A DNA stretch of 39,633 nt from Salinibacterium sp. (GTDB taxonomy: Bacteria; Actinomycetota; Actinomycetes; Actinomycetales; Microbacteriaceae). The stretch is taken from NCBI GenBank assembly GCA_025351795.1, contig JANXVG010000061.1, positions 1 through 39,633 of the forward strand. Direction: 5' to 3'. The notes beneath the pieces are model-generated. The model was given only the letters and a program-made list of their open reading frames with translations. It did not search any database and was not told the origin of the DNA. Below, one piece after another: positions 1 to 39,633 of the stretch. Positions within the stretch are counted from its first letter, which is position 1. Each line of letters begins with the position of its first letter. Made by a program: the position numbers and the translations under genes.

Positions 1-42
1 GCCGTGGAGGCGGATGCGCGCCCGCCGACGGTGCCCAGCTGG

Positions 43-3000
43 CTACGTCAAATCGCGTAGCCGCGCGGCGACACCCCTATTGCCCGTCGTGCGGCGCTCG
101 TAGCTGACCGCGATCACGAGCAGCACGGCACCCGCAGTGGCGAGTGTGATCCACCACGGGAGGGCGCCGATCGACTGCCCGAGTTGCACGATGAACACGA
201 CCAGGTTTTCAATCGGGAGCACGACAATGCCGAGGACGAATGGCGCGCCCAGTCGGCGCATCGACCCGACCAGCACCGAAATCAGCGCAAGTGCAATGAC
301 CAGGATCGCGCGCAGGGTCTGTGGGTCGGTAGCCGTCGCCAGCACGGAAGGAATGAACGTCACAAGAATTCCCGGCGCGAGCAGATGCCATGAGCCTCTG
401 AATCCGATCGGCCACGACGAGAGCCTGCCGTGCAGCGGCAGCTCGTCGGCGATAGCGATGCTGCGGCGCATCGCAATAACGCCGGCGGCCAGAAGCGTGA
501 GGCCGAGGGGCAACGAGAAGGCTTCGACGCGAAGGTCACGTTGGCTCCACCCGGCAACGGCGGTGCACCAGGCTAGGCCGAAAATGAACCATACGGGAGG
601 TAATGTCACCGCGTGAATGCGCGCGCGAGCCACGGTCACCAGCATGACTGTGAGCAGCCCGATGGAGAGTGCCCACAGCGTGAGAATTGCAAACCACCCC
701 GGCCGGGTGGCGGCGATGGGCCCCACCACAAGGAAGCTGAGTGCTGGCGCATAGAGCCACCTTGACCGTGAGAAGCGACCCATCGGATGCGAATCAATCA
801 ATAGCAAACGCGCGGCCACCGCTGCGAGAATCGCAGCGCCCGCGCTTAAGACGAGCACCTGCGTCATCACCAGTTGGATGGGTGCCACATCGAAAGCATC
901 GAGCCCCCACCCCAGACGCACCGCCTGAATAGCGCCGGATGCCGCCGCTGCCATCCCAACAAACAGCGTCGGCGTGCGCAACGACCGTGCCGATCCCCAC
1001 CGTGCCGATCCCGACCGCGCCGCCGCAGGAGTGCCGGTGAGCATACCCCCTAGCGCAACGAGCACTAGCGCGCCGGCGAGCAACCCGACGGTACGCCACG
1101 GAGCTAGGGCGTCGTGGCCATTGCCCCAGATGGCCAGCACCACGAGTGACGGGATGGCCGCGCAGGCGAGGCCTGTCGCGTACAGCGCCCGACCTGAGCG
1201 TGTGCAGAGCACGAGCACCGCGCCGATGACCGCCGCGCCCAGCGCGGGCGGAAGTAGATACGGCTCAACGATGTCTATGCCGACCATGGCCCAGACGCAC
1301 CACAGCGCGCCCGTGCAGCTGGCTCCGGCAACCCACCAACCGTAACGGCGACCAGCAACGAATGCGGTGGCGGCTGCTCCGATCCCGAAGATCAGGAGGA
1401 CCAGGAATGTCGTGGGCAGACCAGCCGCCGTGCGCACCAGTGCGAGGAGCACGGCGATGGCCGCAGTTGCGAGTGACGAAATTTCAATCCAGACGCGGGC
1501 GACTCTGGCGTCGGCACTCGCCAACCCGTAGCGTGCCAGCGCGGAACCGATGAGCGCCGTGGTGGGCAGGGTACAGGCCACAATGACGGCGATGATCGGC
1601 AGCGTGACCGGTGAGGCGCTGACCGTGAGAATCTGGGCACCAAGGCAGACGACTACCACCGAAAGCGCGGGCACGAGCAACGCTGCCGCCCCCGCGCGCA
1701 GTGGGCGGGGGAGTGCGCGGCGGCGGGTGAGAACCAACGCGAGCGCGAGGGCGAATGCTACCGCGGTCGAGAGTGCCGTCCATCCGCTGCGCACGAGCAG
1801 CACCGACACGATCCCGATCGCAAATGGAATGACCGTGACGATGAGCACGGCGTACCACGAGTTCACCTTCAGCCAACGCGTGAGCGTAGCACCGAGCGCG
1901 ACAATGGATGCGAGCGTCGTCGTCAGGCACAGCACCGCGATGTTGTCAACGTGCGCAAGATCGAGTCCGGTCGCAACGACCGCCAGAGCATAGCCGTAGC
2001 CGATGCCGAGGTGAACGGGGCGCACCTTCGCCGACACGGTGCGAGCGACCGCGGCAAGTCCCACTACGACCCCGACCCCGGCCACTACGGTGATCGTGGA
2101 GTCCTGTGCGGCGATGATCGCCACAAGGAGGAGGAGGGCGTGAGCACCTACGCTGAGTGGGATACGAAGAACTCGTCGAGCGGTGGACGCACTCGGCAGT
2201 CTCGTCAGAACGGCGCTCACGAGCAGCGCCAATACCACCCCGGTGGCCGCTTGCGCCCAGTGTGCGAGCACGTTCCAACTTGTGAGAGTGAGTAGCGCAA
2301 GCGAGCAGGCCCACAACGAAACGGAGCGAGTGGTAACAGCCATTCGCGCGGACTGCGGCCCGGTTGGGAAGAGCGACAGCGCCCACGAGCCCAATGACAC
2401 CGATGCGAGACCGACGATTGTGGCAAGCCCGAGGTCAGAGGAAAGGCGAACGCTCGCGTGGGATGCGCTTGAGTCGGCGATGCGAACGATGATTTGGCCA
2501 ACGGCGAGTAGTGCCGTGGGAATACCACCTGCGAGTGCCGCGGCCCATGCTCCGTTGACCATAGCCGAGGGGCGAACGCACGTGACGGTGGCCACGGCGC
2601 CCACCACGGTAAGCGCGATTGCCCCGGCCAGCGGAACGAGACCGGTGTACCACGTGCCATCGACGAGGTCGAGTGCGAAGGGCAGAATGCTTACCGCGGT
2701 AAGAAACAGCGCTCCGGCGACAAAGCTCCAGAATCGCACTGGTGCATGGGTTCGGGTGAGAATCGCGAGCACGGCGAGGGCGGCGAGCACAGCCGTTGTT
2801 CGAAGAACGCGCGACGTGACATCCGGAGTATCGAGCGTGAAAAGCTGGACCACGACGACAGCGAGAGCAATTATCTGGATGACTGATGCGGCCATGTGCT
2901 CGGCGCGTAGCCGATTGCCGAATCGCGACTCGAGCCTGCGAATGATCTGGTGGCTACCCAGGGCTACGAAGCCGACCACAATGTGCCCGACTGCCGTAAT

Positions 3001-3741
3001 CCAATGGTTGTCGGCAGCGTAACCAAAGAATGCCGGAGTGATCGAGAGCCCCACGAGCGCCAGCCACAACCAGCTGCGGATGCGCGCGACGGCAGCGACT
3101 GCGCTCATCACGACCGCGCTCGCGAGCGTTCCCAGCGCCGCGAAGACCCATCCGCTGACTCCTGGTGGAGCGATGGTAGACAGCGACCAAATGTCGAGTG
3201 CGAGGAATACCATGCCCAGCGCCCCAATGGCCTCGGAGGAGAACTGCACATTCCTGCGTGCGAGTAGCCAGGCACCGCCGAGAAACAGCAGCGTGACCGC
3301 GGCGAGGATTACGGTGCGCGTGCCGAAATTGGTGAGGTCGGGGTTCAGAAAAGTGAAGACAAACGCGGCGACAGCAAATAGGGCGGCACCCGCAATGGCG
3401 AGCACCGATTGCACGCTGATCTGCGAGCTCGGCCGCGTAGGCACCAGCGGCGCGACAGCCGAGACGACAGCCGGGGCGACTACGGCGCTCGTTGCAACTG
3501 CAGCCGTAACTACTGGGTGCGACGCGGTCACGGTGGGCAGGCTGTCGATGAGATGCTGACGTTGGGTTAGCGATTGGGCCACCAGCAACGACGACGCTCG
3601 CAGCGTAGTGGCGACCGCACCACCGAGGTCTGCACCGCAATTTTGGCACCAGCCAGGGCTGTCGAGGCGGGTATCGCAGCGTGGGCACGCCGTCTCGCTG
3701 GCAACGTAGCGAGCGGCCTCATCGGTCCAGATCTTCGACAT
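43..3741 (-). CDS. Giant polytopic membrane protein with N-terminal zinc ribbon (SCO7613-like)
   Basis: The protein has 1232 residues. Near the N-terminus two CxxC pairs (Cys19/Cys22 and Cys32/Cys35) form a zinc-ribbon signature like those that open many actinobacterial membrane proteins. From about residue 110 the rest is almost entirely hydrophobic segments rich in Ala, Val and Leu, with short Arg-rich loops, so some thirty or more membrane spans are likely. I see no catalytic motif. The architecture resembles proteins annotated as SCO7613 C-terminal domain-containing; the function is unknown. The reading frame stays open 17 codons upstream of the chosen ATG, but that extension is cysteine- and arginine-rich and unlike protein N-termini of this type. 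It lies 122 bases downstream of the peroxidase gene on the same strand. Confidence is high that it is a gene and moderate for the family. Confidence 0.8.
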   Translation of the reverse strand: MSKIWTDEAARYVASETACPRCDTRLDSPGWCQNCGADLGGAVATTLRASSLLVAQSLTQRQHLIDSLPTVTASHPVVTAAVATSAVVAPAVVSAVAPLVPTRPSSQISVQSVLAIAGAALFAVAAFVFTFLNPDLTNFGTRTVILAAVTLLFLGGAWLLARRNVQFSSEAIGALGMVFLALDIWSLSTIAPPGVSGWVFAALGTLASAVVMSAVAAVARIRSWLWLALVGLSITPAFFGYAADNHWITAVGHIVVGFVALGSHQIIRRLESRFGNRLRAEHMAASVIQIIALAVVVVQLFTLDTPDVTSRVLRTTAVLAALAVLAILTRTHAPVRFWSFVAGALFLTAVSILPFALDLVDGTWYTGLVPLAGAIALTVVGAVATVTCVRPSAMVNGAWAAALAGGIPTALLAVGQIIVRIADSSASHASVRLSSDLGLATIVGLASVSLGSWALSLFPTGPQSARMAVTTRSVSLWACSLALLTLTSWNVLAHWAQAATGVVLALLVSAVLTRLPSASTARRVLRIPLSVGAHALLLLVAIIAAQDSTITVVAGVGVVVGLAAVARTVSAKVRPVHLGIGYGYALAVVATGLDLAHVDNIAVLCLTTTLASIVALGATLTRWLKVNSWYAVLIVTVIPFAIGIVSVLLVRSGWTALSTAVAFALALALVLTRRRALPRPLRAGAAALLVPALSVVVVCLGAQILTVSASPVTLPIIAVIVACTLPTTALIGSALARYGLASADARVARVWIEISSLATAAIAVLLALVRTAAGLPTTFLVLLIFGIGAAATAFVAGRRYGWWVAGASCTGALWCVWAMVGIDIVEPYLLPPALGAAVIGAVLVLCTRSGRALYATGLACAAIPSLVVLAIWGNGHDALAPWRTVGLLAGALVLVALGGMLTGTPAAARSGSARWGSARSLRTPTLFVGMAAAASGAIQAVRLGWGLDAFDVAPIQLVMTQVLVLSAGAAILAAVAARLLLIDSHPMGRFSRSRWLYAPALSFLVVGPIAATRPGWFAILTLWALSIGLLTVMLVTVARARIHAVTLPPVWFIFGLAWCTAVAGWSQRDLRVEAFSLPLGLTLLAAGVIAMRRSIAIADELPLHGRLSSWPIGFRGSWHLLAPGILVTFIPSVLATATDPQTLRAILVIALALISVLVGSMRRLGAPFVLGIVVLPIENLVVFIVQLGQSIGALPWWITLATAGAVLLVIAVSYERRTTGNRGVAARLRDLT

Positions 3742-3863
3742 GGGCGTCAGTCTAAAGGGAGTTGCGCGAGCGCACGTGCATCCCGCCGACATGGTGCACT
3801 ACGTCACAATGCGACCACCGTGGGGAGAGCCGCGGCAACGCATTGCGCGCAGCCGGTCGAGGG

Positions 3864-4355
3864 TCAGGCTGGCAGATTCTCCTCGATGAGGGCAGTAAAT
3901 TCTGGGGTGCCAGGGCTCGTTTTCGAGCGGATGCGTGCTACGACGTCTCCGCCAGGTGCCACCAGAAACTTCTCGAAGTTCCAGCCCACGTCGCCGGCCG
4001 CGCCGGTCTGGTCGGCCGTTTCGGTCAACGACGAGTAGATCGGGTGGCGGTCAGCACCGTTGACATCGATTTTGGCGAATACCGGAAAATCCACACCGAA
4101 GTTCGTGGAGCAGAACTCTTGGATCTCGTCATTGGTGCCTGGCTCCTGGCCGTCGAACTGATTGCTGGGAAACCCCACTATGGCAAGTCCGCGGTCACGG
4201 TACTCGTCCTGCAGTTTCTGCAGGTCGCCGTACTGGGGCGTGAACCCACATTTGCTTGCGACATTGACGACGAGCAGAAGTTTGTCGCGGTAGGTCGCGA
4301 GTGTGGTCTGTTCGCCGGTGGCGGTTTCGACGGGGATGTCATACAGATCGGTCAT
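3864..4355 (-). CDS. Glutathione peroxidase family thiol peroxidase (BtuE-like, Cys type)
   Basis: This 163-residue protein has the length and motifs of bacterial GPx proteins. Peroxidatic Cys36 lies in NVASKCGFTPQY, the catalytic Gln region is FPSNQFDGQEPGT, and the catalytic Trp is in WNFEKFL. Cys82, in the segment EFCSTNFGV, aligns with the resolving cysteine of thioredoxin-dependent GPx enzymes. The optional cysteine of the usual FPCNQF motif is Ser64. I infer a cytoplasmic, thioredoxin-dependent reductase of organic and lipid peroxides, because actinobacteria generally lack glutathione. The ATG at 4355 gives the standard N-terminus; a longer open frame upstream looks non-coding. No clear Shine-Dalgarno is visible next to this ATG. 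It is divergent from the CoA-transferase gene. Confidence 0.9.
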   Translation of the reverse strand: MTDLYDIPVETATGEQTTLATYRDKLLLVVNVASKCGFTPQYGDLQKLQDEYRDRGLAIVGFPSNQFDGQEPGTNDEIQEFCSTNFGVDFPVFAKIDVNGADRHPIYSSLTETADQTGAAGDVGWNFEKFLVAPGGDVVARIRSKTSPGTPEFTALIEENLPA

Positions 4356-4440
4356 GGTCTGGTCAACAGCGTTCGACTGCTGCGATATTCCTTTCCGCGG
4401 GTGGTGCTTGAGGGGCGAGATCGACTTGTAGCCTGAACTC

Positions 4441-5718
4441 GTGAGCATGACGGAGATTCCCCTGGTGGCGACCCTGCCGGTGGGGCCGCTCGTGCACGAC
4501 TGCGTGGCGCTTGCATCGCTTGCGGCCGCAGCCCTCGCCGGTAGCCGACTCGGTATTCAGGCGCCCGCGATAGTCGTCGATGCCGTGCGGATCGCCACGG
4601 CGGTCACCAGCGAACGACATTTTCGCGTCGATGGCGTACAACCTCCAGCCTGGGCCGAACTGTCGGGTTTCTGGCAGGCGGCAGATGGCTGGGTGCGCAC
4701 CCACGCCAACTATTCGCACCACCGCGAGCGACTGCTCGATACGCTCGGGCTGGGCTGGGAGGCGGATGCCGTCGCGGTGCGGGTAGCAATCGCCGGGTGG
4801 AGCGCCCAGGAACTGGAGGATGCGGTCGCGGAGCGCGGGGGAGTCCTGGCGCGAGTGCGCACCGAGGCGGAGTGGCGAGCGCACCCACAGGCAGTTGCCG
4901 TCGCCGGGCATCCGCTGCTCGAAATCTCCCGAGTCGATGACGCTCCGCGAGAATGGCGCGCCGCAGCCGAACTCGACGCTCCGCTCGTGGGCGTGCGTGT
5001 GCTTGATCTGACCCGGGTGATTGCCGGCCCCGTGGCCACCCGCACGCTGGCCCTCTGGGGCGCTGATGTGCTGCGCGTCGACTCGCCGCAGAACCCCGAG
5101 ATCGCCTGGCAGCACCTCGACACCGGGGCAGGTAAGCGATCCACACTGCTCGACCTCGGCAGCGCATCCGATCGTGCCAGCTTCGATGAACTACTCGAGA
5201 CAGCGGATGTCGTGGTCACCGGCTATCGCGCTGGTTCCCTCGACAAGTACGGGCTCTCACCGACGGCCCTCGCCGAGCGCCGGCCCGGCATTGTGGTGGG
5301 TCGGCTGAGCGCCTGGGGAACCACCGGTCCATTTGCCGACCGTCGCGGGTTTGACAGCATCGTGCAGGCCGCATCGGGTATTTCGATGACCGAAAGCACC
5401 GACGGCATTGCGCCAGGAGCGCTCCCGGCCCAGGCGCTCGATCATTCGGCCGGATATCTCATGGCGGCGGGTATTGTGACCGCCCTGCGGAACGACGCGG
5501 GCGGCGCGCTGGTGGAGACCTCACTGGCGCGCATCGCCCAGGCCCTGCTCGCAGCGCCCCGAGGCGTGAAAACGCGCTATCCCGACTGGCAGCCCACCAT
5601 GGAAGACCGCGATGGGCTGACCTTCACGCGACCGGCGACCGGGTACGTCGGTGGCCCCATCGATTGGTGGTCGGCACCGGTTGAGTGGGGTAGTAGTGCG
5701 CCAGCCTGGACCACGTGA
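4441..5718 (+). CDS. CoA-transferase family III (CaiB/BaiF) protein, permuted-looking
   Basis: The protein has 425 residues. The classic family III opening, VLDLTRVIAGPVATR followed by GADVLRVDSP, begins near residue 184 rather than at the N-terminus. Asp334, in ALDHSAGYLMAAG, matches the nucleophilic aspartate that carries the acyl-aspartyl intermediate in formyl-CoA transferase and CaiB. The first 175 residues resemble the small or C-terminal part of the family (a helix rich in Glu/Ala, then an RTEAEWRAHPQA-type stretch), so the order of the halves looks rearranged. It probably transfers CoA between carboxylic acids; the substrates cannot be read from the sequence. The start could be GTG 4441 or ATG 4447; neither has a strong ribosome site. 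No partner enzyme is adjacent. Confidence 0.82.
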   Translation: MSMTEIPLVATLPVGPLVHDCVALASLAAAALAGSRLGIQAPAIVVDAVRIATAVTSERHFRVDGVQPPAWAELSGFWQAADGWVRTHANYSHHRERLLDTLGLGWEADAVAVRVAIAGWSAQELEDAVAERGGVLARVRTEAEWRAHPQAVAVAGHPLLEISRVDDAPREWRAAAELDAPLVGVRVLDLTRVIAGPVATRTLALWGADVLRVDSPQNPEIAWQHLDTGAGKRSTLLDLGSASDRASFDELLETADVVVTGYRAGSLDKYGLSPTALAERRPGIVVGRLSAWGTTGPFADRRGFDSIVQAASGISMTESTDGIAPGALPAQALDHSAGYLMAAGIVTALRNDAGGALVETSLARIAQALLAAPRGVKTRYPDWQPTMEDRDGLTFTRPATGYVGGPIDWWSAPVEWGSSAPAWTT

Positions 5719-5793
5719 CCCGATCTGTCGCGCGGCGAAATATCTCCGTGTCCCGACCGGTTGATCACAGCGACATCGAGAAGGATGGAAAGC

Positions 5794-6633
5794 ATGACTG
5801 ATCTCGGCCAGACCCCCACGCAGAGCCCGGCAGGTGCTCTCGCGATTTATCACGAGCGCCGAGAGTTGGCCGTTGTGCAACCACAGGGCAACCTCGCGCT
5901 CGTTAATACACAGTGGGTTGACTCTGAGCAGACGATTTACGGCGTGCCGGGAAGGTGGGCTCCGCTGGCTGCAGGTGAGTCTGGCCTGAGAGTCACCGCC
6001 GAGGCATCCGCAAATATTGTCGTGGATGGTGCACGTGTCGATGGATCCGCGGTCGTGCGAGGTAAAGACTCTGAGGTGCCGAGCGCGATTGTGTTCGCCG
6101 AGGGAGTGACCGGATTTGTGATTGCCGGCGAGGGCGGCGCCTACGCGCTGCGCGTGTGGGATGCGAACTCCGAGGCCATTCAGCATTTCGGCGGCATCGA
6201 CGCATACCCGTACAACCCCGATTGGGTCATCGAGGCACGATTCACCGAGATCGAGGGTGGGTCGACCGTCGGATTCGAGCATCTGAAAGACGATGGCAAG
6301 TCGCGTGAGCTACCGGTACCTGGTGAGATCACGTTTTCGAAAGATGGTGTCGACTATAATCTTGCCGCGTTCAAGGCGGGCCGCGCGCTGCAGTTGGTGT
6401 TCGCCGACTCCACGAACGGGGTTGACACCTACAGTGTGGGCCGTTTCCTGTTCGTTGCTCCGGGCTCGGACGGCTCGATCACCCTCGACTTCAACCGTGC
6501 AGTGCTGCCGCCGTGCGGATTCAGCTACAACTTCAACTGTCCACTACCGCCCAAACAGAACCGCTTCGCCGTGGCGATTGAGGCTGGCGAGAAGAACGCG
6601 CTCACCACGGATGGGTCGCCGCTGCACGTGTAA
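5794..6633 (+). CDS. DUF1684 family protein
   Basis: This 279-residue protein matches DUF1684 by its overall plan. An N-terminal FHA/beta-sandwich-like region is followed by a conserved C-terminal block containing GRFLFVAPG, LDFNRAVLPPCGFSYNFNCPLP and NRFAVAIEAGEK. Proteins of this family are widespread in actinobacteria and have no established biochemical role. There is no signal peptide, so it is probably cytoplasmic. The ATG at 5794 was chosen because AAGGA lies eight bases upstream; ATG 5785 in the same frame has the purine run too close. It follows the CoA-transferase gene by 75 bases on the same strand and precedes the polymerase-like gene by 26 bases, so cotranscription is possible. 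Confidence 0.85.
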   Translation: MTDLGQTPTQSPAGALAIYHERRELAVVQPQGNLALVNTQWVDSEQTIYGVPGRWAPLAAGESGLRVTAEASANIVVDGARVDGSAVVRGKDSEVPSAIVFAEGVTGFVIAGEGGAYALRVWDANSEAIQHFGGIDAYPYNPDWVIEARFTEIEGGSTVGFEHLKDDGKSRELPVPGEITFSKDGVDYNLAAFKAGRALQLVFADSTNGVDTYSVGRFLFVAPGSDGSITLDFNRAVLPPCGFSYNFNCPLPPKQNRFAVAIEAGEKNALTTDGSPLHV

Positions 6634-6659
6634 TCGGTGGCACCGGGCAGACTGGAGGC

Positions 6660-8330
6660 GTGATCGTCGTTCTCGCCCGCACTGCTGATGGGGTCGTGGC
6701 GACGACGATTGACGACGACGGGGCTGTGTCAGATACCGAGATGGTCGATGAGGTCGCCGAATACGTGGAGTTCCGCGAAGAGGAGCGACCGCGCTGGGCC
6801 TGGGACGACACGAGCCGCTGGTATCCCGACCTCCTCACAGCGGGTGTACGCGTCGAGCGTTGTTTCGACCTGCGACTGTGCCACGTGATTCTGCGCAACT
6901 CGACACTCACTGCCACGTCGCAGTTGGCGCTGGCCGAGCCGGGAGCGTGGGATGCCGCGCTTCGTCCCATGGTTTTTCGCGAGCCGGACGGTGCGCTGTT
7001 CGTGCTCGACGGTGAGCCCAGCGCTGAGCCGATGGGCGAGAGTGACCCCGTTGCCGAGTTGCTGCTGCAGAGGGTGGCGGTTGCCGCATCCGCTCAACCG
7101 GGCCGCATTGGGCGACTCATCGCCGCGGAGTCGGCCGGCGCGCTCATCGCCGCCGAGATGACCTTCGCAGGACTGCCGTGGCGTGCCGAGCAGCATGATG
7201 AGATTCTGCAACAACTGCTCGGGCCACGCCCGAGTTCGGGCGAACGTCCAGTGAAGTTGCACGCCGTGCTCGCCCGCGTTCGCGAGTTGCTCGATGCACC
7301 CGACCTCAATCCGGATTCGCCCTCCGAACTGCAGAAAGCCTTGGGGCGTGCCGGGCTCATCGTGACGTCCACGCGCTCGTGGGAGCTGAGGAAGCTCACG
7401 CATCCGTCAATTGCGCCGCTACTCGAGTACAAGAAGCTCTCCCGCTTACTCTCGGCCAACGGCTGGCAGTGGCTTGACACTTGGGTCGTCGACGGCCGAT
7501 TCCGGCCCACCTACGTTCCGGGTGGAGTCGTCACCGGGCGCTGGGCGTCAGACGGCGGGGGAGCCCTGCAACTGCCGAAGCAGGTGCGCGGGGCGGTGAT
7601 TGCCGACGATGGCTGGAAGTTCGTTGTGGCGGATGCGTCCCAACTCGAGCCGCGCGTACTCGCCGGTATGGCTGCCGATCGCGCCATGGCCGAAGCGGGG
7701 GCCGGAGACCTGTATGCCGGCATCGTGTCGAGCGGAGCAGTGGAGACACGCGATCAGGCCAAGGTCGCCATGCTCGGGGCTATGTACGGGGCCACCACTG
7801 GCGAGAGCGGACGGCTCATGCCGCAGCTTGCCCGCCAGTACCCGAAAGCCATTGGAATGGTCGAAGCGGCAGCACGAGCGGGCGAGCGCGGCGAGGTTGT
7901 GACGACCACCCTCGGCCGCAGTTCGCCGCCGCCGGGGCCGCAGTGGCGCGAGGCCCAGTCGGATGCGTTTGGCGAGAACGCTACGGATGCGACCACCAGC
8001 CGCGCACGCAGTGCAGCCCGCTCGTGGGGCCGCTTCACTCGCAACTTCATCGTGCAGGGGAGTGCGGCCGAGTGGGCCCTCTGTTGGATGGCAAGCCTCC
8101 GTCGCAGGCTCACCGTTTTGTCGGGGAATGCCCCGCTCGGCGATTCGCCGCATCTCGTGTTCTTCCTGCACGACGAGGTGGTCGTGCACTGCCCCGCGCC
8201 ATTAGCCGACGAAGTTGCCCGGGAGATTCGTGCCGCCGCGGTCGACGCCGGGCGACTGCTTTTTGGGCCGTTGCCGGTGACGTTTCCGGTCACGATAGCC
8301 ATTGTCGATAATTACGGGCAGGCGAAGTAG
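6660..8330 (+). CDS. Family A DNA polymerase-like protein (actinobacterial exonuclease/polymerase type)
   Basis: The protein has 556 residues and no 5'-nuclease domain. Polymerase motif A reads VVADASQLEPRVLAG near residues 320-335, in place of the usual DYSQIELRVLAH. Motif B is RDQAKVAMLGAMYG near 364-378, with the O-helix Lys and Tyr kept but Leu where E. coli Pol I has Phe762. Motif C is HDE at 504-506. The N-terminal 200 residues correspond to the proofreading domain, but I cannot find the DxE and later Asp residues of an active DEDD exonuclease. In actinobacteria this family is annotated as bifunctional 3'-5' exonuclease/DNA polymerase; a repair role is inferred. GTG 6660 is the assumed start, with GGAGG only one base away, so a slightly later start is possible. 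Confidence 0.87.
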   Translation: MIVVLARTADGVVATTIDDDGAVSDTEMVDEVAEYVEFREEERPRWAWDDTSRWYPDLLTAGVRVERCFDLRLCHVILRNSTLTATSQLALAEPGAWDAALRPMVFREPDGALFVLDGEPSAEPMGESDPVAELLLQRVAVAASAQPGRIGRLIAAESAGALIAAEMTFAGLPWRAEQHDEILQQLLGPRPSSGERPVKLHAVLARVRELLDAPDLNPDSPSELQKALGRAGLIVTSTRSWELRKLTHPSIAPLLEYKKLSRLLSANGWQWLDTWVVDGRFRPTYVPGGVVTGRWASDGGGALQLPKQVRGAVIADDGWKFVVADASQLEPRVLAGMAADRAMAEAGAGDLYAGIVSSGAVETRDQAKVAMLGAMYGATTGESGRLMPQLARQYPKAIGMVEAAARAGERGEVVTTTLGRSSPPPGPQWREAQSDAFGENATDATTSRARSAARSWGRFTRNFIVQGSAAEWALCWMASLRRRLTVLSGNAPLGDSPHLVFFLHDEVVVHCPAPLADEVAREIRAAAVDAGRLLFGPLPVTFPVTIAIVDNYGQAK

Positions 8331-8347
8331 CCGTCGGGTGAATTCAG

Positions 8348-8358
8348 ATACCGTGTAT
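8348..8358. promoter_or_regulatory. Candidate PadR autoregulatory operator
   Basis: The sequence ATAC-CGT-GTAT is an 11-bp inverted repeat ending five bases before the padR-like start codon. PadR-family regulators commonly bind ATAC/GTAT-containing palindromes near their own promoters. The position would block transcription or translation initiation. It is short, so chance occurrence cannot be excluded. Confidence 0.35.
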
Positions 8359-8363
8359 GCACA

Positions 8364-8924
8364 ATGTCAATACGCCACAGTATCCTCGCCATCCTCGATC
8401 AGGGTGCCTGTTATGGACTGCAACTGCGCCTCGAATTCGAGAAGCGCACTGGCGGCAGTTGGCCGGTCAACGTTGGGCAGGTCTACTCGACCCTCGACCG
8501 ACTGGAGCGCGACGGTTTCGCGACCAAGAGCGAAGCAGACGCCGGTGGTCACGTCTACTGGCGCATCACCGCGGCCGGTCGCGACGACGTGCGCGAATGG
8601 CTCGCGAGACCGATCGCACGCCCGACGGCAGCGCGTGATGAGCTCGCGATAAAGATCGCTCTCGCGACGACGCTTCCCGGCACAGACGCCGCAGCGCTCA
8701 TTGCGATCCAGCGTCGTGAAACTGCAGCAGCACTTCACGCCTACCAAGCGGAGCCACCCGGTTCGCTCACTCGCCAGCTCGTTCTTGCCTCCCTCGTTTG
8801 CGGCACCGAAGCGCAGCTGCGGTGGCTCGACCAGTGCGACGCAATTTGTGCGACTGCCGTACCCTTCGCCATCGACGCCGAGGCTCCCAAGCGAGGCCGG
8901 CCGCGGGTGTCAGCCGCAGACTGA
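8364..8924 (+). CDS. PadR family transcriptional regulator
   Basis: The protein has 186 residues. The N-terminal winged helix (about residues 1-80) carries the PadR signature: SIRHSILAILDQGACYGLQL, then GQVYSTLDRLERDGF and the wing Y-W-R-I-T-AAGR. The C-terminal half is the helical PadR dimerisation domain, about 100 residues, consistent with the larger PadR subfamily. Such repressors often control multidrug exporters or phenolic-acid enzymes, but no such gene is adjacent. The ATG at 8364 has no Shine-Dalgarno, so translation may be from a leaderless or nearly leaderless transcript. The 3' end overlaps the convergent glycosyltransferase gene by 15 bases. Confidence 0.9.
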   Translation: MSIRHSILAILDQGACYGLQLRLEFEKRTGGSWPVNVGQVYSTLDRLERDGFATKSEADAGGHVYWRITAAGRDDVREWLARPIARPTAARDELAIKIALATTLPGTDAAALIAIQRRETAAALHAYQAEPPGSLTRQLVLASLVCGTEAQLRWLDQCDAICATAVPFAIDAEAPKRGRPRVSAAD

Positions 8925-10100
8925 GGCGTAGACGGCCACGACCCGCTCGACATACGTCGCGGCGGAAAATGTGACGCTATCCTGTTCCGCGCCGCGAGAC
9001 AACGCGGTGAGTCGAGCCGGGTCGGTGACGAGGGCGACGATCGCCGCAGACATGGCGTCGACATCCGGGCTCGCAGTGCGGAAGCCGCCGTGCTCAAGAC
9101 CGGTCTCCAGGTTCGGGTCGCAGTAGAGAACGCCTCGATATCGGCTCGAGGCCTCGGCGATCGTCATCGGTTGATTATCGAAGCCAACCGATACCAGGGC
9201 CACGAGAGACGAGTTGTCAATGAGCTCGAGCACCGCGTCGTGGTCGAGGGCGCCGTGCACGCGAATCTGCGCATTGCCGGCAACCATTCTCTCGAGCGAG
9301 GGGAGCTGAGTACCGTTGCCGACGAAGTCCACCTCAAAAGCGCTGCCGGTGCGGGCAAGAGCGTCGAGCACGGCCTCCGCGAACGGAACCGGGCGCTTCT
9401 CGGGCTCACAGCGTGCCACCCAGAGAATGCGTGGCACTGCCACCTGCTCGGCAGTCAGGACGGTGGCTGGCCGCAGCGATCGGGCGATCGGATTCGGCAC
9501 GACCACGATCGGCACGGTGACGCCACCCGCGCGTAGGTCATCGGCCTGATGCGCGGATGGCGAGATGACGACATCCACGCGGTTGGCCATTGCCACGGTC
9601 ACATTTTTGAGCAGGTTGTCGGATGGTCGTGGCACGTGTTTCGTCGTCGGAAAGCGCACACGGGCAGCGATTTCGAGCCCCGCGCGCATGACCGGGGTAA
9701 CCAGGGCTTGCCACCACCCCGCGCTCTGCCAATAGAACGTGTGCACCGTGTGCACAACCGGGATACCCAGCTCGCGTGCTGCCGTCGTCGCCGCATGGGC
9801 AAGGCCGAATTCGGTTTGCAGGTGCACGACGTCTACCTCGTGAGTGGAGAGGAAGCTGCACAACCGGGCAACGAGCGCGTCGCCCGCGCGTGAGATGGGC
9901 AGATCGACGCCGGGTACGGTGAACGCCGGGATCACGCCCACGGCGATATTCGCGGCGGCATCGGCGAGTTTCTTGCGCACACTCGAGATGAGGAACACGT
10001 CATGACCGGCCTCGCGAAGCGCTGTCTCTTGCTCATGGATGGAGCTTTGCGCACCGCCGATGTAGTCGAGGTAGAAGTCACTCACGATCGCGATGCGCAC
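8910..10100 (-). CDS. Glycosyltransferase family 4 (GT-B fold)
   Basis: This 396-residue protein has the GT4 layout. The N-terminal Rossmann domain opens with MRIAIVSDFYLDYIGGAQ, where the Gly-Gly loop is typical, and the C-terminal domain contains PRILWVARCEPEKRP, VDFVGNGTQLPSLERM and a TIAEASSRYRG segment with the nucleotide-sugar-binding glutamate. It probably transfers a sugar from a nucleotide donor to a lipid or glycan at the inner face of the membrane; closest in style to mannosyl/glucosyltransferases of actinobacterial glycolipid synthesis. GTG 10100 is chosen because GGGAGAG lies about four bases upstream, although an open frame continues to 10136. Donor and acceptor cannot be assigned. 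Confidence 0.88.
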   Translation of the reverse strand: MRIAIVSDFYLDYIGGAQSSIHEQETALREAGHDVFLISSVRKKLADAAANIAVGVIPAFTVPGVDLPISRAGDALVARLCSFLSTHEVDVVHLQTEFGLAHAATTAARELGIPVVHTVHTFYWQSAGWWQALVTPVMRAGLEIAARVRFPTTKHVPRPSDNLLKNVTVAMANRVDVVISPSAHQADDLRAGGVTVPIVVVPNPIARSLRPATVLTAEQVAVPRILWVARCEPEKRPVPFAEAVLDALARTGSAFEVDFVGNGTQLPSLERMVAGNAQIRVHGALDHDAVLELIDNSSLVALVSVGFDNQPMTIAEASSRYRGVLYCDPNLETGLEHGGFRTASPDVDAMSAAIVALVTDPARLTALSRGAEQDSVTFSAATYVERVVAVYASVCG

Positions 10101-10162
10101 TACGCTCTCCCATATCCCGGCTCTGGTGCCTGTCATTGAGTCTAGAACTGAGGCGCGCGTTG

Positions 10163-10206
10163 CGAATCACATGCTTGTGATTCGTCGTGATTGTGGGTGA
10201 TAATGG
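10163..10206. promoter_or_regulatory. Nine-bp inverted repeat plus three helically phased GTGAT repeats
   Basis: CGAATCACA (10163-10171) and TGTGATTCG (10176-10184) form a perfect inverted repeat around the spacer TGCT. The right arm begins a series of GTGAT elements at 10177, 10187 and 10197, spaced exactly 10 bases apart. The array overlaps the predicted promoter of the DUF3145 gene and lies 63 bases from the divergent glycosyltransferase start. This looks like a binding site for a dimeric or cooperative regulator; the protein is unknown. Confidence 0.55.
10175..10204 (+). promoter_or_regulatory. Predicted promoter of the DUF3145 gene
   Basis: A -35 hexamer TTGTGA (10175-10180) and a -10 hexamer GATAAT (10199-10204) are separated by 18 bases. 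Transcription would start near 10211 and leave a leader of about 88 bases. The -35 region lies inside the inverted-repeat and GTGAT array. Confidence 0.45.
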
Positions 10207-10298
10207 CCCCAGCGGTTTACCGCCCAATTTCATAGTCGCAGTTCAGTAGTCCATTCACGGGTCGATGGGGAAGTCGCACCTAACCGAATGGAGTTATC

Positions 10299-10802
10299 GT
10301 GACTGCACCAATCGCTCGCGGAGTGCTGTATGTGCACTCCGCTCCTCGTGCGCTCTGCCCACATATTGAGTGGGCGGCCGGCCGGGCGCTCGAACGCGCC
10401 GTGAATTTCGCGTGGGAAGACCAGCCGGTGCTCGCCGGATCGAAACGCACGGAGTTCTACTGGGAGGGCCCGCGAGGCACCGGGGCTAAAATCGCATCCG
10501 CGCTGCGTGGGTGGGAACACCTGCGTTACGAAGTGACCGAGGATGCCGGGTTAGGAACGGATGGTGGTCGCTGGCTACACACGCCCGACCTCGGTATTTT
10601 CTTCGCCCAGACAGACACCGTGGGCAATGTCGTTGTTCCCGAAGACCGTTTGCGTTACGCCATGGAAATGGCCGGATCGAACGCGCTCGAGCTGCACCGC
10701 GAACTGCGACTCGCCCTCGGCCAGGCTTGGGACGATGAGCTCGAGGTGTTTCGTCACGCGAGCGACGACACGCAGGTCGTTTGGCTTCACAAGGTCGGCT
10801 AG
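10299..10802 (+). CDS. DUF3145 domain-containing protein
   Basis: The protein has 167 residues, the normal size of DUF3145. It starts with the conserved MTAPIARGVLYVHSAPRALCPHIEWA and continues through EFYWEGPRGTGAKIASALRGW and EDRLRYAM. The family is nearly universal in actinobacteria and has no known function. The GTG start is supported by GGAG about six bases upstream and by the conserved N-terminus. The stop codon is fused to the ribosome-binding site of the following small gene, suggesting translational coupling. Confidence 0.92.
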   Translation: MTAPIARGVLYVHSAPRALCPHIEWAAGRALERAVNFAWEDQPVLAGSKRTEFYWEGPRGTGAKIASALRGWEHLRYEVTEDAGLGTDGGRWLHTPDLGIFFAQTDTVGNVVVPEDRLRYAMEMAGSNALELHRELRLALGQAWDDELEVFRHASDDTQVVWLHKVG

Positions 10803-10813
10803 GAGGAGGCACC

Positions 10814-10987
10814 ATGGACACGCTAAATCGTGAATTGGATGAGCTCGTTGACGAGCTTGCTCCTCCGCTGATCGATCTGGAGCAGCTCGAGCGCATGGTT
10901 ACCCAAGACGAGCTGCTTCAGTTCGATGGCGAGTGCTTCGAGCATGACGCGTGTCTGCCTATTTTTAGGCCCAGCGCTGCTCGTTAG
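10814..10987 (+). CDS. Small acidic two-cysteine protein, unknown function
   Basis: This 57-residue open frame starts three bases after an unusually strong AGGAGGAGG ribosome site that overlaps the stop codon of the DUF3145 gene. The first 40 residues are strongly acidic and probably helical (MDTLNRELDELVDELAPPL and onwards). The last 20 contain two cysteines seven residues apart (ECFEHDACLP) and a basic end. I do not recognise a family. The leader-plus-core look recalls ribosomally made peptides, but no modifying enzyme or dedicated exporter is nearby, so a small partner protein of DUF3145 is at least as likely. The ribosome site is the main evidence that it is real. Confidence 0.65.
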   Translation: MDTLNRELDELVDELAPPLIDLEQLERMVTQDELLQFDGECFEHDACLPIFRPSAAR

Positions 10988-11010
10988 ATTCACTGCGTCG
11001 ATTTGCGCTT

Positions 11011-12033
11011 CTATGAGTGAGTGATTCCCCGCCGGTCAGACAGTGGTCGCAGTCCCTTCGTGATCAGTCTGGTCGCCAGGAGCGTGTCGGCGAACTCGCT
11101 ACCGTCGCCGTTGATTCGTGCGAAGAGTCTTTCGGCGGCGCTTCGGCCAAGCGCTACGGTGTCGTAGTCCACAATTGTCACGGGTTGCGGAAGCAGCCGC
11201 GACATCTCAAAATCGTCGAAACCAACGACGTCTATCGTCGTGTTGCGTCGCCACAATTCTTCGACGGCACCGACAGTGGCCCGGTTGTTGCCGCAGAATA
11301 CTGCGGTGGGCGGATCCACTAGTGCGAGCATCCGACTCATCGCAACCATCGCATCATCCGGGGAGTGCACGTCGTTCGCCACAAGGGCCGGATCAAGGTC
11401 GAATCCAGCATTCGTGAGTTGCTCTTGGGCTCCAGCCAATCGCTCGCGCATCGTGTAAATCTCGAGCGAGTCAATGAGTATTGCGATCCGGCGATGGCCA
11501 GCGGTGAGGAGGTGCTCAATCGCGGTTCGCGCCCCACCGCGGTTATCGGCAATGATCGCGTCGGCAGCTAAACCGTAGCCGGGTCGGTCGACGAAGACGA
11601 CTGAGATGCCCAGTTCGACTTCCGGCTTCAGGTAGGAGTGATCCGTGTTAGTGGGCACAACGATGAGTCCACTGACCCGACGTTGGCAGAGATCAAGTGC
11701 GAGGGAGCGTTCGATCTCAGGGCTCTCTTCGGAACTCGCCATGATCACCTGATACCCGTGCGAACGCGCGACCGACACGACGGCGCTGGAAAGTGTCGTG
11801 TAAAAAGTGTTTGAGAGGTCGGCGGTAATCAGTCCGATGGTTTTCGTGCTGCCGCCGGTTCTTAAGCTCGCGGCGACACTGTTTCGTCGAAACCCCAGCG
11901 TCTTCATGGCTGCGTGAACTCGCTCCGTGAGCATCGGATCGACGGAGGAAATTCCGTTGGCTACCCTCGATACTGTTTTAAGGCTGACTTTCGCGTAGGC
12001 AGCAACGTCGTTCATGGTGGGCCGGTCACTCAC
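11011..12033 (-). CDS. LacI family transcriptional regulator
   Basis: The protein has 340 residues. The N-terminal helix-turn-helix reads TMNDVAAYAKVSLKTVSRVANG, typical of LacI/GalR, followed by a periplasmic-binding-protein-like effector domain (IGLITADLSNTFYT near residue 68, then VVGFDDFEMS near 275). It is the last gene of the pfkB-manA-DUF4432-GH38-lacI operon. Its GTG start lies within the GTGAGTGA that also contains the mannosidase stop, so translation is probably coupled; ATG 12015 is the alternative start. The likely target is the palindrome at 18270-18281, giving negative autoregulation, with a mannoside or its breakdown product as inducer (inference). Confidence 0.93.
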   Translation of the reverse strand: MSDRPTMNDVAAYAKVSLKTVSRVANGISSVDPMLTERVHAAMKTLGFRRNSVAASLRTGGSTKTIGLITADLSNTFYTTLSSAVVSVARSHGYQVIMASSEESPEIERSLALDLCQRRVSGLIVVPTNTDHSYLKPEVELGISVVFVDRPGYGLAADAIIADNRGGARTAIEHLLTAGHRRIAILIDSLEIYTMRERLAGAQEQLTNAGFDLDPALVANDVHSPDDAMVAMSRMLALVDPPTAVFCGNNRATVGAVEELWRRNTTIDVVGFDDFEMSRLLPQPVTIVDYDTVALGRSAAERLFARINGDGSEFADTLLATRLITKGLRPLSDRRGITHS

Positions 12034-15000
12034 GATCGAGTCTCAGAGTTTTCAACTCAAAAGGTCGGAAGTCGAGCTCAATGCGACCGCTCGAATCTGA
12101 GACAAACGACTCCTGCGGCGCGCCTAACAGATCGCAGCGCGAAACCCGGCATCCGGCAGCGAGTCCGGCGATCGTTGCACGGCCGCCTCGACCAGAGGCG
12201 TCGTACACCTGGGCGATCACCCCGTTCGCGACGTAACGGAGCGCTGCAATTGCGACCGAACTATTTCCCTCAATGTGTGGTTTCAGAATCGACAGCGTGC
12301 CGCCGCCAGTTGTCCCATCGGCCAGATTTACCTTGAGCGGGTGGTTAAGTCCGGCAGCAATACCCAGCACACCGGCATCTTGCCAGGAGCCGCTGTGCGG
12401 ATAGACGCGTAGGCGGGTGATGTCGATCCGCCCCGCGTCGCTCACCGGATCGGGGTCGTATGCGCTGCGGACGAGTGCGATACGCATCCGTGGGCCGAGA
12501 GCATCGACGGCATATTTAGAGTCATTTGCCACCAGGAGTCCCGCCGTTTTCGAACCCAAGTCTGCCCAGCGCAGCATGGCACCGAGATAGCCATCTGGCT
12601 CGCGTCGCACTGCAGAGAATGGTGACTCGACCCACAAATCGGGGGACGGTAGTCGAGTGCCGAATGACACTCCGAGTGCGGGTACACCACGGTGAGAGCT
12701 ACCGATTTCGCGCCAGTCGACCTCGATTTCGTAGTCGATCCATGGCAGTGCGGCGTAGAAGGTGGTGCGCACAGTGGCCTTCGACCGCAGGAATTCGTGC
12801 CGCGTCTCGAGGACAACACGCACCGGACCCTGTTCGACCACCGTCGTGGATCCTGTACCCAGCAAAACGCGTTCGTAGTCGACATCATCTGCTACCCACG
12901 ACGTCATCGGATGCGGCAGCTCGTGCGTGTACACGAGAGCGCCCAGGCCGAGCTCCGGTCGCAATTGGCGCATACTTTCCGGACTATTGCCGGTTCGCCC
13001 CACGAGCGTTCTGCCACTCGTCTGATCGACCAGAGTGGTCACGATCCCCGAGTCGAGGCGAATCTCGGCGCGAAAAAACTGTGATTCAATCTCAAGAAAG
13101 CCGGGCCGAACATCTGTCGTGACGCGCAGCAAGTCGGCAGTTGTCTGTGACGCGCTACCGACCGTCAACTCGATCGATTCGAACGCACCCAGTTCGGCAA
13201 CGAACACGAGGTCACCATTCGCTGATATCTGGCTCGGGATAACAGAACCGGCAGGATCAGTCACTCCGTTCTGTCCGCCGAGTAGCTCGGCAGCAACGGT
13301 CACCACATCGTGGCGATGCGTGCCGAGCGGATTCGTGACAACAAGTGTTCCCGGGGTCACACGCGACGCGATGGCGGCAAGCGCGCGCGCACTGAGCGCG
13401 CGCGCAAACCGCAGTGCTTCTTGGGCGTCAACCGATTGGTGCGCATACGCCCCAGCTACCGCCGAGCCACCGAGTATGTCGTGGAATTGGTGGTGCAGAA
13501 CGCCGCGCCAAGCAGTGGACAGTTGTTCACCCGGATCAATTCCGGCCATTGCCGCAAGTGTTTCCGCTTCGACGAGCGCGTTTTCGCTCTCGCGATTCAT
13601 CCGTTTTGCATCGGAATGGGTGATGTAGGTGCCTTCGAAAACGTGTTCTGATTCGCCGCGAACCACAGGAAGATTGGGTTTGGTTGCGAGTAAGGCGTGC
13701 ACGTATTCAGAAACCGTGGAACATCGAACGAGGGGAAATACCGCGGACGCATTGAGCGCTCGAATCGTGTCAAGGTCAGCGCGAGTTGGTCCGCCGCCAT
13801 GGTCACCCACGCCGTAGAAGTAGCAAATCTCGGTTATTCCGTTTCGCACTCCGAGGTCGATGATATCGCGAGCGAGCCGCGAAGCGGTCACCGGGCCGAG
13901 GTAAATCGGGGTGCCTACCGTCAGTAGCCTCGAGCCATCATCTCCTTCCCACCAGTAGCACTGCCAGTGCCGTCCCACCTCGGAGAAACCGGCATTTGCA
14001 CGATGGCTGTAGTAGACCTCGGCACCAGCTTGCTTCGCGAGTTGCGGCAGATTACCGCTGTGACCGAATGTGTCTGGGGCGAGAAATACGGTCGGCGAGA
14101 CGCCCAGCCGTTCGCGAGAATACCTGACCCCCTCGATGATTTGACGCGCCTGTGCGGGGCCGCTCGGCAAGTTCACATCTGCTTCCACCCACTGCATCGT
14201 GGCCGGTTCAAGCCGACCCGCTGCGATCAGGTCGACCAAGCGTGTGAAGAGTTGGGGGTGCGACTCCTCAATCTCGCAGTACCCGCGCGCCTGTGAGTGA
14301 GTGAACCTGAACTCCGGATAGTCGTCGAACAATTCAACGACGCTACGCATGTCACGAAAGATGACTTCACGAGTGTCGTCATATGTCCACAGCCACGCGA
14401 GGTCAATGTGTGAGTGTCCGATGCAGTGGATGTGGTAGCCCACGAGTACGGCATCGAGCCAGCGCAGACTATGTGCCAGTCCCTGTGCAGAAGTAGAGCC
14501 CCCAAAGATCTCGGTGAGCTCGGCCGTGGTGAGAATGTCAAAATCAGCGGGAACGGCGTTCGCCGCGATGATTGTTGATGCGACCTGATCATCGGTAGTG
14601 GCGAATTCTCGAGCAAGTTCCAGCCTGGCGAGCGCGAGATCCAAAATATGCCAGCGCGCTCGAAGCGACGGGGTCGTGAACTGTATCGTCACCCCAGTTC
14701 GACCCCAGTCGCCATCGAGCGGCACCGCGGTCGGGAGCACACGGAGCGTAAGTCGACCATTGTGCCCTGCGCGAATTTCGTGCACCACGTCGATGAGAGC
14801 CGGACCGGATGCGACCACGGGCAACGAGTCACCGAATACTCGGGCGCCATCCACGAGAATATCGATGGGCCGCAGCGAGTTGATCGTGAGTTGTAACGGT
14901 TCACCGATGAGAGAAACACCATGCAGGGTTTCGGGCAGTTCCAGATCGACTTCAAGATCAACGCCGACCCCGGCGTGAACCGAGAATTTCTCGAACACTC

Positions 15001-15169
15001 CCACCTGGCGCAAATGATACGTCTCAATTTTCATCGCCACCGGGTGTGGATCTGCGCCGCCGGTTCGCTGCAGCCATTCTGTGGCGACCCATCCCCCCTC
15101 AACCACAAGCGAGGCGGATTCGAGACGAACAAGCGCCTCGTCGATAATCGTCTGCGTAGTGGGGCTCAT
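12026..15169 (-). CDS. GH38 alpha-mannosidase-family glycosidase (divergent, first paralogue)
   Basis: The protein has 1047 residues. The zinc site is in GHSHIDLAWLW (His254, Asp256), and the predicted nucleophile is Asp366 in LAPDTFGHSGNLPQL. HHQFHDILGGS completes the GH38 catalytic set, and a long beta-rich C-terminal domain follows. GH38 enzymes are retaining, zinc-dependent alpha-mannosidases; relatives such as MngB act on mannosylglycerate. There is no signal peptide, so it works in the cytoplasm on imported substrate. It differs strongly from the second GH38 enzyme (25264-28275), suggesting a different linkage or aglycone. ATG 15169 is preceded by AAAGAGG and overlaps the stop of the DUF4432 gene (ATGA). 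The open frame upstream is the shadow of that gene. Confidence 0.92.
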   Translation of the reverse strand: MSPTTQTIIDEALVRLESASLVVEGGWVATEWLQRTGGADPHPVAMKIETYHLRQVGVFEKFSVHAGVGVDLEVDLELPETLHGVSLIGEPLQLTINSLRPIDILVDGARVFGDSLPVVASGPALIDVVHEIRAGHNGRLTLRVLPTAVPLDGDWGRTGVTIQFTTPSLRARWHILDLALARLELAREFATTDDQVASTIIAANAVPADFDILTTAELTEIFGGSTSAQGLAHSLRWLDAVLVGYHIHCIGHSHIDLAWLWTYDDTREVIFRDMRSVVELFDDYPEFRFTHSQARGYCEIEESHPQLFTRLVDLIAAGRLEPATMQWVEADVNLPSGPAQARQIIEGVRYSRERLGVSPTVFLAPDTFGHSGNLPQLAKQAGAEVYYSHRANAGFSEVGRHWQCYWWEGDDGSRLLTVGTPIYLGPVTASRLARDIIDLGVRNGITEICYFYGVGDHGGGPTRADLDTIRALNASAVFPLVRCSTVSEYVHALLATKPNLPVVRGESEHVFEGTYITHSDAKRMNRESENALVEAETLAAMAGIDPGEQLSTAWRGVLHHQFHDILGGSAVAGAYAHQSVDAQEALRFARALSARALAAIASRVTPGTLVVTNPLGTHRHDVVTVAAELLGGQNGVTDPAGSVIPSQISANGDLVFVAELGAFESIELTVGSASQTTADLLRVTTDVRPGFLEIESQFFRAEIRLDSGIVTTLVDQTSGRTLVGRTGNSPESMRQLRPELGLGALVYTHELPHPMTSWVADDVDYERVLLGTGSTTVVEQGPVRVVLETRHEFLRSKATVRTTFYAALPWIDYEIEVDWREIGSSHRGVPALGVSFGTRLPSPDLWVESPFSAVRREPDGYLGAMLRWADLGSKTAGLLVANDSKYAVDALGPRMRIALVRSAYDPDPVSDAGRIDITRLRVYPHSGSWQDAGVLGIAAGLNHPLKVNLADGTTGGGTLSILKPHIEGNSSVAIAALRYVANGVIAQVYDASGRGGRATIAGLAAGCRVSRCDLLGAPQESFVSDSSGRIELDFRPFELKTLRLDRE

Positions 15170-16179
15170 GCTGTCTGCCTCTTTTCGCTGTGATGCGTGG
15201 TGCGTGCGAAAGACAGCGTGAAGCCGGTCTCTATCGTCGCGCCGGGTTGGATCATTGGTGCACCGGCGTTCGGGTGTCGGCGCTGCGGGCCGAACAGGGC
15301 AGTGTTGGCTGGCTCGATGGCTAGCGCCCACCCGCCACTGGCCGGCCACACCCATTCGTACAGCCGCGGTAGCGCGGCTACCGACCACTCGAGTACAGCT
15401 GTGCCGCCATGCTTGGGGATGACGGTCGCGCGGGCGCGCGGGCCACGCGGCCGAACCAACTCGTACACCGATTCCGCGAGGGTCGACGAAGGCGCCGGGA
15501 ATTCAGTGGCGTGCGCGAGATTGAGCGCGTCCTCACGGGGCACGATCGAATCGCACTCGACTTCTACACGTGTGCCTTCATCGAGGAAGGGTGCTCCAAA
15601 ATTCACGTGATAGAGCAGAGCGATAGGAGAGGCCTCGAGTCCCTCGTTGTGGATCCGGTCGATCACCTCAAGCTGGGCCGATCCAGTGCACGCAACAATC
15701 TTCCGATGCACGACCACCCGTCGTCCAAACAACTGCATGCTCGCGATGAGCCCGGAGACAGTGACGACGATCTCGGAGCCAACGAGCTCGCGCATCCAGT
15801 GAACATCTGAAGCGGGAGTGCGATGATGCGAGCCGTGCATGGGAAGGTCGGCGATCGGCGGGCCAATGTTTTCCCACCCGCAGGTGACCAGCATTCCCCC
15901 CGTGAACCGCCCAAGAAAGCTATCAGTCGGGTCGAGCCCCGCACTCTCGCCGCTCGGCAGCGCAGACCGCCAAGCGACCGGGTTTCCTTCGTGCCAGACG
16001 GCTCCGATATCGAGACCACGATCCGGCAAGACGTCAAAACTCAAACCTCCCGCCAAGCGAACCTCGATGACCCGCGCCCCACGGCCAGAATCGGCAAAGT
16101 CGACATATTCACGCACGGTGGCCAAGGCGTCGAGGCGTGAGACTCGTTTATCGGCCAGGTATTCTGCGGCCGATATCAC
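15166..16179 (-). CDS. DUF4432 family protein (aldose 1-epimerase-like)
   Basis: The protein has 337 residues. The DUF4432 family has the galactose mutarotase-like fold. Recognisable stretches are LSFDVLPDRGLDIGAVWHEG, GGMLVTCGWENIGPP, LPMHGSHHRTP and LLYHVNFGAPFLDEG; the conserved histidines and the late Glu are consistent with a sugar-binding epimerase. In a glycosidase operon it probably interconverts anomers of the released sugar or handles a derivative. The start is GTG inside a GTGA overlap with the stop of manA, and its own stop overlaps the mannosidase start as ATGA. The spacing implies strict cotranslation of the operon. Confidence 0.85.
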   Translation of the reverse strand: MISAAEYLADKRVSRLDALATVREYVDFADSGRGARVIEVRLAGGLSFDVLPDRGLDIGAVWHEGNPVAWRSALPSGESAGLDPTDSFLGRFTGGMLVTCGWENIGPPIADLPMHGSHHRTPASDVHWMRELVGSEIVVTVSGLIASMQLFGRRVVVHRKIVACTGSAQLEVIDRIHNEGLEASPIALLYHVNFGAPFLDEGTRVEVECDSIVPREDALNLAHATEFPAPSSTLAESVYELVRPRGPRARATVIPKHGGTAVLEWSVAALPRLYEWVWPASGGWALAIEPANTALFGPQRRHPNAGAPMIQPGATIETGFTLSFARTTHHSEKRQTA

Positions 16180-17198
16180 GACGTCACTCGTGCGGTGTGG
16201 CCGGATGTGACGGGCGGGCGAAGTTCTATCAACTCACCGCGCCCCACGACTTGTGGTCGCTGGGCGGCAAACGGCATAAGGACAGTGCTCCCGCGAACAA
16301 TGTGCATGGGGCCGAAATCTTCCGCGATCAGTGTGAGATCTCCGTCGATCACTATGAGCACTGCGAATCCCTGTTCGAGGCCAAGCGCGCCGTCAACGTG
16401 CGTGCGACCAATCCGAAAAAATTCCTCAGACGCGCGCGCGAGAACAGACGTACCGTGCAGCCCAGAGGTGATCAGACGCGCAATGTCGTCGTCGGATGCC
16501 CCGCGTCGGTCAACTGCCATGAGCGCAGAATCAAAACCCAGACCGAGATGTCCGTTCGCTCGACCATCAAGTTCAAAGTCGCGCCACTCGAGCAGGATCG
16601 AAAGATCTTCCGGTTCTTGGATCTCGGCGAGAAAGACTCCGCGCCCAATAGCGTGCAGGAGGCCCGGGGGAACGAACACAGTGTCACCTTCGTTCACCGT
16701 CACTGCGTGCATAAGACCCAAGAGCGATTCGACGTCCTGGTTTTCTACGAGTCCCCGGAGGTCGGCAGCGCTCACGTCGTGCGTGAGCCCGAGGTAGATT
16801 TCTCCCGCCGCGAGGATATACCAGGCTTCGGCCTTTCCATGTCTGCGACCGAGGTGAGCGTGGGCGAACGCCGCATCGGGATGAGCATGGACCGGCAATC
16901 GCTGGCCAGCGTCGAGCAGCTTTACCAGAATTTTGGTGTCAGCTCCGAATCGATCAACGTGCTTCTCGCCAAGCCACCCGACGGGATTGGCGATGATCTC
17001 ATCGATAAGCCTCCCCCCATCGGGCAGAACCGTTAGCCCGAGCTGGTCTTCGCCGGTGATCGTCGTGGTAGACGCGATCCAGTCTTCCGGCACCCGGTCG
17101 CCGGTGCCACGCTCAGCACGAAAAGCGGCGATCTGCGAGCCACCCCGGTAAAACCGGTTCGGTGGCTGGTTTGACGATAGCAACACTGGTTTCAGCAT
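16176..17198 (-). CDS. manA: Mannose-6-phosphate isomerase, class I
   Basis: The protein has 340 residues and the cupin fold of type I phosphomannose isomerases. The zinc site is read from LPVHAHPDAAFAHAHLG and KAEAWYIL. Later segments VPPGLLHAIGRGVFLAEIQEPEDLSILLEWRDF carry the family signature. It interconverts mannose 6-phosphate and fructose 6-phosphate in the cytoplasm, which fits mannose release by the two GH38 enzymes. A housekeeping manA may exist elsewhere; this copy belongs to the catabolic operon. ATG 17198 is chosen because the family N-terminus (LKPVLLSSNQPPNRFYRGG) starts there, 22 bases after the kinase stop. It ends in a GTGA overlap with DUF4432. Confidence 0.9.
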   Translation of the reverse strand: MLKPVLLSSNQPPNRFYRGGSQIAAFRAERGTGDRVPEDWIASTTTITGEDQLGLTVLPDGGRLIDEIIANPVGWLGEKHVDRFGADTKILVKLLDAGQRLPVHAHPDAAFAHAHLGRRHGKAEAWYILAAGEIYLGLTHDVSAADLRGLVENQDVESLLGLMHAVTVNEGDTVFVPPGLLHAIGRGVFLAEIQEPEDLSILLEWRDFELDGRANGHLGLGFDSALMAVDRRGASDDDIARLITSGLHGTSVLARASEEFFRIGRTHVDGALGLEQGFAVLIVIDGDLTLIAEDFGPMHIVRGSTVLMPFAAQRPQVVGRGELIELRPPVTSGHTARVTS

Positions 17199-17220
17199 GA
17201 TGATTATCCATTCTCGAGGC

Positions 17221-18210
17221 TCAATGACTCGCGAGCGGACGGCCACTCATCCAAGTCGCCGCGGAGATCGCGGCCGTCGCGCAGGCTTCGACAGCGGTCA
17301 TTCCCGACCAGAGAGCGAAGAGCAGTCCGGCGCTGAGGGCGTCGCCCGCGCCGTTTGTCGTTGCGACGGATGTCACATGCTCGGGCGACTGCCAACGTCG
17401 CACACCCTGCCAGCTCTTGGCGAGTCGAGCGAGCGTAGTTCCACCCTTCGAGAGTCGTTCTGCGTCGGCCGCGAGCAAATACATGCCGTTTGATCCGGCC
17501 GAGATGGCAACGACACCCGCCCCCATCTCAACACACTCCGCAGCGAGTCGCTCGACCAAGTCGCGCGAGAATGGCGCGTCGATTTCCAGCGCGGAAGTCA
17601 GGTCGTCGAGGCTCGGGCTGAAGAGATCGACCTCCGAAAGCACGTTGGCTAGGATTCCGAGCCAATCGAGCGAGGCGACCTCAGAGTGCGGGTCAATGAC
17701 GGCTAGGTCGAGCGACGTGGTCGTGCCTGCGTGATGCGCCGCGACGAAGAACTTCTTCAGCGGCGCTCCGCCACCGTCGAGCATTCCGCGCATCAGCGAC
17801 GGGTAGCCAAAATGAACAATCGAGGCGTCACGCAGGTCGACCTGACTCGCGTCAAAAAACGCATTGGCACCGGAGTGATGCAAGAACGTGCGATCGAGCC
17901 CGTCTCCGTGCAGTACAACGCTGTACGACGTCGCGGCACGTGGCGAGATCTGCAAACCTGCCGTCGGCAGACCATTTCGGGTGAGTTGCTCACGAACTAG
18001 GCGACCGAGATCATCGTCGCCGATGGCGCCGGCAAGGCTTACCGGCACGCCGAGTTCAAGAAGTGCACTGCCGGTGTTGGCGACACACCCGCCGAGAGCG
18101 ATCGTCGCTTCGCCCACCTCAACCAGCGCGCCGGGTCGAATCCCGGAGAAGTCGCCGATGGTGGTCGAGATATCGATACAAATGTGTCCTGCAACGGCGA
18201 TATGGGGCAT
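17221..18210 (-). CDS. PfkB (ribokinase) family carbohydrate kinase
   Basis: The protein has 329 residues. The N-terminal strand is HIAVAGHICIDIS; the sugar-binding GGCVANTGSAL matches PfkB signature 1, and TTNGAGDALSAGLLFAL matches signature 2, with the catalytic Asp in GAGD. It phosphorylates a sugar or sugar phosphate using ATP. Next to manA and a divergent class I aldolase, a 6-phosphofructokinase or ketose kinase role is the simplest guess. It heads the minus-strand operon. I prefer ATG 18210, with GGTGG about 11 bases upstream; ATG 18234 in the same frame lacks a ribosome site but cannot be excluded. Substrate is not readable from the sequence. Confidence 0.88.
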   Translation of the reverse strand: MPHIAVAGHICIDISTTIGDFSGIRPGALVEVGEATIALGGCVANTGSALLELGVPVSLAGAIGDDDLGRLVREQLTRNGLPTAGLQISPRAATSYSVVLHGDGLDRTFLHHSGANAFFDASQVDLRDASIVHFGYPSLMRGMLDGGGAPLKKFFVAAHHAGTTTSLDLAVIDPHSEVASLDWLGILANVLSEVDLFSPSLDDLTSALEIDAPFSRDLVERLAAECVEMGAGVVAISAGSNGMYLLAADAERLSKGGTTLARLAKSWQGVRRWQSPEHVTSVATTNGAGDALSAGLLFALWSGMTAVEACATAAISAATWMSGRPLASH

Positions 18211-18259
18211 CTCGGGTATTTCCACCTTCCACATCGCGCGTCGATGCGCGTCGTCATGC

Positions 18260-18288
18260 ACTCTAGCTGGACAACGTTGTCTCGGCAA
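18260..18288 (-). promoter_or_regulatory. Predicted promoter of the pfkB-manA-DUF4432-GH38-lacI operon
   Basis: Read on the minus strand, TTGCCG (plus 18283-18288) and TAGAGT (plus 18260-18265) are -35 and -10 candidates with a 17-base spacer. The palindromic operator lies wholly inside the spacer. Transcription would begin near 18253. Confidence 0.5.
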
Positions 18289-18297
18289 AGGTAGCCT
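18268..18297 (+). promoter_or_regulatory. Predicted promoter of the aldolase-dehydrogenase-ROK operon
   Basis: TGGACA (18268-18273, five of six matches to TTGACA) and TAGCCT (18292-18297) are separated by 18 bases. The operator overlaps the -35 element, so one bound repressor could silence both divergent operons. Confidence 0.45.
18270..18281. promoter_or_regulatory. Candidate LacI-family operator
   Basis: GACAACGTTGTC is a perfect 12-bp palindrome with the central CG step usual for LacI/GalR operators (ACAACGTTGT-type sites are frequent in actinobacterial sugar loci). It lies between the two divergent operons and overlaps both predicted promoters. The LacI gene of the locus is the natural candidate to bind it. 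Confidence 0.7.
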
Positions 18298-18371
18298 GCT
18301 GCTGAGCGACGATCCGGCAGCGATTGTCGCGTGCTGGGCATCGTTCCAGTTAGTGAAGGAGATGCACCGAG

Positions 18372-19214
18372 GTGTCAGAATTCCGTCTTAACCGTTTGTT
18401 CAATTCACAGTCGGGCCGTGCGCTTGACGTTGCCGTCGATCACGGATTTTTTGGCGAACCGAGCTTCATCGCCGGAATCGAAAACATGAGTTCGGTCGTG
18501 GCGACCCTCGTGCGCGCAAACCCGGATGCCGTGCAACTCACTCTCGGTCAGGCTCGCCTACTCCAGTCCATCCCTGGCAAAGCGAAGCCGTCGTTGGTAC
18601 TTCGTTGCGATATTGCGAATGTCTATGGCAATCCGCTCGATACTCACGTGTTTAGCCACCATGTACCGAACGCAATCGAGGAAGCGGTTCGACTCGACGC
18701 GGTCGCAGTCTGCGTCAACCTCATTCAGCTACCCGGTCGTCCCGAGATCCGTGAGTCGTGCATCCTCTCGATTATGGCGCTGCGCGCCGAAGCGACGCGG
18801 TACGGGATGCCGCTCATGATCGAACCGCTCGTGATGCAGGAGAACAGCAAAGCGGGGGGATACATGGTCGATGGCGACACGCAGAAGATTCTGACCCTCG
18901 TGCGTCAGGCCAGAGAGCTCGGGGCAGATCTCATCAAGGCAGACCCGACCGACAATATCGACGACTATCATCTCGTCGTCGAGGTGGCAGGAGACATTCC
19001 CGTTCTTGTTCGAGGCGGCGGGCGAGTAGACGACGCAACCCTCCTCGACCGCACTGCCGCGGTTCTCGCGCAAGGGGCTTCTGGAATTGTCTATGGCCGA
19101 AACGTGATTCAGCACGACAAGCCGTATGGCATCACGCGCGCACTCATGGCCATGCTGCATGAAAATGTCAGTTCCGAAGACGCGCTCGCGATCGTAACCG
19201 GAAGTGCGTCATGA
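18372..19214 (+). CDS. DhnA/LsrF-type class I aldolase (DeoC/LacD fold)
   Basis: The protein has 280 residues. Family marks are ALDVAVDHGFF near the N-terminus, MIEPLVMQ, the Schiff-base Lys189 in GADLIKADPTD, VLVRGGGR (phosphate binding) and the terminal GIVYGRNVIQHDKP shared with archaeal-type fructose-bisphosphate aldolases and LsrF. It should cleave a phosphorylated ketose or acyl substrate in the cytoplasm. Divergence from a PfkB kinase and manA suggests cleavage of fructose 1,6-bisphosphate or a related sugar phosphate. GTG 18372 is preceded by AAGGAG at ten bases. Its stop overlaps the next start as ATGA. The substrate is inferred from neighbours only. Confidence 0.87.
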   Translation: MSEFRLNRLFNSQSGRALDVAVDHGFFGEPSFIAGIENMSSVVATLVRANPDAVQLTLGQARLLQSIPGKAKPSLVLRCDIANVYGNPLDTHVFSHHVPNAIEEAVRLDAVAVCVNLIQLPGRPEIRESCILSIMALRAEATRYGMPLMIEPLVMQENSKAGGYMVDGDTQKILTLVRQARELGADLIKADPTDNIDDYHLVVEVAGDIPVLVRGGGRVDDATLLDRTAAVLAQGASGIVYGRNVIQHDKPYGITRALMAMLHENVSSEDALAIVTGSAS

Positions 19215-20374
19215 TCTCTGCAGCAGTGCACGCGAAGGATGTCAACATTGCGATCGTTGGCGGGGGTCTCATGGGACGTGAGATCGCCGCAGCAATCCAA
19301 CGCTGGCCCGCGCTTATCGATCATCCGGTGCGCCCGCGGCTCACCGCGGTGTGCGACATTAACCCGGACGCACTCGCTTGGTTCGACCAGATTGACACAG
19401 TCACCACCAAGGTCACCGATTACCACGAGCTCGTGAACGACGACTCGATTGATGTCATCTACATTGCCGTGCGTCACGATCTTCACGAGCAGTTGTACGT
19501 CGACACCATTAGCGCCGGTAAGAGTTTGCTTGCCGAGAAGCCGTTTGGTATCGACCGGGCGGCTTCTGAAACGATTCTCGCTGCTGCGCGCGCGCATCCA
19601 GAAAGCTTCGTTCGTTGTTCAAGCGAGATCCCGTTCTACCCGGGCGCGCAGTGGGCCATCAACTATGTGCGCTCGGGCGCTCTTGGACGCATTCTCGAGG
19701 CACGCAATTCGTTCCGCCACTCGAGTGATCTCGACGTCAACAAGCCGCTGAATTGGAAGCGACAGAACAAGTATTGCGGGAAGGCAGGAGTGATGAACGA
19801 CTTGGGGCTGCACGTCTGGCACGTGCCGCTGCGACTGGGTTGGCATCCCGAACGTGTGTATGGAGTGCTGCAGAATATCGTCGCCGTACGACCGGGTTTG
19901 AGCGGAGAGCTCGAGCCGTGTGACACGTGGGACAACGCGGTCATCCACTCGTGGGCACGGCACGACGGGTGTGAATTTCCACTGACGACCGAAATGAAGC
20001 GCATCGATCCCGGCCAAAAGAACAGCTGGGAGTTCGAAGCAGTGGGTCTCGACGGCGGAGTGCGCTTTTCGACGAGTAACCCGAAGGCTGTCGACGTCTT
20101 TACCACCGCCGATATTCCGGGGATCGGCCGCGAGCAAAGCTGGCAACGAATCGAAGTCGGCAGTCAATCCATCTGGCCTACCGTCACCGGGGGGATTTTT
20201 GAGGCCGGATTCTCGGATTCAATTCTTCAAATGTGGGCGTCGTTCCTCGCCGAGCGCGAAGGAGCACTGGGAGAACGCTTCGGATGTGTGCGGCCAGAAG
20301 AAGCTGCTTTCACCCATCGCATTTTTGACGCTGCGATTCTTTCGCAACAGTCTGGCGCAGCGCAGGTTCCCTGA
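19211..20374 (+). CDS. Gfo/Idh/MocA family NAD(P)-dependent oxidoreductase
   Basis: The protein has 387 residues. The N-terminal Rossmann motif is IAIVGGGLMGREIA, and SLLAEKPFGID is the EKP motif whose lysine is catalytic in this family. The C-terminal alpha/beta domain includes NDLGLHVWHVPLRLG, where the two histidines fit the usual active-site D/H positions. Members oxidise or reduce hydroxyl groups of sugars, inositols and anhydrosugars. It is translationally coupled to the aldolase (ATGA). Plain mannose catabolism needs no such enzyme, so its presence suggests an oxidised or otherwise modified sugar in the pathway. Substrate unknown. Confidence 0.9.
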   Translation: MISAAVHAKDVNIAIVGGGLMGREIAAAIQRWPALIDHPVRPRLTAVCDINPDALAWFDQIDTVTTKVTDYHELVNDDSIDVIYIAVRHDLHEQLYVDTISAGKSLLAEKPFGIDRAASETILAAARAHPESFVRCSSEIPFYPGAQWAINYVRSGALGRILEARNSFRHSSDLDVNKPLNWKRQNKYCGKAGVMNDLGLHVWHVPLRLGWHPERVYGVLQNIVAVRPGLSGELEPCDTWDNAVIHSWARHDGCEFPLTTEMKRIDPGQKNSWEFEAVGLDGGVRFSTSNPKAVDVFTTADIPGIGREQSWQRIEVGSQSIWPTVTGGIFEAGFSDSILQMWASFLAEREGALGERFGCVRPEEAAFTHRIFDAAILSQQSGAAQVP

Positions 20375-20481
20375 CGGCGGGGTGCTCCTGCGACAGCGGG
20401 TAGTGGGCGCGAACGCCGATCTGCTGTCGGAATGCGCCCGCGGGACTAGTGTTCTCGAAGAGGGTGAAAGCCGAGGGTGAC

Positions 20482-21732
20482 ATGACAGAGCAGTTGCGCT
20501 CATCGTCGCGTCGTGGCACGAACCTTCCGGCGATGGGTGATTTTAACCAATCAGTGATTCTGGATGCGATTCGACGTTCACAATCGGGACTCAGCAGGGT
20601 CGAACTCGTGACCGCGACCGGGCTCTCGGCGCAAACAATTTCGAACATCTGCCGGCGTCTCCTCGACCGCGAGTTCATTCGTGAAGCGGGCAAGGAGAGC
20701 ACCGGCCCCGGCAAACCGCGCACCATGCTCGTACTCAATCCTCAGGGTCGCTACGCGCTCGGTGTGCATCTCGACCCCACGGTGATGACCTTTGTCATGC
20801 TCGACCTGACGGGAACCGTTGTTTCGCGTTCTCGCCAACCGACGCCGACCGTTACCGATCCGACGCTCATAATCGACCGTATTGTTCGAGAGCTGACGAA
20901 ACTCATCGACGATTCCGGGGTCGACCGAGAGCGCATCGCTGGCGTCGGTATCGCGGCCCCTGGTCCGATTGACAGCGCCCGCGGCACCGTAGTAGACCCA
21001 CCTCATCTGTCGGGCTGGCACCGTGTTCCCCTACGGGATTCGTTGAGCGAAGCGATCGGACTACCTGCCCTTCTCGACAAAGACGTCACGGCATCCGCGA
21101 TTGCCGAAATGTGGGCTGGGGGCGCGAGTGGCATGGGCAGCTTCGTGTTCTTTTACCTCGGAACCGGTATTGGCGCCGGACTCGTCGTTCACGATGAAGT
21201 CGTGCGCGGAAGTTCCAATAACGCGGGGGAGATCGGGCACATTGTGACGGACCCATTCGGTCCGGCCTGCTTCTGCGGCCTTCGGGGGTGCATCGCAGTG
21301 ACCTGCATGCCGCAGGCACTCGTTCACGAGGCCGAGCAACTCGGTGTTCTTGACGATACAAGAATCGGAAATGACACTCGTGCTGTCGATGACCGGTTCA
21401 CGCAATTGTGCGAGGCCGCGAAGGCTGGCAATACGATCGCGATGGAGATCATTGATCGCTCGGCCATTCGGCTGTCAAAGGCTGTCGCGGTGGTGGCGAA
21501 CATCCTTGATGTCGACAGAGTGGTTTTCGGGGGTCCCTTTTGGTCACGATTGTCTGAGCACTATATGCGTCGGATACCTGGGGTGCTCGAGGAACTGCGG
21601 GCGGCACGAAGCATTCACCACATTACGGTTACCGGAACAGGCGTCGGCGAAGACGTCGCGGCAATAGGTGCAGCATGTCTCGTGCTCGATCGTGCCCTCA
21701 CCCCTAATCCCAAGGCTCTACTCATCGCCTAG
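20482..21732 (+). CDS. ROK family transcriptional regulator
   Basis: The protein has 416 residues. A winged helix (about residues 15-80; VILDAIRRSQSGLSRVELV, LSAQTISNICRRLLDREFI) precedes a ROK sugar-kinase-like domain. GVGIAAPGPID, the ExGH pair in NAGEIGHIV and the zinc motif CFCGLRGC are all present. The aspartate of the usual NDAN catalytic motif is retained in DKDVTA, while the glutamate after the zinc cysteines (GCxE) is missing. It is therefore mainly a sugar-responsive regulator, though residual kinase activity cannot be ruled out. ATG 20482 has GAGGG upstream. It is 107 bases after the dehydrogenase and just before the ABC importer, its likely target. Confidence 0.9.
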   Translation: MTEQLRSSSRRGTNLPAMGDFNQSVILDAIRRSQSGLSRVELVTATGLSAQTISNICRRLLDREFIREAGKESTGPGKPRTMLVLNPQGRYALGVHLDPTVMTFVMLDLTGTVVSRSRQPTPTVTDPTLIIDRIVRELTKLIDDSGVDRERIAGVGIAAPGPIDSARGTVVDPPHLSGWHRVPLRDSLSEAIGLPALLDKDVTASAIAEMWAGGASGMGSFVFFYLGTGIGAGLVVHDEVVRGSSNNAGEIGHIVTDPFGPACFCGLRGCIAVTCMPQALVHEAEQLGVLDDTRIGNDTRAVDDRFTQLCEAAKAGNTIAMEIIDRSAIRLSKAVAVVANILDVDRVVFGGPFWSRLSEHYMRRIPGVLEELRAARSIHHITVTGTGVGEDVAAIGAACLVLDRALTPNPKALLIA

Positions 21733-21811
21733 CACCCACACAGGCAGCGGTAGCGCGATCGGTGGGTTGCGTGTGCGGCGCGCCAACGGTAGGAAAATAG
21801 CGGGCGTTGCG

Positions 21812-21845
21812 ACATTGACTTCTATATATCTATTCGATGTACTAT
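21812..21845 (+). promoter_or_regulatory. AT-rich promoter/operator region of the ABC importer operon
   Basis: In the 213-base gap before the binding-protein gene there is one sharply AT-rich patch. It contains TTGACT (21815-21820) and TACTAT (21840-21845), a plausible but long-spaced (19 bases) promoter. ACATTGA (21812-21818) and TCGATGT (21834-21840) form an imperfect inverted repeat, six of seven positions, that would bracket the promoter. The adjacent ROK regulator is the obvious candidate binder. Confidence 0.45.
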
Positions 21846-21945
21846 TACCGAGAGACACTGCAGGGCGGCGATAGTTGCTCGCGTGTACCCGGGGAATTCA
21901 ACCGATTGCCCAACTAACAACAGCAATGTGGAGCAAAGGAGCACC

Positions 21946-23310
21946 ATGAAAAACAGAGCCGCAATCGCCATTTCGGTGGTCGCCATAGGAGCCCTGATTG
22001 GACTCACCGCCTGCTCATCTTCTCCGGGCACCAGCGGAGACAAGACGATCAAGGTCACCTACATCAAGACGGATGCATTTACCGCTCTTGACACCCTCTT
22101 CACGAAAGTGAAGACGGCATTCGAGACGGCCCACCCTGGGGTCACCGTTCAACTGCAGCCTGTTTCTGCAACCGACGACGACTACAAGACCAAGCTCGCG
22201 CTTTCACAGCGTTCTGCCGAGACTGCGCCGGACGTCTTCTACGAAGACACGACGAACGTGCGCTCAGACGCCGACGCCGGCTACTTGCTCAAGCTCGACA
22301 GCTACCTCGCAAAATGGAACGACTGGTCGCAGTTCACTGATGCGGCCAAGCAGGCCGGCCAGGGCGACGACGGCAAGATCTATGCGGTGTCGCTTGGTAC
22401 GGACACCAGGGCGATCTGGTACAGCAAGCCCGTACTTCAGGCGGCAGGAATCGCTGTGCCGTGGCAGCCGAAGACCTGGCAAGACGTGCTCAATGCCGCC
22501 CAGAAGATTAAGGCAGCCGAGCCGGGTGTCGTGCCGTTCAACATGTATGCCGGAACAGGAACCGGCGAAGGCTCGAACATGCAGGGCTTCTACGAACTGC
22601 TGTATGGAACAGCGCTCGGCAGCGACGCTCTGTACGACTCGGCAAGTGGTAAGTGGGTCGTCGGCTCTCAAGGCTTCGTCGACTCGCTCACGTTCCTGAA
22701 GACGCTGTACGACCAGCAGCTCGCGTTGACACCAGCCGAAGCGCTCGACCCGAACATCTGGAAAAAGGTGTTCGGCGAGCTGTTTCCCAAGGGCAAACTC
22801 GGTGGAACGGTCGAAGGCTCATACACGCCATCGTTCTGGCAAAAGGGTGGTTCGTTCGAGTGGGCGGGCTACACGACTGACATGGGCGCAACGGCCTTCC
22901 CGACTCAAACCGGTCAGGCGCCTGGCGGAGTCAGCATGTCAGGCGGATGGACTCTCGCTGTGGGCGCCAAGAGCGCGAACTCGCAGCTTGCATTTGACTT
23001 CATGACGATGGCACTCAGCCGGGACAACGCTCTGGCCTACGACAACGCCAACTCGCAGATTGCCGTCAGAAAAGATGTTGCTGCTGACCCGAGTTACGTC
23101 GCGGCTAACCCGTTCGTGAAAGCGGTAACCGACCTGGTGGCGGTAACCCACTTCCGTCCGGCTACGAGCGTCTACAACCAGATTTCTGTCGAAGTTCAGA
23201 AGGCTTCAGAGGCAGTCATCACCGGTAAGATGTCGCCCCACGAGGCCGCAGCGGCGTACGACGTCGCGGTGACCGGCATCGCCACTGCGGACAAGGTCGT
23301 CAAGAAGTAA
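21946..23310 (+). CDS. ABC transporter sugar-binding lipoprotein (family 1)
   Basis: The protein has 454 residues. A signal peptide with positive N-region (MKNR) and hydrophobic core ends in the lipobox LTAC, so Cys23 is lipidated and the protein is anchored outside the membrane. The mature part is a family 1 extracellular solute-binding protein (WYSKPVLQAAGI and PKTWQDVLNAAQKIK are typical). It should capture oligosaccharides, here probably alpha-mannosides, and deliver them to the two permeases downstream. ATG 21946 follows AAAGGAG closely and gives a proper signal peptide; the longer frame from 21883 does not. No ATPase is encoded nearby. Confidence 0.94.
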   Translation: MKNRAAIAISVVAIGALIGLTACSSSPGTSGDKTIKVTYIKTDAFTALDTLFTKVKTAFETAHPGVTVQLQPVSATDDDYKTKLALSQRSAETAPDVFYEDTTNVRSDADAGYLLKLDSYLAKWNDWSQFTDAAKQAGQGDDGKIYAVSLGTDTRAIWYSKPVLQAAGIAVPWQPKTWQDVLNAAQKIKAAEPGVVPFNMYAGTGTGEGSNMQGFYELLYGTALGSDALYDSASGKWVVGSQGFVDSLTFLKTLYDQQLALTPAEALDPNIWKKVFGELFPKGKLGGTVEGSYTPSFWQKGGSFEWAGYTTDMGATAFPTQTGQAPGGVSMSGGWTLAVGAKSANSQLAFDFMTMALSRDNALAYDNANSQIAVRKDVAADPSYVAANPFVKAVTDLVAVTHFRPATSVYNQISVEVQKASEAVITGKMSPHEAAAAYDVAVTGIATADKVVKK

Positions 23311-23358
23311 CGCACCGGCGCACAACGGCACACGGCGACCACAGAACAGGAACAGACA

Positions 23359-24315
23359 ATGGTGACGGCAGATGTGATCGCGACTACTCCGCCGTCCTCA
23401 GACCGGCGGCGGCAAGAACCTCAGGGTTCCGGCCGCCGCCCGGTCAGCAGGCTTGCCAAAGCTCTTCGGATGATTCCGCTGATTCCAGCGATCATCATCA
23501 TGACAATCTTCCTGGCTGGTCCGATAATTTGGTCGTTTTACGGATCATTCACCAATGCGGCCCTGACCGGACCGAACGCAAGTCATAGTTCGTGGATCGG
23601 GTTAGATAACTACGCGAAGCTGCTGCAAGATCCGGTCTTCCCTCTCTCGCTCTGGCTCACCGTTCTCTTTACTCTTGCCTCCGCGGTAATCTCGCAGAAC
23701 GTGCTCGGGTTGGGAATTGCCCTCACCATGACCCGCGCGAACAAGCGACTCGCGTCGCTCATCGGCTCGATAGTCGTCGGTGCATGGATTTTACCCGAGA
23801 TCGTCGCGGCCTTCGTGTGTTACGCGTACTTCAGCAAGAACGGCACTCTGAACCAAATCTTGGCAGCGGTGGGAATGACCGGCCCGAACTGGCTGTACAG
23901 CTTTCCTATGCTCGCTGTCATTCTCGCTAACCTGTGGCGTGGCACCGCCTTCTCGCTTCTCGTGTACCAAGCGGCTCTCAATGACGTGCCTCCGGAGATC
24001 ACCGAAGCAGCCATGATCGATGGTGCCAGCGGTGCCAAGCGACTCGTGTATGTGACCATCCCGATCATCCGCACGACCATCACGACCAACCTGATGCTGA
24101 TCACGTTGCAGACGCTCTCGGTCTTCACGTTGATCTACGTGATGACGGCGGGTGGCCCGGGTAACGACAGCACGACGTTGCCGATTCTCGCGTACAAAGA
24201 AGCCTTCCGGTTCAGCAACATCGGCTACGGAACGGCCATTGCGACCGTTCTGCTGCTGATCGGAGCGGTCTTCTCAATCGTCTATATCCGTGCCGCCCGG
24301 CCAGCGAAGGATTAA
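23359..24315 (+). CDS. ABC sugar permease, MalF-type
   Basis: The protein has 318 residues, about six membrane helices and a charged, Arg- and Pro-rich N-terminal tail of some 35 residues. The EAA loop that docks the ATPase reads ITEAAMIDGASGAKRLVYVT. It is 48 bases downstream of the binding-protein gene and three bases before the second permease, so the three form one importer operon. It belongs to the carbohydrate uptake transporter 1 class, which typically carries di- and oligosaccharides. Confidence 0.93.
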   Translation: MVTADVIATTPPSSDRRRQEPQGSGRRPVSRLAKALRMIPLIPAIIIMTIFLAGPIIWSFYGSFTNAALTGPNASHSSWIGLDNYAKLLQDPVFPLSLWLTVLFTLASAVISQNVLGLGIALTMTRANKRLASLIGSIVVGAWILPEIVAAFVCYAYFSKNGTLNQILAAVGMTGPNWLYSFPMLAVILANLWRGTAFSLLVYQAALNDVPPEITEAAMIDGASGAKRLVYVTIPIIRTTITTNLMLITLQTLSVFTLIYVMTAGGPGNDSTTLPILAYKEAFRFSNIGYGTAIATVLLLIGAVFSIVYIRAARPAKD

Positions 24316-24318
24316 TCA

Positions 24319-25203
24319 ATGACCGTGACTCTTACGCCGATCAAGGCTGTTCGCAAACCCAGCCCGCTGTCGCTGGCCTCGCCTCGGCGAAAAATGTCGG
24401 CAATTCTTGCCAATCTTGGACTCGTCGTCGTCGGCGTGTGTTTCGTTCTGCCGTTGACCTGGGTTCTGCTGGCCGCGTTTGACACTCGTGCGACCTACCA
24501 AACACAAATACCACGGAGTCCCTCACTCGAGAATTTCACGGCAATTCTCACTCCGGAGTTGACCTTCATCCCGCTCCTCAACAGTCTCGTGATATCCCTG
24601 GGAACGGCTGCGCTGACGGTCACCGCCGCCTTGCTCGCCGCTTATCCGTTGTCTCGCTACCAATCGCGCTTCAACAAACCTTTTATGTACACGGTTCTCT
24701 TTGGAACGAGCCTGCCCATCACCGCGATTATGGTGCCCGTCTACAGCCTGTTCGTGCAGCTCAACTTGCTTGATTCGGTACCTGGCACGGTGCTCTTCAT
24801 GGCGGCTTCTTCGCTGCCCATTGCGATTTACATGACGAAGAACTTTATGGATTCGGTTCCCATCAGCCTGGAAGAGGCCGCCTGGATGGATGGCGCGTCG
24901 GCCATGCGTGCTTTGCAGTCAATCATCATCCCGCTCATGCGCCCGGGCATCGCTGTGGTCGCGATCTTTGTATTTTTTCAGGCGTGGGGAAACTTTTTTG
25001 TACCGTTCATACTCTTGTTGTCGCCGAGTAAGCAGCCGGCGTCGATCAGCATCTACACGTTCTTCGGGCAGTACGGTTCGATTGCGTATGGTCAACTCGC
25101 GGCGTATTCACTCATCTACGCGGTGCCGGTCATGGCACTCTACGTACTGGTTTCCCGCGGAATCGGCGGCTCCTTTGCACTTGCAGGAGCGGTAAAGGGA
25201 TGA
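24319..25203 (+). CDS. ABC sugar permease, MalG-type
   Basis: The protein has 294 residues and six predicted membrane helices. The EAA loop is SLEEAAWMDGASAMRALQSI, followed by the family's IPLMRPGIAVVAIFVFFQAWGNFF. It pairs with the MalF-type permease immediately upstream. The operon has no nucleotide-binding subunit; in this transporter class a shared MsmK/UgpC-like ATPase encoded elsewhere usually serves several importers. A 60-base gap with a stem-loop separates it from the second GH38 gene. Confidence 0.93.
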   Translation: MTVTLTPIKAVRKPSPLSLASPRRKMSAILANLGLVVVGVCFVLPLTWVLLAAFDTRATYQTQIPRSPSLENFTAILTPELTFIPLLNSLVISLGTAALTVTAALLAAYPLSRYQSRFNKPFMYTVLFGTSLPITAIMVPVYSLFVQLNLLDSVPGTVLFMAASSLPIAIYMTKNFMDSVPISLEEAAWMDGASAMRALQSIIIPLMRPGIAVVAIFVFFQAWGNFFVPFILLLSPSKQPASISIYTFFGQYGSIAYGQLAAYSLIYAVPVMALYVLVSRGIGGSFALAGAVKG

Positions 25204-25219
25204 CGCAGGTGTTTTGTCA

Positions 25220-25237
25220 CGCGGCAGGGTTGCCGCG
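25220..25237 (+). other. Intergenic stem-loop between permease and GH38 gene
   Basis: CGCGGCA and TGCCGCG form a perfect 7-bp stem with a GGGT loop. There is no T-run after it, so it is not a classic terminator. It may stabilise the upstream mRNA end or lower expression of the glycosidase relative to the importer. Confidence 0.4.
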
Positions 25238-25263
25238 ACGGAGTGTGCGATTGAGGGGCCACC

Positions 25264-28200
25264 ATGCACGATAATCGACTGCTTAGCGAAGCGCGGGTTG
25301 CGCGCTTCGTCGACGAGAGGCTCATGCCGGCTGTCTATCGGCGCACCGCTCCGCTCTCGTTGGCGGCATGGGAAGTCGACGGCGAGCCTGTTGCATTTGC
25401 CATCGCTGCTGGTCAGAACTTTGAGCACTTCGATGTCGGTACGCCATGGGGTAAACCGTGGGGCACGGTGTGGTTTCGGGCGCGTGGTGACGTTCCCGCC
25501 GCGTGGGCGGAGAAGGGAACGCGAGCTGAGATTGTCATCAATCTCGGGGTATCTCCGAGCCTCCCGGGTTTTCAAGCTGAAGCGACCGCCTACGACCGCG
25601 ATGGAAGAATAGTTAAGGCCATCGAGCCGCTCAATGACTATCTTCCCGTCGGTGCCGCGGGAACTCCTGTCGATATTTTCCTCGAAGCCGCCGCCAATCC
25701 AAATATCGCGGGACAGTTCAGCTTTAGCCCCACACCGCTCGGCGATATTGCGACCGCGGGCATCGGCCCGCTCTATCGGGTGGATCGGTTCGAACTCGCC
25801 CAGCTCGACATCACGGTCTGGGAACTCCTTCAAGACGTGAGGGCGCTCAGCGGACTGATGCATGAACTCCCGCTGGCGTTGCCGAGGCGCCACGACCTAC
25901 TCAGAGCACTCAACGCCATGGTCGACACAGTTGACCCACACGATGTTGCAGCGACCGCCGAGGCAGGTCGGGCGGTGCTCGCCCCGGCTCTGGCCAGCCC
26001 CGCATACGCGAGCGCTCACGTACTCGCGGCTATCGGCCACGCTCACATTGACTCTGCGTGGCTGTGGCCGGTACGTGAGACGGTGCGAAAAGTTGCTCGC
26101 ACATTTTCCAACGTCCTGGCGCTGATGGACGAAGACCCTGACTTTACCTTTGCGGCGTCGTCAGCTCAACAGTTTGCCTGGCTGATGCACTTCTACCCCG
26201 AGCTGTACGCGCGGGTCAAAGCGCGAGTCGCTGAGGGCCGGTTTATTCCCGTTGGCGGCATGTGGGTCGAGTCAGACACCAACATGCCTGGCGGTGAAGC
26301 GATGGCGCGACAGTTCGTTATGGGCAAGCGATTCTTCATTGATGAGCTCGGTGTCGAACCCCTCGAAGTGTGGCTGCCAGACTCCTTCGGTTACAGCGCA
26401 GCACTTCCGCAGATCGTCGTTGCGGCCGGTTCTCGATGGTTTCTGACCCAGAAAATTTCCTGGAATGAAACCAACAAGATGCCGCACCACACTTTCTGGT
26501 GGGAAGGAATCGACGGAACTCGGGTCTTCACTCACTTTCCTCCGGTCGACACCTACAGTTCGGACCTCTCGGCCCGCGAACTGGCCAAAGCGGAACGCCA
26601 ATATGCCGAAAAGGGCGCAGGTACGACGTCATTGATTCCCTTCGGGTGGGGCGACGGCGGGGGCGGCCCAACTCGCGAGATGCTTGCCGCGGCCAGTCGA
26701 TCTCGTAACCTCGAAGGTTCCCCGCGCACGATCCTGTCGACTCCGGAGCGGTTCTTCCGCAGCGCTCACGAGGAGTATCCAGACGCCCCCATCTGGTCAG
26801 GGGAGCTCTATCTCGAGTTCCACCGCGGAACGTACACATCGCAAGCACGAACCAAACTCGGCAACCGTCGGAGCGAGCACTTACTGCGCGAAGCCGAACT
26901 CTGGGCGACCGCGGCCACGGTACTTCGGGATGTTCCCTACCCAGGTGATGTGCTCGCGAACGCCTGGCGGATCGTTCTGCTTCAGCAGTTTCACGACATC
27001 CTTCCTGGGTCGTCGATCGCGTGGGTACACCAAGAAGCCGAACGTAACTATGACGAGTTAGCTACGCAGCTCACTGCGCAGATTGAAAAGTCGCTGCATA
27101 TTCTCGCCGGAGATGGTGATGACGAGCTCGTATTTAACGCCGGTCCCTATGCTCGCGATGGTGTGCCAGGCCTCGCGGCCACTCGACGAGCGGCCGAGAG
27201 TTCACCCGCGTCGGTCACTGTCTCGGCTGAGGGTTTGGTCCTCGAAACTACACGCACGCGAATCGTCGTCGACGCGCGCGGGCTGATTGTCTCCTTGTTC
27301 GATCGTCTCGCAGGGCGGGAGGTTGTGCCGTCCGGCCAGCCTGGTAACCTCTTGCAACTCTTCCGCGACACTCCCAACCAGTGGGATGCCTGGGATATTG
27401 ATGAGCACTACAAGCGTGACGGCACTGATCTGGTCGACGTGACGCTGGTGGCGAAAACGGCCGATGGTGCCGGCGTGAGGATTGAGCGTTCTTTCGGCGC
27501 TTCCTCGGTCGTCCAGGAACTGCGAGTGAATGGCGAAAATGGTGCGCTTGATATCACCGTCGCTGTCGACTGGCACGAAACGCAGAAGCTCGTGAAACTC
27601 GCCTTCCCGCTCGATGTTCTTGCCGATCGTGCCGCCTCCGAGATCCAGTTCGGACATGTGTTCCGCCCGACGCACTCGAACACGTCGTGGGATGCAGCTC
27701 GCTTCGAGACCGTCGCCCACCGGTGGGTTCATGTTGGCGAACCCGGCTACGGAGTCGCCATCGCCAACGATGCGACCTACGGTTATGACATCCGGCGTGC
27801 CAGCGAGTCTGGAACGGCTACCTCGACCGTGGTTCGGGCCTCACTATTACGCGCACCGCTCTACCCCGACCCCGAAGCTGACCAAGGGAAGCACCAGTTC
27901 TCGTTCTCTATTCTGCTCGGCGCCACGATCGCCGACGCGGTCGAGGAAGGGTACCGGCTCAATCTGCCTCTTCGCAGCGTTCGCGGTTCGGAAGCGATGA
28001 CGCCATTTCTGACGACGGATAATCCGGCGATCGTGATCGAAGCCGTCAAGCTTGCGGAAGACAAGTCGGGAGACGTCATCGTGAGAATGTATGAGGCGCT
28101 CGGCTCACGCGCGAGGGGCGTGGTCACGGCAGGATTTGACTGGATGTCGGTGGCTGAGACTGACCTACTTGAGCGCACGGTGCCGCCGGTGACCGTGACC

Positions 28201-28275
28201 GGGCACCATAGTGATCGTGGAGTGTTGCTGACCCTGCGACCGTTCCAGATCGTGACTCTCAGATTTACCAGGTGA
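25264..28275 (+). CDS. GH38 alpha-mannosidase (second paralogue, Ams1-like)
   Basis: The protein has 1003 residues, the usual size of bacterial and vacuolar-type cytoplasmic alpha-mannosidases. The N-terminal domain has the family stretch TPWGKPWGTVWFR. Zinc ligands are in GHAHIDSAWLW (His261, Asp263) and the nucleophile is Asp373 in LPDSFGYSAALPQI. WVESDTNMPGGE and QQFHDILPGSSI complete the catalytic domain, and C-terminal beta domains follow. It has no signal peptide and would trim imported alpha-mannosides in the cytoplasm. It is the last gene of the importer operon, with GAGGGG before its ATG. It resembles classical alpha-mannosidases more closely than the paralogue at 12026-15169. Confidence 0.95.
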   Translation: MHDNRLLSEARVARFVDERLMPAVYRRTAPLSLAAWEVDGEPVAFAIAAGQNFEHFDVGTPWGKPWGTVWFRARGDVPAAWAEKGTRAEIVINLGVSPSLPGFQAEATAYDRDGRIVKAIEPLNDYLPVGAAGTPVDIFLEAAANPNIAGQFSFSPTPLGDIATAGIGPLYRVDRFELAQLDITVWELLQDVRALSGLMHELPLALPRRHDLLRALNAMVDTVDPHDVAATAEAGRAVLAPALASPAYASAHVLAAIGHAHIDSAWLWPVRETVRKVARTFSNVLALMDEDPDFTFAASSAQQFAWLMHFYPELYARVKARVAEGRFIPVGGMWVESDTNMPGGEAMARQFVMGKRFFIDELGVEPLEVWLPDSFGYSAALPQIVVAAGSRWFLTQKISWNETNKMPHHTFWWEGIDGTRVFTHFPPVDTYSSDLSARELAKAERQYAEKGAGTTSLIPFGWGDGGGGPTREMLAAASRSRNLEGSPRTILSTPERFFRSAHEEYPDAPIWSGELYLEFHRGTYTSQARTKLGNRRSEHLLREAELWATAATVLRDVPYPGDVLANAWRIVLLQQFHDILPGSSIAWVHQEAERNYDELATQLTAQIEKSLHILAGDGDDELVFNAGPYARDGVPGLAATRRAAESSPASVTVSAEGLVLETTRTRIVVDARGLIVSLFDRLAGREVVPSGQPGNLLQLFRDTPNQWDAWDIDEHYKRDGTDLVDVTLVAKTADGAGVRIERSFGASSVVQELRVNGENGALDITVAVDWHETQKLVKLAFPLDVLADRAASEIQFGHVFRPTHSNTSWDAARFETVAHRWVHVGEPGYGVAIANDATYGYDIRRASESGTATSTVVRASLLRAPLYPDPEADQGKHQFSFSILLGATIADAVEEGYRLNLPLRSVRGSEAMTPFLTTDNPAIVIEAVKLAEDKSGDVIVRMYEALGSRARGVVTAGFDWMSVAETDLLERTVPPVTVTGHHSDRGVLLTLRPFQIVTLRFTR

Positions 28276-28332
28276 CACAGCGATGGCCGTCACGATACCG
28301 CGGCGGAACACTCGCCCGAGGCCCGGTCGCCT

Positions 28333-28403
28333 GCCAACGCGCTGGTGCCTCCCAACGCGCTGCGCCTGCCAATGCGCTGGTGCTCGCCAACGCGCGCCAG
28401 ACG
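28333..28403. repeat. Four imperfect tandem repeats of 17-18 bp
   Basis: Units start at 28333, 28351, 28368 and 28386. The shared core is CCAACGCGCTG, with the third unit reading CCAATGCGCTG and the fourth diverging after CCAACGCGC. The second unit is one base short, which breaks any common reading frame. Confidence 0.7.
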
Positions 28404-28411
28404 CAGCTGTA

Positions 28412-28465
28412 CCGTGCAGACTCCCACTTATCAGGACGCGTCCTGATAAGTGGGAGTCTGCACGG
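28412..28465. repeat. Perfect 54-bp palindrome (REP/MITE-like or bidirectional terminator)
   Basis: Every base from 28412 to 28438 is matched by its complement from 28465 back to 28439, with the centre at ACGCGT (28436-28441). The arm begins CCGTGCAGACTCCC and ends CTTATCAGGACG. As RNA it would form a stem of at least 25 bp with almost no loop, from either strand. There is no T-run on either side. It sits between convergent genes, where a bidirectional terminator would be useful, but its length and perfection also suit a dispersed palindromic repeat. Confidence 0.85.
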
Positions 28466-28493
28466 GGTAGACCCGACGGCGGCTTTTGCCATT

Positions 28494-28512
28494 CGCGGGG
28501 CTCAGCCCCGCG
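28494..28512. terminator. GC-rich stem-loop, possible terminator
   Basis: CGCGGGGC and GCCCCGCG pair perfectly around the loop TCA. A short T-rich stretch follows about 12 bases later on the plus strand, too far for a standard intrinsic terminator. It may terminate the GH38 or the esterase transcript without a U-tract. Confidence 0.4.
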
Positions 28513-28558
28513 ACCTGACGCCGATTTTCTCCCATGTCGGGGTGGTGGTGCGAACGGG

Positions 28559-28611
28559 GCGACCGGGTCGGCCGCACAAGTGGGCGACCGTCGCGCGACC
28601 GGTTCGGCCGC
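28559..28611. repeat. Direct repeat of 17 bp
   Basis: GCGACCGGGTCGGCCGC (28559-28575) recurs at 28595-28611 with a single G-to-T change. The start-to-start distance is 36 bases. It ends nine bases before the esterase stop codon. Confidence 0.6.
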
Positions 28612-28620
28612 GGTGGGTGG

Positions 28621-29517
28621 CTAGCCTAGGCCGATTACCCGCTCGATAACTCTGCGCGCCGCGACCCCCTCGGGCATGGGCAGGATCGGGTAGTTGTGAA
28701 CCATGCCCTGCTCCTCGTGGAAGTCGACGGACACGCCTGCAGCGCGCGCGGCATCCGCTATGCGATGCGCGTCGTGATTGAGCAGATCGCGCGTTCCGGT
28801 GAAGATCGTGAGCGTACCGAGCCCCGCGAAGTCGCCGTTGAGCGGGCTGACAATGGGGTCGTTGAGCGGCAGCTCGCCGCGGTACATCTCGAGGGCCACC
28901 GCGTTGCCGGCAATCGCCAGCCACGGATCGATTTTCGCGAGTTCAGCGACCTCTGGCGCTGAGAGGGTTGCATCGCCGAGCGGCGCAATCAACACGCTCC
29001 GGATGCCGGTGATTCCCCGATCCCGTAGCTGCATGGCTACTACGAGCGCGAGTGTACCCCCCGCTGAGTCGCCGAGAATCGTGCACGTGGCCACGTGCGC
29101 GATTGACACCATCGCCGCGGTAAGTTCGACCAGAAACGCGGTCGTGGCGGTCGCTGTACCGCGCGGGGCCAGCGGGTAGATCGGCACCGTGATCGTGGCG
29201 CCGGTAGAGCGCACGACCTCAGCGATAAAGCTCCATTGCACCGGGTCGATTTCAAAGACCCAGGAACCGCCGTGGAAGTAGATCACACGCTGGTCGGTCG
29301 CGCCGGTTTTCGGCGAGAGCACGTACACGGGGTGACCCTCGACGGTGTTCTCAACGATGGTGACTAGCCGAGACAGTCTCTTCGCGGGTGCGAACGCGGC
29401 GGGATGCGTTGCTAGTCGCTCGATCTTCGCCCTCGTCAGGACGGCCGAACCAAACTGGCGGTGCGAACCGCGAAAAAACAAGACGACCGGAACGAGCCTG
29501 CTGAGGAGACTAGCCAT
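28621..29517 (-). CDS. Alpha/beta hydrolase, hormone-sensitive-lipase (HSL) family esterase
   Basis: The protein has 298 residues. The oxyanion-hole motif is VIYFHGGSWVFEID, and the nucleophile is Ser151 in LGDSAGGTLAL. NHDAHRIADAA and the late GMVHNYPILP supply the Asp and His of the triad. HSL-type enzymes hydrolyse short-chain esters or lipids. Its ATG lies nine bases after the fabF stop, on the same strand, so it is probably the last gene of the fatty-acid synthesis operon and may act on acyl or lipid esters. There is no clear signal peptide, but the first 20 residues are hydrophobic and may touch the membrane. Confidence 0.88.
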   Translation of the reverse strand: MASLLSRLVPVVLFFRGSHRQFGSAVLTRAKIERLATHPAAFAPAKRLSRLVTIVENTVEGHPVYVLSPKTGATDQRVIYFHGGSWVFEIDPVQWSFIAEVVRSTGATITVPIYPLAPRGTATATTAFLVELTAAMVSIAHVATCTILGDSAGGTLALVVAMQLRDRGITGIRSVLIAPLGDATLSAPEVAELAKIDPWLAIAGNAVALEMYRGELPLNDPIVSPLNGDFAGLGTLTIFTGTRDLLNHDAHRIADAARAAGVSVDFHEEQGMVHNYPILPMPEGVAARRVIERVIGLG

Positions 29518-29526
29518 ACCGTGAGC

Positions 29527-30762
29527 CTAATAGCTGCGAAATGCCACCACCGCGTTGTGGCCGCCGAAACCGAAGGAGTTGCTGAGGGCCAGCAGGGGGC
29601 CAGCCCCGAGTGCCCGCGGCGATGTGACCACGTCGAGGAGAATCTCAGGATCTTGCTCGGTGAGGTTGATCGTCGGGGGGGCGATGCGCTCGTGCAGGGC
29701 GAGGATGGTGAAGATCGCCTCGAGAGCACCGGTTCCACCCAGCAAGTGACCGGTTGCCGCTTTCGTGGCTGATATCGGGATGTTCGGCAGCAGGTCGCCG
29801 AACACGCGCAACAGTGCCTTGTATTCGGCAATGTCACCGACAGGAGTGCTCGTGGCGTGCGCGTTGATGTGCCGAACGTCAGACGTGGTCGCGCCGGCTT
29901 GTTCGAGTGCGGCCATCATCGCGCGGGCAGCGGCTGAGCCTTCCGGGTCGGGGGCGGTGATATGGAACGAGTCGCTCGTGACTGCGCCGCCAGCCAGCTC
30001 CGCGTAGATGCGGGCGCCACGAGCGATCGCGTGTTCTTCGGTTTCGAGCACGACCGTGGCTGCGCCCTCACCGAGCACGAAGCCGTCGCGGGACACATCG
30101 TATGGACGGGATGCCGTGGCCGGGTCGTCATTGCGCTTCGAGAGCGCCTGCATGGCCGCGAATGCGGCGATCGGAAGCGGGTGCACGACTGCCTCGGTAC
30201 CGCCAGCGATCACGACATCTGCGATCCCCCGCTGGAGGTGGTCATATGCGTTTGCGATCGCTTCGGTGCTTGAGGCGCAGGCCGAGACGTCGGTGCGCGC
30301 GTATGCGCGCGACGGGATCGACATGCTGATGGCTGCCGCTGCGGCGTTCGGCATGAGCATGGGGATGGTCATCGGGAGCACGCGACGCGGGCCCTTTTCC
30401 TTGAGGGTGTCCCACGCATCCAGCAGCGTCCAGAGGCCGCCGATGCCGGTCGAGTAGTCGACGCCGACACGCACGGGGTCGACATCGGGGGATCCGGCAT
30501 CCGCCCACGCTTCTCGCGCCGAGATGAGCGCGAACTGACTCGACGGATCCAGTCGCTTGTATTCGATGCGCTCAAGCACATCTTCGGCACGCACCTTCGC
30601 CTCCCCGGCGAACCTAATCGGGAGGTCGTACTTCTCTACCCAATCGTGCGTGAGCGTGCGGATTCCGGATTCACCAGCGAGCAGAGCTTTCCAAGAATCC
30701 TGGGCTGTGCCGCCGAGAGGCGAGGTGGCACCAATACCGGTAACAACGATTTTTTTGGTCAT
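29527..30762 (-). CDS. fabF: Beta-ketoacyl-ACP synthase II
   Basis: The protein has 411 residues, full length for KAS II. The Cys-His-His triad is read from Cys162 in ACASSTEA, HINAHATSTPVGD and KAATGHLLGGTGA; the C-terminal NSFGFGGHNA loop is also present. It condenses malonyl-ACP with growing acyl-ACP chains in the type II fatty-acid synthase. It follows acpP by 82 bases and is preceded by AGGAAAG at seven bases. The gap to acpP contains a strong stem-loop, which may set the ratio of ACP to FabF. Confidence 0.96.
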   Translation of the reverse strand: MTKKIVVTGIGATSPLGGTAQDSWKALLAGESGIRTLTHDWVEKYDLPIRFAGEAKVRAEDVLERIEYKRLDPSSQFALISAREAWADAGSPDVDPVRVGVDYSTGIGGLWTLLDAWDTLKEKGPRRVLPMTIPMLMPNAAAAAISMSIPSRAYARTDVSACASSTEAIANAYDHLQRGIADVVIAGGTEAVVHPLPIAAFAAMQALSKRNDDPATASRPYDVSRDGFVLGEGAATVVLETEEHAIARGARIYAELAGGAVTSDSFHITAPDPEGSAAARAMMAALEQAGATTSDVRHINAHATSTPVGDIAEYKALLRVFGDLLPNIPISATKAATGHLLGGTGALEAIFTILALHERIAPPTINLTEQDPEILLDVVTSPRALGAGPLLALSNSFGFGGHNAVVAFRSY

Positions 30763-30796
30763 GACAACTTTCCTGTGGAACGAAAACGCTCGCGAA

Positions 30797-30830
30797 GCTG
30801 GCCAGCCGGAACGAGTTGCGACTGGCCAGC
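30797..30830 (-). other. Stem-loop between acpP and fabF
   Basis: GCTGGCCAG (30797-30805) and CTGGCCAGC (30822-30830) are perfect 9-bp complements with a 16-base spacer. Because the core CTGGCCAG is itself palindromic, the two copies also read as a direct repeat 24 bases apart. In the minus-strand transcript it would fold just upstream of the fabF ribosome site, where partial termination or RNA processing could keep ACP in excess. Confidence 0.5.
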
Positions 30831-30844
30831 CGCGGATGCGGGGA

Positions 30845-31093
30845 CTAGCCCTGTGCGCCGGTGATGAAACTCACTGCGTCCCCGACGGTCTTAAGGTTTT
30901 TGACCTCTTCGTCGGGAATTTTGACGTCGAATTTCTCTTCAGCGTTGACGACAATGGTCATCATCGAGATGGAATCGATATCCAGGTCGTCGGTGAAGGA
31001 CTTGTCCAACTCGACGCTGTCGGTAGCGATGCCAGTCTCATCGTTGATGAGCTCGGCCAGGCCGGCCAGAACTTCTTCGGTGGACAGTGCCAT
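30845..31093 (-). CDS. acpP: Acyl carrier protein
   Basis: The protein has 82 residues and is acidic. Ser41 in DLDIDSISMM receives the 4'-phosphopantetheine arm; the helix EEKFDVKIPDEEVKNLKTVGDAVSFI is typical of fatty-acid ACPs. It carries acyl chains for the FabD, FabH and FabF enzymes encoded around it. ATG 31093 is preceded by AAGGAG, and the longer open frame upstream is not credible. It lies 40 bases after fabH. Confidence 0.97.
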   Translation of the reverse strand: MALSTEEVLAGLAELINDETGIATDSVELDKSFTDDLDIDSISMMTIVVNAEEKFDVKIPDEEVKNLKTVGDAVSFITGAQG

Positions 31094-31133
31094 TGTGTTT
31101 TCTCCTTGGGGGTGTGTATGACCGTTAGCTAGT

Positions 31134-32138
31134 TTAGGGAAGAACGACCACTTGCGCGCCGAAGACGAGTCCAGCGCCGAAGCCGATCTGCAGAGCAAGT
31201 CCGCCGCTGAGCTCGGGGTGGTCCTGCAGTAGTCGGTGAGTGGCGAGCGGGATAGAGGCAGCCGAGGTGTTACCGGTCGTCGCGATGTCGCGAGCGATGA
31301 GCACAGAATCGGGCAGCTTGAGCAGTTTGGCGAACTCGTCGATAATGCGCATGTTGGCTTGGTGCGGGATGAACGCGGCGAGATCGTTTACGGTGACACC
31401 GGCTACGTCGAGCGCCTGCTTGGCGACCTTCGCCATATCCCAGACCGCCCAGCGGAAAACCACTTGGCCGTCCTGACGCAGGGTTGGCCACGCGGCCGCG
31501 CCGTCACGGTAGTCGATGAGGGTCGCGTTCATGCCCACCGCATCCGCTTTGGAGCCGTCAGAACCCCAGACTGGAGCCGCGATGCCGGGAAAATCACTGG
31601 GGCCAATGACCACGGCACCCGCACCGTCACCGAGCAGAAACGATATTGAGCGATCGGTGGGATCAACGATGTCTGAGAGCTTCTCCGCGCCAATCACGAG
31701 GGCATAGTGCGCAGCACCCGACCGGATGAGCGCATCCGCTTGCGTCACGCCGTAGCTGAACCCGGCGCATGCGGCATTCGCGTCGTAGGCCGCAGCGGGG
31801 TTAGCTCCGACCCGATCCGCGACGACCGCGGCCATCGACGGGGTCTGCTGCACATTGCTGATCGTGGCGATGATCACGAGGTCGATCTGGTGCGCTGGTA
31901 CACCGGACTTGTCGATCGCTTCCCGGGCGGCATCCGTTGCGAGGTCAACGGCGAGGACTGTTGCCGACCCCCGCGTGCGCGTGACAATACCCGTGCGTTG
32001 CTGGATCCACTCGTCACTCGAGTCGATCGGACCGACGAGGTCATCGTTTGTCACTACCAGGTCACCGCGTGCGGCCCCATAGCTGTAGATGCGGGTGAAC
32101 TCGACGCCGTGTGACTGCGTGAGGGTCGGGTGGGTCAT
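31134..32138 (-). CDS. fabH: Beta-ketoacyl-ACP synthase III
   Basis: The protein has 334 residues, with a short extra N-terminus compared with E. coli FabH. The catalytic triad is Cys124 in NAACAGFSYG, His in FIPHQANMRI and Asn in TGNTSAASIPLA. It starts fatty-acid synthesis by condensing acyl-CoA with malonyl-ACP; in actinobacteria branched-chain primers are common. Its ATG overlaps the fabD stop (ATGA), so the two are translationally coupled. Confidence 0.96.
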   Translation of the reverse strand: MTHPTLTQSHGVEFTRIYSYGAARGDLVVTNDDLVGPIDSSDEWIQQRTGIVTRTRGSATVLAVDLATDAAREAIDKSGVPAHQIDLVIIATISNVQQTPSMAAVVADRVGANPAAAYDANAACAGFSYGVTQADALIRSGAAHYALVIGAEKLSDIVDPTDRSISFLLGDGAGAVVIGPSDFPGIAAPVWGSDGSKADAVGMNATLIDYRDGAAAWPTLRQDGQVVFRWAVWDMAKVAKQALDVAGVTVNDLAAFIPHQANMRIIDEFAKLLKLPDSVLIARDIATTGNTSAASIPLATHRLLQDHPELSGGLALQIGFGAGLVFGAQVVVLP

Positions 32139-33055
32139 GAGTTCCCATCAATTAGATCGAATGCTGCTTGCAGGTCGTCTGGCGTCTTGATAGCGACGGT
32201 CGGGATGCCTTTCAACCCGCGCTTGGTGAGTCCGACGAGCGCGCCGGCCGGTGCGAGTTCGATGACGCCGGTCACGCCGGCAGTGGCGAACGCGTCCATC
32301 GCTTTGTCCCACCGTACCGGCGAAGAAACCTGTCCGACCATGAGGCTCACGAATTCGACTCCGGTCGAGACGATTCTGCCGTCCCGATTAGTCCAGATCG
32401 GCATGCTCGGGTCATGCGCGTCCAGCCCAACCGCACAGGCGCGGAGGCGGTCGACTGCCGGCTGCATGTATCGGGTGTGGAAAGCACCAGCGACCTGCAA
32501 CGGAATCACGCGGGTGCCGGTAACCGGGATCGCCTGAAGTGCCGCGAGGCCGTCAAGTGCCCCGGCGACCACGATCTGGCCACCGCCGTTGAAGTTGGCA
32601 GGCTGGAGGCCGAGTTCTTCGAGGCGGGCCAGAAGTTCGGCTTCGTCGCCACCGATTACGGCACTCATACCGGTGGGCGTGATGGCCGCTGCTGCCGCCA
32701 TAGCGTGACCGCGTTCACGAACGAAGGTCATCGCATCCGTTTCAGAGAGGATGCCCGCGACGACTGCCGCCGTGATCTCGCCGACCGAGTGCCCGGCTAC
32801 GCCGCCAATCTTGGCGCGGCGGCCGTCAGCCAGTAACGCGTCGGCGGTGAGGATGCCCGCTGCGACGATGAGCGGCTGTGCGACGGCCGTATCGCGGATG
32901 GTCTCTGCGTCAGAGGCGGTGCCGTGCGTGATGAGGTCGATGCCAACGGCATCAGAGATTTCGGTGAGCTGGTCACGAAAACGCTCCTCGGTGAGCCAGG
33001 GGTCAAGAAATCCGGGGGTTTGGGAGCCCTGTCCTGGGGCGACAACAACAATCAC
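32135..33055 (-). CDS. fabD: Malonyl-CoA:ACP transacylase
   Basis: The protein has 306 residues. It opens with VVVAPGQGSQTPGF and has the nucleophile Ser90 in GHSVGE, plus GAFHTRYMQPA with the catalytic His. It loads malonyl groups on ACP. The GTG start at 33055 matches the family N-terminus, although the ribosome site is weak (AGAGGA about 16-20 bases upstream). It is the first gene of the fabD-fabH-acpP-fabF-esterase operon. Its usual upstream neighbour in relatives, the PucR/FasR-type regulator, is here displaced by a two-gene plus-strand cassette. Confidence 0.95.
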   Translation of the reverse strand: MIVVVAPGQGSQTPGFLDPWLTEERFRDQLTEISDAVGIDLITHGTASDAETIRDTAVAQPLIVAAGILTADALLADGRRAKIGGVAGHSVGEITAAVVAGILSETDAMTFVRERGHAMAAAAAITPTGMSAVIGGDEAELLARLEELGLQPANFNGGGQIVVAGALDGLAALQAIPVTGTRVIPLQVAGAFHTRYMQPAVDRLRACAVGLDAHDPSMPIWTNRDGRIVSTGVEFVSLMVGQVSSPVRWDKAMDAFATAGVTGVIELAPAGALVGLTKRGLKGIPTVAIKTPDDLQAAFDLIDGNS

Positions 33056-33191
33056 TTACTTAGTTTGCCGGTCCTCTTGATCTTCGGGCGACAGGAAGCG
33101 CACGAAGAAACCCAGAAACCTTTGGCGCGGATCTCCAATCGATGATATACATGACACGACATTGAGTGATACAACATAGAAAGTCGAGACT
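33056..33191. promoter_or_regulatory. Divergent intergenic region between fabD and the lactonase-like gene
   Basis: The stretch 33135-33185 is distinctly AT-rich for this window. TGATA occurs at 33143-33147 and 33167-33171, and TATATC (minus strand) is a possible -10 for fabD. Promoters for both directions must lie here, and the FasR-like and MarR regulators are candidate binders, but I see no convincing palindrome. Confidence 0.4.
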
Positions 33192-34061
33192 GTGGTGAAT
33201 TCCATAGTGAAAGTGTCAGTGCTCAGCACGGGACGCGTGCAGATTCGCCCCGAGCACGTGGAGACTCACCACACACCGATGGCCTGGTGGCTGCTGACGT
33301 CGCGGGTCTGGACCGCGCCGCGACCGATCAACGTGTATGTGATCGAGCACACCGACGGTCTTCTGCTCTTCGATACCGGCCAGGATCGACGGTCGGTTAC
33401 GGATAGCAACTATTTTCCGCCTGGCATTGTCGGGTGGCTCTACAGCCGTCTGGCCCGTTTCACGATTCATGCCGAAGAAACCCTGACCGAAGGCCTGCGT
33501 CGACTCGGATACCTCCCCGACCGCGTAACCAGGGTCGCTCTCTCGCACCTGCATCAGGATCACATTGGTGGGTTAGCGGAGTTACCGAATGCCACGGTCA
33601 TGGTTGACGCCGCCGAATGGGCCGAGCTTGATTCGTCGCTGGCCGAAGTCAAGGGATACCTCACCAAGCACATCAGGCTGACCGGGGTGCAGTGGGAACT
33701 GGTGACCCCAACGACCGTCGACGACGAGTCGGTTGCCCCGTTCACTCACGCCCATGACATCTTCGGAGATGGGAGCTGTCTGCTGCTGCCGACTCCTGGC
33801 CACACCCCGGGGTCATTATCGCTGCTGGTGCGACGGAACGACGCACCTGACCTGCTGCTTGTCGGCGACCTCACTTACGACGTCGATCTGCTGGCTAACG
33901 AGCGGGTACCGGGCGTGGGCGATGCTCGCACGCTCACTCGATCGACGCGGATGGTGCTCGAACTGCAGGACCGGATTCCTGGACTGGTGTTTCTCGCCGC
34001 GCACGATCCTGCCGCCGCGCGAATGCTCGCCGAGGCGAATGAGTCCGTCGCCGGCCGATGA
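33192..34061 (+). CDS. Metallo-beta-lactamase-fold hydrolase, N-acyl homoserine lactonase-like
   Basis: The protein has 289 residues. The metal-binding motif is HLHQDH (His119, His121, Asp123, His124) in LSHLHQDHIGG, followed by LLPTPGHTPGSL, VGDLTYD and FLAAHDP, giving the full dinuclear zinc set. The plan (INVYVIEHTDGLLLFDTG at the N-terminus) matches AiiA-like lactonases and related quorum-quenching or detoxifying hydrolases, but general hydrolase activity is possible. The start is uncertain: GTG 33192, GTG 33195 or later GTG codons are all in frame and none has a good ribosome site. It overlaps the MarR gene (ATGA) and runs opposite to the surrounding fatty-acid genes. Confidence 0.85.
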   Translation: MVNSIVKVSVLSTGRVQIRPEHVETHHTPMAWWLLTSRVWTAPRPINVYVIEHTDGLLLFDTGQDRRSVTDSNYFPPGIVGWLYSRLARFTIHAEETLTEGLRRLGYLPDRVTRVALSHLHQDHIGGLAELPNATVMVDAAEWAELDSSLAEVKGYLTKHIRLTGVQWELVTPTTVDDESVAPFTHAHDIFGDGSCLLLPTPGHTPGSLSLLVRRNDAPDLLLVGDLTYDVDLLANERVPGVGDARTLTRSTRMVLELQDRIPGLVFLAAHDPAAARMLAEANESVAGR

Positions 34062-34534
34062 GGCGCGCCGAGCAGATCCGTTATCTTGTCCTCGCCGTTC
34101 AGCGGGAGGGCAATCGTCAACTCACGTCTGGGCTCAAGCCGCTCGGTGTGACTCCGGCGCAATCTGAAGTGTTGCGCATTCTCGGCGAACACGCCCCCAT
34201 GACGCTGACGGCGCTCGGACGGATGCTCGTGTGCGAGAGCGGCAGCAATCCCAGCAGGTTGGTGGACAAGCTCGTCGACGCCCGGCTTGTGAATCGTGTC
34301 GCCGATGACCAGGATCGGCGTCAGGTGAGCTTGACCCTGACCGCTCACGGCCGTAGCCGAGAGCGAGCCGTAAACGTGATTGAGAACGTCGTGTACTCCG
34401 AACTCGAATCAACATTTGACCGTGTCGACGTCGACGGCCTCATCGGCTACCTCGAATTGCTCGTGCATGGCCGGTCAGCCGGCCGTGCACTCGCGGAACG
34501 CATTGCAGCCGAATCGATTTCCGCACCGATCTAG
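34058..34534 (+). CDS. MarR family transcriptional regulator
   Basis: The protein has 158 residues. The winged helix is read from LGVTPAQSEVLRILGEHAPMTLTALGRML, then SNPSRLVDKLVDARLVNRVADDQDRRQVSLTLTAHG, where the DxRxxxLxLT wing is diagnostic. It is coupled to the lactonase-like gene by an ATGA overlap and probably controls it in response to a small ligand. Its TAG stop and the TAG of the convergent PucR gene share the tetramer CTAG at 34531-34534. Confidence 0.92.
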   Translation: MRRAEQIRYLVLAVQREGNRQLTSGLKPLGVTPAQSEVLRILGEHAPMTLTALGRMLVCESGSNPSRLVDKLVDARLVNRVADDQDRRQVSLTLTAHGRSRERAVNVIENVVYSELESTFDRVDVDGLIGYLELLVHGRSAGRALAERIAAESISAPI

Positions 34535-35715
34535 TGCGTGCGGGCCGCTTCCGGCTCGGCAATTGAGCCGAGGATGAGCGCCGCCTGCAAAATGAGCGCC
34601 TCGCGGGCCCCGGTGGCATCCCAACCGATTACGTCGCTCACCCGTTTGAGGCGATAACGCACCGTATTGGGGTGCACGAATAACTCGCGCGCCGTCGCCT
34701 CAAGCGAACGGCCGTTGTCGAGGTAACACCACAGAGTTGCGAGCAGATCGGTCGAGTGAGCCTTCAGCGGACGGTAGATCTTATTGATCAGGGTCGAGCG
34801 GGCCAGCGGATCTCCGGCAAACGCGCGCTCGGGCAGTAAATCATCGGCGAGCATCGGCCGCGGAGCGTTTCGCCATGCTCGGGCGACAGCGAAGCCCGCG
34901 AGGGCGGCTTTGGCACTCTTGGATGCGTCGACGAGCGTCGGTACTTCGTGGCCAAGCACAAGGTGGCCAGTCCCGAATCCCGGCTCAAGCTGCCCGGCGA
35001 TCTCCAGAAACGGTAGCGGTTTGGTGGCTCCCGAATCCTCAGCGGGATGCGGCTGCGCTCGACCGATCACGAGCACGAGCCGCGAACCCTGTACCCCGAT
35101 CAGCACGTCGGCGTCGAGGTGGCGCGCAGTACGGCGCAGTTGGTCAACATCGAGCATTTTGGGTGCGGTTCCCACGAGCACGCAGACCTCGCCGTGGCCG
35201 TTCCAGCCCAGAGCGGCTATGCGCGATGGCAGTTCATTGTCGTACTCACCGCTCAGTATGGAGTCGACGACGAGCGCCTCGAGCCGGGCATCCCACAGGC
35301 CGCGCGCCTCGGCCGCTCTCGCGTAGACATCCGCTGCTGCGAACGCGATCTCACGTGAGTAGAGCAGAATCGCCTCGCGGATTCCTTCGTCCCGCCCTTT
35401 GACACGCTCCTCGACCACCTCGACGGTGACCCGAATGAGTTGCAGCGTCTGTTGCAGCGACACCGAGCGAAGGAGTTCGCGCGGTGCTGCGCCGAACACA
35501 TCCGCGGCGATCCATGGGGTAGAAGTGGGGTCGTCGAACCAGGAGATGAAGCTCGTGATACCCGCTTGGGCAACCAGACCGACCGCTGACCTCCGACCCG
35601 GAGGCATGTCGCCGTACCAGGGCAGAGTGTCATCAAGGCGTTGGAGCGTCGCCGTCGCAAGCTCGCCCGATATGCTGCGAAGCCAGACGAGCGTCTGCTC
35701 TTTGGTCTTGAGCAC
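34531..35715 (-). CDS. PucR family regulator (FasR-like candidate activator of fatty-acid synthesis)
   Basis: The protein has 394 residues. The C-terminal PucR-type helix-turn-helix is clear: LLATLWCYLDNGRSLEATARELFVHPNTVRYRLKRVSDVIG. The middle contains a GGDEF-like regulatory domain of the CdaR type, and the N-terminal 150 residues are helical. In streptomycetes a protein of this kind next to fabD activates the fabDHPF operon; the same role is inferred here. GTG 35715 lies six bases after the aceE stop, with GGGGAG inside the aceE end, so it is probably cotranscribed with aceE. Confidence 0.88.
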   Translation of the reverse strand: MLKTKEQTLVWLRSISGELATATLQRLDDTLPWYGDMPPGRRSAVGLVAQAGITSFISWFDDPTSTPWIAADVFGAAPRELLRSVSLQQTLQLIRVTVEVVEERVKGRDEGIREAILLYSREIAFAAADVYARAAEARGLWDARLEALVVDSILSGEYDNELPSRIAALGWNGHGEVCVLVGTAPKMLDVDQLRRTARHLDADVLIGVQGSRLVLVIGRAQPHPAEDSGATKPLPFLEIAGQLEPGFGTGHLVLGHEVPTLVDASKSAKAALAGFAVARAWRNAPRPMLADDLLPERAFAGDPLARSTLINKIYRPLKAHSTDLLATLWCYLDNGRSLEATARELFVHPNTVRYRLKRVSDVIGWDATGAREALILQAALILGSIAEPEAARTH

Positions 35716-35721
35716 TGGTGG

Positions 35722-38448
35722 TTAGTTCTCCCCGCCGAGCGACCCCGATGTTCCGGCCGTCACGTCGTGCAGCCGGTACTTCTCGATTGCCTGCGCGGGA
35801 ACGCTGGCGTCGAGTTCTCCGCGCTTCACGAGCGCTTCCAGTGCGCGTACGACCATTGATGGCCCATCGATCTTGAAGAAGCGACGTGCAGCTGCCCGAG
35901 TATCGGAGAAACCGAAGTTGTCGGCGCCGAGCGTTGAGTAATCACCGGGAACAAACTGGCGAATTTGGTCGGGCACCGCGTGCATGAAGTCTGAGACCGC
36001 AATGAACGGGCCGTCACTCCCGGATAGCTTCTGCGTAAGATACGGAACGCGCGCTGGCTCGTTCGGGTAGAGGAAATTGTGTTCCTCGGCAGCAAGGCCG
36101 TCGCGGCGCAGCTCGGTCCACGAGGTCACCGACCAGACATCGGCGGCCACATTCCAGTCCTGGGCGAGCAACTGCTGAGCTTCAAGGGCCCACGGCACTC
36201 CGACGCCCGACGCGAGTAACTGGGCGCGCGGTCCGAGGTTGTGCGCGGCAGACAAATGATAGATGCCCCTCACGACTCCATCGACGTCAAGATTCTCCGG
36301 CTCGACCGGTTGAACGATCGGCTCGTTGTAGACCGTGATGTAGTACATGACATTCGGATCGGGGTGCTGCCCCCCATACATCCGCTCGATGCCAGTGCGC
36401 ACGATGTGGCCGATCTCATACCCGTAGGCGGGGTCGTACGCCACAACGGATGGGTTAGTGGAGGCGATGAGGTGCGAGTGGCCATCAGCGTGCTGTAGGC
36501 CCTCGCCGGTGAGTGTCGTGCGGCCAGCGGTTGCACCGATGATGAACCCGCGAGCCATTTGGTCGCCGGCTGCCCACATGGCGTCGCCGGTGCGCTGGAA
36601 GCCGAACATCGAGTAGAAGACGTAGATCGGAATGAGCGCTTCGCCGTGCGTTGCATATGACGTGCCTGCCGCAGTGAACGCGGCGAACGCACCAGCCTCA
36701 TTGATACCCACGTGAATGATCTGGCCCTGCGGGCTCTCCTTGTAGGCGAGCAATTGCTCGCGGTCGACGGAGGTGTAGTGCTGGCCGGCTGGGTTGTAAA
36801 TCTTGGCGGTGGGGAAGTACGCGTCCATGCCGAACGTGCGAGCCTCATCCGGGATCACCGGCACGATACGGTGGCCGAAGTCCGGCGCCTTCAACAGGTC
36901 TTTGAGGAGGCGAGCGAAGGCCATGGTGGTGGCGATTTCCTGCTTACCAGAGCCCTTCTTCGCGATGTCGTAGGCCGATTCGTCCGGTATCGAGATCGGA
37001 GTGAATCGTGAGCGACGCTCGGGCAGGTAGCCGCCCAGATCGCGGCGACGCTCCTGGAGATACTGGATCGCCTCGTCGTTCTCACCGGGGTGATAGAAAG
37101 GCGGCTGGTACGGATTCGCCTCGAGCACCGCATCTGTGATCGGGATGTGCATGGCGTCGCGAAACGTCTTGAGATTGTCGAGCGTGAGCTTCTTCATTTG
37201 GTGGGTCGCATTGCGGCCCTCAAACGACGGACCGAGTCCGTAGCCCTTGACCGTTTTCGCGAGGATAACGGTGGGCTGGCCTTTGTGTTCCGATGCTGCC
37301 TTGAACGCCGCATAGACCTTGCGGTAGTCGTGCCCGCCGCGCTTGAGCCCCCAGAGTTGGTCGTCGGTATAGTCCTTGACCATCTCGAGCGTGCGCGGGT
37401 CACGTCCGAAGAAATTCTCGCGCACGTACGCACCAGACTCGGCCTTGTAGGTCTGATAGTCGCCGTCGGGCGTGCGGTTCATCAGGTCGCGCAGTGCACC
37501 CTCGGTATCGTTCGCCAGCAGGTCATCCCACTCGCGACCCCACACCACTTTAATGACGTTCCATCCGGCACCGCGGAAGAAACTTTCGAGTTCCTGGATG
37601 ATCTTGCCGTTGCCGCGCACTGGTCCGTCGAGGCGCTGCAGGTTGCAGTTAATAACGAAGTTGAGGTTATCGAGTCCGTCGTTGGCGGCGAGTTGAAGCG
37701 CACCGCGGCTCTCGACCTCGTCCATTTCGCCGTCGCCCAGAAACGCCCAGACTTGTTGGTCGCTCGCATCCGTGATTCCGCGGTTAGTGAGGTAGTGGTT
37801 CGACTGAGCCTGATAGATCGCGTTGATCGGTCCGAGACCCATTGACACGGTCGGAAACTGCCAGAAGTCTTTCATCAGGCGGGGGTGCGGGTAGCTTGAG
37901 AGCCCGCCAGTCGGGTGTGACTTCTCTTGGCGGAATCCGTCGAGTTGGTCGGCGCTCAGGCGTCCTTCGAGGTAGGCGCGGGCGTACATCCCTGGCGAGG
38001 CATGGCCTTGGTAGTACACCTGATCGCCACCGGAGGCGTGATCTTGTCCCCGGAAAAACCAGTTGTGGCCGACCTCATAGAGGGCAGCGGACGACGCGTA
38101 GGTCGAGATGTGGCCGCCGACACCGATTCCGGGCCGCTGTGCGCGGTGCACCGTGATTGCTGCGTTCCAGCGGATCCAGGCGCGGTACTTACGCTCGAGC
38201 TCTTCATTACCGGGGAACGCCGGCTCATTTTCGGGCGCGATGGTGTTGATGTAGTCCGTTGTCGGCACCATCGGCACCCCGAGGTGCAGCTCTTTGGATC
38301 GCTTGAGCAGGCTGAGGATGATCTCCCGACCGCGCTCATGCCCCCGTGACGCGACGAGTGCATCAAGGGAGTCCTGCCATTCGGCGGTCTCTTCCGGATC
38401 CTGATCGGAGTGGGTGACCGAGTATGGATCCTGGTCGTTTACGGACAA
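35722..38448 (-). CDS. aceE: Pyruvate dehydrogenase E1 component, homodimeric
   Basis: The protein has 908 residues, full length for the single-chain AceE type. The thiamine diphosphate motif is [19 protein letters not shown], ending in [33 protein letters not shown] and [14 protein letters not shown] are family blocks. It decarboxylates pyruvate and passes acetyl groups to E2, supplying acetyl-CoA for the fatty-acid genes downstream. The start is a TTG, supported by AGGAAGAGG about six bases upstream and the conserved N-terminus with [15 protein letters not shown]. No E2 or E3 gene is in the window. Confidence 0.97.
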
Positions 38449-38633
38449 CGGTGACCTCTTCCTGCATGTAGACAGATCCTGTCCAGCCTTGCACGACCGT
38501 CCGGGTAGGACGTCGTCGTGTGCCTCATACGATATCTAATTCTAGTTGTGCGATTCCTCATGCTCGCGCGCGGGCGTATGATTGCACCTCGTGTTTGCCT
38601 GACGCAAGGCCAGGCACGAAAGGACGCACCAGC
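38449..38633. promoter_or_regulatory. Divergent promoter region of aceE and the peroxiredoxin gene
   Basis: An AT-rich patch at 38524-38549 contains possible -10 elements for both directions (TCTAAT on plus at 38535-38540, TAGAAT on minus). I could not assign convincing -35 partners. A bulged inverted repeat, ACGACCGTCC and GGACGTCGT, lies at about 38493-38516 on the aceE side. Confidence 0.35.
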
Positions 38634-39107
38634 ATGGCTCTGGAGAACGACACCCAGGCACCCGATTTCGAGCTTGCTAACCAGTTTGGCGAGCACATCC
38701 GTCTCGCTGAGTTCCGAGGCAAGAAGCCTGTTGCTCTCGTGTTCTTCCCGCTGGCTTTTTCGAGCACCTGCACGACGGAGCTGTGCGCCCTGCGCGACAA
38801 CCTGTCGCTGTTTGAGCACGCCGGTGTCGAGTTGATCGGAATTTCCGTCGACTCCAAGGCCACCCTGCGCGCCTGGGCCGAGCAAGAGCACTATGACTTC
38901 ACCCTTCTCGCGGACTTCTGGCCACACGGCGACGTGGCGAAAGACTACGGCGTCTTTTTGCAGGAGAAGGGCTATGCCAATCGTGCGACCTTCATGATCG
39001 ACATTCAGGGGTACATCCGCGCGAGCTTGATCACCGCTCCCGGCCAGCCTCGCTCGATTGCCGAATACCAGGAAGCGCTGCAGGAAATTCTTCCCGCGCA
39101 CGTGTAG
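38634..39107 (+). CDS. Peroxiredoxin, AhpE/BCP-like
   Basis: The protein has 157 residues. The active site reads FFPLAFSSTCTTELCALRD: Cys46 is peroxidatic and Cys51, five residues later, matches the resolving cysteine of BCP/PrxQ-type atypical two-cysteine enzymes. The threonine usually found three residues before the peroxidatic cysteine is Ser43, a conservative change. The PLAF stretch is AhpE-like. It reduces hydrogen peroxide or organic hydroperoxides in the cytoplasm. ATG 38634 is preceded by AAAGGA at 12 bases and gives the standard N-terminus. It is divergent from aceE. Confidence 0.93.
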   Translation: MALENDTQAPDFELANQFGEHIRLAEFRGKKPVALVFFPLAFSSTCTTELCALRDNLSLFEHAGVELIGISVDSKATLRAWAEQEHYDFTLLADFWPHGDVAKDYGVFLQEKGYANRATFMIDIQGYIRASLITAPGQPRSIAEYQEALQEILPAHV

Positions 39108-39138
39108 CGATGACCTCGGCGGAGCGCGGGGGATGTGC

Positions 39139-39633
39139 TCAAGTGAGGATATTTACCGCGCGCGAAATCACCAATGCGAGCAGCACGAAACCGGTCATCG
39201 ACTGGTACCCCATGAAGAGCTTCGCGCGAATCGTCATCGGCATGACGTCGGTAGGGCTGAAGGCCATCATGTTGGTGAGCGAGAAGTACGCGTAGTCACC
39301 AAAGGCGGGCTTCCAGCCGATGTTGCCCGGCGCCCCGTCTTCTTGCGGGAAACGAAAATCCATTGGCACGTCGTCTCGCAGATCGGCTGTGCGGCGAGCA
39401 ATCGGACCGCCGCGGTCGAGTTCCCAAAACACGAGCGCGAAGGCGATGACGTTGGTCACCCACACTTGAAGTGCTGTGACGAGCACCTCCGGCCCTTTCA
39501 CTTGCCCGTTCAATAGCAGTGCGAGAGTGAAGACGAGAGTCACCTGATTCACGGCGGTCAGCAGCATGGCGATACTGATCGACAGCCACCGCGACCAGGT
39601 CGTCTCACGCGAGAGCCGATGCGGGTTGAGGAT
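39139..39633 (-). CDS. Membrane protein, DUF1345/ion-channel-like, partial (5' end outside window)
   Basis: The frame runs 164 codons from its stop to the window edge without interruption, so the N-terminus is missing. Visible are two hydrophobic spans (AMLLTAVNQVTLVFTLALLL and VWVTNVIAFALVFWELD), a hydrophilic loop with DFRFPQEDG, then FGDYAYFSLTNMMAFSPTDV followed by a final span. The DYxYFS-T...F-P-TDV segment resembles the pore-like part of DUF1345 and ion-channel domains. The first ATG at 39567 is internal to the hydrophobic region and unlikely to be the true start. Function unknown. Confidence 0.72.
   Translation of the reverse strand: MLNPHRLSRETTWSRWLSISIAMLLTAVNQVTLVFTLALLLNGQVKGPEVLVTALQVWVTNVIAFALVFWELDRGGPIARRTADLRDDVPMDFRFPQEDGAPGNIGWKPAFGDYAYFSLTNMMAFSPTDVMPMTIRAKLFMGYQSMTGFVLLALVISRAVNILT

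Follow-up and report, generated by a model that had tools for sequence, protein, structure and literature searches.

The window, the whole 39,633-nucleotide stretch analysed here, holds a cassette of 12 genes in which, judging from sequence comparison, two GH38 glycosidases and an ABC importer are a local add-on to an older, private core made of a ManA-like isomerase, a PfkB-family kinase, a DhnA-type class I aldolase and a Gfo/Idh/MocA dehydrogenase (Gfo). We give close to an even chance to the reading that the cassette serves mannoside catabolism, with the importer and both GH38s feeding a LacI-controlled core that bypasses mannose 6-phosphate. All of the genes named in the original prediction were present in the window, and coordinates could be assigned to them (Table 1). 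Within the core, kinase and isomerase are divergent from aldolase and Gfo. Because of overlap with the DUF4432 gene, the start of GH38b was set near 15172 and not at the ORF start. The window yielded no hit in Rfam or tRNA scans, and promoter and terminator scans of it performed at or below chance level. The genome from which the window comes is 2.5 Mb in 97 contigs and 96.9% complete.

Table 1. Features of the cassette, in window coordinates
Feature	Position	Strand	Support or remark
LacI-family regulator, putative reader of the GACAACGTTGTC operator	11011..12033	-	Pfam LacI/Peripla_BP
GH38 glycosidase b, divergent	12026..15172; ORF from 15388	-	Pfam GH38N/mid/C; GH38N 196 bits
DUF4432 protein, probable aldose mutarotase (predicted function)	15166..16179	-	Pfam DUF4432 223 bits
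ManA-like (type I PMI fold) aldose-ketose isomerase, predicted	16176..17198 (ORF to 17246)	-	
PfkB-family sugar kinase	17221..18234; ORF to 18288, likely start 18234 or 18210	-	Pfam PfkB 92.6 bits
Putative operator palindrome GACAACGTTGTC	18270..18281		divergent promoter of core
DhnA/DeoC-type class I aldolase	18372..19214	+	Pfam DeoC 104 bits
Gfo/Idh/MocA dehydrogenase	19211..20374	+	57 bits; 4-base overlap with aldolase
ROK-family repressor	20449..21732	+	Pfam ROK and winged helix
ABC importer sugar-binding protein	21883..23310	+	Pfam SBP_bac_1; lipobox-like LTAC by eye in translation
ABC importer permease 1	23359..24315	+	Pfam BPD_transp_1
ABC importer permease 2	24319..25203	+	Pfam BPD_transp_1
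GH38 glycosidase a, full four-domain set	25264..28275	+	Pfam GH38N/mid/C/C2; 319 bits

The original prediction took the whole gene set to be a unit, and conservation bore this out for the isomerase-kinase-aldolase-dehydrogenase core and not for GH38. We counted 45 loci, after dropping L035 (which shares a contig with L023) and L026 (cut aldolase). Aldolase and Gfo were adjacent in all 39 loci with an aldolase at 55% identity or above and in 0 of 6 below it, although these loci are not independent, the aldolases of L024/L025, L027/L028 and L043/L044 being 96–99.6% identical. Fisher values computed from these counts take no account of kinship and are not read here as probabilities. Among 199 family genomes, Gfo was present in 16 of 16 with the aldolase and in 0 of 183 without it. 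The recurrence of the core in 39 loci shows an arrangement beyond chance, and the core withstood the check for lack of conservation as a unit. A PfkB kinase was found near the core in 26/39 loci and an FGGY kinase in 13/39, the exceptions being L031 with both and L084 with neither; kinase and isomerase form a single fused ORF in L027, L028 and L029. A ManA-like gene was near the core in 24/39 loci, and in 14/16 aldolase genomes versus 29/183 other family genomes. In G011, G120, G175 and G050 it lay roughly 12–13 kb off, beyond the stretches first taken (this bears on L038 and L042–L044), and it was not found in G027, G155, G368 and G427. DUF4432 was present in 7/39 core loci. Genes in the relatives' loci came from a simple ORF caller, which lost or truncated the ManA-like gene in L123 and, in L073, the gene that precedes the operator site, and family scans covered part of the neighbour proteins, the remainder being named by cluster label.

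In other loci, the ManA-like family also has as its neighbours a kinase resembling ADP-glucokinase and an aldolase of class II, suggesting that the three-step logic is kept while the enzymes are swapped. No Gfo was labelled beside this class II version, which is odd if Gfo disposes of the aldehyde. Aldolases of 50–54% (L030, L086–L088) and 39–41% identity (L089, L090), which lack an adjoining Gfo, were treated separately; L086, the one scanned among the 50–54% aldolases, has Dak1/Dak2 neighbours.

Both GH38 proteins belong to the family, with GH38N above its cut-off and the H-x-D, P-D-[TS]-F-G and G-D-x-G-G-G-P stretches, which we take to be the GH38 catalytic motifs, retained. They are the sole above-cut-off GH38N matches in the window's genome, and we call them cytoplasmic on the basis of N-termini that show no leader by eye. 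Similar GH38s occurred in just 2/39 core loci, and we therefore regard GH38 as a local add-on to an older core; L021 carries a GH38b relative of 61% identity, and distant GH38-like genes are also found in L029, L072 and L073. Relatives of GH38a were present in 93/199 family genomes, without association with the aldolase (9/16 aldolase genomes versus 84/183 others), and GH38 was rejected as the defining gene of the set on this ground. In 8 aldolase genomes besides the window's, GH38a and aldolase were on different contigs among the matches listed. The original prediction offered a mannosylglycerate-like substrate as an example; the GH38s are unlikely to be mannosylglycerate hydrolases, and mannosylglycerate was rejected, as they scored 60 and 74 bits against the MngB equivalog model NF007331 (cut-off 1138 bits).

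The putative operator GACAACGTTGTC has exactly one copy in the 2.5-Mb genome, in the divergent promoter of the core, and, a point against our reading, was not found at the window's importer-GH38a promoter. In relatives it precedes GH2 together with ManA-like genes (L040, L041), GH130 (L027, L028) and importers, and at a distance of 254–371 bases it also precedes GH38-like genes in L072 and L073. The core's tie to mannosidase-type genes, as originally predicted, is thereby supported through a common putative operator in relatives. The LacI-family regulator, with relatives of 54–67% beside the core in L021, L031, L032 and L040, is the probable reader of this operator, and the ROK repressor (an 80% relative is in L021) probably regulates the importer-GH38a genes locally. 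Operator-marked glycosidases and transporters are candidate pathway members; in Leifsonia the operator also marks two roughly 700-residue proteins without a Pfam or NCBIfam match.

The glycosidases linked to the core in relatives include GH2 (beta-mannosidase-like), GH130 and GH36, accompanied by esterase-like genes. The GH2 of L029, from the cluster of operator-marked GH2s, had beta-mannosidases as its best PDB matches; in NCBIfam the GH2 proteins matched beta-galactosidase and glucuronidase models weakly (best 42 bits, far below cut-offs), and the GH130 match was below its cut-off (67 versus 550). In L029 a GH38-like gene immediately follows Gfo. In G107 an operator-marked importer is followed by genes for a GH36, a dehydratase of the enolase superfamily, a PfkB kinase and an aldolase of KDPG type, a group that would fit galactomannan. 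In L034 a GH42 comes directly after Gfo and is therefore probably part of the core operon, and in L042–L044 a GH3 is close by; both speak against the mannose proposal, as do the sub-cut-off GH2 and GH130 scores and the resemblance of the Gfo model to ring-sugar dehydrogenases. The toolkit as a whole, esterase-like genes included, suits ordinary mannans, which would explain the regulon. This weakens, but does not overturn, the earlier argument for a modified mannoside.

On our reading, the ABC importer would bring mannosides in and the cytoplasmic GH38 alpha-mannosidases would release alpha-D-mannose, to be mutarotated by DUF4432. The ManA-like enzyme would turn this free sugar into the corresponding ketose, fructose, and PfkB would phosphorylate the ketose, with C1 as the likeliest site. 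Cleavage of the ketose 1-phosphate by the DhnA aldolase would give DHAP together with D-glyceraldehyde as the C3 aldehyde, and NAD(P)-dependent Gfo would oxidise or reduce that aldehyde or a nearby intermediate. Reactions, sugar, phosphorylation site and the placement of Gfo are all inferred. Plain mannose requires no dedicated aldolase, an observation that counts against the proposal. More broadly, and tentatively, since we put it at somewhat under even chances, the core may represent an undescribed phosphomannose-independent mannose glycolysis (mannose to fructose to fructose 1-phosphate to DHAP and D-glyceraldehyde) with a strictly paired Gfo, present in several Actinomycetia families including genomes of 1.2–1.5 Mb and re-invented around one ManA-like family, with PfkB, FGGY and ADP-glucokinase-like kinases replacing one another and aldolases of class I and class II doing likewise. 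The portions of open-licence papers covered by our literature search held no description of such a pathway. Some soil and water bacteria own a small co-regulated set whose probable task is to turn mannose released from plant or microbial glycans into a ketose and split that in two, outside the usual mannose route. If true, bacteria would have a second mannose route that avoids mannose 6-phosphate and relies on an isomerase, a kinase and an aldolase of its own, and the labels mannose-6-phosphate isomerase, FBP aldolase and inositol dehydrogenase would mislead for the core's enzymes.

The core might instead act on a modified mannose (6-deoxy-D-mannose, O-methyl or pyruvylated), with isomerase, 1-kinase and aldolase yielding DHAP and a modified aldehyde (lactaldehyde from D-rhamnose) to be handled by Gfo, joined in some loci by a GlcD-like oxidase. 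The presence of a private aldolase and dehydrogenase is most readily explained if C6 is barred from normal glycolysis, and L034, L036, L039 and L163 do have a GlcD-like FAD/FeS oxidase within the core or regulon or next to it (its best-scoring models are glycolate oxidase and D-2-hydroxyglutarate dehydrogenase, both under cut-offs). We nevertheless find this fairly unlikely: the core-linked glycosidases suit ordinary mannans and galactomannan, and the scanned part of the neighbour proteins showed no demethylase, ketal hydrolase or sulfonate gene.

The ManA-like isomerase has the type I PMI fold but stays below two family cut-offs, with 22.8 of the 27 bits required by the Pfam MPI cupin and 52 of the 116.2 required by TIGR00218, which marks it as a divergent relative and not a canonical ManA; no other Pfam family matched at E <= 0.001. 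The available part of one structural report lists the PMI metal and catalytic residues as Gln98, His100, Lys116, Glu118 and His175 in B. amyloliquefaciens numbering (PMC4718643). The Gln is replaced by His104 in 17/17 aligned ManA-like rows, the other four are retained as His106, Lys122, Glu124 and His182, and a conserved PMI Arg is missing from the family. It is unlikely, in our view, that the cassette duplicates mannose 6-phosphate glycolysis, with PfkB making mannose 6-phosphate or fructose 1,6-bisphosphate, the ManA-like enzyme as PMI and DhnA as fructose-bisphosphate aldolase. The fold and the aldolase's kinship with archaeal FBP aldolases fit that scheme, and in five module genomes of 1.2–1.5 Mb (G104 and four f33) that keep the core aldolase no canonical PMI was found, so the ManA-like enzyme might serve as PMI there. 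Against it, the window's genome already has a separate canonical ManA and a PFK, 17/24 module genomes have a canonical PMI above cut-off, the Gln and Arg are altered, and Gfo is left without explanation. A housekeeping GDP-mannose role for the f40 ManA-like gene was not supported by its neighbours, which are tilS/ftsH/folE-like (as judged by eye on their first 60 residues), with no phosphomannomutase motif seen in the four f40 loci examined (L138, L139, L141, L142).

The aldolase has the class I DhnA Schiff-base lysine: Lys189 does not vary across 27 aligned rows and lines up with its counterpart in 1w8s and LsrF. The Gfo step could conceivably come ahead of the others, with the glycoside or the sugar ring as substrate (by oxidation, or as an NAD-dependent glycosidase like GH188/GH109), leaving the aldolase to cleave a keto-sugar phosphate. 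We consider this quite unlikely, as the Gfo gene comes after the aldolase gene and overlaps it by 4 bases, a position expected of an aldehyde enzyme, and the recurring glycosidases would be redundant were Gfo one itself. The original prediction's likeness to sulfo-EMP was fair as to plan: the available portion of PMC9594981 gives YihS (PF07221) or SqvD (PF02952) as isomerase, the PfkB kinase YihV and the PF01791 aldolase YihT, and the cassette has both the kinase and aldolase families. A sulfosugar cluster is nonetheless very improbable, even with SQases of Gfo fold on record, as the ManA-like isomerase is neither PF07221 nor PF02952, which disfavours sulfoquinovose or other sulfosugars (PMC9594981, PMC8873060, PMC10755693 and PMC12421959, as far as these sources were available), no SLA reductase or dehydrogenase was recognised among the 12 cassette genes, and the glycosidases are mannosidase types. 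Inositol catabolism was rejected, with no IolB, IolD or IolE recognised among the same 12 genes.

Compared with sulfo-EMP (YihS/YihV/YihT/YihU; E. coli, Arthrobacter), the cassette likewise devotes an isomerase, a PfkB kinase, a PF01791 aldolase and a nicotinamide dehydrogenase to one sugar, and both have exchanged enzymes between lineages (sulfo-EMP2); its isomerase family, its Gfo dehydrogenase, its mannosidase-type glycosidases and its lack of recognised sulfonate genes set it apart. With type I ManA, the ManA-like enzyme shares the fold, 3/4 metal ligands and the catalytic Lys, but differs in the metal-site His for Gln, the absent Arg, the sub-cut-off scores and the canonical ManA alongside it in the window's genome. 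In liver-type fructolysis, ketohexokinase and aldolase B act as a ketose kinase and then a class I aldolase to give DHAP and glyceraldehyde. If our proposal holds, the core would do the same with a PfkB-family ketose kinase and a class I aldolase, though with an unrelated aldolase subfamily, in a bacterial operon and starting from mannose. Bifidobacterium N-glycan/mannan loci with GH38 combine an ABC importer, a ROK regulator and cytoplasmic GH38s, as the window does, but here the GH38s are coupled to a private kinase-aldolase-Gfo core.

The two GH38 enzymes and the kinase-aldolase-dehydrogenase set that the original prediction assigned to an alpha-mannoside locus are present as described, in two divergent gene groups that make up the cassette. 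Adjacent reading frames share a few bases at DhnA/Gfo, ManA/DUF4432 and GH38b/LacI, consistent with co-transcription. GH38a (rightward) and GH38b (leftward) were the only genes over the GH38N cut-off in the 2,516,618-base genome. The G+C content is 59–61% across 10–28 kb and 61.5–66% in the flanks on either side, and the aldolase, Gfo, the ManA-like gene and GH38a were absent, at the thresholds used, from the three same-genus genomes examined; the cassette is compatible with being mobile on both counts. Right after it lie genes for an alpha/beta hydrolase and for a ketoacyl-synthase, KAS III and acyltransferase of fatty-acid synthesis type, likely chromosomal backbone. In the Salinibacterium locus L021, the relative of GH38a was called as two ORFs of 748 and 255 residues and looks interrupted, or else reflects a sequencing fault.

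Features of the cassette and of related loci
Feature	Location	Strand	Detail
Leftward group	window	-	PfkB kinase, ManA-like isomerase, DUF4432, GH38b, LacI
Rightward group	window	+	DhnA aldolase, Gfo/Idh/MocA dehydrogenase, ROK repressor, sugar-binding protein, two permeases, GH38a
GH38b	window 12026-15172	-	
Operator GACAACGTTGTC	window 18270-18281		91 bases 5' of aldolase start
GH38a	window 25264-28275	+	
Fatty-acid synthesis type genes	window 28621-33055	-	
GH38a relative	L021:16850-19860	+	
Aldolase operon, Rhizobium sp. Leaf371	L030:829-12248		
First ~700-residue protein	L027:2595-4721	-	
Second ~700-residue protein	L027:4724-6904	+	exact operator at 4744
Apiosidase-like protein	L166:9146-10504 (genome G029)	+	
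ManA-like/LacI ORF	L163:9844-10773	-	

Related loci were collected by similarity of the aldolase, which occurs in 16 of 199 Microbacteriaceae genomes (the window's own counted in). Ten named loci were added, from Salinibacterium, Leifsonia, Microbacterium, Ruania, Pontimonas, Rhizobium and others; a class-level search found the aldolase in 25 of 394 genomes, and 35 more stretches, each roughly 7–20 kb long, were fetched. We counted 45 loci, leaving out L026 (cut aldolase) and L035 (same contig as L023). The core of the gene set proved to be conserved as a unit: Gfo lies directly 3' of the aldolase on the same strand in all 39 loci with aldolase identity of at least 55%, and in none of the six below 55%, and the two genes co-occur in the same 16 family genomes and nowhere else among the 199. 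Within these 39 loci, PfkB lies within 4 kb in 26 and an FGGY kinase in 13 (L031 has both, L084 neither), and a ManA-like gene lies within 6 kb in 24. In many cases the ManA-like gene lies at another place in the genome: a search of 19 genomes, most of them picked for lacking it next to the core, found it in 15. It was found in 14 of the 16 aldolase/Gfo genomes versus 29 of the remaining 183 family genomes. GH38, predicted as part of the set, is present in the window, but a window-like GH38 occurs in only 2/39 core loci, GH2 in 5/39 and GH130 in 2/39; the GH38s are one among several glycosidase types attached to the core. We conclude that the core is a real, specific sugar route, and probably one undescribed so far, searches of open-licence papers having turned up no description of it. 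Outside the core, a 52% aldolase in L030 shares an operon with an RbsABC-type importer, an FGGY kinase, an aldo-keto reductase and GlpD-like and GMC oxidoreductases; this resembles a polyol route in which the aldolase family operates without Gfo. Aldolases of 50–54% in L086, L087 and L088 also have clustered neighbours, those of L086 including Dak1 and Dak2 domains.

In L027, L028 and L029, PfkB and the ManA-like protein form a single ORF of 663–678 residues, which indicates that both work together. We also fetched 20 ManA-like loci from genomes without the core aldolase. In L115, L122 and L124 the ManA-like gene closes an operon that also encodes an importer, a class II ketose-bisphosphate aldolase and an ADP-glucokinase-like kinase; in L121 and L134 it comes after the divergent DeoR-type gene belonging to that operon, and L120 and L123 have the operon as well. 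In L122 and L124, where families were scanned, the aldolase is above the TIGR00167 cut-off and the kinase scores 55 bits to ADP-glucokinase, far below its cut-off. This operon, with the ManA-like gene in or beside it, is a non-orthologous twin of the core. Across the PfkB, FGGY and class II loci, a single isomerase family occurs with kinases of three families and aldolases of two unrelated classes. Enzyme exchange is described for sulfo-EMP and sulfo-EMP2 in PMC9594981, and the swapping of kinases and aldolases around the ManA-like family is an exchange of the same kind.

Among 26 PfkB-type loci, 18 have an exact copy of the operator palindrome of the core's divergent promoter no more than 320 bases from the aldolase start (22 with at most one mismatch), against 0/12 FGGY-type loci. 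We scanned 24 whole genomes for exact matches, 12 with the module and 12 without. At least one site was found in 11 of the 12 module genomes, with none in G155 genome-wide, and 24 of their 26 sites are on a contig carrying the aldolase; the window's genome has a single site. Two of the 12 genomes without the module have one site each, both within called genes. A reversed-pattern control gave none in the 12 module genomes and two in one non-module genome, G002.

Scored at up to one mismatch, operator sites in relatives lie between the ManA-like gene and GH2 (L040, L041) and 5' of GH130 (L027, L028), a GlcD-like oxidase (L036), a LacI gene followed by the ManA-like gene (L135, L136), an RbsB-type binding protein (L074, L075) and candidate sugar-binding protein genes recognized by size and place beside permeases (L029, L034, L040, L041, L072). 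In L072 and L073 a site lies 254–371 bases 5' of a distant GH38-like gene. Genes directly 3' of Gfo on its strand, namely a GH38-like gene (L029), GH42 (L034) and a beta-lactamase-fold esterase-like gene (L040, L041), are probably driven by the same operator site. The best PDB match of the L029 GH2 is to beta-mannosidases, and GH130 matches a beta-1,2-mannosidase model, below its cut-off. Linked genes extend beyond mannosidases to this GH42 and to a nearby GH3 in L042–L044, the latter without an operator site, and a GDSL esterase in G060 has a site. Genome G107 carries ten sites spanning two locus copies, with GH36, an enolase-superfamily dehydratase, a PfkB kinase and a KDPG-type aldolase behind an operator-marked importer, and a secreted glycosidase-like protein with a site of its own. 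The De Ley-Doudoroff pathway is a galactose route, and we read the G107 gene set as putative galactomannan use, with galactose handled by a De Ley-Doudoroff-like route.

The most economical reading of the core, which we rate just short of an even chance, is that mannose would be converted to a ketose, then to a ketose 1-phosphate, and cleaved to DHAP and a C3 aldehyde, without mannose 6-phosphate. Two points count slightly against it: the GH42, which probably sits in the L034 core operon, and the NCBIfam matches of three members of the GH2 cluster, which score weakly and point to models of beta-galactosidase or glucuronidase. More tentative, and lowered slightly by these two points as well, is an undescribed phosphomannose-independent mannose glycolysis via fructose 1-phosphate with Gfo strictly paired. 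Ordinary mannose could simply enter as mannose 6-phosphate. Of 24 module genomes, 17 have a canonical PMI scoring above the cut-off and two more (G124, G439) come near it, so the core fills no gap there, but no canonical PMI was found in five module genomes of 1.2–1.5 Mb, G104 and four of f33. The modified mannoside originally suggested is a possible but not a necessary explanation of the locus. For the preferred mannose-to-ketose 1-phosphate route, the lack of a labelled Gfo beside the class II version, together with fold relatives of Gfo that act on ring sugars, indicates that the Gfo step may lie upstream of the aldolase. The presence of a GlcD-like oxidase in L034, L036, L039 and L163 points to formation of a 2-hydroxy acid, for which glycerate and lactate are both fitting candidates.

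In L166 (genome G029), an apiosidase-like protein starts about 10 bases past an exact operator site. L027 encodes two divergent ~700-residue proteins with homologues in L028; the L027 pair had no match in Pfam or NCBIfam, and they are candidate new glycosidases. In L027 the operator sits slightly inside the second ORF as called, whose start may have been placed too early; the site is absent at its L028 homologue. Finally, a 309-residue ORF in L163, with an operator upstream, starts like the ManA-like N-terminus and continues as LacI, possibly a remnant or fusion.
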